Of a DNA stretch of 64,000 nt, positions 1-64,000 are shown piece by piece (positions within the stretch are counted from its first letter, which is position 1; each line of letters begins with the position of its first letter). The stretch comes from Asterias amurensis (taxonomy: Eukaryota; Echinodermata; Asteroidea; Forcipulatida; Asteriidae). Under the pieces are notes generated by a model that made no database searches, was not told the DNA's origin, and saw only the letters and a list, made by a program, of their open reading frames with translations. The translations under genes and the position numbers were made by a program. The stretch covers positions 3,162,001-3,226,000 of the forward strand of contig NC_092662.1 of assembly GCF_032118995.1 (NCBI RefSeq). The letters run 5' to 3'.

Positions 1-842
1 GCCTAACCACTCAGTGGACCACGGTGACCGATTTGGCTGGAAACTTGATTCTGGTAAGCGTAAACTATGTTGTGCTAAGCTACGTTTTGTGCTTAAAGCA
101 ACTCCATGAAATTTGGCCATGAGCTCCGTTTCATTGAGCTGCTTTTAAATCAGAAAGTATTGCTCACAAAACTAGCAAGAAAATTAGAATGAAACCAGTC
201 AAAGATGGCGCATGTGATATGGTATTTGGGCTGGTAACAAATTTCTGGTAAGCATAATCTTGTTGTGCTTAGCTAACTTTTCGTGCTAAATCAGCTCTAT
301 GAAATCGGGCACATCTTGTTATTAATAATTAAAACATGGATGCGAACACACCATTTAATAAATAAAGTTTATACACCACATGTAATATCTGTAATATCTG
401 GTAAATGATAATGGTGGATAAAGGAAATAAATATTTCACAAAAACGTTATTGGTTTAATCAACATACAGCTTATGTTTAAAACAAAAGTCAGAGATGGCT
501 ACTTAGAATTTTATACAAACTTAGATAATAAAATATCTAAATTTGTTTTCTATCACAATTTGTGGCATGTACGCAACTATCCGATACCAATTTCATCCCG
601 ATACGAATCAGAAATATATGTTTAAAAAAAACATGTTATTTGCTTTGCAAAAACTAGGGAACCAGTCAAACAAGAATTACTTCAAATAGTACTTTGGCTG
701 GTAACCAATTTCCTCTAAGCAAGACATTTCAAACTCTTCTTAGGCAAGATTGTTTAGTGATTAGCACCTTTTAGCCATTGGTTTCTTTACCTATGACATT
801 GAGCAGGTTTCACAACTGTTCAACATGGACCCAATTTAATGC

Positions 843-1232
843 TTAAAGGAACACGTTGCCTTGGACCGGTCGAGTTGGTCTTTGAAAAGCGTTTGTAACC
901 GTTTTTTATAAAATGCATATGGGTAGAAAGATGTTGTAAAAGTAGAATACAATGATCCACACAAACATGCCTCGAAATTGCGTGGTTTTCCTTTTACCTT
1001 GTCGACTAACACGTCGGCCATTTATGGGGGTCAAAATTTTGACTCCCATAAATGGCCGACCATGTTAATTCGCACAGTAGAAGGAAAACCACGCAATTTC
1101 GAGGCAAACTTGTGTGGATCATTGTATTCTACTTTTACAACATCTTTCCAACCATATGCATTTTATAAAAAACGGTTACAAACGCTTTTGTTTTGACCAA
1201 CTCGTCCGATCCAAGGCAACGTGTTCCTTTAA
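843..1232. mobile_element. Foldback MITE, family F1 (TTAA-bounded)
   Basis: Begins TTAAAGGAACACGTTGCC and ends with the reverse complement GGCAACGTGTTCCTTTAA, so nearly the whole 390 bp folds into one hairpin centred near 1030. Further copies are at 36923-37316 and 44871-45241, with partial copies at 46063-46234 and 60239-60522. The TTAA at both ends followed by AG fits a non-autonomous Kolobok-like or other TTAA-targeting DNA transposon. The superfamily is inferred. Confidence 0.8.
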
Positions 1233-1936
1233 ACATTTTCTGCTCAGCATAAATGAGGGTATACCAGTTACAAATTGTTCATGTGACATGGTAGTTTAGC
1301 TGGTAACCTTAATCTGTAAGCATATTTCTGGTGTGCTTAAGTAGCTCTATGAAATTCACAAAAAAAGTATCTACATGTCAGCACAACAAAATTACCAGAA
1401 TAAGGTTACCAACCAAAGTAGCATTTCACACGTACAATTTGTGACTCTGGCATTTTGCTCATTTTCTGCTTGGCAATTTTTTTAAAGCTATTTGTTTTGC
1501 TTAAAGTGGGCCCTGTGTACCATTTCATGACTTGGCTTACTATTGACCTCTGTACATACATGTACAGCACTTTTTAAGGAACACTATGTATTTTACACAT
1601 TACTAGGCAATACACACAATGACCGTTGTATTAACACTCATTCTAAAAGTTGATTGAGAAAGTGATCTGGAAATACTCCACAGACTTCAAGCTTACAGAA
1701 CACACCAATTTATTTACTTCAAATAGACTGTGCAAGTCTTGTGTGGATCGAAAAACGAGAAAACAAAACGAACAAAGGATATATTTTTTTAAAAGAGCAA
1801 CTTTTCCATTAATGCAAAATTCTTGAAAAACAACATCACTCCAATTTGTTGTAACAAATTCATTTTCTACATAATACAAATGGTTGAAAAATAATACAAA
1901 TGGTTTAAAATTAAAAACTTTGTACGAGGATGCTTT

Positions 1937-1942
1937 TTTATT
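1937..1942 (-). terminator. Candidate poly(A) signal for PPP1R11
   Basis: TTTATT on the plus strand reads AATAAA on the minus strand about 320 nt after the PPP1R11 stop codon. It is the nearest canonical hexamer I noticed, and usage is not shown by sequence alone. Confidence 0.4.
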
Positions 1943-2258
1943 TTAGAAACCCCATATGTTGATCCCATCCTAATTGTTGCGAATGCTGTGACCAGAGTTG
2001 CGGTTGTTACTCATGTAAAAATACCAAAACAGTTTTTGGATGTGTGTTCTCACCAAGTGTGTTCGGCTGAAACTTTCATATGAGACTATTACGGTATTGT
2101 CTCTTTCTTGAAAAATTTTCCTATAAATTAGAATTAAGGGGACAAAAACCAAAATCTACATTTATGACTCTACTTTAAGTGAGCTTTTGAATACTTTACC
2201 GATACTCAATCACAATATGACATGCTATGCTTTCCATCTAAGCGGGATGTTTTTGATT

Positions 2259-4376
2259 CTAAGCTGACGCGCCCCCCTCTGCCCCACCTTCATCTGCTCC
2301 ATCAGGGGCAGGTTTCTGGTAGTTGCCCTTTTTTTGATGGCGGCACATTTTGCAGTCATCATCGTCGTCACTTTCGTCGCTCGAAGAACTCTCCCCGAAC
2401 ATCCTCGGTTTCTCGTATATACAACAACCTGACGAAGTTAAGAGATGAAATCAAAGTTCGACCTTCAGCTGGCAAGCATGGAATGTTACTGAAGCCATGG
2501 CCTCCGTTGCCCTGGTCTTGACCTTAAGTTTCCCAAAGATTTTAAAATGTAAGTGCCCTTTTTGAAATGTAAATTGCCTTGCCCTCACAAAGATGAAACT
2601 ACAGGCAGATGGCCTCCGTTGCCCTGGTCTTGACCTTAAGTTTCCCAAAGACTTTAAAATGGAAGTGCCCTTTTTGAAATGTTAATTGCCTTGCCCTCAC
2701 AAAGATGAAACTACAGGCAGATGGCCTCCGTTGCCCTGGTCTTGACCTTAAGTTTCCCAAAGATTTTAAAATGGAAGTGCCCTTTTTGAAATGTAAATTG
2801 CCTTGCCCTCACAAAGATGAAACTACAGGCAGATGGCCTCCGTTGCCCTGGTCTTGACCTTAAGTTTCCCAAAGACTTTAAAATGGAAGTGCCCTTTTTG
2901 AAATGTTAATTGCCTTGCCCTCACAAAGATGAAACTACAGGCAGATGGCCTCCGTTGCCCTGGTCTTGACCTTAAGTTTCCCAAAGATTTTAAAATGGAA
3001 GTGCCCTTTTTGAAATGTAAATTGCCTTGCCCTCACAAAGATGAAACTACAGGCAGATGGCCTCCGTTGCCCTGGTCTTGACCTTAAGTTTCCCAAAGAC
3101 TTTAAAATGGAAGTGCCCTTTTTGAAATGTTAATTGCCTTGCCCTCACAAAGATGAAACTACAGGCAGATGGCCTCCGTTGCCCTGGTCTTGACCTTAAG
3201 TTTCCCAAAGATTTTAAAATGGAAGTGCCCTTTTTGAAATGTAAATTGCCTTGCCCTCACAAAGATGAAACTACAGGCAGATGGCCTCCGTTGCCGTGGT
3301 CTTGGCCACGGTACCCTTAAAAATTTGTCAAGATTTTCTCAAAAACTTCATTGGTGTTTTTTTCTTCTTTCATTATTATCTCACAACTTCGACAACCGAT
3401 TGAGCTCAAAATTTCACAGGTTTGTTATTTTATGCATTGTTGAGATACAGCAAGTGAGAAGACTGGTCTTTGACAATATACCAATTGTGTCCGGTGTCTT
3501 TAAAACTTGAAATTATTGTTAGACTTACATTTAGATTTTTTCTTGCCCATGTGTTCATTGTCTACAACTCCATTTTTCCAATTCACCTTCTTCTTTTGCT
3601 TGGGCTTCCTCAGTTTTAATGTCAGTGATGGCTAGAGGAGGAAACAAATATAACGAACATCAGAAAAGGCTGCAAGTTTAGGGAGAATTCATTGATAAAA
3701 TTGACTGACATTAATGTTGGGAATCAAGTTATAAATAGCAAGTAATATATGACCATAATTACACATAATTAAAAGGATGAATTCAGTGTGTTTTTTAGTT
3801 GCGATAACATAACCATCCTCCCGAGAACGGCAGGGGGAGGGTTTCGACGTTATCATACTTCTGGAAACAATAAAGCTTCCCGTGAGCCTTAGTTTCTAGA
3901 TTCCCTAGTAGAAGTAACGTTATCGCACCTATGACAGTTGTCAGTTACCGGGTCTAGTCCACAGTAAAATATTTTACACATAGTTGAAACATTCATTGAT
4001 TAAATTTGCTGTAGAATTTTTAGGCACATGATGATGATGTACTTCAAATCACTACTTCTATAAAAAAAAAATTGTTCAAAAAGAAAAAATACAAAAACCA
4101 ATTACATAAAGATGAAATATCGGCTGATCCCAGACCCAATTCTGGGGCGCTTTACTCCGTTATAAAAACAATTGTTGTTAAAATCATTAAAATAAACCGG
4201 AGTACAGCGCCCCAGTTAAATGTACTAATCCCCCCGCTCCCCCTCCCCCCTCTTATCTTAACATACACGGCAGTTTCATTTTTTTAATTTGACCATTGAC
4301 TTACCGAGCTTTGACTCTGAGTCTGTGTTTCGGTGACTACAGCCGCTTGTGTTTGTAAAGTACACGTTGAAGACAT
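2259..4376 (-). CDS. PPP1R11: Protein phosphatase 1 regulatory subunit 11 (inhibitor-3)
   Basis: Three coding exons on the minus strand: 4376-4305, 3631-3529 and 2428-2259, giving 114 residues (human is 126). Donors and acceptors are GT-AG and the phases agree (0, then 1). Exon 2 encodes SLTLKLRK, then KVNW (residues 39-42), which matches the RVxF-type PP1 docking site, then VDNEHMG. Exon 3 opens with the family signature CCCIYEKPR, then FGESS, an acidic run (DESDDDDD) and a CKMC pair. In the known family this small, largely disordered protein inhibits PP1 and has also been reported as an E3 ubiquitin ligase through its Cys-rich part. It is transcribed away from GTF2H4. Intron 2 carries a 112-bp tandem array and a foldback-element fragment starting 22 nt from the exon 2 donor. 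Identification is from recalled family sequence, with high certainty. Confidence 0.95.
2499..3310. repeat. 112-bp tandem array with 224-bp higher-order period
   Basis: GGCCTCCGTTGCCCTGGTCT starts at 2499, 2611, 2723, 2835, 2947, 3059, 3171 and 3283, a strict 112-bp step. Monomers alternate between two types (AGATTTTAAAATG with GTAAATTG, and AGACTTTAAAATG with GTTAATTG), so the true repeat is a 224-bp dimer. The array sits in PPP1R11 intron 2. Diverged single copies of the same unit occur near 24530-24845, 33610-33990, 40170-40320 and 49640-50180, so the array arose from an interspersed element. Confidence 0.93.
3345..3507. mobile_element. Foldback MITE family F2, 3' half
   Basis: Matches the right half of the F2 family (TTGAGATACAGCAAGTGAGAA, then TTTGACAAT, then GTGTCCGGTGTCTTTAAA). 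It directly follows the 112-bp array and lies 22 nt from the PPP1R11 exon 2 donor. Confidence 0.7.
3799..3930. mobile_element. Short palindromic element, family F5
   Basis: Starts TTGCGATAACATAACC and closes with GTAACGTTATCGCA, with an inner GGAGGG/CCTCC hairpin. Related palindromes lie at 5819-5874 and 20781-20852 (TTGCGTTAACGTAACC against GGTTACGTTATCACAA). It is in PPP1R11 intron 1. Confidence 0.6.
4132..4215. mobile_element. Palindromic element, family F6
   Basis: AGACCCAATTCTGGGGCGCT pairs with GGAGTACAGCGCCCCAG around an AT-rich centre. A near-perfect copy is at 42160-42285 and a half copy at 17899-17930. It lies in PPP1R11 intron 1. Confidence 0.65.
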
Positions 4377-4695
4377 GGCTCTGCTAAGAATGCTTTAAAA
4401 CTTACGATTAAAATTGTCATAAATTGAACATTTTAACACAATTTCGGGTCACCGTTTGTGTGTTGACAACATTTTCTGCATGACAAAATTATACTGGTAC
4501 CCAGTACCCAGTTGCACGACGTAAACACAACAAGTCAATGGCATGACGTTGTGACACCAGTTTAGGGCAGCGATATTTGTAACCTCGCTCCTTTCTGTGT
4601 TTGCTTGTCCCCATAATCAATTTCCTCGGATAATGTGCGCCTGATGGTCCACAGTTGTGGGGAAAAGGTCGTCAAAGCAGAGTTCACATTTCAAG
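4377..4695. promoter_or_regulatory. Divergent promoter of PPP1R11 and GTF2H4
   Basis: The two start codons face away from each other with 319 bp between them, so both promoters must lie here unless there are distant non-coding first exons. The plus-strand sequence around the GTF2H4 start, AAGATGGCGGC (4694-4704), matches the YY1 consensus seen at many housekeeping gene starts. No clear TATA box was found. Confidence 0.7.
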
Positions 4696-7600
4696 ATGGC
4701 GGCCTCCATGGGAGAGAAACTAACTTGCAGAGATTTGCACAGCTATTTGCAGACGCTACCTTCATTCGTTCTAGACAAACTATACAACCACCCAGCAACT
4801 TGTTTGGCTGTATTCAGGTGAGTTAATTTTACAGTTAATATATTAAATCAAAAACACAGTTGATAGACCTAGTATTTTCATAAAAAATATCAAAACAAAC
4901 ATATTTTAATTTAAAAAATAAAAATAAAAATAAATAAAAATAAAATAAATACAATTATTACATTTAATTAAAAAAAGAAAGGACGATTAATCACTAATAA
5001 TATGTGAGGCCGTGTTCCGAAACAACGACTTTGGCTACAGCTACATCTAGATCAGCGCGTCTACCAGTGTTGAAGAATAGATAGCATAACATTAACACTA
5101 CAGGAAGTCCAACAACAAGCATGATGACATGATGTTTTGACAAGCAAGAGAAGATTCATTCAGTCGATGCGGAGCATCGGATGATGGCCCTCCAAACACG
5201 TTGGTCCTCCATTGCTGTTTGTAGCTCTTCCCGACGCAGTCCAGAGTCCCGGCACAAGGTGTACAAGAAGATAGGCTACCTAAAATAGGCTAAATAACAC
5301 TATACTTTTACTACTGTTGAAAATTGCCGACTGGCTTCTAAATTTGTCAAGATAAAGAACCAAGATAAGCTTTTAAAGTTGTATTGTAAAGTTGTATAAC
5401 ATTTTGTAGGATTAGGCTTTTTTAATTTTTTTATTTGGGCCAAGCAAGTTTATACAGCTGTTTTAAACTATAAAACACCCAAATGCTCCTAAAATTCACA
5501 TGATTTTAGACAATGAGCGATACTTCTACTCGGTATCTAGCGGACTGTCTGTCAAGCAACTTTAATTTCCTAATTCTCTTGCCTTCAGGGAGCTGCCAAC
5601 ACTTGCTAAGCATTATGTCAACAGGGTGTTATTTGTTGAGCAACCGGTTCGTAAAGCATCAGTCGAATCATGGGTCCAGAAGGCCCATCTTGAGTAAGTA
5701 TGCAGCACCTGAAACCTCCCACCTCAGGCCCTCATTCCCAGGTTACAGAAACCCCATTTTCACCACAGGGTACACAACAAAATGTGCATCCTGAGAAAGT
5801 GCAGTATCCAAAATCCGTGTTGCGATAATGTAACCCTCCTTCCGACGGCTTCGGAGGAGGGTTACGTCGCAACTGCCAAAACCCCCTGCCCCACTCTTAT
5901 GGTTACTGCTGAATGTCCATCATTTTCAAGGTAAAAGGCACATAGGGCTCAAATATGGGGAATCTTAGTATAAGACTACATGAAGTGTGGCTATTAAATA
6001 CTTGACCAGAAACTTATGAACAAGAACAGAAACAAATGAAAAAACAAAAACATTTTATGGTACAGATTTTAATTGAACAATCATCTCATTTGTCTTATGA
6101 TCACATTATTATACTTCATTACTCAACACATTTGAAAGATTTTCATCAGACTCAAAGTCATCATTTCAAACATAGTTTGTTATTATTCAAGATTTAAAAG
6201 TAGAATTAGCTGTTGCAGAGAGCTTGGCAACAAAAAGTACCAATAGTATAAGCAAAACATAGTTATCAGCTTGATGTTTTGACCCTAGCAGAGTCTGCTA
6301 CTAGGGTCAAATAATTGTATTTCTTAAAGAAAGACTCTTCTAGGCCCCAAACAACAGGCCAATTAACTATAGTGTTACATTGAGTAACTACATTTCCATG
6401 TTTTCTTCCTTGTAGCCCTTAACCTAGAGTGGCTTTTAGCCTTGTTTTGGGCGAACTTGCATACAAAAAAATATATAATTTTTTTTTTTTATCTATACCC
6501 AAACCAGAAAACACAAAAAATGTGCACAGATTTTGTCCGACTTGAGGATTTGGCACGACAACACCCTTCCAGGAGGTCTCCCAGGATGGCAGCTCAACCC
6601 CATCTTCAAAGCCAATCTACGGATCGCTCTACTAGGAGGGTAAATATTTACAAAGTAGTGTTCTCCCTTCCCGGGTTTTGCCCTTCACTTTTTTAGTGAC
6701 TGGGCAGCAGGACCAATTAGCTTGTCATTTTCAATGGTCCGTCAGGAAGAATATCATGCCTATTGACCCCTTGCACGCGCATCACATGCGGCGACCAATG
6801 CCACGCTCACCATGTTGGTGGGCAGTTAGGTTTACGTGTATCAACACCGCGTCGCCTAAAATGCACACTTTACTGCATAACGCGCAGCATAGAGTTGATG
6901 GGTCAATGGGGTGTCGTGGCCAAGCGGACAAGAACACCGAACTCAAGCTCTGGTGTTTCTGTTCAGCAGAGTGTGGGTTCGAATCCCGGTAGTGACACTT
7001 GCGTCCTTGAGAAAGATACTTAACTATAATTGCTTCTCGCCACCCAGGGGTAAATGGGTACCTGTGAGGGCAGAGTTGGTTCTGGTGAAGGAGACTGTTT
7101 CTACTTCTTACCCATGTGTGAATGAAGGCACCGCCAGAATATTTAAACCTCATACTATTAATCTGGTTCTAACTTTGTTTTGTTTCCCCCTCTACAGTGG
7201 AAAGCCATGGTCAGGCACTGGGAAGACTGCACCAGACAAGAATGCTAAAGACATCGATAGCCTTAACAGATATGCAATGGATCGGTGGGAGGTATTAACA
7301 GAGAAAAACACTCTGCATTCAGGATTCAGTATCTTAAAGATTGTACTAATAGGGTTTGGCTCAAAAGTTTTTCTTTTAGATTTGTTCTTTTCAGAAATGT
7401 GTACTCTATCACTATTTATAATAAACCAAGAGATGACAACAAGAACACATTAAATATAAGATTCAAGTGCTAGCCTACTGCTTGCTTGTAAGAAAAATAT
7501 AATAAATAAGGTTGCATGCATTGCACAAAAAAAAAAACACTATAACAATCATAGTAAAAACCACCCACACAAAGTTTTTTTCTTTATTTTTCTTTATCAA

Positions 7601-10600
7601 AAGAAACCACAGCAATTGACATTATCAAATTACTTTTTGTCTGAATGCACATTTACATTTCTTTTCTTCTTATTCTCTAGCTGGTGCTTCACTTTCTGGT
7701 CGGGTCAAAGGGTGATGAAAGTCTATCCCCGGACATAGCTGGCGTTCTCACACATTCAGGACTCATGAAAATGTAAGTGTACCTCGCAATCGGAGCTGGC
7801 CCATGCATTGTGTCGAGTCAACAAACCTGGGGCTGGTTGCGTGTATGGAGGAATATTGCACAAAGAGGAGGTTGTGTAAACATGAATGTATTATGAATCG
7901 GAATCGGCTCCATGGGTGTGTCAAAAGTGGATAATTTTGTTTGGCGAGGTTCGACCATGGCCCAATTTCATGCCACTGGAATTCCGCGCCTGAGTTCCAT
8001 AGAGTTATGCCAATTTACAGGGTACCGCAAGGATTAAGTGCTTTAGTGAGAAGTGCCATTAAATTGGGCCCTTCTGTGGAGCATGTGAAGCGATTGTGGA
8101 ATGTTAATGGCTTTCATGAAGGGCGCCCTCTCTGGCTTGTGTGTGTGTTTGTAGCAATTTGTATGTACATCTGGGTATCTGTTTTTTTTGTAAAACCAAG
8201 ATCTTTCCCAAATCCATCAAAAAAACAAATAATTGATAGAGATGGATTTCTTGTGTGTATTATTTGTTTTTCCCCATGTTCAGAAGTGAGGATGGTCAGC
8301 CTGTGATAACACCGTCTGGTTTCCAGTTCCTCCTCCTAGACACTGCATCCCAGGTGTGGTTCTTTATGCTACAGTACTTGGAGACAGCTGAGGTAAGGGG
8401 ACCAGACCAAAAAATGTGTTTATGTTTTTAGATATTTCTTAGATTTTATTGATTTCCATATACAAAAATAGAAAAAAATACATTGTATGTGAAGATATGA
8501 AATCTGAAAAATATATTTCATAAACTGTAAAAGTCAGCGAGAGTGTTGTTTTGTTGTTACAATTTAAATGAAATCATACAAGACAATTAAGATTTGTCAG
8601 TGTTGGAGCATCACTAATTGAACAGCCCCATTATTTATCTATCATAAATTGCTGCCATTTGGTCCTGTAGTACTTTCAACCAACAAAACCATAATAACTT
8701 CATGTGTAGGGTGTTAGAACACAAAAGGTTCAATAGACAATCCTTAAAAGCCCTTTTCTTAAAGCCATTGGACCCTTTCGGTAAACAGTGTTGTCCAAGG
8801 CCCACACTTTGTGTACCACAACTTCCATATTAAATAACAAACCTGTGAAAATTTAGGCTCAATCGGTCATCGGAGTCGGGAGAAAACAACGGAAAAACCC
8901 ACCCTTGTTTCCGCGCGTTTCGCCGTGTCATGACATGTGTTTAAAATAAATCCGTAGTTCTCGTTAACGAGAATTTATATTGTTTTGCTGTTTTCTCAAA
9001 AAGTAAAGCATTTCATGGAATAATGTTTCAAGAGAAGTCTTTCACCATTGCCTTCTGTAAACCCTGTAAGTTATTTGTAAATCTGTGAACTTTTTTTTTT
9101 TTTTCTGAACCGAAAGGGTCCAATAGCTTTAAGGAATGAAATTTGAGAAGTAACATTAATAATTTTCCCACTGCTGTGTGTTTCAGTCTAGAGTTCTGGA
9201 TCTAGTTGATGCCCTTTCGTTCCTGTTCCGTCTTAGCTTTTCAACTCTTGGCAAGGTAAATATGGAAACAAGAAAATACACATTGTTGTGCACTCTGGGG
9301 TTAGGGGCCTTTTAACAACCGTGACTTTGGTTGATTTTGGCGCTATATAAATTCCCTCTGATTGATTGATTGATTGATTAATCATAAATGTATTAGGTCT
9401 TGAACTTCGCTCTTGAAGGTCACAGCAATGTTCTTGGGGAACTTCTATGAGAAAATGTGAATTTGTATTTGAACTTTGCAAAGTACACCACAGCAAAAGA
9501 ACGGGGGCATCACAGCAATTGCTGTTGGTGACATGGGTTGTCGATTTGAGGCCTGATGTATCCATTGTTATATTGCGGTAATAAATGGTGAAATTTATTG
9601 GTAGCAAACCAACTACACTGTATCACTACATTGACATCTGACCTCTCACGATTCCAACATTCTCTCAAACCATAAATGTATTAGGTCTTGAACTTAGCTC
9701 TTGAAGGTCACAGCAATGTTCCTGTGGTAAGGGGAACTTCTATGAGAAAATGTGAATTTGTATTGGAACTTTACAAAGTACACCACATCAAAAGAACGGG
9801 GGCATCACGGCAATTGCTGTTGGTGACATGGGGACCAATAGGCTAATCTCTTCAGATTAGCCTATAAAGATATCAAGGGAAACTTTCTTCTTGTTCTTGA
9901 CCAGCGCCTTTGAATGTCACACAGATAAATTGCCCTTTACAAATGCTGTGTTATATTTATTATTATCGACTGTGTGTGTTGGTGTGTATCATTTCCTCTG
10001 ATAATTCTATCATTTTGGGTTGCCTTTTCTTGAAGGATTATTCCTGTGAAGACATGACAGAGTCACAACTACAATTCTTACAACATCTCAGGGAGCTGGG
10101 TCTTGTGTTTCAACGAAAGGTTCGTTCAACTTCCTTATCAATAAGTCTGGAAAAATTGTGTTTTGGGAGTAACCTTTCCACCTATAGCCCCTTTTGATTC
10201 ATGGCCCTACGCTGTAGTGGACGGAAGCGTTGATTGGGTGATTTCAGAAAAAAAAAAAAAAAAATGATTTTATAATTGTAGCGGAAGGTAATTATGGAAA
10301 CAACAAAATGCACATTTTTTTAGGATACGAACAGCCTCTAGCTACCGGGCAACCTTGGTAGTCTAGTTGGTAAGACAGCTCTAGAATTGCAAGGGTCGTG
10401 GGTTCCAATCCTACTCCAGTGATATTTTTTCTTAAGACTCGGGGGGGGGGGGGGGGGGGGGGAAGTACTGAGTATACAGTGCTTACACACATCGGTGTAT
10501 GGGTAAAAACTAAAATTAATATTCTTTACCCCCGATGCAAATTTAAGATCTATTAAAATGCACTTGGGGGTTAATCGTACATGTATCAGATTGTGATGTC

Positions 10601-13066
10601 ATGATTAGGCATGACCGAACTTTCACCCAGAGCCTGGTGGTGAAAAGGTCATGTTGAAGTAGTGGGTATTCCTGGAATGCTAAGAAGGCAAAGCATTTGA
10701 GGGAGTTTGGAGCGATCAGCAGTGTTTTGGGGGCTAGACCAACACTACCAATGCAGTCAAACAAATTTATTAGTAATAGAGGGCAGGTAATATCAATATA
10801 AAATAATGACCATTTATGTTAAGTACACTAGCAAGAAAATCATTACAAAATATATAAAATAATAATCATTATTATAATTCTATTACAGAGGAAGTGCATG
10901 CGTTTCTACCCAACAAGTCTAGCAATCAGCTTAGCATCAGGTGAGCACGAAGAAATAACCCAGTTTCACTTTTTGAAAAGCCAAGGGAAAAGCCCTTTGG
11001 TTCCACCAAATTAATAACATTCTTTATTCCAGATGCAAATTTAACATCTCCTAAAATGGTTCTATTTGTTCAAGCGTCTCGACTACATTATTAGTGCGCT
11101 ATATAAGACTATAGTAATTATTATTTTTCTTGCTCAAACAAGGTATATCAAGTGTTAGTACAGACAGTCACAGGGAAGGCTTCATCGTTGTGGAGACCAA
11201 CTACAGAGTGTACGCTTACACAGAGTCAGATCTCCAGGTGGAAATACTTGGCCTCTTCACTCAAATGCTGTACAGGTTAGCATTAATGTATGGTTTGCAG
11301 TAACACTGTGTGTAGCTCTGCTTGCTAGGTAGATCATGATTCTTTGAGAATCCGTCTTGCTATGCATTCTACATGTTCTACGGCCGGGAGTAGATTTTAC
11401 AGAACTTGGGAGACTTTTCCTCTACCGCGGAGTAGGTTTTCAGAGGTTAGCTTTACAAAATTCAAACTTTGGCATGCAACTCAAATTTATAAGAAAAGTA
11501 CCAGGCCGTAAACACTTGCACTGTTTTTTTTTTCTTCAAATTTTCAATGGCACAGCTGAGAAACCCAAACCAAGGAAAGTAGCTCAACGGTTGAGAAACG
11601 TGCACGCCTGTGAAACCTCACCTCAATCCTCTGAAGCGGAGTTTGGTGCCGATTAAACTGATGCCAGACTGGTCATGGTATATTCCGGGCTAACAAGTTC
11701 TGGATGTGCTTGATTGCAAGTCCAGCCTGTGAGTGTGGAGCTTCCCTCCAAACAGCTGCCCACATCATCAGTGAATGCATTGTTCACAGTTGCCCAGCCA
11801 AGCAGTCCCTATAAGGGAGCTAGCTGTCTGGCCACACTAGACTACTTCACAACAAATGTATCATCTTCGCCTAGTCTAATCTGAGACATATGGACTTGGA
11901 GTTGTTTATGTTTTTCTCAGTGATTACCGATTAGCATTTTATTTTGGCTCCTCAGATTTCCTAATTTAGCTGTCGGTGCCCTGACAAGAGACAGTGTTCA
12001 AGCAGCAGTCAGTAACGGCATCACAGCGGAGCAGATACTTCACTACCTTAGAACGCATGCTCATCCTGAAATGCTCTCAAGGGTAAGGTTAATGTGTGTA
12101 AAGTTTGTAACTGACCCTAACCGTTCCAAATCCTCCCAAAGCCTACTCAGGAAATTGTCTGACATTGTAGGATGGTACTCGAGGCCGCAATGTACCTTTT
12201 GTTAAAGTCCCCGAGTAGTCATGCCTTCACTTAAAATTGAAAAGCAGTGCATGAAATACCAGACTTTCCTTTAATTATTTCTAGGTACCAATAGTTCCAG
12301 CCACTATCAGCGATCAGATACGACTCTGGGAATTGGAAAAGGACAGACTCACGTTCCAGTCAGGTAAATATGGCAACAGATCAACAGCATGTATGATTTT
12401 GGTTTAATGAAATTTATGGGTGAAATCCGAGTCCATGCAACACAAGCAACCATCATGACATAATGATTTAGAAGGAATATGGTACAGACCTTTTTTTATT
12501 GCAAGGTCACAGCCATATTTTTTTGCCAAGCGAAGTTGGAAAACTATGAAAAGCCATAAATACAAAACAAAAACAGATGGCCACAGTTTGTAACAATGTT
12601 ACACAACTATTCTGAAATCGTGTTAAATTTGTTGGAAACAATGCGACCTATCATGGGCAGTATTATATTTCTTTAAAAATTTGCAGAAAGTATTGAATTT
12701 GGTCAAAATATTTGTTAACATGGTTAAATCAGCGCCCGGTTTGTTTATCAACAATGGAAAGGTTTATAAAACTGTGAAAAAACAGAATGGCGACCATCGT
12801 TGACAGCTTGATAAACTTTAACTGTACTGAGTTTCCCAAGATGCATTGTTGGAATAGTGCATTCATGAAATTATTTTTATATTTCAGGGGTGGTCTACAA
12901 TCAATTCCTATCGTCACAAGAATTTGAGGTCCTCAGAGATTATGCAAAGGATCTGGGTGTACTGATGTGGGAGAACCCTGGCAAGAGGACTTTAGTAGTG
13001 ACCCCCTCTGGCCACGACGATGTCAAGAAATTCTGGCGACGACAAAAGAAGGGACAACAGTCCTAA
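4696..13066 (+). CDS. GTF2H4: TFIIH subunit 4 (p52/Tfb2)
   Basis: Thirteen coding exons: 4696-4817, 5589-5693, 6508-6639, 7198-7291, 7681-7772, 8284-8392, 9187-9255, 10036-10119, 10889-10940, 11143-11275, 11956-12082, 12285-12363 and 12888-13066. All junctions are GT-AG and phase-consistent, giving 458 residues (human 462). Conserved stretches include [105 protein letters not shown] and [14 protein letters not shown]. p52 belongs to the TFIIH core, anchors and stimulates the XPB translocase, and binds p8/TTDA through its C-terminal part. It acts in transcription initiation and nucleotide excision repair in the nucleus. The start is the first ATG, in a YY1-like context, and a second in-frame ATG lies four codons on. 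Exon 3's 5' edge is the least certain because that segment is poorly conserved. Introns carry LINE, SINE and MITE insertions. Confidence 0.97.
5157..5273 (-). mobile_element. LINE 3'-end coding remnant
   Basis: On the minus strand one frame reads [19 protein letters not shown], then RVWRAIIR and a stop. This resembles the C-terminal tail after reverse transcriptase in RTE/Jockey-like LINEs (a GL..EEL....DR..WR pattern). It is a short 5'-truncated fragment in GTF2H4 intron 1, and the family assignment is tentative. Confidence 0.45.
5819..5874. mobile_element. Palindromic element, family F5
   Basis: TTGCGATAATGTAACCCTCC pairs with GGAGGGTTACGTCGCAA, forming a perfect short hairpin in GTF2H4 intron 2. 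It is the internally deleted version of the 3799-3930 element. Confidence 0.6.
6757..6910. mobile_element. Foldback MITE with TATTGACCCCTTGCACG ends
   Basis: Begins TATTGACCCCTTGCACGCG and ends at GGGTCAAT, with a shared interior (CACCATGTTGGTGGGCA). Copies are at 25207-25388 and about 32761-32893. It lies in GTF2H4 intron 3, directly before a SINE. Confidence 0.65.
6911..7165 (+). mobile_element. tRNA-derived SINE, family S2
   Basis: The head reads GTCGTGGCCAAGCGG (A-box-like) and GGGTTCGAATCCCGG (B box), like a tRNA-Leu/Ser. The body reads CCACCCAGGGGTAAATGGG, then TACCTGTGAG, a segment common in marine-invertebrate SINEs. Reverse copies or fragments occur at 37887-38145, 18580-18680 and 19925-20035, and a tail fragment near 31785-31880. 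It ends just upstream of GTF2H4 exon 4. Open frames here are by-products of the SINE. Confidence 0.75.
8761..9130. mobile_element. Foldback MITE, F2-related subfamily
   Basis: The termini AAAGCCATTGGACCCTTTCG and its inverse CGAAAGGGTCCAATAGCTTT enclose 370 bp. The interior shares GTGAAAATTTAGGCTCAATC with F2. It lies in GTF2H4 intron 6. Confidence 0.7.
9330..9379 (+). mobile_element. LINE 3' tail with (TTGA)n
   Basis: GGCGCTATATAAATTCCCTC is followed by a GATT microsatellite, the typical 3' end of echinoderm CR1/L2-like LINEs. The same end type occurs at 46480-46520. Confidence 0.45.
9383..9832. repeat. Direct duplication in GTF2H4 intron 7
   Basis: The segment 9383-9537 (CATAAATGTATTAGGTCTTG to GGTGACATGGG) is repeated at 9671-9832 with few differences, including a short insertion in the second copy. 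About 130 bp of unrelated sequence separates them. A 26-bp hairpin (TAGGCTAATCT/AGATTAGCCTA, about 9839-9866) follows. Confidence 0.85.
10343..10550 (+). mobile_element. tRNA-derived SINE, family S1
   Basis: A-box-like TAGTCTAGTTGGTAAGAC, then B-box-like GGGTTCCAATCC, then TACTGAGTATACAGTGCTTA, then CGGTGTATGGGTAAA and a tail. A run of about 22 G residues (10441-10462) interrupts the body. Other copies are at 27781-27953 (-), 27945-28135 (+), 45558-45740 (-) and 57446-57605 (-). It is in GTF2H4 intron 8. Confidence 0.75.
11330..11465 (+). repeat. Interspersed repeat, family R4
   Basis: Contains TACCGCGGAGTAGGTTTT and other pieces shared with 14840-15075 (reverse) and 47994-48145 (forward). 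The consensus runs from GAACTGTCTTGCT through a CCGCGGAGTAGAT centre to GTTCTGAAAAGAACTG and TACCTGGG. The class is unknown. It lies in GTF2H4 intron 10. Confidence 0.55.
11560..11890 (+). mobile_element. LINE reverse-transcriptase C-terminal remnant
   Basis: One frame (11701-11812) reads [12 protein letters not shown] then AAHIISEC, the Cys/His motif downstream of reverse transcriptase in several LINE clades. The fragment is 5' truncated and decayed, in GTF2H4 intron 10. Confidence 0.6.
12535..12820. repeat. Interspersed repeat, paired copy at 29560-29830
   Basis: Shared words include AAAGCCATAA, CAAAACAAAAACAGAT, CTGTTTGTAACAA (or CAGTTTGTAACAA), TTGCAGAAA and TTTATCAACAATGGAAAGG, in the same order in both places over about 270 bp. 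No coding potential or terminal repeat is evident. It lies in GTF2H4 intron 12, close to exon 13. Confidence 0.65.
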
Positions 13067-13918
13067 GCGATAGTTTTGTACTTAAGAAATATTTATTTAT
13101 ATATTTTCTACTTGTTGAGATGTTACTTTTGATACAAAGTAAAGAGGTCATGTTTTTGTACGCATGTTCGGCTAATTGACTACAATGTTCTTCTTTACAC
13201 CTCCGTTGTTGTGGACAGTGTTTACACTGACTGCCAAAGATTTTGGGATCAGACCCAGTTTAATGCAATTGTAAGCAGGATAATATTTGAGTGAATGTAT
13301 GCTTCCCCCAGTGTTGGGTATCACCAGTGCCAAAGTTGTTAAGCTGTTTACCAGACAATTCTGCTGAGCAAATTTATTAGCTAAGCAAGAAATGGGTGGG
13401 GCACCAGTCGCAGCTGGTAACTTTTGGTATTCTGGCTGATAACCTGTTTTTGCTAAGCAAGATTTGTTCCTGCTCAGCAAGTTCTGATCCTTACACAGGC
13501 TTCAAGAAATGGGGCCCAGAACTGTTTCCTATCTTGATTTTAGCAAGGTGGTTATTTTTGAGTCTCAAATTTTTGTTTGTAACCGGTTCCCTACTTTGTT
13601 CAGGAATGGTCCCAATCATTTTAATAAAGGGATTTATTCAGCATTTTTGCCATAAAAACAGCGAACGGATAAAGGATGTGTAGGGTAAACCTTATTCAGA
13701 TGCATCAGTCAGGATAAAACGGCAATAGTTTTTTTTTGTTCCTGGCAATAATCTTAGCCCTTCAGAAAATCTTGGGGCTGTCAAGATTTGATATAAACTC
13801 AACACGACTGACCTGTACCCGCTCAAAAGTAATAAAGTGAGAGATTTGTATCTACTAAAAACAAAGTGTTTGTATCTACTTAATTTTTGTTGCTAACCTC
13901 AAATTTTCACTCCTGCTG
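13067..13918. other. Convergent 3' region of GTF2H4 and SLIMP-type gene
   Basis: No coding exon seen. It contains both 3' UTRs, a degenerate foldback copy of the CCCAATTTCAT family at about 13305-13525, and a palindromic poly(A) signal at 13623-13638. Confidence 0.6.
13623..13638. terminator. Back-to-back poly(A) signals
   Basis: AATAAAGGGATTTATT reads as AATAAA on both strands, about 560 nt after the GTF2H4 stop and about 280 nt after the SLIMP-type stop. A second plus-strand AATAAA lies near 13830. Confidence 0.5.
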
Positions 13919-16900
13919 TTACGTTTGTGATTGTGGCATATGGCGTTCAAGAACATCTGGCACCTAGAAGAAAGAAAACAAAATCACAATTAGGTTTGTT
14001 TGAGACAAAACTTCTTCAGCAACACAGGCAAGAATATTTGTCATTTTGCACCCCAAAAAATCTTGATTTAAAGAATCTGTTTCCAGTGAAAAAAATTAAG
14101 AGTTAACGTACCTGTTGGGCTGGAAGTAGAGCTGCAAGCAGAACAGACGTATCCAGGGCTGTGCAGTGTACCTAGGCGGAGATGTAAAAACAAAAAAATT
14201 GTAAACTTGGGTGTGATCCATGGCTCAGCAGTTATATGGCTTCTGACTGGCACCCTAGAACAAAGATGTTGACTACAGGAGACAACCAGTTCGTTTATCA
14301 GGAGGTCAATTGTCCCATTCCCACTTCAGTAAATGTGTCATTGTTCAAACCCCAACAATTAATCAGAGTATACAACACTTTCGAAATGAACAAAACAACA
14401 AAAAACAAGCAAAAAATTGAAATAATAAAAGCAAATTTTATTATAAGGAAAATTTGTCTATTGGACTTTGTTTGGAGTTATACACCCATTTGATCAAATT
14501 TAGAGATTTGTTTCCTAATTAAAATTCTGGTGAGCAAAATCTAGCTCTTTGAGCTTCTGATCATATTTTACCTCATCGATAACAAATGCGTAAAGTGCAA
14601 TTGGATCTTGAATTTTGTCCACATACCGTGTGAAGGAAGTTTCGTTGTCTACTTTGGGCGGCACTCTGGGTAGGAATGGCTGGGTATCTCATCTTGACTC
14701 TTCGGCTTATGTAGTCTGTACAGCTGTATGCACACCCAACCTTAACGAGAAGAAAAATAATAACAGTGCATCAAGAACAAAATCGCAGGCGATGCAATAG
14801 GGACTCACTCCGAGGCAGTGAAGTTATAATAAGTAGTCCCCTCGATCGACTAGTGAAAATAGTAGTCCTGGTCGGTTTCCTACCTTCCACCCAGGTAGTA
14901 GTTAAAAAGCAAGGCAGTTCTTTTCAGAACTTAAAGGTCTACTGATTTCCAAAAATCTACTCGACAGCAGTAGAGAAATCTCCCAAATTCCAAATAAATC
15001 TACTCCGCGGCAGTAGAATACATTTATAGCAAGACAAGCTCTTAGAAGAACAAATCTACACAGCAAGTAGATAAACAAATGACTAGAACACACTAACCTC
15101 CACAAATTCAGCTATGTTTGGGATCCAGACTTCAATGGCATATTTCAAATGCATGCTTGGGAGTAGCCGTGCACTCGGTACGGAAGTAAGTCTGTAAACA
15201 AAAAAATACAATAATAATTAGTTAACCCTAATCATCAAATTTCTTTTTAATATGCAGGATTTAAAAAACAAAGATGGATTTTCAGGGTGTAAATTCAGTA
15301 CAGTAATAACTTTTTTCAACACGAACATGATACAACTTTATAAAAAAGTGACATTCTCAACTGAAATTTTGTCCTACAAAGACCAAAGTATCCTACCTGT
15401 AATGCAAAGGAAGTTTCACCAGGAGATCCGTTGCCGTGCGGAGAAATTGTGTAAACAGAGCATTGCTGGCAATGTCGCTGTTTTCACACACACCACAAAG
15501 TTCAACCTGTTAGGGATGAGAAGAAATTGTTAGTGAAATAACACTTGAGAAATTACTCCAAACTACTTGATGTCTTGTTAGTTAACCACTAAGGGCCTTC
15601 TCTTGTGCGTCAATTTAACAGGCAACTTGGCGTGACTAACATCACTGCATGCTTACGGACCACTTTGGTGCCATGTATGGTCTTTTGGTGATTTTTTTTT
15701 TTATAATTTTTTTTATGCAAGTCGCCAGATACACAAGCCCTGAAAGACTTCAAGGTGGTTGTTACAATTTAATTTTCCAGGGGCACTTATTGCCACCTAC
15801 TCCTAGGGCTGAAACAGGGTTACCCCCTTTACAGTCCATGCGGATGTAGGCTGTAAGGAATCATCCATAAGAAGCCTGGCTGGTAGAGCAGAAAGCACTA
15901 CCTCCCCAACTTCACCGAAATAAATGGTCTCTAAAGGGCTAGACCTCACCTGCATGTTGTGAATGTGAATGACTTGTATTTAATTGTCTATCAAAACTCA
16001 TTAACAAAAACACTTCTCTAAACTAAACTTTATTTACCTTTTGTGTCTGAAAGTTGTTATGGAGTCCATCAAACTTATCTGAATCTGCGAAGACAAGAAT
16101 TAAAAACATATTGATGAGACGGCAATGGAAAAAATGTGCCAAAGGCTTTTTTAAGGAACAACAACCTAGGCTCATAAAACTGAACAAAAGCACAAAAAAG
16201 TTTACCTTTTAGGCTGTCATAACTCCTACCAACTGTAAATCCCCTGAAATTAAAAGAAAACAAATGAAAAGAAACCTCACTTAATTGTAAAACGGGTTTA
16301 AAAAACGTCCACAAACACTTCTTAGGGTATGTTTTATCAAAGCAAAAATCATACTGTGACAGTGCGCAAACAAATGGATAAGGGAACAGACCAAAGTTCC
16401 GGACAACTTTAGCAACAATAAAAAAGAGACAATGGAGCTGGGCAGCTGGTATGAGGCCCTCCAGTGGAGGGCAATAATGAATGACCAAGAGCAGTTGCTT
16501 TAATGAAAAAGGAGTTTGGTTTTTCCCATCAAAATCATATTTGTATTATTTTCCTTTACCTGTATGGTAGATCCTCCATCTCCATAACCGACATCATGTA
16601 ATATGCTGCAAAAAAGTGAGCAATAATTTATACTTTTATTTTTACAGTTAAAGGTTGTAAAAAGAAGGGGTTTTCAAAACCAGTCCTTAGTCCTGGAGCT
16701 TTTGGATTTAGTGTGAATTGTGACATCAAGATTGGTGGTTCGCACTGAAAGGGTTTGGATAATTTTTGTCAGACATAAAAACACAAACATCCACAGATTC
16801 ATGTTAAACTTTCACAGTTTAAAGATAATGATGGCAGAAAGCTTCCCTTTCAAAATATAACTTGCTGAAGTGCTGTAGAATCTTAAAAAAAAATGAATAT

Positions 16901-19900
16901 AACAAAAATTATATCCGTCTCACTTTTTTTCTCAAAAACTTGTCAACTAATCAAACTTGGTGAAATCGAGCCAAGGGATATTTAGACGCTCACCAATAAA
17001 TGCCATGGGGCTGGCTCCAGTAAGGTACTGTACATTCTCTTGTGTCTCTATTGCGTATATCTGTAAAAAAAAAAAAAGTAGGGAGATGATTTCATCAAAA
17101 TAGTTCGTTAGTAGTGAGGTCATGACCAAATCAACAGCTTTGTAGGGAGATGATTTCATCAAAATAATTGGTTAGCAAGTGAGGTCATGACCAAATCAAC
17201 AGCTTTGTAGGGAGATGATTTCATCAAAATAATTGGTTAGCAAGTGAGGTCATGACCAAATCAACAGCTTTGTAGGGAGATGATTTCATCAAAATAATTG
17301 GTTAGCAAGTGAGGTCATGTCAAAATCAACAGCTTTGTAGGGAGATAATTTCATCAAAATAATTGGTTAGTAGTGAGGCCATGATCAAACCGACAGCTTC
17401 GTTGCTCAGATTTCAAGGGGGTTGGTTGGTGTTTATTTTTTTAATGCTGCGGCCAGAGATACGGTTTGTATCCACTGTCACCTTGCTAACATTGATGGAT
17501 TCAACATTAGTATGACAATAATGTGAGTGTTTTTGCTGTTTTCTCAGCAAGTAGACACTGTATTCAGCTGAAACTTTCACATGTGCCATTCTTGATAATT
17601 TTGCCTCTAAATCAGCCTTTCATAGACGAAAAGACATAATTATGACCCTACCTTTAACTTCTTGCAGCTGCACTCGTTACAATACTTTTGTTATCTCATA
17701 TCCTATTATAGGGTGTAGGATATAAATCCAAGAAACTGAGTCAAAACTTGTTCACTTGCCTCATTAGAAGAGTCTGGATTCAAACCGATTGCTTCCTGCA
17801 AAAAAAAGAATATTTAAAATATTGACCGCCATTAAGTGGGAAGTATACGCTTCATAGTAAAGAATCTATTCATGACGGAAAGTTTGGTCGCAGGCAGACC
17901 CAGTAACGGGGGCGCTGTACTCCTTTTTATAGGCAGTGGACACTATTGGTATTTAGTCAAAGTAATTATCAGCATAAAACCTCACTTGGTAACGATTAAT
18001 GGGGAGAGGTTGATAGTATAAAACATTGTGAGAAACGGCTCCCTCTGAAGGGACGTAGTTTTCGAGAAAGAAGTAATTTTCCACGAATTTGATTTTGAGC
18101 TGGGGAGCGTACAACCCCAAGCTGCTTGAATTAGCATGGAGTGTTATATCCAGCCCTCCCAGGTTCCTTTGTGTAGAGAAGCAATTATGGTTAAAGGCAG
18201 TGGACACTATTGGTAATAACTCAAAATAATTCTTAGCAAAAAACCTTTCTTGGTAACGAGTAATGGGGAAAGGTTGATGGTATAAAACAATGTGAGAAAC
18301 GGCTCCCTCTGAAGTGCCATAGTTTTCGAGAAAGAAGTAATTTTCCACGAATTTGATTTCCAGACCTTAAGAACTTGAGGTCTCGAAATCAATCATCTAA
18401 ACGCACACAACTTCGTGTGACAAGGGTGTTTTTTTCTTTCATTATTATCTCGCAACTTTGATGACCGATTGAGCTCAAATTTTCATAGGTTAGTTATTTT
18501 ATGCATATGTTGAGATATACCAACTGTGAAGGCTAGCCTTTGACAATTACCAATAGTGTCCACTGCCTTTAAGTGCCTTGCTCAAGGAAGTGTCATGACC
18601 GGGATTCAAACACACACTCTGATGATTCAAACATCAGAACTTGAGTCCGATCTAGTAGACCACTTGGCCAGAAAACACCACAAAGACTAGACTTTGATGG
18701 AATTCTCGATTAACAAAACTGACCAGGGCGATCGACTTGAACATGGCTGGACAGGAGAACGGGACGAATCCTTGCTGGATGAGTTCTTGACTCGCCCACT
18801 GCATCAGAGCAAGCTCCATCAATGCTGCTTCATGGTTGAGGAATGCACTACCAGCGTGTACGGTAGGAAGACTGCAAAATTACAAAATACCATAATTTCA
18901 TTTCTTTTATTTTCATTTAACTCGAAATTTGTACACATTTACCCAAGGAAAAGAAGTTGAACTGGGGCTGTCAAGATTGTACAACAGGGTAAAAACCCTT
19001 GTTAAAACATGTGTACAACCCACATTAAAATAATCATTTAAATGGAGACTGCACACAAAAGGCTTTTAAAATGACACAACAGTAAAATATTTAACCAAAA
19101 TCAAATTGACTCCTTACCTTTCCTGTATAAGTTCGTTTGAAGTCCACCCTGTTGATTTATCTGCAGTGCTTTCTGTAATCACAATAATGTGTATTTTTGG
19201 TGTTGTTATTTCTAAAAATTCATTCCGATGATAAAACACTAAAATGAGAATCTCATCAGGAAAATTTAGCCGACAGCAGGTCTTCCACTCACCGGTAATT
19301 TTCCAAAATATCGGTTTTGATCTACAAATGCACATCTGAAATGGCTCAGGTATACCTCCAAGAATTAATCAGTAAATCTGATCCATCAAGGACATTAGCA
19401 TCTGAAATGTTCGGACATAACTTACTACTTTTTTTTTTGTGTACAGAATGTACTTAAAATTGTGACAGAAGTTGGCTAATATTTATCAGATATTGCTACG
19501 ATTGTTTCGATTTTACCTTCTTGTTTATCAGCTCCAAAAGTTTCCAGGACTTTCGGCGTGGATCCCCGAGGCTAGAAGCAAAATAAATATACAATTATTA
19601 TTTGACATCCCACCCAAGGTAAAACATTCAACCGAGGAAAATAATAAATAATTTATTATTTTGCATCGTTTAAGTGAGAAGGTGCAAATTTGAACAAATT
19701 AAAGAGCAGTTTCAAGATTATGAGCACATTCTTATTAACACTCATACATGTACTTTGGTTTTGAGTGATAGATAAACTATGCCAGCCAGCAATGATATCA
19801 TGTGTTGTTGCATCTACATGTACACAGTACAAAGTCAACCCTCCTACTGTCTGACCATTCAATATCATCCAGCAACGTGGTTTTGAGTGTAATGTCACAC

Positions 19901-21765
19901 ACAGACAAATAAATTATGGTAAAGTCTATTGCCAGAAGACACAATTGCCACGCCGGGATTCAAGTCGAAAACACAAGAGCTGGCTCTTAGTCTCAACCAC
20001 TCTGCCTAGACACGCCCTGCTCTTTTTCACAAAGCAAGTTCTGCTGTACAATAGCCTGTGAGGACACAAGGGGAGAAAAAAAACCATAACAGGAACAAAA
20101 AATTACTCACAACATCAGGATGTAGATCATTTGGAAGCTTCAGAGCTGCTGGATAGAACTCATCGGACAACGTTGCGATAGATTTCTGAAAGAAAAAGTT
20201 ATAAAAACTGTCCTTAAATCAGGCATAAACAGAAAGTTCACGACATGGACAATGTCATCAATTCGACAAAGTTAACTGACCATAAAACTTGCTGCAACCA
20301 TCTTGGTCATGTACCTTGCATCCACTAAGAGTAATGAGTGTTGATAATACTCATTGTACAAAAAGAAACCAGTTTTTTTCCCTTTCAGCCTCAGTTTGGT
20401 TACATTGATTTGAATGGGAGAAAATTAGGATGACAGCACCATGGTAAAGGTATAGATAGTACTAATTTCCACAATGTACAATTTTGTACACATTTCTGCA
20501 TGTCACTTACATTTATTAGTCGTACATTTTCTCGTAGCGTTCGCCCCAACTGTTGCAGTTCATCTTTTTGTTCTTTAGTTCCTTTACCCTATAAACAAAG
20601 AACACAATAAAAAAATGTTTATGTTAATCATTTCCAGAGACCAATTGTTCAGTATTTTGTAGTTGTTGGGTTAGCTCTCCTTTCCTCCATAACAAACATG
20701 TAGGCCTAAATCCCTTCAACAACTGCATAAAGGGAGGACATTACATGTACTGATGACATCAGCAAATGCTGGAGCTACCATAGTTGCGTTAACGTAACCC
20801 CCTTCTCACAACGCCTCCGGCTTTGCCGCCAGGAGGGTTACGTTATCACAACTAGAGTTACCATCAATTGATGAGTAATTACTCACACTTTTGTTCAACT
20901 GCTTGCTCCGTTTGTTAACTTCAGACTTTTCTCCTTCGATGCGGATTTTATCTTGCTCAAACAACTGAAGCTCCTTCCACAACAAAACCTTGAATGAAAA
21001 AGAAACCAAAAAGATCAAATAAACATCGAAGAATGAAATGGAATTGTTATGGTATCTCGCAACCGCTGCCTAATTTGTTTCATCCCCCAAAATAAATTTT
21101 TCTTAACTTAAAAAAGTTAAAAAATTCTGCAAAGTCCCCCCCCCCAAAAAAAACTAACAACAACAACACAAGTGCATGATCCAGTGCAGTGGCCAGCTGA
21201 TTCTACTCTAACTCTACACTGTGACTGTCACTACACCATGTTCACCTGGCTGTGTACTGTACTGTGATGAAAAAAGTTATCAATTCAAAAGAGGGCGCTA
21301 TAAACAAAATATAAACACAATTTCCATGCCATGCCATTCAATTGACAACAAACAGTCAAATACGTTCCCACAACCATGACATTTGTGTTAATTAAACCAA
21401 AAAACCCTCACCAGGTTAGTCAGATTGACCTTTTGACCTCTTGCAGAAACATTTCGTTCCAGCTCGCTCAGATCACTGAAAAGTCTTTTGAACTCAATTT
21501 CCGGGTTCAAAATAAACGGCACGTGGTCTCCTTCTGAAGTTGGTGTGTAAAGTGAAGATGATGAAAAACTTTGCTGCTTGACCCATCGAAATGCATTCGA
21601 AATGTGAATGTTTCTCAAACGAAATTGTACCCGTGGCGTTACCAACTTCGACGACAAGTGCTTTGCATATTTTGTGGAATTCCCCGACGAAAATTGTTGT
21701 TGCATTACACGGCTCTTTTGCACGTGAAGCTGGAGACAAATTCTACACACTCGTAGGAACTGCAT
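13919..21765 (-). CDS. SLIMP: Mitochondrial seryl-tRNA synthetase-like protein (SARS2 paralogue, SLIMP-type, catalytic residues lost)
   Basis: Seventeen coding exons: 21765-21412, 20988-20887, 20588-20511, 20185-20111, 19571-19517, 19172-19118, 18871-18724, 17795-17760, 17060-16994, 16605-16560, 16243-16206, 16084-16038, 15506-15397, 15191-15098, 14740-14627, 14171-14112 and 13963-13919. Phases agree throughout, giving 507 residues. The start chosen opens an Arg-rich targeting-like leader (MQFLRVCRICLQLH), but an in-frame ATG at 21852 is also possible. Residues about 95-200 form the tRNA-binding coiled coil, then a class II core follows. By alignment to remembered human SARS2, the TAE serine/ATP loop is ASP (317-319), motif 2 YRAE is YDSL (347-350) and motif 3 has no Arg (TALDTSVLLAALL, 477-489). 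It is thus probably unable to charge tRNA, like insect SLIMP, which partners SerRS2 and Lon in mitochondria. The exon 8 donor is GC (GAG|gcaagt). Confidence 0.88.
14840..15075 (-). repeat. Interspersed repeat, family R4
   Basis: The reverse complement contains TCTACTGCCGCGGAGTAGAT, GTTCTGAAAAGAACTG and CTACTACCTGGGTGGAAG. It is the best-preserved copy of the family also seen at 11330-11465 and 47994-48145. It lies in the SLIMP intron between exons 14 and 15, 23 bp from exon 14. Confidence 0.6.
15715..15905 (+). repeat. Interspersed repeat, family R5
   Basis: Shares, in order, ACACAAG-CC-TGAA, CTTCAAGGTG, TTTTCCAG, CACCTACTCCTAGGG, TGAAACAGGGTTA and GTCCAT with 61740-61870. The element type is unknown. 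It lies in the SLIMP intron between exons 12 and 13. Confidence 0.6.
17078..17398. repeat. 65-bp minisatellite, five units
   Basis: GTAGGGAGATGATTTCATC begins at 17078, 17142, 17207, 17272 and 17337, and the last unit ends near 17398. Units 2-4 are nearly identical, while the outer ones are more diverged. On the coding (minus) strand the array ends at the polypyrimidine tract of the exon 9 acceptor (17060). Confidence 0.92.
17899..18190. mobile_element. Chimeric foldback segment (F6 half joined to F2 half)
   Basis: AGACCCAGTAACGGGGGCGC and TGTACTCCTTTT (F6 half) runs straight into GGCAGTGGACACTATTGGTA (F2 left half), which is followed by unrelated sequence before the next full F2 copy. This suggests nested insertion and deletion within the SLIMP intron between exons 7 and 8. 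Confidence 0.6.
18191..18572. mobile_element. Foldback MITE family F2, full copy (TTAA-bounded)
   Basis: Begins TTAAAGGCAGTGGACACTAT and ends ATAGTGTCCACTGCCTTTAA. The 382-bp body includes GAGAAACGGCTCCCTCTGAA, the inverted pair GAACTTGAGGTCTCGAAATC, and a (T)CTTTCATTATTATCTCGCAA stretch. This is the commonest repeat of the window. Other copies are at 27080-27462, 49725-50107, 53116-53455, 54473-54696, 56213-56508, 57805-57886, 58858-59027, 59413-59470 and 63622-63985. Confidence 0.85.
18580..18680 (-). mobile_element. SINE S2 fragment
   Basis: The reverse strand shows a tRNA-like head with a degraded B box (GTTTGAATCCCGG) and TGACACTTCCTTGAG, matching the S2 element at 6911. Confidence 0.55.
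19925..20035 (-). mobile_element. SINE S2-like fragment
   Basis: The reverse strand has CGTGTCTAGGCAGAGTGGTT (A-box-like) and ACTTGAATCCCGGCGTGGCA (B-box-like). It is too degraded for a tRNA gene. It lies in the SLIMP intron between exons 4 and 5. Confidence 0.5.
20781..20852. mobile_element. Palindromic element, family F5
   Basis: TTGCGTTAACGTAACCCCCT pairs with GGAGGGTTACGTTATCACAA around a GCCTCCGGC centre. It is in SLIMP intron 2. Confidence 0.55.
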
Positions 21766-21925
21766 GCTGTCTTCACACGCCAGAAAGACGGCCGACAATG
21801 TGGCAAGGTCTTCACTTTCAAAGTAGCAAGTTTGTTGACAGCGCCCACGCACGTGAAGATACAGGACGCCCTCAAGAGGTCAGTAAATGACAGTTTGATA
21901 GAAACTGCCAAAAGTAAAGACAACG
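21766..21925. promoter_or_regulatory. Divergent promoter of SLIMP-type gene and TADA1
   Basis: The two start codons are only 160 bp apart (73 bp if the upstream SLIMP ATG at 21852 is used), so both 5' UTRs and the shared promoter must be compact or overlap. It contains GCCCACGCACGTGAAG (E-box-like). No TATA box was found. Confidence 0.7.
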
Positions 21926-24900
21926 ATGATGAACGACCTAAAGACTGCCAAGAAGTCGCTGGCTGACTGCCTTGGAGACGAAATCAAGCAGTAAGTCTTC
22001 AGATCATCATAATCATGTGTGGTTGTTCAACATGTTCCTTTGTTCCAGATGATTAAAGTGTGCAAATAAGGCCTGTTTAAAACAAAATACAAAAATGACC
22101 TGTTTTTGCTATGCAATGTGTGTAGTTTGGACCAGTGTAGTTTGGCAGGTGTGAAGTAGGACGCCCTCCACGACAAGGATCGGATTTGTCACTGTTTTGA
22201 TGATTTTTATGAATAATATACGTTTTTATTGACATTTATAAGTAAATTTGTTGTTTTTACTTTTAAACTCCTCTATTAGTATTGGAAATATTTAGTCCGA
22301 TCTTTTAATATCCAGCATTAACAATTGTATAGGGTCTGCACGGTTATAATAGCCCAGTGGCGGCGGTTTGTGCAGTAAAGACAAGACAAGACAATTTATG
22401 ATGATCCATTGACTGTTGATTGAATATACTTGAAAGATCATTACAACTACGATACGAAATACAAAAACATTGGTTTTGTTTTATTTTATTTTGTTGGTTT
22501 AATTGATCTTCCCAATAAGTGATCTATGCAAAGGCAAAGCTCCAACAAAAGGATATAAACGCCAAACCAACGACCCAACAGCCAACCTCTCTCAGCAGAT
22601 CTTGACAAACAGTTGATTTAACATGATTGAGTGAATTGCATATATGTCAAAAAATTGTGATTCAGTAATTGTGATTGTGAGTTTTGCAATTTTGAAAGAA
22701 ATAATAGTTTTTCTATGTCAACTTGTCTTTGACACAGGTACTGGGCAAACATGAAGTTATGGTACAGACAAAAGGTATGTTGAATATTGATCTGTCAAAG
22801 TCAAAGATTATGCAAAAGGGACTAAAAAGCAAGCCACCCAATGACAAATATTTATTTCCAGATAGAATTTTGAAGTTAATGCATTATGTACTACCCATTT
22901 CTGTAAAACAAGATGTTGTCTTTATAGTTGTTTGACAGGTCAGAACTGGTAGAGATCACTAACTTAAACACTAAATAACAACTTATAAAGTACTTGTTTT
23001 GTTTTTCTCCAGATAACAAAAGATGAATTTGATATGGAGGCCAGGCGACTCTTAAATGACGAAAACAGTAAGTTTCAAATCGAAGGATTCGGGAGAGTGA
23101 GATCCTATCAAAGATAAGCACAATGCCGTGCTGCAAATCCAGAATCTTGGCGACGAAATGAGCACATAAGTTTCAAAATCTATGAAGCGAAACCACTTTG
23201 TTTGAGAACGCTCGTTACCACTTAACTCCAACAGCACCCCAATAGACATAACAAAGTTCTCAAAGTTTGGCCATAACAGTTAGGGTTAGGTTAAAATTCA
23301 CCAACACCAATACATGTTTGTGCTAACTCTTGATATCAAAACAATTTCCCCGCAGTTCATCTTCACAATGAGTTCCTCGTCACCGTGCTGACCAAATGTC
23401 AGATTCTCAGTGCAGAATCATCAGGTAAGTTATGTCTAAAGTTGAAATGTGTAGTTCAAGATTCTTCAGACTTAAGTCTTGTACTTGAAATTATAATACC
23501 ATAGCTAAATCTTTCAAGCATTTGGAAACAAAAGTGAAAGTGTTTCTGGATGACAACGACAAGAACATTTTCACTCATACGTTACATTCATTCCAATCTA
23601 ATTTTAAAGAACTAACAACTTGTGAAAATCTAGTTAATATTGAACTTAAAAGAAGAGTTTTATAGTCAGATAAAGTCCTTTTCTAGACACTTAGCACCTT
23701 AAGTCCTAATTCTCTTTTTTCTTTTCTTCTAAAGCAGAATCCTCAAAGAATAAGAGCAGTAACAGTTCTAGCGGCAAATCAGGAGATAAGGCAAACAAAA
23801 AGAGCAAACCACCCAAGAAGAAGAAAGTCATCGTCAGGCCAACATTTGAGGTAGGAGCTTCTTCTCGAAAGGAATTTTTAAAACTTCTTCTCAAAATTTC
23901 ATCAAAGTTGATGTTTTCATTAAAAAGTCAAGATGTTACATATGTAATCTATTAGGTGAGGTTTGCGGTAGCACCATCTCTTTTGAGAACCGGTGGTTTA
24001 CAACGCAACGTCTGATGACTGGTCTGATGATTGTCTACAGGAGAATCAATTCTAAAGACGATCAGAGCTTACTGATCAAAGGATTTAGTTTACAACCACC
24101 TTTTTTTTTCCCGGAAACAACACGACTCAAAGGAGATATCCAAATGGTGCTACCACAAACCTCGTCTAGTTATACTGTACTTCCACCATGCATAGTTTAA
24201 AATCCTAAGTAAGAAATCTATCTAAATGTAATACAAATGTATACAAAATTAAACAAAATTATCTAAATTTTTACAGAATCGCTTTGTGCCGTCTGATCCA
24301 ATGTTGAAGGCTCCTGCTGTAGCCATGCAGGTTGAGGAATCACTCGACTTCTGCGCTCGTAGTTCCTTCTTACCGGATGCTGCCATGCTGCACGGCCGAG
24401 TGTTTGTGACTGCGTGGGAGTGGGGCATTGACAACGTATCTGGCGCAACAATTCCCTTGATCACACACTCGGTGCAGGTACGTTAGTCCATGGATCCATT
24501 TTTTACTGAACATCAGTCCTGGAATTTCCACAGAGGCCACAGCCTCTGTTGCCCTGGTCTTGGCATTGGTGCCCCTTCAAAAGTTCCAATAGAATTGAAA
24601 TTTTTCCAATGAAATTATGATTAAGGATTATTTATACAGGGTAGCTCATCAGTGTCAAACACTGTTCTTCCTGGAGACCCCTGTAGAAAAGCAATACACA
24701 GAACAAGGGAGACAAACATAAAAGAAAACAACCCATAAAAGCAACAACAGCAATCTGTACAACCAGGAGAGAAAACAAAGAAATAGAGGTGCCCTTTGAA
24801 AAAATGAAAATGGCCTTGCCCTCTCAAGGATTAAATTCCAGGCCAGGAGTATGGCCAAAAAACATGGTGCCGGTCTATTAAAGTAAGAAGTTTCTTTTTT

Positions 24901-26378
24901 TTTTTTACCAACAGCAAGTACTGAAGAATGTGATCAGTGCAGTCATCTCTCGCGGCAGTGCCTACAACCTGCACTCTGGAAAGTATAAACACAGTATGGG
25001 AATCGTCGCGCAGCTACCTGCGCTCCGAAGCCAATCAAGAGATCGTATACACCTGGACAAAAGGTACGTATTAGTTGCCTTTGGGTAAAACAGGATGAGA
25101 AGTATAATAGACCACCTAGTCAGGGTGGCTCACTGTCATCATTAGGTTTGCCCATGCTTGGGATTTTAGTAAACCTACACAAGTTTCTAAAAATTTTACT
25201 GCACTGTGGTATTGACCCCTTGCACGCGCGTCACACGCAGCGACTGGTGCCACGCTCACCATGTTGGTGGGCAAGTTAGGTTTACGTGTGCATAGAGTTA
25301 TGTATGAAAACGCACAGTGAAACTGCCCACCAGTATTGCGCATTGAAGATTTTTCTGATGATGACATCAGGTGAAATGGGTCAATACCACCCAGAATGCC
25401 ATTTGTTAGGATAGAGGCTTATACAGTAACCAGGATTCCCCCCTCATTCTGATGTTGCAGTCCTCAGAAATTAAGTCTGGCACATTAGACTTCCAGCATC
25501 AACACAAATTCAGATTGACCTGCGGACTTCATAAATAACCATTGCCATCTTCTATCCATCTAAGCTGTAACCCGCCAAACATTGATGGAGCATCAGGCCA
25601 GTACACTGTCAAGAGACCAGACTCGGAAACCAGTGAACAGTCAGCTGTTATGCAGCAAGCCACGTCTGGTGTCCCGCCTTCAAAGAAACCCATCACATTG
25701 TATGACCTATTGGATGCTTTACAGGTGAACAAGCCCTTTTCTTATCAAGTTCACAGTTTTTTAATTATTTATGAATAAAAACTTCACAATTAATAAAATC
25801 ACAGTCATTTGTTATAAAGTCAAGCATCAGAAATAATGGTAAATGCACACCAAACTATTTTAAGACAATACATGAACTGACAGGCTGTACTGTATTTCAT
25901 TTCATTTATTGTGCCATATAAATCAAACTGAGAATGCTGTGTGCCGCGTGCTTCTTTGATGTACGCGTTTAGATGCGCTTACGGTTTGCTCTACAAGATG
26001 GCGACTTTCATAGCAGCAAAAGGGTTATTCAATACGGCCTTTTGCTCAGAAAACATATAATAACTTGTACAAATGAAAACTTGAAGTAGATAAGGAAACC
26101 AAGAGACTTCTACTTTTTGCTTAGTGTATCAATGGATTTCTCAGCAGAGTTAGATACATTTTGTGTTACCACATACATGTATGCCTAGATATTGATAAAT
26201 CAATTTGTCCGTTACTTGACAGGTCCACCGAAGTGTGTTAGCCTCTCACACTGTCAGCTGCACAGCAACTGAGCAGACACTAGTAGGACTGTGGCACCCT
26301 GATCATGATGAACTTTACCAAGACGAGTTGCATCGACAGAGATTACGTCAAGAAGAAAGCGAACTCATGGTCTCATGA
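21926..26378 (+). CDS. TADA1: Transcriptional adapter 1 (SAGA subunit, Ada1/HFI1-like)
   Basis: Nine coding exons: 21926-21990, 22738-22774, 23013-23067, 23356-23424, 23735-23850, 24277-24477, 24915-25063, 25565-25724 and 26223-26378, in frame across all junctions. The product is 335 residues, the same length as I recall for human TADA1. The N-terminus (AKKSLADCLGDEIKQYWANM, KLWYRQKITKDEFDMEARRL) matches closely. Exon 5 is a Ser/Lys-rich linker ending KKSKPPKKKK. Exon 6 carries GRVFVTAWEWGIDNVSGATI, and exon 9 ends LWHPDHDELYQDELHRQRLR. The family is a core structural subunit of the SAGA histone acetyltransferase complex in the nucleus. Exon 5 has a tandem acceptor (AAGCAG), giving an optional Ala. 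It is divergent from the SLIMP-type gene, with a candidate poly(A) signal 214 nt after the stop. Confidence 0.96.
23958..24163. mobile_element. Foldback MITE with GAGGTTTGCGGTAGCACCAT ends
   Basis: The 5' end GAGGTTTGCGGTAGCACCAT is matched by the inverse of the 3' end ATGGTGCTACCACAAACCTC, 206 bp apart, with CTCTTTTGAG/CTCAAAGGAG next inside. It is in TADA1 intron 5, and no other copy was seen in the window. Confidence 0.75.
24530..24845. repeat. Diverged relative of the 112-bp unit
   Basis: GCCTCTGTTGCCCTGGTCTTGG opens it and GCCTTGCCCTCTCAAGGATTAAA closes it, as in the PPP1R11 array monomer, but about 200 bp of other sequence lies between. It is in TADA1 intron 6. Confidence 0.55.
25207..25388. 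mobile_element. Foldback MITE with TATTGACCCCTTGCACG ends
   Basis: Starts TATTGACCCCTTGCACGCG and ends AATGGGTCAATAC, with the interior CACCATGTTGGTGGGCAAG shared with 6757-6910. It is in TADA1 intron 7. Confidence 0.65.
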
Positions 26379-26591
26379 ACACAGAGACAGTGAACTTAAC
26401 TTCTGAACTGACATTAGGGGTTGAAGTTTTTGTAATTCTTATATAGCTGTTATTTATAGAACAGGTGGTTTGGTTGGCGTAGTGGTATCTTACCTTGCCT
26501 TCCACCTCCCTGACCAAAGTAGGAATGTACGTTAATGTACAGATCCTTAATGTTTCAAATGTACAAAAAAAGTAGCTCTGAACGAGTATAA

Positions 26592-26597
26592 AATAAA
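26592..26597 (+). terminator. Candidate TADA1 poly(A) signal
   Basis: AATAAA 214 nt after the stop codon. A further AATAAA lies at 26763-26768. Confidence 0.45.
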
Positions 26598-27079
26598 ATT
26601 ACAGTTTACACCATTTTGTCATCAGGTTTGATACTTGTAACTATGTAAAAAAATTCATGAGGACTTTATGTATTACAAAAAATTAGTGCATCACAGAACT
26701 GAATTTGATCATTGGGTCTTACTAACGTTTACTTCAACATATCCTTATTTAGATCGTTATTCAATAAAAAAATAAGTTACTACAAACAAATAAAAATTGC
26801 ATAAAACTTGTGTTTTTGCTTTTATTGAGTTTGTAGCCATGCCACTGTTAACTTTAATTTGACCCCCTTATATATATAAATAAGAAGGAAAAGGGGACTT
26901 GAACAAAAACTTTTGTAATGGTTATCTGAAGTTTACGATGAAATTCAAAAAGAAGGAAGAAAAAGAGAAGAAATCTACCGATTAGATGAACGCTTCCAGT
27001 TCGTGGATGAATGGATTTGTGTTTAGATGAGTGGTCATCCGGTCCCATTTTCACAGCCTGCTCAAGCAGACAGTAGTTC

Positions 27080-27462
27080 TTCAAAGACCCTAGACACTAT
27101 TGGTAATTATCAAAGACCAGCCTTCTAACTTGGTGTATCTCAACGAATGCATAAAATAACAAACCTGTGAAAATTTGAGCTCAATTGGTCGTCGAATATG
27201 CAAGATAATAATGAAAGAAAAAACACCCTTGTCTCACGAAGTTGTGTGCGTTCAGATGCTTGATTTCGAGTACTCAAATCCTGAATCTGAAGTCTCGAAA
27301 TCAAATTCGTGTAAAATTACTTCTTTTTCGAAAACTATCCACTTCAGAGGGAGCCGTTTCTCACACTGTTTTGTTCTACCAACTTCTCCCCATTACTCGT
27401 TACCAAAAATAAAGTTTTATGCCAATAATTATTTTGAGTAATTACCAACAGTGTCCACTGTA
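27080..27462. mobile_element. Foldback MITE family F2
   Basis: Inverted orientation relative to 18191-18572: CTAGACACTATTGGTAATTA, then GGTGTATCTCAACGAATGCA, and finally CCAACAGTGTCCACTGTA. The outermost TTAA ends are eroded. Confidence 0.75.
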
Positions 27463-27780
27463 GAAGGATGTTGGTCACAGATAGTATATGTGTTGTGGTA
27501 TTTTGGTTGGGAACCAGTATTCCGACCGGTGAGCACATTTTGTTTTGCTTCTACTTGTGCTTGGGTGAGCACTAACAAAAACAAAGTACATCAAAATTGT
27601 GCTAATATCTAGAATAAGGTTACCAACACCACACAAAACAAAAAACACTTTCGCATTATTGTACGATCTGAGTCTGGTATCTTCCTCGGTAGTTTTACTA
27701 AGCAAGAAATTGTAAAGTAATATTTGTTGGTAGTCACCGTTAAAATTAATGACAATAAAAACATATTAATTTTTGTTTTT

Positions 27781-28135
27781 TACCCATACACCGATGTGTG
27801 TTAGCACTGTATACTCAGTACTTTCCCGAGTCCTGTGAAAAAATATCACAGGCATGTTACTCGGGTGGGATTCGAACCCACGACCCTTGCAATTCTAGAG
27901 CAGTGTCTTACCAACTAGACTACCGAGGTTGCCCGGCAGCTAGAGGCAGTTGGTAAGACACTGCTCTAGAATTGCAAGGGTCGTGGGTTCGAATCCCACC
28001 CGAGTAACATGCCTGTGATATTTTTTCACAGGACTCGGGAAAGTACTGAGTATACAGTGCTAACACACATCGGTGTATGGGTAAAAAACAAAATTAATAT
28101 TCTTTATCCCCGATGCAAATTTAACATCTATGACA
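27781..28135. mobile_element. Head-to-head pair of S1 SINEs forming a long palindrome
   Basis: Copy 1 (27781-27953, minus) and copy 2 (27945-28135, plus) meet at their tRNA-like heads around GCCCGGCAGCTAGAGGC. The arms include GGGTTCGAATCCCACCCGAG, TACTGAGTATACAGTGCTAA and CATCGGTGTATGGGTAAAAA and are almost identical, giving about 170-bp arms with almost no spacer. Confidence 0.8.
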
Positions 28136-28270
28136 ATAAAAACGTTTGGTTAAGAGCCTACAATATCTATCGAAAGTATATTGCATTTTGAGAATCATTT
28201 CACTTTGAAGTAATGTGGCCGCTTGATATTAGAAGTTCCGCATCAAGCCTATTCCTTTTCACTAAAGTTA

Positions 28271-28400
28271 CCTGGGGGTGGATTTCACAAAAGTTAGGAC
28301 TAGTCTTATCTTGCTAACTTAGGACTAGCTGTATGTTTTTGATATCTCTTAGGACTAGTCCTAAGTTAGGACTAGTCCTAACTCTTTGTGAAATCGACCA
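28271..28400. mobile_element. Palindromic MITE, family F3
   Basis: GGGGTGGATTTCACAAAAGTT is mirrored by ACTCTTTGTGAAATCGACC, and the centre repeats TTAGGACTAGTC/GACTAGTCCTAA. Copies are at 28711-28880, 38751-38907 and 59257-59413. Confidence 0.8.
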
Positions 28401-28710
28401 CTGAAGGAATATCTCATTAGAGTAATACTAGTACCAATTTATTTAATAGAAGATGGAAAAGTGGTGGCATGATACGCGGGACATCCCCACGTATATTATT
28501 ACACTAGCTGTAAGTAACAACTCCAGCAAACAATATGTAATTTAAGTTTTTTTTTAACTGGCCGAGTTGGACGAAATAATTAGCTCCATTCATGGAGGTA
28601 AAATAGACCGTGCTCCATTATAGTACGACCATCGCACATGTTTGTAATGTTTTGTACTCCTCCAAAAAATACGGTAAACAATGTATCGATACGTGGTCAT
28701 GTCAAACTAC

Positions 28711-28880
28711 CCTGGGGTGGATTTCACAAAGAGTTAAGACTAGTCTTATCTCGAGTTAGGACCAGTTACTCGTCCTAACTTAGGACTATCCATGCAATTT
28801 GTAAATCTCCTATTTGTAAATCTCCTAGGACTAGTTCAAAGTTAGGACTAGTCCTAACTCTTTGTGAAATCGACCCCTGG
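28711..28880. mobile_element. Palindromic MITE, family F3
   Basis: Second F3 copy, about 310 bp from the first, in the same orientation. It contains a short internal duplication (TTGTAAATCTCCTA twice). Confidence 0.8.
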
Positions 28881-29379
28881 TAAATTAAAACATGAATACT
28901 CCTGAAAACGGCTTGAGAATGAGATGGCCTGGAATTGGGGTCGCACTAAATACCGGCAACTCACGACAACAATTTTTATGTTGAGTCTGCATGAAGGCTC
29001 AGTTTTGGCTGCTTCAGACCCCAACATAATACATGTACACCCTATTATGAAACTTACCACCACGTTCGAAAGCGTGTATGTGTGTGGAATCCAAGGGTGT
29101 GTAATACAGGGTTTTACATTAACAAGCAGAAGCGGCGAGTCCAGCGTGTCAGAAGCTAGTCAGGTGCCGCAGTAGGGCAACATTTTACTACCAAACGGGA
29201 TAGCATTTCATAGCAATTATTGTCGCCTTTCGGCTCCAAGTCTTACCTGGTTTTGTGTTCAAGATGCGCCACAACCCATTCAGTAGACGTTGTGCCAAAA
29301 GAATGTCCACACGTGAGGAAACTATGTCCAAAAGAACGCAGTTTTGACGAAACCTTGTTATCAGTTTTGCAGAACACAT

Positions 29380-29500
29380 TTTCACGTGGCAAAATTGTTT
29401 TCCGCGCGTGCGCGCGCTCCAATGACCAACTGTTAAAAATATCGCCAATGGCGGGCGCCCTTCAAAAAGAATTGGCGGCTACAGCTACATAAGGCTACGG
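29380..29500. promoter_or_regulatory. Orphan GC-rich, NRF1/YY1-like patch
   Basis: CCGCGCGTGCGCGCGCTCC (about 29401-29419) resembles an NRF-1 site, and CCAATGGCGGGCGCCC follows, resembling a YY1/initiator ATG context. The ATG at 29449 opens only a short frame. This looks like a housekeeping promoter without an identified gene. Confidence 0.3.
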
Positions 29501-29559
29501 CTAGATTTCAGCTCATCATGCATTGGAGTACATAATAATATAGAACTTCCTATTTTGCC

Positions 29560-29830
29560 AAAGGTTGGGAAACCATGGAAAGCCATAACTGCAAAACAAA
29601 AACAGATAGCTACTGTTTGTAACAAATTGTCAAACTTGTTGGAAATAAAACAACCAATCATTTATTTGAGGTATTAATATTATATAATTGAAAGTTTGCA
29701 GAAAATGTTGAATGTTTTACTAACATTCAACATGTCATTCCGCGCAGTTTTTTTATCAACAATGGAAAGGTCTTTGGCAACACCGACAGTAACAACTTCA
29801 GCAACAGTCGTAGCCCTGACCGCAGCCACC
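29560..29830. repeat. Interspersed repeat, pair of 12535-12820
   Basis: Same ordered words as the GTF2H4 intron 12 copy, ending TTTATCAACAATGGAAAGGT. No terminal inverted repeats were seen. Confidence 0.65.
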
Positions 29831-30725
29831 AATTCGGATACAGCCTCGTGACTGTTATGAATAAAGAACAACCCCCCAAAACAGCTGGTTATCATAAACA
29901 ATGGAGACAAATGGGATACTGTTCTAGCTCTATGGTTCTAGAGCGAGCTTATTGCGAGTTCTGTTTTTCAAGGGGGTTGATTCCTGCCGAGAGAGAGCAG
30001 GTGAGGGGGCTAGGGATTGACCAACTTATACACAAACTCATCAAAAAAAAAATGTATTTTTAATCTTACCTCATTTAATTGTTTTAAATGTTCCAAAAGT
30101 GACACTACTGCGTTGTTGAAACATACAACACTACAATGAACCATAGTCCTATTTATGTGATATAACTCCACCCACCATATAGTCACGCCCGCCCACTTCA
30201 CACAAACTGAGCTCCAACAATTACCAGTGGCCCATGTGAAAATGCAATGAGCTTGTTTTGATATAAGTGAGAACCGATTGTTTTGACATGGCTTTTACAA
30301 ATGATTACAATCCCTAAGACTTGGGGTCTTGTCAGTAAGTTTCAGTATAAGATGAAGAGTGATTTTTGGGTAAAATATCACAAAAACTCCAGCTTTATAG
30401 CAGAAGTAGCCAGAACTTTGTGCAAGTAAGATGTACAGGTATATTTGAATGCCTTGTAGACAGAATACCATGAACGTTTCAGGTAACTCACTATTTTTCA
30501 TTTTTATCTTCAACAAAGTCAAAATTATTTATAAACTGTCAGTTTAAAGAAATTATACATACCATACACAAATTCCATTGAAAAGGACGCTCAATTGTCT
30601 GAGTTACGTTTATGGTTACGTTTTTCTTTTTGAATGCTTATTTTGGGATGTACCTTTACCAGATAATTCAAACTTAATAAGACTTATTTACTTTTAGTTT
30701 ATATAGGTAACTAGCCAGCAAGACC

Positions 30726-30965
30726 AGGGCCCAATTTCATGGCTCTGCTTACCGTAAGCACAGAATCGTCGTTTATGAAATCGAAAGCAAGGAATGCTGT
30801 ACTTTAATACGGCAAGCATATTTCACAGGTTAGCAGCGAATTTTGGCTTCTGCGCGTGCGTGCTTACAAAGGCTTTCGCAGACATTCGACACTTACATGT
30901 AAGCGGGGAATTGTGAACGTAAGCGCTGAATTCGGCGGTATGCAGAGCCATGAAATTGGGCCCAG
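30726..30965. mobile_element. Foldback MITE, family F4
   Basis: GGGCCCAATTTCATGGCTCTG at the left is mirrored by CAGAGCCATGAAATTGGGCCC at the right, with a CTTACCGTAAGC interior. Sister copies at 33362-33608 and 47739-47990 carry GCTTAAGCAC/GCTTAGCACAA interiors. Confidence 0.8.
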
Positions 30966-31474
30966 GTACCTTATTAAACCACTAGTCCTCACGCTTTGCC
31001 ACAAGTCCATAAATCAAATATCAAACAGGGATGTCTGTGAACACTGCACTAGCCAGTCGGACCACTTGGAGTGAATTTCGACTGGTCCTCATGTGCAAAC
31101 ATTGAAAAAAGGCCAGTACACTTCTTATGCAAGGCCTTGGTCTGAAATACCAACTTGAAACATTACAAATTACAAATGTGATGTGCTCTTGCAAAATTGG
31201 AGGACAAAACATTGACCCCAGTGAGGGCACTGTTTGGACTCGACGTCATATCTAATGGGCTATTAGATTGGTTGTTTTGGGGCTGAATAGTGTCAATGAG
31301 ATATAACAGGTTCCATTAGATAACAAATACTATTAGGTTTTACCCTTATACCTGCTTGTGTAAAGCACTGTACACTTAAGACTTTCCCCCGAGTCCTGTG
31401 TTTCTTTTCCCTCCACTTCTGCAAGAACATGTCACAAAACAATCTTCAAAAAAACAAGTAATCTCTTTTTATCA

Positions 31475-34400
31475 TTAATCTCGTCGGAGTGGGAAGCGCT
31501 CTTCCCTCACGCCATCCTTGGTGATCACATTCACGATGATACCGTCTCCTGTATAGATGTCTCGCTCAGCGGCCGAGATGAAAACATCCTTCACTAAGGC
31601 AACAGCCTTCTCAATGGTGAGGGGAGGAGCTTCGTAACCTTCTTGATTCTTGCCTCCAATCTTGGAAAAAAGAAAGAGAAACAAATTGTTTGAAATATAA
31701 CTTTGACAACTGTCCAAGAATGCAACGTGTGTGGCTCTTAAAACGACTTATTTATTTGGAGCGCTAAGGTTGCCCAAGTTTTATACTCCCCAGGGAGCTG
31801 AGAATGATTAAAGTTATGTTTTTGGCCAAATGACCAGGGCACTATTGTAAAGCGCATTGTGACAGTTATTGTAAAATGCGACTTATAAGAACTTGCTTCT
31901 ACTTATTTGATTGCTGTGCTCTGACAATCAGACTCTCGGATGAGGCAATATGTAATTAGAGTTGTGCGTTGGTTCTCTTCTATGCCACAATGGTTCATTC
32001 TTCAAGCCCAACGGTTTTTCTTCCCTTCAGAAAAAATCAAACACTGTCGATCTCTGGCTGTTGATGTGGCTTGCTGCCTAAGCCAACCTTTCAAGCCAGG
32101 GGCTCAAACACGATGTGGCCAGCTTCCAGCTGATCAGCTGGGAGTAAAGATAATACTCCCAATTTAAAATTCTTATCCCTATTATTTTTTTCTTTTAGAC
32201 CAAGTTTACCTGGTTGTCTAGCAAGGGCTGTAGGAGTGAGCTGGATGACCCAGCAGCCCTGTACACTTCTCTCTCGTATGAGCCAACAGGATCAAAGCTG
32301 TACACACAACCTTTACCTATCAATGCAATCACAAAGAACATGCAATTTATGTATTCGATAACAAGTTTTTGTTAGCTTTTTAAGGTTTTAATTACAGAAT
32401 TTGTAAGGACAGAAACACTATTGTTTTATCAGTTTGAACGGATTGTTCATACTAGACACATTTTCCTCCGAGATGTACACATGCAAATTAAACAAAACTC
32501 AATTGACAGTTTTAAATTTGAAACGAAAGCATACAAAGAAATAATAAATAAGGATATCTGGAAAGACATCTGACCATAGAGCATAAACTTGCTCTATTGA
32601 CAATCTTCATGTACCATCAAGAATGTTTTAGCTTTTAGCAAAGTGTTTATATACATTGCAAAGTCTTGACAAATTTTCACAGAAACAGAAGTTTTTTTAC
32701 TTTTTATACTGTGATGGTCAACACATCACTGTAACACCATTTGGTTTGGGTAAATGTGTACATATTGATGCCATTCACCTGACGTCGTCATCAGAATAAT
32801 CTTGGAGCCGCCATATTGGTGGGCAATGTCACTGTGCGTTATTCAAGGAAGTGCGCATTGCCGCGTGTGATGTCCGTGCAAGGGGTCAATACACCCACAT
32901 CCTACAGAGCACTCCTATAGTGTCCACCATATCTCAAAAAAGGTTAAAGCCTGGTTCATACTTCCTGCGATACGAATGTTGACGTCACAAACTCGCAACT
33001 AATTATTCGCAGCAGTTCAACTTTGCTCAACATACTTGCGAAAATCGCTGCGAAAGGAGGGTTGTGACGTCAAAATCACGTCAAATTAGCTTCGCATTCG
33101 CAGGAAGTACAAACCGGGCTTTATGGAGTCATCCAACTGTCACTTTGATGTACTAACCTTCCTCGTCCAGACCGGCCAGGACATTGTAAGTGTAGTAAGG
33201 GAAGAAGCGTCTGTAGTACAGGATGGATGAAAGCATAGAGGCTATGGCCTTACAGCTCATCTTCTTGTGGTTGTCATGCTCATACATCTACAGGAAGGAA
33301 AAAACACCATAATTTACAAAAAAAAAATTATTGTTTTTTGGTCTCCACCAGCATGAGGTGTCCAGGGCCCAATTTCATAGAGCTGCTTAGCACAAAAATT
33401 TGCTTAGCATGAAATTTCTTCCTTGATAAAAAAGGATTACACACCAAATTTATATTTGCTGCATATTGCTTGTTACAGGTATTCAGCTGTTGTTTGCTTA
33501 TCCTGAAAATCACTTTGAAATTTGGTTGGTAATTCTGTTAATATCAAGGCAAAAAATTTCATGCTAAGCAAATTTTTGTGCTTAGCAGCTCTGTAAAATT
33601 GGGCCCAGGCCGTTATGCTTTGTTTTTGAAAGGGCAAGGGCACCAAGGCATTTTCTCCTTGGTAAAAATAATAACAATAGTTGCTTCTTACATGGCGCGC
33701 GTGTCCGTCTATCAGTGACGCTTCTGGCGCTGTAACACACAGTATTTCCTGCAAGATGTGGGACTACGTTTGAATTTTGAGACCTTATCCTTTTTATAGC
33801 ACCATGTTATGTTTTACAAGGTGCTGTGGCACAATTTGCTGCCGATCAGGGCACCCAATGAGGAAATTGTAATTTTCTACTGTAGTATGTCAAGGGCACC
33901 AAGGCAACCAGGGGGCATGGAGGTAATCGCCTTCATTGGCTCTGTGAAGTATCACGCCTGTGTGTCATCCTGTGGCCAGGGCACAATTGCAAAGAGCTAC
34001 TTAAAGGTAGGGCCATAGACTGGTAATTAGTAAAAACTGAACAAAAATAGCGACCATAACAATTTACTAGGTAAAGAGTAACAGCTATAGCAACAGCCTT
34101 AGCAACCGGTGTAGCTATTGCTATGCCATCAATTAGATTACGGCCTTCACAGGGTCGAACTCATACCTTAAGTCTGGCCTCCAGAACTTTAGACAATGTC
34201 AGCACATCTCCATGAAAACCACAACTTGCTAAAACAGTGGAGTCAGTTCTGCAAAAAGGAAGAACCTTTCAAATCAGTCAAAGTAAAATTAATTGGAAGA
34301 CTTCATTAAACTATTACACCATAAGTTGGTCACACCCAATTCTTTTTAAAATATTGTTCGATTAAGATCATAAGTAAACTCCTTACCCCCCCCCCCCCAA

Positions 34401-35532
34401 ATTCCTTAGATTTTGGACATTGTAGGATTGAGGTCACCTGTAGGCAAGTCAACCTAGGGAGCAAGGATTGAAAAATAATCAATGCATGATCATTATTGGC
34501 TACTTACAAATTATAGGTTTTAGGGAGATCCCTACTGTGAATGGAGAATCCTTCACTCAATCTTGTGTCGGAAGCGATGACAGCAAAATCATCACCAGAA
34601 ACAGCCAAGACAGTCCTGTTTCAGTTAAAGAAATAAATAACATTGTACTCGTTGGCAATCTGTACGGAAGGCAGAAGTACTTTTTGGTAAACAAATCAAG
34701 TGGTAATGAACGAGTGAAACTATGTCAAATAATCAAAGTTATATCTTATTTAGATAATAATTATGCCTCTTAAACTAAGGTAGTTACTGAGGTTATAGAT
34801 TGTTTTTTTTTGTCAACAGAACGCTGATTTTATTATTAATAAGCAGAATTGTCAAGAAAGATACAATATTATATTAAAAGTAATCAGTGAAACATTCAGG
34901 AGAATACAGTGTGGCTTGCTAAGAAAACAACAAAAACAGCCACAGTATTTTCACAAAATAGTCAAAACCATGCCGCCACATAAATTCTATCCATCCTTTG
35001 GCTCTGCTGTCCATTATTTAACAGTGGTCAGCAACCAACGTGGGCAGGTTCTGTCCCTCCAACGATTCTCTCTCTTTCGTAAGTACACAATTCTTCTTAT
35101 CGAAGTATCTGACTGAGTCTGACTGACGATAATGATCGATACATACATATAAGATAGGGCTAGAAATATAGCGCCCTCTTTTCTTTATAAATAGAATCAA
35201 ACTTTTTCAGCGCATGTTAATTTCCCATTTCCCTGTGTGACTGTAATTGACACAGGCTCCCCACACTATTCCCTAAATAAAGACATATTATTTTTGTATT
35301 AGTTTTTACCATGGAGGTAGGGAGTTTTTACTCATTCTATCTACCATTGTTTTTATACTAACCAACAATCAAACAGCGCCCTCTTGTGTTGAGGGCAGTT
35401 CCACTCATAAAATAAATCATGTTTTCTACACTATCCGATTTCTTACCCTCCGTTCATGGAGTATGGGCTGAAATATCGCTGCTGAGGGTTCCCCAAAGAT
35501 GCGTGTGGTGCAGGATCCATTGCTAGCTCCAT
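31475..35532 (-). CDS. PSMB1: 20S proteasome subunit beta type-1 (beta6)
   Basis: Six coding exons: 35532-35447, 34615-34508, 34248-34167, 33287-33158, 32316-32210 and 31660-31475, phase-consistent, giving 232 residues (human 241). After a variable leader the core begins [20 protein letters not shown] and continues [79 protein letters not shown] and [19 protein letters not shown]. Beta6 is one of the non-catalytic subunits of the inner beta ring: there is no processed N-terminal Thr with the catalytic Lys arrangement, and the role is structural. It is divergent from LSM2 and convergent with TADA1. Confidence 0.97.
31945..32115 (+). mobile_element. SINE S3 fragment
   Basis: GTTGTGCGTTGGTTCTC, then ATGCCA, then AAAATCAAACACT, CGATCT and GATGTGGC are shared in order with 63105-63310. 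It is in the PSMB1 intron between exons 5 and 6. Confidence 0.55.
32761..32893. mobile_element. Foldback MITE with TATTGACCCCTTGCACG ends
   Basis: The right end reads CGTGCAAGGGGTCAATA and the interior ATTGGTGGGCAATG matches the copies at 6757 and 25207. It is in the PSMB1 intron between exons 4 and 5. Confidence 0.55.
33362..33608. mobile_element. Foldback MITE, family F4
   Basis: GGGCCCAATTTCATAGAGCTG is mirrored by CAGCTCTGTAAAATTGGGCCC. It is directly followed by the diverged 112-bp-type unit (33610-33990, GGGCAAGGGCACCAAGGCA). It is in the PSMB1 intron between exons 3 and 4. Confidence 0.8.
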
Positions 35533-36036
35533 GGTTTTGAAAAGCTAACGACGAAACACTTGAAATTATCAAAATTGTTTAACGTTTCCCCCGTTCCACT
35601 GTTTAGTTGAGTTGATCAATCTTGCATTACAGTGTGACTTTGCAGTTGTCAAGTAATAGTCTGGTTACCACCATCAATTTCACGAATAACACTATTGTTA
35701 CGTACAGGTTTCATACAACAATAAGAGTAGGCTCACTCAGTTTAAATGTCTTTACTTTAATAGAAATCGCTTAAAAAATATGATATATAACACTTTTCAA
35801 ACAAATCTAATTTAAATAATCATAGTCTTGTTTTAAAACTATAGAAAAACGATTGTTATTTTATAAATTATTCACAAATAAGTTAACAAACACGTATTAC
35901 ACTAATTTTCAAGGTCAAAGGTTGCACCGATACTCGCACGCACAATGAAGTGAGAGCGGTTCTTATGAACAATATTACGTTTGTTTTCTACGGTATACAT
36001 TGACTGGAGCAAAAGTAGACCAAACAAGTCACCAAA
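35533..36036. promoter_or_regulatory. Divergent promoter of PSMB1 and LSM2
   Basis: 504 bp between opposing start codons. The distal part nearest LSM2 carries GCACGCACAATGAAGTGAGAG, and no TATA box is obvious. No foldback element interrupts it, unlike most non-coding stretches here. Confidence 0.65.
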
Positions 36037-38303
36037 ATGGTAATTACACTTAATGCTATTCATTTGTGCTGTTTTACTTTATTTGATTTTGTATCAAATA
36101 AACATGTAATCAAAGGTTTACTTTGACGGGACGGGACGGGCGGGCAGCATGCGTTGTGTATATTTTGGCATGTTTTGACATTTACTGATGACAGAGGGCG
36201 CAATTCAAAATTTGTCAAATCTAAAAAAGAACTTAAAACTATGATTTATGATAGTAATATGAATGAATTTAACAACATATTTTTGGTTACAACTAGTAAA
36301 TAATTACCTTAACATTATTCACCCTTTTTTTCAAAGAATAGACACCTAGCCTAGGGCCTAGGCAAATAAGGTCGGATATCTTTCCAAAATTACTTTATTT
36401 TCTTTTATTGTAAAACAAATATGTATTTTTTATGGAAAACAAAAATGTAAAAATGTCCCACCAACCAAGCTAACATTTACAGGCTAAGCTCTAGAGAATC
36501 TATTTTATAAATCAGGAATACATTATAAATAAAAGGTATGGGTTATGAATTATGCAAGATTGAACGTGTTTTACTGTTGTATGTCAGTTGTCAAAATTGT
36601 TTTTGATTGTTTCAATTAACATGTAAATCAAATTTGCATGAATTTTCTTTGTGTTCATCCAACAGCTCTTCTATTCATTCTTCAAATCTCTGGTGGGCAA
36701 AGACGTAGTAGTCGAGTTGAAAAATGATCTCAGGTATAAAATAAAGGAATATTTATCTCACAGTTATTTGTAGTTTGTTATTATAATAATAATAACGCGG
36801 GTTCTTATAAAAGGCTTTATTGCAACCCTAGGCATGCTAGGATGTATCAAAGTGATTGGTACTTTTTCCTGCAAGGTATGCAAATTTACATTTTGAAGTA
36901 CAATGTATACGTCAGCTGTTCTTTAAAGGAACACGTTGCCTTGGATCGGTCGAGTTGGTCTTTAAAAAAGCGTCCTGTAACCGTTTGTTGTAAAATGTAT
37001 ATGGTTAGAAAGATATTGTAAAAGTAGAATACAATGATCTACACAAATATGCCTCGAAATTGCGTGGTTTTCTTTTTACCCTGTCGACTTCCACGGTCGG
37101 CCATTTATGCGAGTCAAAATTTTGACTCCCATAAATGGCCGACCATGATAGTTCACAAAGTAAAAGAAAAACCGTGCAATTTCGAATGATACTTGTGTGG
37201 ATTATTATATATTCTACTTTTAAAACATCTTTCTAACCATATGCATTTCATAATAAACGGTTTCAAACGCTTTTAATAGACCAACTCGTCCGATCAAAGG
37301 CAACGTGTTCCTTTAAAGCACTAGATAATGATATAAAGGGTGATGTTATGCAATTTATGCAGACAATCAAACCAGGAACACCAAGGCAAACCCTTTAACT
37401 TACAAGAAGTGCCCACTGGTTTCTTTTACGTGGATTACACATTACTGTCTAACACTGGATGATTTGTCACGCAAGAAATTCAACAATTATCAACTGGCTA
37501 GATAAGGTCAATTTTGGTGAAAACATCAATAATACTAATAAATTTGTGTCTCTGAAACCTCTTACTAAAGTTTTGTTGTGGTTTTATCCATCACTAGCAT
37601 CTGTGGAACGTTACACTCCGTGGACCAGTTTCTCAACATCAAACTCTCAGACATCAGCGTGACCGATCCCGAAAAATATCCACACATGGTAGGTGGAGCC
37701 AGTCTCAATTAGGAATTTGAAATGCGACAACTTTGCACTTTGATTGACGAAGTTCTCATTCTAAAGAAAAAAGTGGGGATGACTGAGAAATGTTCACTTT
37801 GAGAGTTCCTCGAAGAGAAATTTACTACATAATAATTGCTGAAGGTCTTAAAAAAAGCATTTAACAATAACTTGTCAATGACTGTTTGCCCTGGTCGTTG
37901 GGCCAACAAAATTCCTGTAATCCTTCTCAGCTCCCTGGGGAGTAAACGGCACCGGGCTGCCACGGCGCTCTAAAGGAATTTTCAAAACAATATCAATTTC
38001 TACCCTCAAGAGATACCCATTTATACCCCTGGGTGAAAAGAAGCAATTATAATGAAGTGTCATTACATGGATTCGAACCCTAACCCCTGATGACTGAACT
38101 ATCGAAACATAACTTTGATGCTCTAAAGCCCTCGGCCATTAATACAATTTTTTTCCTCTCGGACTTTTATTCCACAGCTATCGGTTAAGAATTGCTTCAT
38201 CAGAGGTTCAGTAGTGAGGTATGTGCAACTGCCGGCAGATGAGTGTGACACACAGCTTCTTCAAGATGCAGCCAGGAAAGAAGCGGCACAGAGTAAACAG
38301 TAG
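36037..38303 (+). CDS. LSM2: U6 snRNA-associated Sm-like protein LSm2
   Basis: Four coding exons: 36037-36039 (only the ATG), 36666-36733, 37598-37688 and 38178-38303, giving 95 residues, the same length as the human protein. It opens MLFYSFFKSLVGKDVVVELK and includes NDLSICGTLHSVDQFLNIKL (Sm1 motif), then SVKNCFIRGSVVRYVQLPAD (Sm2 motif) and ends QLLQDAARKEAAQSKQ. LSm2 is part of the LSm2-8 ring on U6 snRNA in the nucleus and the LSm1-7 ring in cytoplasmic decapping-linked mRNA decay. The split directly after the initiator codon matches my recollection of the human gene. The exon 1-2 intron is about 626 bp. The 3' intron holds an S2 SINE in reverse, and a full F1 MITE lies in intron 2. Confidence 0.97.
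36923..37316. mobile_element. Foldback MITE family F1
   Basis: TTAAAGGAACACGTTGCCTT to AAGGCAACGTGTTCCTTTAA (allowing small mismatches), centred on GACTCCCATAAATGGCCGAC. It is in LSM2 intron 2. Confidence 0.8.
37887..38145 (-). mobile_element. tRNA-derived SINE S2 (reverse)
   Basis: The reverse complement has a B-box-like GGGTTCGAATCC, then TGACACTTCATTATAATTGC, then CACCCAGGGGTATAAATGGG and a tail with CTCCCCAGGGAGCTGAG. It ends 32 bp before LSM2 exon 4. Confidence 0.65.
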
Positions 38304-39949
38304 CAGTGGCTAACGCCATCATCTTTGTACATATTATGAGACTTTTTTGTAAACTAATTTGTTGGATCGACTTCATGTCGGGGTTAAAAAAAAAATCATG
38401 TGAAGGATGTCAAGATAAACCTTCAGTCCATAGTTGACAGGCGTGAGTGAAGTACAGCGCTCATGCTTTTGTGGTTAGCCAGGATTTGGTGAAAGGGTTT
38501 CAAAATTTTCTGGAAACTTAAAAACTGGGTGTCAAAAATTACATTTTATAATTTTTATATGTAAATGACAGGGTGTCCAAAAGACACACCTCTGCCTGAT
38601 TCTATGTACAGGGCACAATTTCATGACACTGTTCACTGCTTACCACAGACTTCAGCACTTATGCCCTGCTGAGACCCCTTTGGAATGTGCACATTACAGG
38701 GTGTGGCAAGCGAAGAAATCATCATTAGAAGCAGCACATGCAATTGGGGCCAGGGGTGGATTTCACAAAGAGTAAGGACTAGTCTTATATCGAATTAGGA
38801 CCAGTTACTCGTCCTAACTTAGGACTATCCATGCAATTTGTATATCTCCTAGGACTAGTCATAAGTTAGGACTAGTCCTACTAACTCTTTGTGAAATCGA
38901 CCCCTGGTTAGATATTGTTGTTAGTTCATCAGTCAGCAGTTCTGTTAAAAGCAAAGTGACCTTTTGCAATGTTCTTCAAAGCCAATGTTAAATTGTGGGA
39001 GGTTTTTGGACAGACTGAAGGACACACATAATAACACAATCACAAATACCTTTAAAAATATACATAAGTTCACCTATTTTTATTATGTAGTTTTCGCTGA
39101 TGAATATTTAATTGACCTTTCAAGTTTCTGAAAGAAAATTGTACACCATGGGGACTTTTGATCATGCATCATGGCCATGACCTTGTAGTTCTAGGCACAT
39201 TCCTGTTGTACTATACTAACAATACCCAAGTACATTTATTTAAACCTGGTTTTGAAAAGGACATTTGTTATTTAAAGGTATTTTCCTTTGCCATGTGTGA
39301 AATTAAGTTATCAATTACAGGTTTGATTTGTATGAAATAAAGACCACTTTCACATACTTCCAGAGCTTTGGTTAAATTTGTCCTTGTTGTGTCATCATTT
39401 TTTTTCTGGTTTGATATCATAAAATGAATTGACAATCAATGGAAACTGGAAACTGAATGTTAAGTCAAAAATCTTGTGCGAATTATTCTAAAGAAGCAGT
39501 TTGCAGTTTAGATTTTAATGTCTGGTACAATGACTCGCTTAGATGGAAATGAAAACTTAAAACATGATTTTCTCAGTTGCAATACAAAAGCTTAGCCCTG
39601 CATGTGACGTTTTCCTACACTACTTAGACAGGGGAATTCAATTAAACAGTCTTGAGAAGTCCTAATCGCAAAAGTTTTGTTTGAAACCTATCCAATTTCA
39701 TAGAAACGTTTAAGCAAAAAGTATTGTCTTAAAACCTTTTTCTGCTAAGCAAAAATTAATAGGCAGGATATCATCCACAGATTGTATATGTGGCATGGTA
39801 TTTGGGCTGATAACCTTAGTCTGCTAAGCATAACTTTGTTGTGCTTAGTTACTTTTTGTGCTTGAGCACCTCTATGAAATTGGGCCCTGATGGGAATGGT
39901 TAATAATAGTACATGTTCTGTACAATAAACATAATTCATGTACCATTCA
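38304..39949. other. Convergent 3' region of LSM2 and DNLZ
   Basis: No coding exon. It holds an F3 palindrome, a plus-strand AATAAA at 39336-39341, minus-strand AATAAA at 39240-39235, and a degenerate F4 element (about 39690-39890). The two 3' UTRs could overlap. Confidence 0.5.
38751..38907. mobile_element. Palindromic MITE, family F3
   Basis: Starts CAGGGGTGGATTTCACAAAG and ends TTTGTGAAATCGACCCCTGG. It lies 3' of LSM2, possibly inside its 3' UTR. Confidence 0.8.
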
Positions 39950-41271
39950 TTAGCTCTTATCACTTTCTAGTTGTGCCAGTTCCAAGATGTCATCTTCATC
40001 TGTTGTCCTCTGGACAGCTTCTCCCTTTGCAGCCAAAATCTCTTCAATATTCCTTTAAGAAAACAAAACAGACAACAAAATTTAATAGCAGTCTTCAATA
40101 TTCCTTTAAGAAAACAAAATAGGCAAAAACAATTGAAACACAGGCCTGACACTTCACAAAGGCTACAAACGTGATTGCCACCGCGCCCCCTGGTCATTGC
40201 CTTGGTGCCTGTGAACAGCTCTTGTAGAATTTACAATTTCCTCATTGAGTGCCCTTTACCGAGGAGAAAATACCTTGGTGCCCTTGCCCTTTCAAAAACG
40301 AATCATACAGGCCTGGAAACAGCAGTGGTTTGATTTTGTGTGTTCTGCTAAAAGTGATTGAGCATTTTGCACCATTCAAACCCCCCAAAAGAAGGGTAAA
40401 AATAAGAGCTTAATCTTACGAGCACTATACTCTGTATAATTTCTGGTGTTCTGTGAGCAAAAATTCACCTGGCATATTCCTTTGGGTTCAACTGCTACCT
40501 GATTTTTTTCGCAAATCACCGGAAAGTACCGAGTATACAGTGCTTGAACAGAACGGTGTAAGTGTTAAACAAAAAGTTGAACAGATGCCTTAAAAACAGA
40601 GACCATGTTGAGTGCAAGCCAACCCAAATTATATCGAATTCCAAGATTCCAAGACAAACAAAAATATAAATCAATCATTACCTTCCGCCCGCGTCAGCAA
40701 ACCACCCTAAATTATCAGCGATGAGATGATTCTTACTGCATCCCGGGCATTTGACGATCACCACTCCTTTCTCATACCCCACTCTGGAGATCGTCTTCGA
40801 GGACCTTGTCTCACATACTTTGCATGTAAAGACAAGCTGGAATTTGTCCGAGGCTGGTAATTTTCCCAGGGGTGTTTTCTCACCCTCGGAGGACTTCAAC
40901 TCCTCGTTAGAATTTTTTTGATTTTCTGATAGAGTTGAAGGTCCTGTGTGCAAACAACTAACGTGATTGGTTAACGGAGTTAGGTGTGATGTGGTTTGGG
41001 TCATTAAAGTTGATCGGCAATGCACCCTTTTCATCCATGTCGGAGTAATCAATGGTGTTCCAAGGAAAGTTGTTACTGGCCGTTGGTTTGAAAGCAGAGA
41101 CCTGATTCTTCCTGCGTTCTGCTTTTTTAGAGAAAATGAAGTGGCGAGACATTTCAGATTCACTCTGTCACATGGCTGCAATCCGATTGGAATCTTCTGC
41201 TGCAGGATATGACTTGAGCGAAAGACAAATACTGCGGAACGTCTTTGCAATGCTAACAATGGTGAAGTCAT
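39950..41271 (-). CDS. DNLZ: DNL-type zinc finger protein, mitochondrial Hsp70 escort (Tim15/Zim17-like)
   Basis: Two coding exons: 41271-40682 and 40052-39950, giving 230 residues. The N-terminus (MTSPLLALQRRSAVFVFRSS) is Arg-rich without acids, as expected of a mitochondrial presequence. The zf-DNL domain (about 141-205) shows CKVC (150-153), CPGC (175-178) and NHLIADNLGWF, with the spacing expected of the two Zn-binding CxxC pairs. Exon 2 completes RNIEEILAAKGE. The known role is to keep mitochondrial Hsp70 (HSPA9) soluble and active for import and folding. The protein is longer than human (178), the extra length being a low-complexity region before the domain. The exon 2 acceptor is duplicated 51 bp upstream. 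It is convergent with LSM2. Confidence 0.94.
40052..40133 (-). repeat. DNLZ: Duplicated splice acceptor of DNLZ exon 2
   Basis: TTTTCTTAAAG|GAATATTGAAGA occurs twice on the minus strand, with exon edges at 40103 and 40052. Only the 40052 acceptor keeps the frame: use of the upstream one would reach a stop after six further codons. Confidence 0.75.
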
Positions 41272-41642
41272 CTTGGCTTTATCATCAGTAGGCCTACCTT
41301 CAAAAAAATGAGTTATGAATTATTTACAAATGATAATATATTTTTGCAGTCATATACCAAATGCAGGGGAGATTTTTAGACCCTGGGGGGTTTTGTGCTA
41401 ATTTAAAACAATTTTGACATACTTGATCTTTCAGACTCCGAAAATAATGTAATTTTTTTTGTAAATATTATTTTAAAAATTAGTAAAGAGCCCCAATAAT
41501 TGGATATAATGGAGAGTATGTAAACACACCATGGGTTTTGGTTCTGGCGAAGTACTGCACAATCTCCATGACTCATGACACCATGTCCATGATGATTAGA
41601 CTTACAAGTTGCACTAAGCACCTCCATGTGGAGACTATATGG

Positions 41643-41798
41643 GTGCGTTCGTTTAGCTTCCCCGGGTCGACCCTGGTGTGTGGCGTGTTTTTTTTCCCAA
41701 GGACAAACGTGTACAGATAATTACCCACGTTCGTCCTGGAAAAAAAAACCGCCACACACCGGGGTCGACCCAGGCCCAGGGAAGCTAAACGAACGCAC
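41643..41798. repeat. Long palindrome 1
   Basis: GTGCGTTCGTTTAGCTTCCC pairs with GGGAAGCTAAACGAACGCAC, then GGGTCGACC and GTGTGTGGC continue the arms on both sides. The centre is near 41720, and the arms are about 70 bp. Confidence 0.85.
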
Positions 41799-41960
41799 TC
41801 TAATATAGAGTCTATATTGAATTTGAACCTCCAATATAAACATATTCCTTGCCAGTGACAGAGTTCTAAATTCTATTCTAGAGAAGTAGGCTTTACAGTC
41901 TAAACTTCCTAACTAAAGGCGGCCCAGTGCGTTAGTGGAGTAGTGGGGTAGTGGTGAAGT

Positions 41961-42084
41961 ACTCCTAGAACTATTTCGGTTTCGTCCGGCTATCGTCTCC
42001 CGGAGATTTCGGTTTCGTCCGGCTATCGTCTCCCGTTATGGGAGACGATAGCCGGACGAAACCGAAATAGTTCTAGGTAGGAGT
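41961..42084. repeat. Long palindrome 2 with internal arm duplication
   Basis: ACTCCTAGAACTATTTCGGT pairs with ACCGAAATAGTTCTAGGTAGGAGT (a small insertion in the right arm). The segment GGTTTCGTCCGGCTATCGTC is present twice in the left arm and once, inverted, in the right. Confidence 0.85.
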
Positions 42085-42159
42085 AGTGGTGAAGAAAGGT
42101 TTCTCATTACCAATTTATTATCCATGCATGTTGGATATTCGAGCATTAGGGCATAGATT

Positions 42160-42285
42160 AGACCCAGTAACTGGGGCGCTGTACTCCTTTTAAACAATTT
42201 TTGACTTGGTCTGTCGTACTAGCTAGTACGACAGATGAAGTCAAAAATTGTTTAAAAGGAGTACAGCGCCCCAGTTACTGGGTCT
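42160..42285. repeat. Long palindrome 3 (F6 family, near perfect)
   Basis: AGACCCAGTAACTGGGGCGC and GCGCCCCAGTTACTGGGTCT are exact inverses. The arms continue through GTACTCCTTTTAAACAATTT to a GTACTAGCTAGTAC centre, with only a couple of mismatches in about 126 bp. Confidence 0.9.
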
Positions 42286-43516
42286 AGGCATAGATATAAT
42301 TATAGTATTTATACGTGTGTTTTATACATGTGTGTTTAAATAATAGCCTTCACTACAAATAATACACACACACACACATGCAATGACATGCAAAACTATA
42401 GTATATTGCACTCAGCATGCTCAGTCGTTAGACGTCAGCATGGATGGAGCAGCAATAAACTGGCCGTTCCCGTCACGTCAGGGACGTAGCGTCAACAACT
42501 AGAATATAAATGCCTAAAAATGCATAATACAGTCATTCAGTTACAACATATATAATTCCGGGTTGGAAAAAAGTCCCATTTAATTAGCACCATTGCATAT
42601 TTCAGGGTAAACTTACGTGTCTGTGCTTCCACAACTTGTGACAGTGGTGTTACTGTTACTGTTTAGGCAGGCTGGTTTCCTGTATACACACACGCACATG
42701 CAGAAATCCAAAACAAGCAATGGCGCATTTCTGAAAGACGCCACCTGTTGGCAGTTATATGCCAATCAGGTTGGCTGATGACGTAGCCTGTTGGAAACTC
42801 CGGTTCGATTCCCTTGCATGTGGACTTGGGTTCCAGTCCCTAGCGACTGCTATATTAAGTGGGTGTCCCTTTTCAAAGTTTTCCTCCCACGTCTATAACT
42901 ACAATGTATTAATTGTTTTGGTGTATTGTCATTGTCATTTGCCGATTAATTCAGTGGCCATTACAATCTGCGAAAGATGTCTAATAGGTCTACAAAGTCT
43001 ACACTTTCAACTTTAAAACATCTCAAGTTAGCTTCGTTCCTTTCAATTGAAACTCGACTATATAAAAAATTGGCAATTCAAAATATGATTACAAATAAGA
43101 ATCATGGCACATTAATTGTGTGGCCGGAACTTCATCAAAATGAACAAACAAAAATTTAATGCCTGTCGATTTTAGTAAAAATTTGAACTTTGAGGAGACA
43201 AACAACAACTCAAACCACGCGTTTGGGGAAAAAACCCAATATTTGTAATGCCTACTACGAAAGCTATATTTCAAACCACCAATTACATTCAAAGACTTAA
43301 CCTCAAAGGAATTTTCCTTCATAATTATCGGTTTATTTGAGATTGAACGAGTGTAAGATAGTGATACAGAAAGAAACCACACGTTAGTCTGCAACATCTG
43401 ACGTCACAAGGCTCGTGAGTTGAACTTGAACGTGAATGTCAGAAAATAAAACGAAAGATTTTTTTTCAGCAAATCTGTCTGCTGACGTTCACGTTTTTGC
43501 TCGCGTCACGTGCAGC

Positions 43517-43699
43517 ACCGATCCATTAGGCTCCGCCCACGACGCACGTGTGACCAAGAACACGTGGGGCTCTCCAATGCCTTTCTGCACAACTCTGCCG
43601 CGCGCGCCAAGATACGCGCACGCATGTCGGACCTTTGTCGGACCTTCGTTGTGTTGTGATTGGTCAATACGCAATGGGGCGGAGCTTAGTGGATCGGTC
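43517..43699. mobile_element. TIR element, GATCCATTAGGCTCCGCCCA family
   Basis: The left end ACCGATCCATTAGGCTCCGC and the inverse of the right end GGCGGAGCTTAGTGGATCGG are near identical. The second copy, at 57022-57199, lies in phospholipase B. Confidence 0.75.
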
Positions 43700-44870
43700 A
43701 GAGATCTGCTGTCGAGCCCAGTCACCTTTGATATCGCATCATTTCACATGACCTTCATGGCTCTTGAGACTTGCAGTCAGATCACATATAATAAACCAAT
43801 AACTGAGGACCGTAGGGACCAGTCTATAACCACCAACATGATGGGTCACTCGACTCTCTGCTCCACTGAATTTCCCTTTAAAATTGAGTCATCTCTCGTT
43901 AAAATAATTTACTAGTAAAACTGATATCATGTTAATATCAGGCAGTGCACATCATAACACCAAAATGAAATCAAAATAAACAAATATTACCAACTTTGTG
44001 GAACACATTTAAATTTTAAAAAGCATTTAAAATAGCCCACCTTTTACAACCAGTGTACCGATATCATGCTATCGGACAATGCACATACAATTTAGATCAA
44101 AATAACATCAATACATCCTCGGTAATTAGAATATGATTTTTTTACATCGGCAAACCTAATCGACTAAATTCCGATAATAAATAATATTATTATACTTGTG
44201 TGGACGGCACGAATTGACGCCATAATGTAATGCGACGATGAAACACTGGACAAAGCAATGCACTATAAACTTGCAGCGCCTATGTGGGATGAGCAATAAA
44301 GCCTGAACATTGAAGTCATACTTCGAGGCTCATGAAATACGTCATAGAGTGGTCTCTAGTCTAGGGCGATGCCCCGTCCATAGTCACCTTTTCACCTATG
44401 TGACACATACATTAATTTTTCATGGAAAAAGTGCAGCTGCCAAAAGTCACTTGATCAAAACACGCAATACCAAAAGCTTACGTCATTGCAAGTTTATCCA
44501 ATGAGATGATTGTATCCAATGAAATCACTGGTTCCGAAAGGCAACCAAGGGGCTGTCTGTATCGTTGCGGATGAAAGACAGGGTACCAGCCGTCGACTTC
44601 ACCAAACTGTTCCTTCAGGAATAAGTTACGTATCCATAGACGTCTACCCATTGAAACCACCCTAAGTTAGGACGAGCGACTCGTCCTAACTAGAGAGCGC
44701 TTCATAAAATCGGCTGCCGTCTAGATGGGCAAGAGCCATGCTGGCAAGAGCAACTTCCCTTTGACCTCTCCAAAATTGGCATTGATCTGGGCCCAATGCT
44801 TACCACAGAATTCTGCCCTTACGGAACCCTTGTAGAACACAATTCGAATTCCCAATGCTATTACGTCGTG

Positions 44871-45241
44871 TTAAAGGAACACGTTGCCTTGGATCGGACG
44901 AGTTGGTCTTTAAAATGCGTTTGGAACCGTTTGTTATAAAACGCATAATATGGTTAGAAAGATTTTGTAAAAGTAGAACAATGATCTACACAAATATCCC
45001 TCGAAACTGCGTGGTGTTCCTTTTACACGGTCGGCCATTAAATGGGAGTCAAATGTTTGACTCCCATAATGGCCGAACGTGTTTCTCTTAAAGGAAAACC
45101 GTGACATTCCGAGGCATGTTTGTGTGGATCATACTATTCTACTTTTAAATTATTCATCTAAGCATATGCATTTCATATCAAACAGCTTCAAACGCTTTTC
45201 AAAGACCAACTCGACCGATCCAAGGCAACGTGTTCCTTTAA
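44871..45241. mobile_element. Foldback MITE family F1
   Basis: TTAAAGGAACACGTTGCCTT to AAGGCAACGTGTTCCTTTAA. It lies 55 bp beyond the stop codon of phospholipase A. Confidence 0.85.
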
Positions 45242-45296
45242 GTTCACCATGCAGACGTTTTACATTGATGAGATATCAACCAATTCAGAGATTCGT

Positions 45297-48200
45297 TTAA
45301 CATGGCGTTTGACGGCTGATGTATTCCCGCAGAAAGCCCAAAGTTGCTTGCTTTCCACACTGATTTGAAATGAAAGCAAAAACACATAAAGGGCTATTAA
45401 TTTTGTTTAGTTTGTTTTTATATTACAAAAAACTCCTCAGTCAATATGAATGCCCGAGAAACAAAATTTGATTATCAAGAATTCCCAAAAGTTCTGGAGT
45501 AGGGTCCACGTCAATCTTCCAAAAGACATTTTGCATTGGGAAGAGTTTTCGTTCCGGTTTTACCCATAATAGTCAGAATGTGTGTTCGTACTGTATACTC
45601 AGTCAGTATAGGGTTACTTCCCGATTTCTGTGAACAATTTACATACACATTACTCGGGTGGGATTCGAACCCACGACCTTTGCAATTCTAGAGCAGTGTC
45701 TTACCAATATACAACTGAGATTGCCCGGTAGCTAGATAGGCAGTTAGAATCATACAATTCAATTTACCTCTATTAGAAATGTCTTATCCTCCTGCTCCAT
45801 GTCCCAATCGAAGGCCTCCAAGTACTGTGTGTTAATTCCGATGGTGCGCTGGTAATCAGAACTCTAGAAAAGTGAAGAAATTTTGTGAATCGGAGACACA
45901 AACCTGTTATCAAAATATTATCACTTTTAATTTCTTGTATAAATTATGCTAAACTTAAATAACTTTTTTTTGTAAACACAACAATACCAATTAAAGGCTA
46001 TTGTACACAGCCGGTCTACACACTATGGTAAAAGAATACATTTTGTGTCCTTTATAGTTAAATTGGCCGATCGTGTTAGTACGCAAAGTAAAAGGAAGAT
46101 CACGCATTATTTAGAGGCATGTTTGTATGGATAATTATATCCTACTTTTAAAACATCTCTCTCATCATAATCGATTGCATTACAGACGGGTTCAACGTTT
46201 TTCATTAACCAACTCAACCAACGTGTTCCTTTAGTATTCCTTTAATTGTTTCTTCGTTCGTTGATACTAAAAGAAAAAGAACAAGTCACATCACTTTTGC
46301 CGATAGAGCCTTCTCGGTATATGGACCCAAACTCTGGAATAAACTTCCCAATCACATCAGGGACACAACATCATTCAACACATTCAAGGCATGAAAGCCC
46401 ACTTGTTTCAGGAGGCCTACCATTAATGACTTGTTTTTATTTTCTTCCGTGCCTCTTAGCACCTTTGAGAAAACTTTTGATTAAGGCGCTATACAAATTA
46501 CGTTTAATTGATTGATTGAAAAACAACACCAAACGAGTAAAAGTGCTTCATATAGAGTACGCAAACAATAAGACGATGTGACTCTGACGTCACACGAAAA
46601 CAATTACATGATTCGCGCGCATACCGCCGGGCAAAACCTTTGTGTTTTGGCAGCCAGCTAGAAAGTGTACGCAATCTTACTGTGACTGCGCAACTCAGTG
46701 CCCGGCGAAACATGACGTATAGAGTGTTTTGTCAACAGAGGGCGGTTTGAATGACAACATAGGTCACATCGTCTGTACTTACTCTTGTTGTTACACGCTG
46801 TACGTTGAGAAGGACAGTGTCGACCAGAGAACCAAGTAATTGAGTAATACCCTTGATCTTATGCCGTTCGTATCCACATAGAGTCTGCAGTAGGTCCACA
46901 TCTCGTTTGCCTGCCAGTTGGACAAGTTCCGAGTACTCAATCTAGACCAAAATAGTGGGGCAAAATAGGAGAACTATTTAAAGGAATGATGCATTTTATA
47001 ATGTCAGAGAATGCAAAGAGTAGGACCATTGCAGAATATTTCTTTTTAGAACAACAAACAACTTCAAAAATGTTCAAATGGCTGCCCGCTTGTTATTCTA
47101 CCAATCTATTTTATCAAAAGAAAATATGCAATGGCCCTTTAGTCAAGTATCTTTCTAATAGCATGCTCGGACACGATGCCAAATTCCATGTTTTTATTAT
47201 CAGCGGGCACAATCCCAATCTGCCGCTATAAACTCACACTGACTTCATCTAACCTTATGTTTTTGTTTTCAGTTTAAATTTGCATAATAATTATTTGAAA
47301 TGCTGAAAATGTGCCAAGGCTATTTTAAATTTATTGGGTATTAGATTAAAAAACTTGGTTGGAAAACTTCTTTGAAACTTAAAAAGTGTGTATAAAGTAA
47401 TCTCTGGTTTAAAAATAAACATCGAAGTTTATGCCAAAAGATACAAAATAATCTTCGCTTAGAACACAATAAATAAAAGTGAGTAAATTAAATTGTATTT
47501 TTTCTTTTTACCTCACCACTATTATCGGTGTCGATGATTTTAAAGATGTCATCTGGATGTTTCACACCGTTAAAAAGTATGTCGATGTCATCATCCGAGA
47601 GCTAGAGGAAAAACAAAGGATTAATATATCTAGCATCATTATACTGTAAAGGAAGCTATCATGATTCTCTCCATTATGCCACGTATGCCGACGTTGTTAT
47701 TAATACATATTCGGTAACACCATGTGTGTAGCTACTTGCCAGGGGCCAATTTCATAGAGCTGCTTAAGCAAAAAATTTGCTTAAGCACGAGAAATAGCTC
47801 GCTCGTTTTACGCATGTTACTGGCCAAAATTTCATGACATATACATTGCTTGTGACTAGTATGAAGCTATTGTTTACTAAGCATAACAATTGAGTGGAGT
47901 CTTCGCAGGTAATCTGATTTTACTAAGTAAGGATTTTTTTTGCTTAAGCAAAGTTTTGTGCTTAAGCCGCTCTATGAAATTGGGCCCAGGTATAGAGTTT
48001 GTTCTTAGAGAACTGTCTTGCTTAATTCTACCGGTATACCGCGGAGAAGTTCGGGTGTTTGGGAGACTTCTCGGTTCTGAAAAGAACTGTCCTGCTTATT
48101 AACTATTACCTGGGCGGGATAATAGAAATAGTCTGGGACTACTATAGCTTTAGCGTATAGAATCGTAATTAACTCGTTCTTGGAGTCTGTTCTTGGAGTC

Positions 48201-51200
48201 TGTGTACATTGGCGAGACCGGTAGAGACTTCACTACCAGGCTGAAAGAACATAAAGCGCACTGCCTCGAATGTATGGACAACAACTTTACAGTGACTAGT
48301 TCAGAAGTGTCTGTAAGACTGATTATTCGAGTCTTAAGACTGACTAAAAGACCAATAATTTTGCATGTAAGACTATTTAAATTTTCTTGCAAGACGACTA
48401 AATAATTGTGCACTTATCTTTAGAAAAGTCAAAAAAACTAAACCATTTTGAAAGACGAATTAATATTAGTAATTTTGAAAGACGAATTAATATTAGTCAT
48501 TTATTGACTATGTGGTTTGACTAATCTTTTGATTGGGTGACACACATGAAAGATTGGTTAAATTAAACAAATTAAATTATAAAATTGTTTAAGGCAAATA
48601 TTGAGTAAGTGATGTTTTCAGTAAATACTTCAGTGTACTTTATGTCAGTTTGAAACTAAAGTTGTGCTTACCTCCTTAAAGGAATTTCTGAACTCGTGTA
48701 TAGAGACGGTACCATTTTTGTCAGCATCTGCGTGGCCCAACATGTTAACCAGTCGCACTAGAGCATCTTTAATTTTCTCTTTTGACGCTTGTTTTTCATC
48801 AAAATTCTTCTCCTTTTTCCTTAATGAGAGGAATTAGGGACAACAGTAACACCCAATGAATGATTTAACAATATAACTATAAGATTCATCTGTCGACGAG
48901 TTGTTTGTGTTGCCATGGAGAGGGTATTGCCATAGTGATTTGTATTGAGGCATCACACTTCGCTTGTAAGATTTGTGCACAATTTAAGATTTATTTTATT
49001 GTATTGTAAGATCAATCTTGGCTATTCTGAAATCGATGTTGGGCTTACTACACAAGTTTCCGTTTCAGAGCGCTGCTAACCATAAGCACTCGAAATGGCA
49101 TCCTAAATTGTCGGTGCTTACTAAAAAATAATGTAATGTAAATCCAATGTGGCGCCATCTGGCGCCTAATTTTCTTGGTAACCTGTAAAACACGCCTACG
49201 CTTTTAGCAAATTATTGTTCGTTCAGTTAGCACGAAGAATTAAGCACCGTGCATTTAAACTGTTTACGCAAGATTGGCAAAAACCAGATAAGGGTAAGTC
49301 AGAACGACAATTCTGTGCCAGCAGCCTCTTGGTGGCGCTCGATATATGATTACACCGATTGGAGAAGAACACTCACCGTTTAAGTTTTGTGTCTGGGGAT
49401 GGGACTTCCTTGGCATACTTGCGGACTCTGTCGTCGAGGTCTGTTTTCATTGTGTCCTGCTCACTCGCGGAAAACTGTCATTAAAAAAGCGAGTTATTTT
49501 GGCGCAATCAATTTGACTATACTTTCGATCCACTACTTAAATCGTAATAGTAAGCATATTACTTGAATGTCAACTTGAATTAAAGGATTACATAACTTAC
49601 CAAACATACACCAGAGTTATTTTTGAACACATTTCGGTTTGGAATTACATGGACGCCACGCAGGCTATGGCCTCTGCTACCCTTGGTCTTGGCCTTGGTG
49701 GCACTCCAGAAGTTCCACATAGACTTAAAGGGAAGGTACACGTTTGGTAATTACTCAAAACAAGGATTAACTTAAAAACTGACTTGGTAACGAGCATTTG
49801 AGAGCTGTTGGTATTATAAAACATTGTGGGAAACAACTCCCTCTGAAGTAAAGTAGTTTTTTTAGAAAGAGGTAATTTCTCACTCAAATAATAAAAGGAT
49901 TCTAGCTAGAAGTCTTTTATTCTTATCTGAAAGCAAGTTCGTCCAACAAGGGTGTTTTTTTCTTTCATCATTTTCTCGCAACTTCGATGGCCAATTGAGC
50001 CAAAATTTATGTTCACAGGCTTGTTATGTTATGGTTATGATGGGATACACCAAGTGAGAAGACTGATCTTTGACAACTACCAAACGTGTATATACCTTCC
50101 CTTTTAAAGATTTGCCAATGAAAGTTTCCCTTTGCAAAATGTATTTAGCCTTGCCCTTTCAAGGATGAAACTCCGGGCCTGACACTTACCAGCAGAATTC
50201 CTAATGTCTTCTTGTTGACCGTCCCAAAGCGTTTTGACATGTCCCACTGATCGCTAACATTCGGTTTACAAAGTCGCTCAAAGAAATTGTCTTCCCGGTC
50301 CATTGATAAATACCAGCCTAAATAAAACAATAAAAGGAGTTACAGCAAGTTTGACACTTTCTGCTCTCTCTGTGCACACAGACCAAAGACTTTCGAAAAG
50401 AAGCATAGGGTGTGCCTATGGCAAACATTTTGGTCATTATGTGAAAAACCCGTAAGCAGTGAGATATGGTGGACACATTTCAAGGACACTCTTTGGTTTG
50501 GGCACATTTTTCTGCAGACACTCAAACCAAAGTAGTCATTTGGTGTCCGCCATACCTAGCTCAAAATGGGCTAATGGTTCGTGTTCTCCATAATTTTGTG
50601 GAAAGAGCCGGTTTTGGGTAGGAGATGCAATGACATGTCATGTACGAGCGGTCAAACGCACTGGACATAAGCTCCGAGGTTCCGACTTCCATGCTTCATT
50701 TGTAATGAATCTGTTCGGAAATGGCTGAACATGCAAGGGGCAAATTGTATTGTATTAGTAACATCCTCTTGATCGATAATAGCTCAACAATATACCTACC
50801 ATCAAAAGCGTGGACTGGGTAGTTGCACAGAAGACCGCCATCAACAAAGTAGTTCTGTCTGAACTTGACCGGTCTCAAAATAGCTGAGAGGGGGATACAA
50901 CATTGCAACTTGAAACACAAATAAAGTATTTAAAATAGTATCAACATTTTAGTTCGTCAGAATTGTGTTTTGGTTGTTGATGGTTTGACCAGAGATTCGG
51001 ACTCACAAATCATTGTGTATTGCAAAGTTTCTACATAAAATATGCCGGTCACTTTGGCTTAGAGGAGGGTTCGTGAGATGCAGACTCTTTTCCCGAGGTC
51101 AAAGGTGACTATGGACAAGGGCAACGGCAGATCCCTGACGTTAAGTGTTACGCATGATGTTCAAAGTTTTTCAGCAAACGAAGCTTTTCAATACCATACA

Positions 51201-52911
51201 ATAACACAGATAATGGAATTCGATTTTACTACAACCTTGACCCCTCGTTTAGTAGTACACCATATCCTACCTGGAATAGAAGCAGAAGCCCTGGCAGCGA
51301 GGCAGATAGGCATTTTGGGCGTTGTCTTCGCATGAAAATACACGGCGTCCATCATATTCAAATCAGCTCCCACCATACATAGCTCCACGCCGTCACGTTC
51401 CTTGTATAACTACGTACACGACAGTTTGGTTTACAAGTTATTCATTTATCAATTTTCATCAATTCATTTTGATTAAAAACCAACTGACACAAAGATGAAT
51501 TATGTGGCCATACAAGGTAAACATTTTGATAAAAATTGCACAAATTAAATGACATAAAACTGCACCACCACAGTGGTAGGTTATAGTGCAAGTTATGAGC
51601 TTATAATATTGGTGAACAATAGGCATTCCGTTATTCGATAAGTTTGGACTTATCGTGTACGTACACGATAATGATCGTGTACGTACACGATAATGATCGT
51701 GTACATACACCATAAGAAAGACTCAATATTATTCATGTTGGAGCAAAACCGTAAATTACAGACTAACCTGCCTGAAGGTAAAGTTCCTGTCTCCACCAGT
51801 CTTATTGCACACGTTGTCACCTATCCACCTCTCCAGCTTCTTTCCTGGGTGAGCGCCCAAGTTACGGACGAGATTCACCAGTCGCCCAAAAATTCCCCAC
51901 TTCCCGTCTAAATTCAACAAAAATGGATTTGTGAACCGATAAAAAATAACAGAATGAAAACCATCACAGGCTAAGCTACACAACCCACAAAAATAAAAGC
52001 AGACACAACAAAAACAAAAGTACAGACAAAGACCAGATCTAAGATTAACAATTCCATACACTCTTACCATAAATTAACGGTGAGAAGTTTGGACCCAGCA
52101 GTTCCTGTATTTCGTAGGAGTCGTAACCCAAAGCTGAATAAGTAGCTACGATACTTCCAGCACTGCTACCTGCAAATCGTTTGATATTCTTCATTATCCC
52201 TAGCTCCTCAAGTACCTAGGATTAAAAACAAAACCCCAAACTGAATCAAGCATCACTCCATGAGAACCGTATTTAGTTTGCACTTTGGTACAGCCTCGTA
52301 CACTCTTTTGGGTCAGATAAAGGACCCATATTCGGTTCACGCGGTGCCTGACCCTTGTCTGGGTCAGTAGGGTCATGTGGTGCCTGATTCATGTTTGGGT
52401 CAGTGTGGTCACGTGGTGCTTTACCTTTTCTGTGTCAGTAGAGTCATGTGGTGCCTGACTCATGTCTGGGTCAGTAGGGTCACGTGGAACCTGATGTCTG
52501 GGGCAGCCTGACCAATGTCTTGGTCTTAAGAGTTACGTAGTGCCTGACTCATGTCGTGGTCAGCCTGACCAATGTCCGAGTCATTAGAGTTACGTGGTGC
52601 CTGACTCATGTCATGGTCAGTCTGACCAATGTCTGGGTCCTTAAGAGTTACGTGGTGGCTGACCAAGTCTGGGTCAGTAGGGTCACTTTTGCCACTTGTA
52701 TGGCACAAAATGTGTGTAAAGAATGACACAGAAGTTTGTCAAATCGAAGCACAAATTATTTCAAATTTCAAATGTTTAACCAGTTCGGGTCAGCCTGACC
52801 CAAGTAAGGGTCGGGATCAGTAGGCCCCGTTATCCGGGTCAATTCTGAACACGGAGTTTTTAAAGTATATAGGAAAAACTGTTGACTATAAGGAATGACC
52901 CCCCCCCCAAA

Positions 52912-52942
<31 letters not shown>

Positions 52943-53715
52943 TAATAATAATAATAAAAAATAAAAAAATAAAAATAAAATACTAACATACATGTACGTC
53001 TTTAAGTTTCTTTAAAATGTCAACAGTGGGAAATGGTGGGAACAATTTGTTGGTATCAACTTTGGATGTACAGCAAATAGTTTGTTTGCAATTAGCCAAT
53101 TACAGAATTGTTACTTTAAAGGCACTGGACACGTTTGATATTGTCAGTATTCTTACTTGGTTGTATCCCAACATAATATGCATAAAACAACAAACCTTTT
53201 TTGCTCAATTGGTCATCGACGAAGAAACAATGAACACTCTTGCTGCATTACTTTGTGTGCTTTAACAAGATGCGCAATGGAAGAGTTCAGTTGAAAACTT
53301 TTATTATTTGAGTGAGAAGCTGCCCCTTTCTCAAAATCTACGTTGGACCAGTCTATCACAGATAGACTGGGTTCAACAGCTCAGAACAAGTAAGTTTCTA
53401 TGCCTTCAGCTATTTAAAAAAAACATAACTACCAACCGTGTCCAGTGCCTTCAAAGGATATCTTGATACACTTACTCGAATGACTCCAACGTAAGACATA
53501 CTCTTACTTCCGCCTCCCTCGAAAGCAAGATTTTCAAAAGGAAATTCACATTCTGCAAACTCTCGCTTCTCGGCTTCAGTCAGAATCGGTACACGTGATT
53601 CCTTTAATCTGTAACACGCTGTTGGTGCATAACGTTTTCCTTTGGATCCACGCTTCACTTGTTTCGTCTGATGAGATGGTGATTGAAGAAAACCACTGAA
53701 TGAAGCTTCAGCCAT
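45297..53715 (-). CDS. Patatin-like phospholipase with two EF-hands, copy A
   Basis: Twelve coding exons: 53715-53476, 52215-52068, 51907-51768, 51409-51271, 50883-50800, 50317-50190, 49474-49377, 48819-48672, 47601-47512, 46941-46783, 45863-45768 and 45359-45297. Frames agree, giving 510 residues and no signal peptide. The patatin domain (about 60-300) shows EGGGSKS (66-72, oxyanion loop), GSSAG (96-100, nucleophile Ser98) and VDGG (catalytic Asp237). Two EF-hand loops follow: DADKNGTVSIHE (357-368) and DTDNSGEIEYSE (399-410), both with Asp/Asn/Glu ligands at the canonical positions. The family hydrolyses acyl esters of phospholipids, and calcium control is inferred from the EF-hands. The last exon encodes only 20 residues, against 45 in copy B. 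It is a tandem paralogue of B, same strand, with identical exon layout. I do not recognise a named vertebrate orthologue. Confidence 0.9.
45558..45740 (-). mobile_element. tRNA-derived SINE S1
   Basis: The reverse complement has GTGGGTTCGAATCCCACCCG and an A-box region, then the ACTGAGTATACAG body. It lies in the last intron of copy A, about 28 bp from exon 11. Confidence 0.7.
46063..46234. mobile_element. F1 MITE, right half
   Basis: From the GGCCGATCGTGTTAGTACGC centre to CCAACGTGTTCCTTTAG. The left half is missing and a LINE fragment follows directly. Confidence 0.6.
46245..46520 (+). mobile_element. LINE 3' end with reverse-transcriptase tail
   Basis: A frame reads ITFADRAFSVYGPKLWNKLP, then NHIRDTTSFNTFK, the C-terminal signature of many LINE ORF2 proteins. 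KAHLFQEAYH continues in another frame, so there is a frameshift near 46390. It ends GGCGCTATACAAATTACG and an ATTG microsatellite. It is 5' truncated, in copy A intron 10. Confidence 0.75.
47739..47990. mobile_element. Foldback MITE, family F4
   Basis: CAATTTCATAGAGCTGCTTAAG is mirrored by CTTAAGCCGCTCTATGAAATTG. It is in copy A intron 8. Confidence 0.8.
47994..48145 (+). repeat. Interspersed repeat, family R4
   Basis: GAACTGTCTTGCTTAATTCT, ACCGCGGAGAAG, GGTTCTGAAAAGAACTGTCC and ATTACCTGGGCGG match the copies at 11330 and 14840. It lies directly between an F4 MITE and the Penelope-like remnant. Confidence 0.55.
48185..48300 (+). mobile_element. Penelope-like retroelement remnant (GIY-YIG endonuclease part)
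   Basis: VYIGETGRDFTTRLKEHKAH is the typical GIY-YIG start of Penelope-like endonuclease domains. Only this small piece remains, a broken fossil in copy A intron 8. Confidence 0.65.
49640..50180. repeat. 112-bp-type unit split by an F2-related MITE (49725-50107)
   Basis: GCCTCTGCTACCCTTGGTCTTGG is on the left and GCCTTGCCCTTTCAAGGATGAAACT on the right of a full foldback element. The element begins TTAAAGGGAAGGTACACGTT and ends ACCTTCCCTTTTAA. The order shows that the MITE entered the older repeat. It ends 10 bp before copy A exon 6. Confidence 0.75.
51637..51710. repeat. Clustered perfect palindromes
   Basis: CGATAAGTTTGGACTTATCG is a hairpin at 51637-51656. The 22-bp block 51650-51671 (half site TTATCGTGTAC) is a perfect palindrome, followed by ATCGTGTACGTACACGAT (51674-51691) and a diverged third copy. 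They lie in copy A intron 3. Confidence 0.85.
52310..52690. repeat. Degenerate minisatellite
   Basis: Words of the type GTCTGGGTCAGTAGGGTCA and CGTGGTGCCTGACTCATGTC recur about nine times at roughly 40-bp spacing, with two variants (GTCAGTAGGGTCA and GGTCAGCCTGACCAATGTC). It is in copy A intron 1. The frame on the minus strand is a repeat product. Confidence 0.8.
53116..53455. mobile_element. Foldback MITE family F2
   Basis: TTAAAGGCACTGGACACGTT to ACCGTGTCCAGTGCCTTCAA. It ends 20 bp from the donor of copy A exon 1. Confidence 0.8.
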
Positions 53716-55934
53716 TTTTCAGTGCCTAAGTCTCTAAACAACCATGGAGGTAGAACTACCGTCCTCAACCGTAAAACTGTGGTGAAATCTCGTTGTGAAT
53801 GACAGTCCAAGTGTTATTAACATTACCACTCGGTTCATTCACTCTAAGTACATAGTACACATGCAATATGGCCATGAATTTGTGCACGTGCTATTCCTAG
53901 TTCCGGTTTCGCACAATGCTGTCTACACACGAACACGGGCCTACTAAACATACCACTCAGCTCATTCACTCCAGGTACATTGTGCAATGTTCATGAAATT
54001 GTGCACGTAGCTACATAATATTATTCAGAGTTCCGGATGCGCACACTGCTGCTACACACGAACATACATTGTACATGTACATTTCCACTCGCTCGTCACC
54101 AACAGGTTTTGAAGTAACAAAGTACGAGTTCTGTCAACCACTTCTTCATGTTCACTGAGGCATGCGATGACAAAACCCATTCCTACATGCCCGGGGTCAA
54201 TAGGTAAAGGGGCCAGATCAAAGGGGGGGGGGGTGTGATGAGTCATACGTATATAGAGAAACCCTTACCGCATTTACATAAATACACCTGTAGCATAATT
54301 GGCAAAAAAAAAAAAAAAAAAAAACAACCCTCATCTAACCTTTCTCCATGGTCTAACATCACAGATTTACATTCAACTTATGATGATGAAAGTAGAAAAC
54401 ATCCCTTTTAATATTTCTGTCTGAAATGTCATATTTGATGAGAAATAAATACCAGTTAGTGTTTTATTCATGTTTAAAGGCAGTGGACACTATTGGTCAT
54501 GACTCAAAATAATTATTAGCAAAATACCTCACTTGGTAACGAGTAATAGGGAGAGGTTGATGGTATAACACATTGTGAGAAACGGCTCACTCTGAAATTT
54601 CAAACTTTCACAGCTTGGTTATTTTATGTATATGTTGAGATACACCAAGTGAGAAGACTGGTCTCTGACAATTACCAGTGTCCACTGTCTTTAAAAATAA
54701 CGATGTCATGCAAAAATAATGTGTAATCGGTTTTCACTATTTTCTCGTGACCCATGATGGTCGATCGATCTCAGTAAAGGTGTGTCAGTTTTGTACAAAT
54801 GTATACGGTGGACTACAGAAATTGCCTACACTGCCGGCAGCTGTAGCAAAAACAACTCTGTACTATTCCTTTATTTTTTTACTATTTATTTTATTATTAT
54901 ACATGTATTCCTTTTTTTAATATCTAGAAAAATACAATATTACGGGCAGATGTTTTTTATTTATTATACAATGGATATTCACATTAAAAGGTCCCGAATG
55001 GCAAGGCATTTATGAACTTCTCACAGAACAAACGTTTCAGACAAACCATTCATAAACACTTTAAAGTTGATGTAAACATAAGATTAAGACAGACAAGAAA
55101 AACTTATCAAAACATACGAAAAATAATATATCAATTTCAGTAGTATACCAAAACAAAATTATATTAATTAAACCCTGATACACAAACTGTGTAGAAAAAC
55201 ATTACGGGGTTCTGCATTTGATTTGATTTGATTATAAAAGGTTTATTAAAAACAAAGACAATTGCAGCCAGAGGCTGAATTGCAGTCAAACTACAAAGAC
55301 ATAAATAAATATATAAATTTCAAAGAGTTAAAAATACGAGAATACAATGAAATATAAAACACCGATAAAAAAAAAAGATTTACAAAGATTATGGAAAAAA
55401 AAAAAACCTGTTGGCCTCATGGTCCAAAGCAAGAAGTTTGAAACCCAATCCGCCTCCGAATTGGGGCTACCAGAATCTTCAAACTCTGCATCGGTTGTAC
55501 ACTTGTATTTGTACTTGTTTTTTATGTTGATATAAGTGCATGTTTGTACCGTGGATTTGACTGCGTAGCTCCACTTGAAATTAAAAACCTGCTTGAACGA
55601 AAATGTCAAGTCGTAAACTTTGTTGAATTTCACTGAAAATGTTTTCAATGAATAAGGAAATCGAGTCATATGGCTATAAATAGATTTCAATTGTGTAAAA
55701 ATAATAATCTTTTTGGATCTATAATTACGAAATATTCAGAATATCAAAATCACATTAAAAAGGTGAACAAGTGCATTACAAACAAGTTAAAATACCATTT
55801 CCGTTGAAAACATTCCGCTCAGGTAGGCGTTTAAGGTCAAAAGGTGCATCTGGAAGTGGATTGACGTAGTCTTTGTGTAGCTTTCTGGCGTAATTCACGA
55901 GCTTCGGAGTGTGACGTCATAATGTACAGATTAC
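53716..55934. other. Intergenic region between phospholipases A and B
   Basis: No coding exon recognised. It holds the duplicated promoter-like segment (53819-54062), an internally deleted F2 MITE (54473-54696), simple A-rich tracts, and a LINE-tail-like patch near 55218-55300 (AAAAGGTTTATTAAAAACAA). Confidence 0.55.
53819..54062. repeat. Tandem duplication upstream of phospholipase A
   Basis: The segment 53819-53936 is repeated at 53947-54062 with about 80-85% similarity by eye. Shared words include ACCACTC, TCATTCACTC, GTACAT, TTGTGCACGT, AGTTCCGG and CTACACACGAACA. It lies within 100-350 bp of the copy A start codon, so probably in its promoter. Confidence 0.75.
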
Positions 55935-58900
55935 TCATTTTGTCATTTTTTCAAATATTGCTTCGATACCAGTTTCACGAGTCTCGACGGTGATAAGTTT
56001 CTCACTTTCCTTGGGTTGTTTGCTGGTAGACATGTACTCTCGTAGGTAGCTCAAAGTTGCTTGCTTTCCACACTGTATTTGGACCAAAAAGAGACTATAA
56101 CATGAGGCAAGGATCTATGAAGTGATGACAAAGTGACGTTGCACACGATATTCCATACACAAAATTAAACAGTGTTCTTTCTTTACCATAAGTGTACCCG
56201 CATCCCTTTTTTTTAAAGGCAGTGAACACTATTGGTAATTTCTCAAAATAATTATTAGCATAAAACCTTACTTGGTGACGAGTAATGGGGAGAGGTTGGT
56301 GGTATTAAACATTGTGAGAAACGGCTCCCTCTAAAGTGATACAGTTTTCGAGGAGGAAGTAATTTTCCCTGATTTGATTTCGAGACCTCAGATTTAGAAC
56401 TTGAGGTCTCGAAATCAACCATCTTAACGCACACAACTTCGTGTGACAAGGGTGTTTTTTCTTTCATTATTATCTCGCAAATTATCAATAGTGTCCACTG
56501 TCTTTAAGGCCCCTTGTCACAGTCGGCTTTCCAATTATTCTTTAATTATTCAACCCAAATTCAAGCTTGATTTACCTCTATGAGAAAGTTCTTATCTGCT
56601 CTCTCCATGTCCCAATCGAAAGCATCCAAATACTTGGTGTTGATACCAATGGTGCGGGAGAAATCAGAACTCTGAACAATTCAGTAAGAAAAAAATGAAA
56701 AGATGTGAATAGAGCCAAGCAAACAATCGGGTCTTTAAGCTTACGAACAAAATGGGAGTTATTTTTTCTGAATGCGACATCTTTAAGCCAGAGTAAAGTT
56801 GGTTTGAAGGAACACAAATTTCCCCCCAGAAAAAAGAGAGAGTTTGTCTCCCATTGTTGGAAACTTCTGGAGTCCATTCAAAAGAGGGCGCTATCACAAG
56901 AAGTTTGTACACAGTTCGAAAATAATCTCACGCTGAACCACCTGTCTGTTTGGTAAGACTCTACGTTTCGTCTTTTGTCACATGTTTTTGTTGACTAGCT
57001 TGCTCAAAGTCATAGTTCTTAGACCGATCCATTAGGCTCTGCGCACGACGCACGTTTGAGCAAGAACACGGGGTTCTCCAATGCCTTTCTCTGCCGCGCG
57101 CACCAAGATACGCGCACGGATGTCGGACTTTATTTTGTCGGACCTTCTTTGAGTTGTGATTGGTCAATACGCAATGGGGCGGAGCTAAGTGGATCGGCGC
57201 TACTCACTCTTGTTGTGACTCGTTGCACATTGAGAAGCAAAGTATCGACAAGTGACCCAAGTAACTCGGTGATACTGCTGATCTCACGCCGTTCATATCC
57301 ACTTAGAGTCTGCAGTAAGTCCACTCCTCGTCTGGCTCCTAGTTGGACAAGCTCTGTGTACTCAATCTGTGTTTGATTACAAAAAAGTTAACATAAATAT
57401 GAGCTTTTTTAAATGTTAAATTTGCATCGAGGATAAAGAATAGTAATTTCGGTTTCACCCATTACACCGATGTGTATTAGTTAACACTGTATACTTAGTA
57501 CTTTCCCGTGTGCTGTGAACAAAAAAACACAGACACATTATTACTCGGGTGTGACTCGAACCCACGACCTGTGCAGTTCTAAAGCTGTGCTATACAAGCT
57601 ATAAATTGTTTTCTTCAAACTGCTGCTCACAATATACACTTGTACTTTTGAAATTAAACTGTAGGTTAATTATTCGTTCTTACCTCACCACTTCCATCGC
57701 TGTCGATGATATCAAAAATAGCATCTGGGTTGTCCTCACACTCAAAGAGTAACCGAATGTCATTAGCAGTTAATTTTCCTCTGTTCTAAAAGTGAATAAA
57801 AAGTATGTTGTTTTATGCATATTTTGAGAAACACCACGTGAGAAGACTGGTCTTTGACAATCCCAATAGTGTCAACTGTCTTTAAGCCTACTTCAATCAT
57901 GTCCATAATCACCTTTCACCTACATTCATTACACATTGAAAACGCAGTAAAATCATATGTACATGTGTACATTACACATTATCTACAAGACAAATGCAAG
58001 CTGAGACGACCGAAAATGCAGCTGCCAAACTTCGGACCAATCAAAACAAATCAATTAAATCAATGTATCCAATGAAATCACTGGTTCTGTAAAACCATTA
58101 CCTGTCTTTATTCTTGAGGAAAAAGGCAAGGGGCCAGTCTACAAGCTATGATGGTTGTGTTACCTGTTGGAAAGATGTCCTGAACTCCTCTTTAGAAATA
58201 GAACCACTCTTATCGGCATCAGCGCCGTTCAACATTGTCATCAGTCGGCTGACTGCTTCTTTAATATCACCCGTTGAGTTCTGTACTTTTTCATTCTTCT
58301 TTGCCATTTTCCTTCAATCGGTAAGAAAAATAGAACAGAAGTTTGAGAAAAGAAAGACAGTTTTAATAGACAGTAAGTTGAATGATAAGTGGAAAGCTTA
58401 CCTGCTAAGTTTTGTGCTTGGGGTTGGGACTGGTTTCCCACCATACTTTGCGATCCTATCGTCAAGGACCGTTTTCATCGTGTCCTGCTCGCTGGTTGAG
58501 AACTAACAACAGTAAAAAAAAAAAAAAAAAAACAGGAATTAAAAATTTACGAAATATAAGCACTTTCGTAAGTAGAAATTGTCATCCATTTTTTTTTACT
58601 GGGATAAATACACACATCCCTTGTGTGCATCCCTGTAGATATTCCTTTTGTTCTTTCAATTGCCCCAGTTCTTAAGATTTTCCAGAGGCTTTGTACACAA
58701 AATTCCTCGTGGAGCAACCAAGTCTTTAGAATTTCCCTACGGAGTCCCTATGTTTTGATCTTGATCTCCAGAGGGTAGGCGTCCGGAATATTAAAGCACT
58801 AGGTGCGAAGAAGAGCGAGAAGGATGTTTGAAGGTGGGTACGGCATCATCCTTTTTCGATTTTGAGTTAATCAAAACTGTTGTCGACAAGAGTGTTGTTT

Positions 58901-61900
58901 CTCACAATATTTTCTTGGAACTTCACTGACCAATTAAGCCCAAATGTTCACTGTTTTTTATGCATATATTGGGATACACAAAGTGTATGTCTTCGACAAT
59001 TCCTAAGAGTAGACACTGTCTTCAAGTGATTTATGGGACAATACGTATTGCCAAAACAAAAATGAGATCAACGTTAACTTATAACCTACCAGAAGTATTC
59101 CAAGTGTCTTGTCATTTAACTCTCCGAAGCGTTCTGACTTGTCCCATTTCTTACTCGCATTGGTAAGATCGCCAAATCGAGCAAAGTAACTATCCTTGGG
59201 GTCCATAGATAAATACCAGCCTAAGTAGAAGCAGAAAGATCTTACAAGTTAAAGGCTCTGGGGTGGATTTCACAAAGAGTTGTGATTAATCTTATCTCGA
59301 GTTAGGACCAGTTACTCGCCCTAACCTAGGACTATCCATGCAATTTGTAAATATCTCCTAGGACTAGTCCTAAGTTAGGACTAGTCCTAACTCTTTGTGA
59401 AATCGACCCCTGGACACGTTTGGTAAATACAAATTTGTAAAATGATATTATTAGCATAAATCTTACTTGGTAACGAGCAACAGAAAGTCATTAAACCGTC
59501 ATTCAAAAATACCTCAGGCTGTTTCGCTATTCCCATTGGTGGAGATCGAGTCATGTGGGGTTGTTTAAACGGTCGATGATAACCAGCTGGAGTTGTTTAT
59601 AGCCGGTTGTTTTCGGATACGGATTTCGGATACGGATTTCGGATACGCGAATAAATGCATATCTGAAAACTGTCTCAGTCTAAAAACAAAAAACACTTAC
59701 AGAGCTCCAGGACGTCGAAAAACGGATCAGTTTTACAAAGTTGTATGCTTTTATCATGCCTTTTAACCAAAGAGGCATTCATGAATGGGAATAAACGAGT
59801 AGTGACTCGTTCTTAAACTGCCGTTTAAAACCTTACAGGGCCGGGTCGTGGCACGGCGATAAAGGCCCACGCCTTCGGCTCGGGACTTTATCACACGGCC
59901 ACGACCCTGCCGGTTTGAAACGGTAGTTTAAAAAGAATTCTCGCTACCGTTTTGATCACTTATTACATCATCCTTCGGAGGTCGCATAGGCCTATACGTT
60001 ACTCTTAATGTTTCAATTTAATACCTACCATCAAAAGCGTGGACCGGATAATTACAAAGAAGACCGCCATCCACGAAGAAACTCTGTCGAAACTTGACGG
60101 GTCTTAAAACAGCTGCAATGAAAATTGAATTCAATATTAAGAGCTAACAAATGATTTTTTGGAAACTGCTTAAACAGTCCCCGCAAAATAACAGTAATTT
60201 TTTCACATTACTTTTTCATTTAGACTTCACTTACAAATTGCACAGAAAGATGTTTTAAAAAGTAGAATATAATGATCCACACAAGTATCACTCAAAATTG
60301 CACGGTTTTCATTTTACGTCGCGAACTAACACGGTCGGCCATTGGGAGTCAAAAATGTGACTCCCATAAATGGCCGACGAGGTAAAAGGAAAACCGTGCA
60401 ATTTCGAGGCATGTTTGTGTGGACCATTGTATTCTACTTTTACAACATCTTTCTAACCATAATGCATTTCATAACAAACGGTTTCAAATGCTTTTTAAAG
60501 ACCAACTCGGCCGATTAAAGGTGCAGTGAATCGAGTAAATTGTCACAAAACTGTACCTGGGATCGAGGCAGAAGCCCTGGCAGCGAGGTAGATAGGCATA
60601 TCCGGTGTGGTCTTAACATGGAAGTAAACGGCGTCCATCTTATTCAAATCAGCTCCCACAATGCACAGCTCCACACCGCTCTCTTTATAAAGCTGAAATG
60701 GATCGACGTATATACGGAACTTGGTTACAAAACTGTGATGGGTCCAGCTCGTATTTGGTGCTCGATGTGGCGTGTAATGAGGTGCATGCTGGTCTAGCTG
60801 GCGATCAAGTTAGACCAGCATGAACCCAATTCAACCGTTAGCGCTTGCGCATTGGGTACTTGCCAAAAGGTTAGGATCTCATAATCGAGATCAATGGGTC
60901 TATGACAATGACATCTCTGTGACGTCAGTCTTCCAGGCTTAGATTTGACTTACCTGCCGGAAGGTATAGTTTTTGTTGCCGGTCTTGTTGAGAACCGTGC
61001 CAGCTATCCAGTGCTTAAGCTTGTTTCCCGGATGTGCGCCCAGTTTACGGACTAGATTTACCAGTTGCCCTAGCCATCCCCAACTACCATCTTGACATAT
61101 TTTCGGGAAAAACATGCAAATTTGTTAGAATTTGATTTAACTCTGTTATTTGATTTCTTGAAATGTGTTTACTTTTAGTTGATCAGATTCAAACACGCCT
61201 TAAAACAACAAGATTGAATAAATACAAATAAATAAACGCTTTGTCTAATCGATTAAAATTATTTTGGTTGAACGAAGACATGGAATGGGATTTAAAACCG
61301 ATGTTGAACTCAACATTTTGTAAAATTCACCCATAACTAGTTTCCTGTGTGATTTATTACTTGATCATTGATTTAAGTGTAATGTTTAAGGAGTATAAAG
61401 ATACCATCTATTTTACCATAAATTAACGGTGAGAAGTTCGGGTCCAACAGTTTCTGTATTTCGTACGAGTCGCACCCCAAAGCTAAAAAGGTAGCAATGA
61501 TACTTCCAGCACTGCTACCTGCAAATCGTTTGATGTTCTTCATTAGACCCAACTCCTCAAATACCTGTTCGGAGAAAGAGACCTATTAGGACCATGTAGT
61601 ACATTTTGTATATGCACTATAGGGAATTACTGTAGTAGGCTATAGTATTATATCGTGAAATTATTGTCAGTTGCCGCTCAAATATCCTCCATATAACTTT
61701 GTGAATATTTATGTATAACCCTTTTTTTAAAATGTAAGACAGACACACGCCAGACACACAAGGCCTGAAGGCCACTTCAAGGTGTCGGCTATAAATCTTT
61801 TCCAGAGGCCGTTGTCACCTATCTCCTAGGGTTGAAACAGGGTTATACGGTCCATACGGATATAACGTTGTTTTCATCCATTTGTAATTCTTCAAAATTG

Positions 61901-62576
61901 TGAAATTGTTGAAAAAATTTAGACCTGGAAAGTGGCTCATTGTTTCAGAATGCAGAATTTCGAAACTTTGTAAAACTTCAAAGTGTCTGTTCTGCTCATT
62001 CTAAATTCTGTCAGCCTGGACATCCTGCCGCCACCTTTACAATCTTTTTGAAAAACAATTACTCAAATATGATACTGCTTTTTGTAAAAATGAGTGAACA
62101 AGTTGTGGAAGTTTTCCCGGGAAGTATTTCAACCTCGTAAAGATAAGATTACAAATTCTTCCAGCTGTACTCTAACTCGTGTACGGGTTAAAGTAACCAA
62201 TCGCTATAGCTTTCTGCCTTTGTTCATTGCAGTTGGTTCTCCGGTGATGCCGTCAGCATTTCCTACACCCTTCATATTTCATTTTGTGACTCCTTGTAGT
62301 TTGTTAACTAATAAACCTCTTGATCATTAATTCATTGGTCAACTTATATTCCATCGTTCGTCCGTCCAACCTCCCCTGGTAAACGCTACGTGAACTTACC
62401 CGTGCGACTCCAACGTACGACAAGCCTTTACTCCCGCCTCCCTCCAGGGCTAGGTTCTCGAAAGGAAAGTCAATGCCTCTGAATTCTCGTTTCTCATCCT
62501 CTGTCAGAAGACTGGCTTTTGGCTCAACTGATGGTGTCTTCTTAGAAAACATGTTTGATGGAGGTTTGATGGGCAC
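55935..62576 (-). CDS. Patatin-like phospholipase with two EF-hands, copy B
   Basis: Twelve coding exons: 62576-62400, 61564-61417, 61090-60954, 60692-60557, 60112-60029, 59220-59090, 58502-58402, 58311-58164, 57785-57684, 57366-57208, 56671-56576 and 56072-55935, giving 518 residues. A start eight codons on (62552) is also possible. The patatin domain shows EGGGSKG (45-51), GSSAG (75-79, Ser77) and VDGG (Asp214). EF-hand loops are DADKSGSISKEE (336-347) and DSDGSGEIEYTE (382-393). The C-terminal coil after the EF-hands is Lys/Glu-rich and longer than in A. The oxyanion loop is the canonical GGGxKG, so B is the more typical enzyme. The layout is identical to A, and sequence similarity is highest in exons 2, 4, 5, 10 and 11. 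The predicted role is cytosolic phospholipid or acyl hydrolysis under calcium control (inference from domains). Confidence 0.91.
56213..56508. mobile_element. Foldback MITE family F2
   Basis: TTAAAGGCAGTGAACACTAT to TAGTGTCCACTGTCTTTAA, with a deletion in the right arm. It is in copy B intron 11. Confidence 0.8.
57022..57199. mobile_element. TIR element adjoining a splice donor
   Basis: GACCGATCCATTAGGCTCTG to GGCGGAGCTAAGTGGATCGG, matching 43517-43699. On the coding strand it begins about 9 nt after the exon 10 donor of copy B (GTGAGTAGC, then the element). Confidence 0.75.
57446..57605 (-). mobile_element. tRNA-derived SINE S1
   Basis: The reverse complement has GGGTTCGAGTCACACCCGAG (B box), then ACTAAGTATACAGTG and ACATCGGTGTAATGGGTGAA. 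It is in copy B intron 9. Confidence 0.65.
59257..59470. mobile_element. F3 palindrome abutting an F2 fragment
   Basis: F3 copy 59257-59413 (GGGGTGGATTTCACAAAGAG to GTGAAATCGACCCCTGG) is followed immediately by GGACACGTTTGGTAAATAC of F2. It is in copy B intron 5. Confidence 0.75.
59500..59950. mobile_element. Unclassified element with a strong terminal hairpin
   Basis: A hairpin at about 59816-59934 pairs TTAAACTGCCGTTTAAAACC and GGGTCGTGGC with GCCACGACCC and GTTTGAAACGGTAGTTTAA around an inner GCCTTCGGC loop. Upstream, GGATACGGATTTC is repeated three times (59616-59648). It is in copy B intron 5. Confidence 0.55.
60239..60522. mobile_element. F1 MITE, end-truncated
   Basis: Contains both F1 inner arms around GGGAGTCAAAAATGTGACTCCC but lacks the AAAGGAACACG termini. 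It is in copy B intron 4, 35 bp from exon 4. Confidence 0.65.
61725..61870 (+). repeat. Interspersed repeat, family R5
   Basis: CACACAAGGCCTGAAGG, CCACTTCAAGGTG, CACCTATCTCCTAGGGTTG and AAACAGGGTTA match 15715-15905 in order. It is in copy B intron 1. Confidence 0.6.
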
Positions 62577-63104
62577 TAACGTATACGTGAGTGAGTTGTG
62601 TATTTTTGAGATGAGATGTATTCATAATAAATAGAAGTCGCAATGACAACACTGCTGAGACCAGGCTTTACTTTGCATGGGAATAGTTGTTGCTCGCGGA
62701 CAATTGGAGTTCAGCTTAAAGCTTAGTCCAGTTGATTACGTAACTGTTGTAGGAAGTGCACATAGTAGAGAGTAAAGGCATTATTGCAAAGAGCATGGTC
62801 TATTCACGCAGATTGGACGATAGTAGGGGGGGGGGGGGTCTTTGCACACTACATTGGTTTCGCACACAACTTTCGCAAGAGATCACCTGCCATTCTTTTG
62901 TTGTTGGGCAACTACGTGTATACCTTACATATTCTATCACACAGGTACATTCTTTCTATCACACAGGTACATTCCACAGGTAAACTAGAGATGATCCACC
63001 ATGCAAAGTTTCAAATCCTATTTAGAGATGATCTAGCTCGCCGGTGAGCACAGCCATCTTTTGATCTCCTTCCTACGTCATGTGATCTCCTTCGCTACTT
63101 AAAT

Positions 63105-63400
63105 GGTGGCATGGTTTAAGGTGACCCCGGTTTAATTCCCTGCCAGGGCCATCTGTGAGTTGAGTTGTGCGTTGGTTCTCTGCTGTGCCATGAGGGTTTC
63201 CCAGACCATCCGGTTTTCCTCCCTCGGGAAAAAAATCAAACACTTTCGATCTTGGATGTGCTCCGTGGTCATAATGGGTTGATGTGGCTGGCAGCCAAAG
63301 GCGCCCTTGCATGCCTGCTTCTCGAACACGTTGTAGCCGCGTCCTTCACAATTCAGCTCTTAGCTGCGAGCATAGAGCAAGGAACGCAAGTAAGGATGAT
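63105..63400 (+). mobile_element. tRNA-derived SINE S3
   Basis: A degenerate B box CCCGGTTTAATTCCCTGCC is followed by AGTTGTGCGTTGGTTCTCTG, CCATGAGGGTTTCCCAGACC and CTTTCGATCTTGGATGTGC. Part of the body recurs at 31945-32115. Confidence 0.55.
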
Positions 63401-63621
63401 TAGCCCCCAAATTAAAAACAATTTTTTTTTTATTATAATATAACACTTGACTCAAGTCCCAATCCCGTGCCAACGCCAGAAAACTATATTTTGACGGTGA
63501 TGCGGTTGTTTGCTAGTTGGCGTGATATGTTTTAACAGGGACCTCCCAAACGAGAACGGGATCAAATCTACGTCATAATGGATTCATAGAATCCCAATCA
63601 AACTTCGTTATTTTACTGCCG

Positions 63622-63985
63622 TTTAAAGGGAAGGTACAAGTTTGGTAAAAAATATTAACTTATAAACTGACTTGTTTAACGAGCATGGGAGTGCTGTTAA
63701 TAGTATCAAACATTGTGAGAAACAGCTCCCTCTGATCGTAGCATAGATTTTGAGAAAGAAGCAATTTCTCACTAAAATAATGTAAGACTTCTAGCTAGAA
63801 TTCATTTATTACTATCTAAAAGCACACAAATTCGCCCATCAAGGGTTTTTTCTTTCATCTTTTTCTCGCAACTTCGATGACCAATTGAGCCCAGGCTTTC
63901 ACAGGCTTGTTATTTTATGGTTATAATGGGATACACCCAGTGAGAGCACTGGTCTTTGACAATTACCAAACGTGTACCTTCCTTG
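63622..63985. mobile_element. Foldback MITE, F2-related subfamily
   Basis: TTAAAGGGAAGGTACAAGTT to AAACGTGTACCTTCCTTG, the same subfamily as 49725-50107. Confidence 0.8.
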
Positions 63986-64000
63986 AAAGTTAGTATTTTT

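Follow-up and report, generated by a model that had tools for sequence, protein, structure and literature searches.

The contig on which the window lies (C15) descends, with a probability of about 0.9, from the linkage group that gave rise to the MHC region (6p21) and to the arms paralogous to it (1q, 9q, 19p), and the genes of the 39-kb cluster seem to be neighbours by inertia. The window, that is, the whole stretch of 64,000 nucleotides that was analysed, corresponds to positions 3162001-3226000 of C15, which is 18.1 Mb long and accounts for 3.68% of the 491.5-Mb genome of 23 contigs. The concentration of MHC-framework families on this contig is beyond chance at the chromosome level. This suggests a gene neighbourhood that is older than vertebrates and is not itself an immune cluster.

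Gene content of the cluster

Genes were identified by tblastn of human proteins against the window, and the matches were arranged into ordered exon chains. Exon-joined models were then scanned with Pfam; DNLZ was scanned as a single large exon. PPP1R11, GTF2H4, TADA1, PSMB1, LSM2, and DNLZ all appeared as multi-exon chains (6/6) and all scored above the Pfam cut-off (6/6), which bears out the first-pass annotation that had placed these six genes within 39 kb; its coordinates, 2259-41271, are also correct. However, a relative of SerRS was missed at that stage, so that the cluster consists of seven conserved genes, not six.

The PPP1R11 orthologue, a PP1 inhibitor, is on the minus strand at 2259..3628. 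Two exons were seen, and the 5' end was not located. Its tblastn chain extends from 3628 to 2352 on the minus strand with identities of 65% and 52%, and matches PPI_Ypi1 (PF07491, 3.5e-25). The PPP1R11 intron contains a 112-bp minisatellite (2497-3304). The orthologue of GTF2H4 (TFIIH p52) occupies 4720..13048 on the plus strand as an ordered tblastn chain of about 13 exons. Automatic splicing left the junction missing at 2 of the 12 introns and gave a translation with internal stops; therefore, the protein for Pfam was joined from the aligned segments, in which both Tfb2 (PF03849, 3.2e-128) and Tfb2_C (PF18307, 3.7e-26) were recognized. The orthologue of TADA1, a SAGA subunit, is a tblastn chain on the plus strand at 21923..26369 with a match to SAGA-Tad1 (PF12767, 4.7e-19). 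A tRNA-Ser (AGA) is located at 27856..27929 on the minus strand (48.1 bits).

The orthologue of PSMB1, a proteasome beta subunit, forms a tblastn chain on the minus strand at 31478..35508, with 52-73% identity per stretch and a match to Proteasome (PF00227, 2.3e-39). One of the five introns in its exon-joined model is without a found junction, and this junction is unproved. The LSM2 orthologue is a tblastn chain on the plus strand at 36666..38300 (LSM, PF01423, 8.4e-18); two of its three stretches are more than 90% identical (91% and 93%), and the exon with the start codon was not located. The DNLZ orthologue, a DNL-type zinc finger that functions as a mitochondrial Hsp70 escort, is on the minus strand at 39953..41271. 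Its tblastn stretches, 40842-40681 and 40054-40007 on the minus strand, show 67% and 75% identity, and zf-DNL (PF05180, 2.1e-25) was found on one exon.

The roles represented in the cluster (TFIIH, SAGA, the proteasome, the Lsm ring, a PP1 inhibitor, a mitochondrial zinc finger, and a relative of mitochondrial SerRS) are housekeeping roles. According to strand and coordinates, three pairs are head to head: PPP1R11/GTF2H4, SerRS relative/TADA1, and PSMB1/LSM2. Judging from this arrangement, promoters may be common to the members of each pair.

The SerRS relative

The seventh gene, a relative of mitochondrial seryl-tRNA synthetase, is between GTF2H4 and TADA1 on the minus strand at 15092..20176; these bounds are approximate, and the 5' end was not located. 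SARS2 matched at 20176-20111 (E 0.005) and 15277-15092 (E 0.17) in tblastn. Comparison of the joined frames with the mitochondrial SerRS of PDB entry 7tzb gave a whole-sequence E of 4.9e-6, made up of three colinear stretches that are each weak alone. In other words, the alignment to mitochondrial SerRS is colinear but weak. Against this relationship, Pfam gave no family for the frame 18682-18879. This gene is probably SLIMP, the alternative being SerRS2-alpha. SLIMP is an invertebrate paralogue of mitochondrial SerRS that is catalytically inactive. The SLIMP reading leans on PMC10570016, according to which SLIMP is retained in echinoderms. The frame 21391-21570 may also be part of this gene.

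Distribution of marker families in the genome

A list of 11 MHC-framework families was fixed before any marker result, when the result for the proteasome family was already known. Seven of them were searched throughout the genome; ATAT1, BAG6, DXO, and STK19 were left out of this search. All seven matched C15 only among the 23 contigs, at 0.38 Mb (VPS52), 0.68 Mb (WDR46), 2.99 Mb (PRRC2), 3.51 Mb (CSNK2B), 3.75-3.84 Mb (PBX), 14.72 Mb (NOTCH), and 17.32 Mb (BET/BRD2). With the families taken as independent, the chance of this result is 9.2e-11, or 1.2e-8 when the share of C15 is doubled. In addition, a PSMB7-type gene, with stretches 46-74% identical to human PSMB7, is at 17.58 Mb of C15. Thus, for the searched markers and the PSMB7-type gene, C15 beyond the window is clearly enriched for MHC-paralogon orthologues, as the first-pass annotation had proposed to look for; this is a marker test and not an all-gene permutation.

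The PSMB5-type gene is on C3, not C15. The proteasome family is dispersed, its 21 matches corresponding to 13 places on 9 contigs, of which one is on C15; this genome search is not exhaustive and missed the PSMB1 of the window itself. Other paralogon arms (1q and 9q) are represented on C15 by TADA1 and DNLZ of the window, which belong to such arms in human, and by the PSMB7-type gene and a GARNL3-like gene. BAT2 is another name for PRRC2A, and bing4 for WDR46. The tables of PMC1309616 give PPP1R11, GTF2H4, LSM2, BAT2, CSNK2B, BRD2, VPS52, and C6orf11/bing4 as members of the MHC. An ANATO search for C3/C4/C5 gave no match in this genome, nor in control genomes.

It should be considered whether six conserved genes are adjacent by chance and their human locations are seen as a pattern in hindsight. 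The pattern was chosen after the genes were seen, PSMB1 (one of the six) does not fit it, and it does not accommodate the SerRS relative. However, seven families listed beforehand all match one contig (P about 1e-10), and such a coincidence is hardly conceivable.

Three families whose human genes are on chromosome 6 but not in the MHC, picked after the marker results, were used as controls. None of them is on C15: the PDCD2 family is on C17 and C1, TAF11 on C22, and geminin on C20 (Fisher P 0.0083). The link of C15 is specific to the MHC rather than to human chromosome 6 at large, as supported by these three controls. Since the markers are classical MHC-framework genes, the test covers this linkage group, not the whole of human 6p. 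PSMB1, whose human position is 6q27, is an outsider to the MHC linkage group, and neither place of the PDCD2 family is on C15. In PMC1800895, however, PDCD2-TBP-PSMB1 is treated as conserved synteny.

The seven markers on C15, the PSMB7-type gene, and the location of the controls elsewhere make this contig the likely counterpart of the MHC-paralogon linkage group. Because the linkage is common to this invertebrate and human, it would go back to the last ancestor of both and predate the vertebrate duplications.

Gene order and distance on the contig

The order on C15 is uncorrelated with that on human 6p. The Mantel rho was 0.10 (P 0.29) for 10 genes and 0.04 (P 0.34) for the seven markers alone. 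Measured from the centre of the window, PRRC2 is 0.21 Mb away, CSNK2B 0.32 Mb, and PBX 0.60 Mb; NOTCH and BRD2 are 11.5 and 14.1 Mb distant. Against random positions on C15, the P value for the third-nearest marker was 0.0077, or 0.039 after scan correction, and that for the mean log distance was 0.033. Local clustering around the window is only weakly above chance, so that something besides inertia may play some part.

This clustering might be caused by selection on a functionally maintained proto-MHC block, through co-regulation or a shared stress/proteasome role, with class I/III framework genes included. The three near markers are human class III framework genes, and both the P values of the clustering and the three head-to-head pairs fit such a block. 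However, NOTCH and BRD2 are far off and the Mantel test is not significant, TADA1 and DNLZ belong to other paralogon arms and PSMB1 comes from outside, and the genes serve unrelated processes. We consider this block very unlikely. It is doubtful that PRRC2, PPP1R11, GTF2H4, LSM2, CSNK2B, and PBX, which all fall inside 0.85 Mb of the 18-Mb chromosome, represent a class I/III-like neighbourhood kept since before the echinoderm/chordate split; if this were true, selection or regulation would have kept part of the MHC together well before adaptive immunity arose.

The earlier proposal of an ancestral linkage block therefore holds as a chromosome-wide linkage group, to which all seven markers belong, but not as a special 39-kb block, the order not being kept and the clustering being weak. 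Genes would rarely leave their ancestral chromosome, yet would shuffle freely inside it. The genes of the 39-kb cluster probably adjoin because chromosome membership is kept while the internal order shuffles, and vertebrate genome duplications would later have turned the ancestral group into 6p21 and the arms 1q, 9q, and 19p. We infer that the cause is passive chromosomal inertia, and that the neighbourhood neither works as a unit nor serves immunity.

Genes around the cluster

A codon-usage exon finder was applied whose threshold recovered 26 of the 33 exons used for training, and frames across 304 kb were read by eye if they scored 4.8 or more outside the window, or 4.0 or more inside; this annotation is not exhaustive. 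Among 10 selected frames scanned with Pfam, five were without any family and two (the EF-hand frame and the CNH frame) had matches below the cut-off only.

Two copies of a patatin-like phospholipase gene with EF-hand exons were read by eye on the minus strand, at 45762..53619 (copy 1) and 55827..62579 (copy 2). Pfam on the first exon of copy 1 alone gave nothing. Copy 2 matched PF01734 (2.9e-15), and its EF-hand exon (1.6e-5) was slightly under the cut-off. The patatin/EF-hand pair that had been appended to the cluster is thus real as two tandem copies, with Pfam confirmation for copy 2 only, and is a neighbouring array outside the linkage argument. The gene next downstream shows Rap_GAP (4.5e-11) and CNH (4.4e-16) in Pfam; we take it to be GARNL3, at human 9q33.3. 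Farther downstream, about 180-195 kb from the window, TIR plus TPR-like genes form a tandem array, with matches to TIR_2 (2.2e-12) and TPR (6.1e-6, which does not reach the cut-off).

The TIR and TPR-like array, together with the distance of only 0.25 Mb between the PSMB7-type and BET genes, recalls an older "proto-MHC" hypothesis, in which linked immune receptors were on the chromosome before vertebrates. However, MHC, Ig-type receptor, and TAP genes were not noticed when the frames with higher scores in the 304-kb region were read by eye, and the PSMB5-type gene sits on C3. Furthermore, in Nakatani et al. (PMC8302630), a proto-MHC chromosome combining MHC, NKC, and LRC is regarded as an artefact of later fusions. 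An immune supercomplex of this kind is highly improbable. Under inherited linkage, the preferred reading, C15 also opens the question of whether families of innate immunity, with the TIR/TPR array as an example, are more concentrated there than on other chromosomes.

Comparison with known systems

The finding is ordinary: deep, chromosome-scale synteny like this has been described before in amphioxus and in echinoderms. Since the linkage is expected from such synteny, the result confirms and does not overturn. Proto-MHC work on placozoans reportedly exists. Among the literature matches listed, an echinoderm proto-MHC was not named in titles or the starts of abstracts, a scope outside which supplements and most subscription papers fall, and the MHC is not mentioned in the available parts of PMC10232365 or PMC10972751. 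According to PMC11175523, sea stars and sea urchins show conservation of whole chromosomes, and PMC7269912 describes scrambled internal order for amphioxus. C15, which is conserved chromosome-wide with its internal order scrambled, resembles these bilaterian and echinoderm ancestral linkage groups.

In PMC10751288, the amphioxus proto-MHC, or "primordial immune complex", has a framework of rxr, notch, pbx, brd, psmb5/6/7-like, and c3-like genes. The notch, pbx, brd, and psmb7-like genes are on a single chromosome in the present genome too, whereas its psmb5-like gene is on the separate contig C3. Of the genes that mark the MHC proper, those for class I/II, TAP, and the immunoproteasome were not noticed here, in the by-eye reading of higher-scoring frames in 304 kb and Pfam on selected frames.

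With the human MHC paralogon (6p21, 1q21-25, 9q33-34, 19p13), C15 has non-immune framework genes in common. The difference is in duplication: each of the seven marker families is at one place in the genome, and therefore C15 shows no sign of it. The whole 18-Mb contig allows one to ask which genes were neighbours of the future MHC before vertebrates and which were later recruits. C15 thus suggests that the MHC paralogon has an outgroup here that is unduplicated and confined to one chromosome.

Distribution of MHC-framework families in the genome

The window (G000:C15:3162001-3226000) belongs to a 491,506,623-base, 23-contig genome, in which the contig carrying it, C15, has 18,103,274 bases (3.68%). 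Eleven MHC-framework families, that is, non-immune gene families of the human MHC region, were listed before any marker result, the outcome of a proteasome search being known by then, and 7 of the 11 were searched genome-wide. At the threshold used, all seven gave matches on C15 alone: VPS52 at 0.38 Mb, WDR46 at 0.68 Mb, PRRC2 at 2.99 Mb, CSNK2B at 3.51 Mb, PBX at 3.75-3.84 Mb, NOTCH at 14.72 Mb, and BET/BRD2 at 17.32 Mb. With the families taken as independent, the chance of this outcome is P ~9e-11, or ~1e-8 when gene density is taken as twice the length share. This marker test on the rest of the chromosome supports the proposal of the first-pass annotation that the window preserves an ancestral linkage group predating the vertebrate duplications.

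In addition, the earlier proteasome search had placed a PSMB7-type gene on C15 at 17.58 Mb (L005, C15:17576404-17579583), 0.25 Mb from the BET gene (L012, C15:17321405-17324542). In the class II region of vertebrates, PSMB8/9 and BRD2 are similarly close to each other.

Three control families, human chromosome 6 genes outside the MHC, were picked after the marker results. None of the three was on C15: TAF11 (human 6p21.31) was found on C22, geminin (human 6p22.3) on C20, and the PDCD2 family, in which PDCD2 and PDCD2L were not told apart, on C17 and C1. The difference between markers (7/7) and controls (0/3) gives a Fisher P of 0.0083. The proteasome family was scattered, its 21 matches representing 13 places on 9 contigs with one of the 13 on C15; this means that C15 does not attract matches indiscriminately. 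It should be mentioned that the proteasome search overlooked the PSMB1 gene of the window itself, so that absence in these genome searches is weaker evidence than presence. The ANATO search for C3-like genes gave zero matches in this genome and likewise zero in the control genomes.

Genes of the 39-kb cluster

PPP1R11, GTF2H4, TADA1, PSMB1, LSM2, and DNLZ are all present, as had been annotated: their exon chains are in order and six of six are above the Pfam cut-off. Automatic splice modeling left two of the 12 introns of GTF2H4 and one of the five of PSMB1 without a junction, and the exact junctions are therefore provisional. A seventh conserved gene, absent from the first-pass annotation, lies between GTF2H4 and TADA1 (window 15092-20176, minus strand). 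Three colinear stretches, individually weak, relate it to mitochondrial seryl-tRNA synthetase; a Pfam scan of one frame of this gene gave no family. Since SLIMP, a catalytically dead paralogue, is described as retained in echinoderms (PMC10570016), this gene is likely to be SLIMP. Judged by strand and coordinates, PPP1R11/GTF2H4, the synthetase relative/TADA1, and PSMB1/LSM2 form three head-to-head pairs.

A PPP1R11 intron contains a 112-bp minisatellite (window 2497-3304; 7.2 copies, 97% matches), in which one frame is open in most units. A weak tRNA-like match at window 45650-45721 on the minus strand (30.6 bits against an Rfam threshold of 29, without an ARAGORN call) is perhaps a tRNA-derived repeat.

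The cluster had been regarded as a possible proto-MHC block within 39 kb. As a unit, this block is probably not special. The positions of ten MHC genes in human and on C15 were uncorrelated (Mantel rho 0.10, P 0.29), and the same held for the seven markers by themselves (rho 0.04, P 0.34); gene order is scrambled. Measured from the window center, PRRC2 is at 0.21 Mb, CSNK2B at 0.32 Mb, and PBX at 0.60 Mb; NOTCH and BRD2 are farther off, 11.5 and 14.1 Mb from the window. The best single-rank P for marker closeness was 0.0077, or 0.039 after correction for the choice of rank, which gives at most a hint of local clustering of the first three around the window.

Surroundings of the window

In the 304 kb including the window (C15:3122001-3426000), higher-scoring frames were judged by eye; among these, no gene of MHC class I/II or TAP type stood out. 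The next conserved gene downstream, at ~3.245-3.26 Mb, encodes Rap_GAP (4.5e-11) and CNH (4.4e-16) domains in joined frames, and we take it to be a putative GARNL3. Human GARNL3 is at 9q33.3, and the gene reads as a further one from a paralogon arm.

Other neighbors look lineage-specific. The patatin/EF-hand pair previously appended to the cluster is real, and it proved to be part of a tandem array: two copies of a gene that combines a patatin-like phospholipase with EF-hand exons occupy window 45762-62579 on the minus strand, and another first exon at L018:5126-5362 (~3.241 Mb), outside the window, brings the array to at least three. Degenerate 36/57/71-bp tandem repeats are found inside copy 1 (window 52337-52677). 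Upstream, at C15:3.143-3.150 Mb, three HYR-domain frames (including L039:6092-6430) appear very similar by eye, possibly reflecting recent tandem duplication; the one scanned gave 1.8e-6. About 180-195 kb downstream, at ~3.405-3.420 Mb, tandem genes of TIR and TPR-like type extend from L034:8796-9998 and L035:203-901 onward to ~C15:3.42 Mb (TIR_2 2.2e-12; TPR under the cut-off). These are innate-immunity-like genes on an MHC-framework chromosome. A 78-residue frame at L034:4470-4703 (minus strand; coding score 22.4) looks like a conserved exon and matched no Pfam family.

Origin of the linkage and comparison with known systems

The gene neighborhood seems best accounted for by chromosomal inertia, in which genes would seldom depart from the ancestral chromosome, yet would be shuffled within it. 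We consider it likely that C15 is a single-copy descendant of the linkage group that gave rise to the MHC region of vertebrates and to the arms paralogous to it. We infer that the cause is passive, and the cluster would have no immune role. Human TADA1 is at 1q24 and human DNLZ at 9q34.3; both fit one ancestral chromosome that was duplicated and then lost genes differentially on each arm. Of the six genes annotated as one linkage group, PSMB1 is the misfit. In human it lies in 6q27 with PDCD2 and TBP (PMC1779440), and PDCD2-TBP-PSMB1 is regarded as conserved synteny (PMC1800895). The PDCD2-PSMB1 part of this synteny is not matched here, where PSMB1 is on C15 and both PDCD2-family places are off it; single-gene moves in one lineage would be the simplest account.

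Linkage groups that keep their genes at the chromosome level while shuffling them internally have been reported in bilaterians and chordates (PMC11175523, PMC7269912). Sea star, sea urchin, hemichordate, and amphioxus chromosomes are reported to be largely conserved, with named fusions (PMC11175523). None of the titles or abstract openings among the matches listed names the echinoderm equivalent of this MHC linkage group, but it could be derived directly from orthologue maps already published. A "proto-MHC chromosome" uniting MHC, NKC, and LRC has been described as an artefact of later fusions (Nakatani et al., PMC8302630); the present result covers the framework genes of the MHC only and lends no new support to that wider proposal. 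The amphioxus proto-MHC is reported to contain rxr, notch, pbx, brd, psmb5/6/7-like, and c3-like genes (PMC10751288; PMC1945033). Given this region and the published echinoderm macrosynteny, the linkage on C15 is a further case of a known phenomenon: a well-supported, real example of an already known kind of conserved linkage, and of moderate interest.
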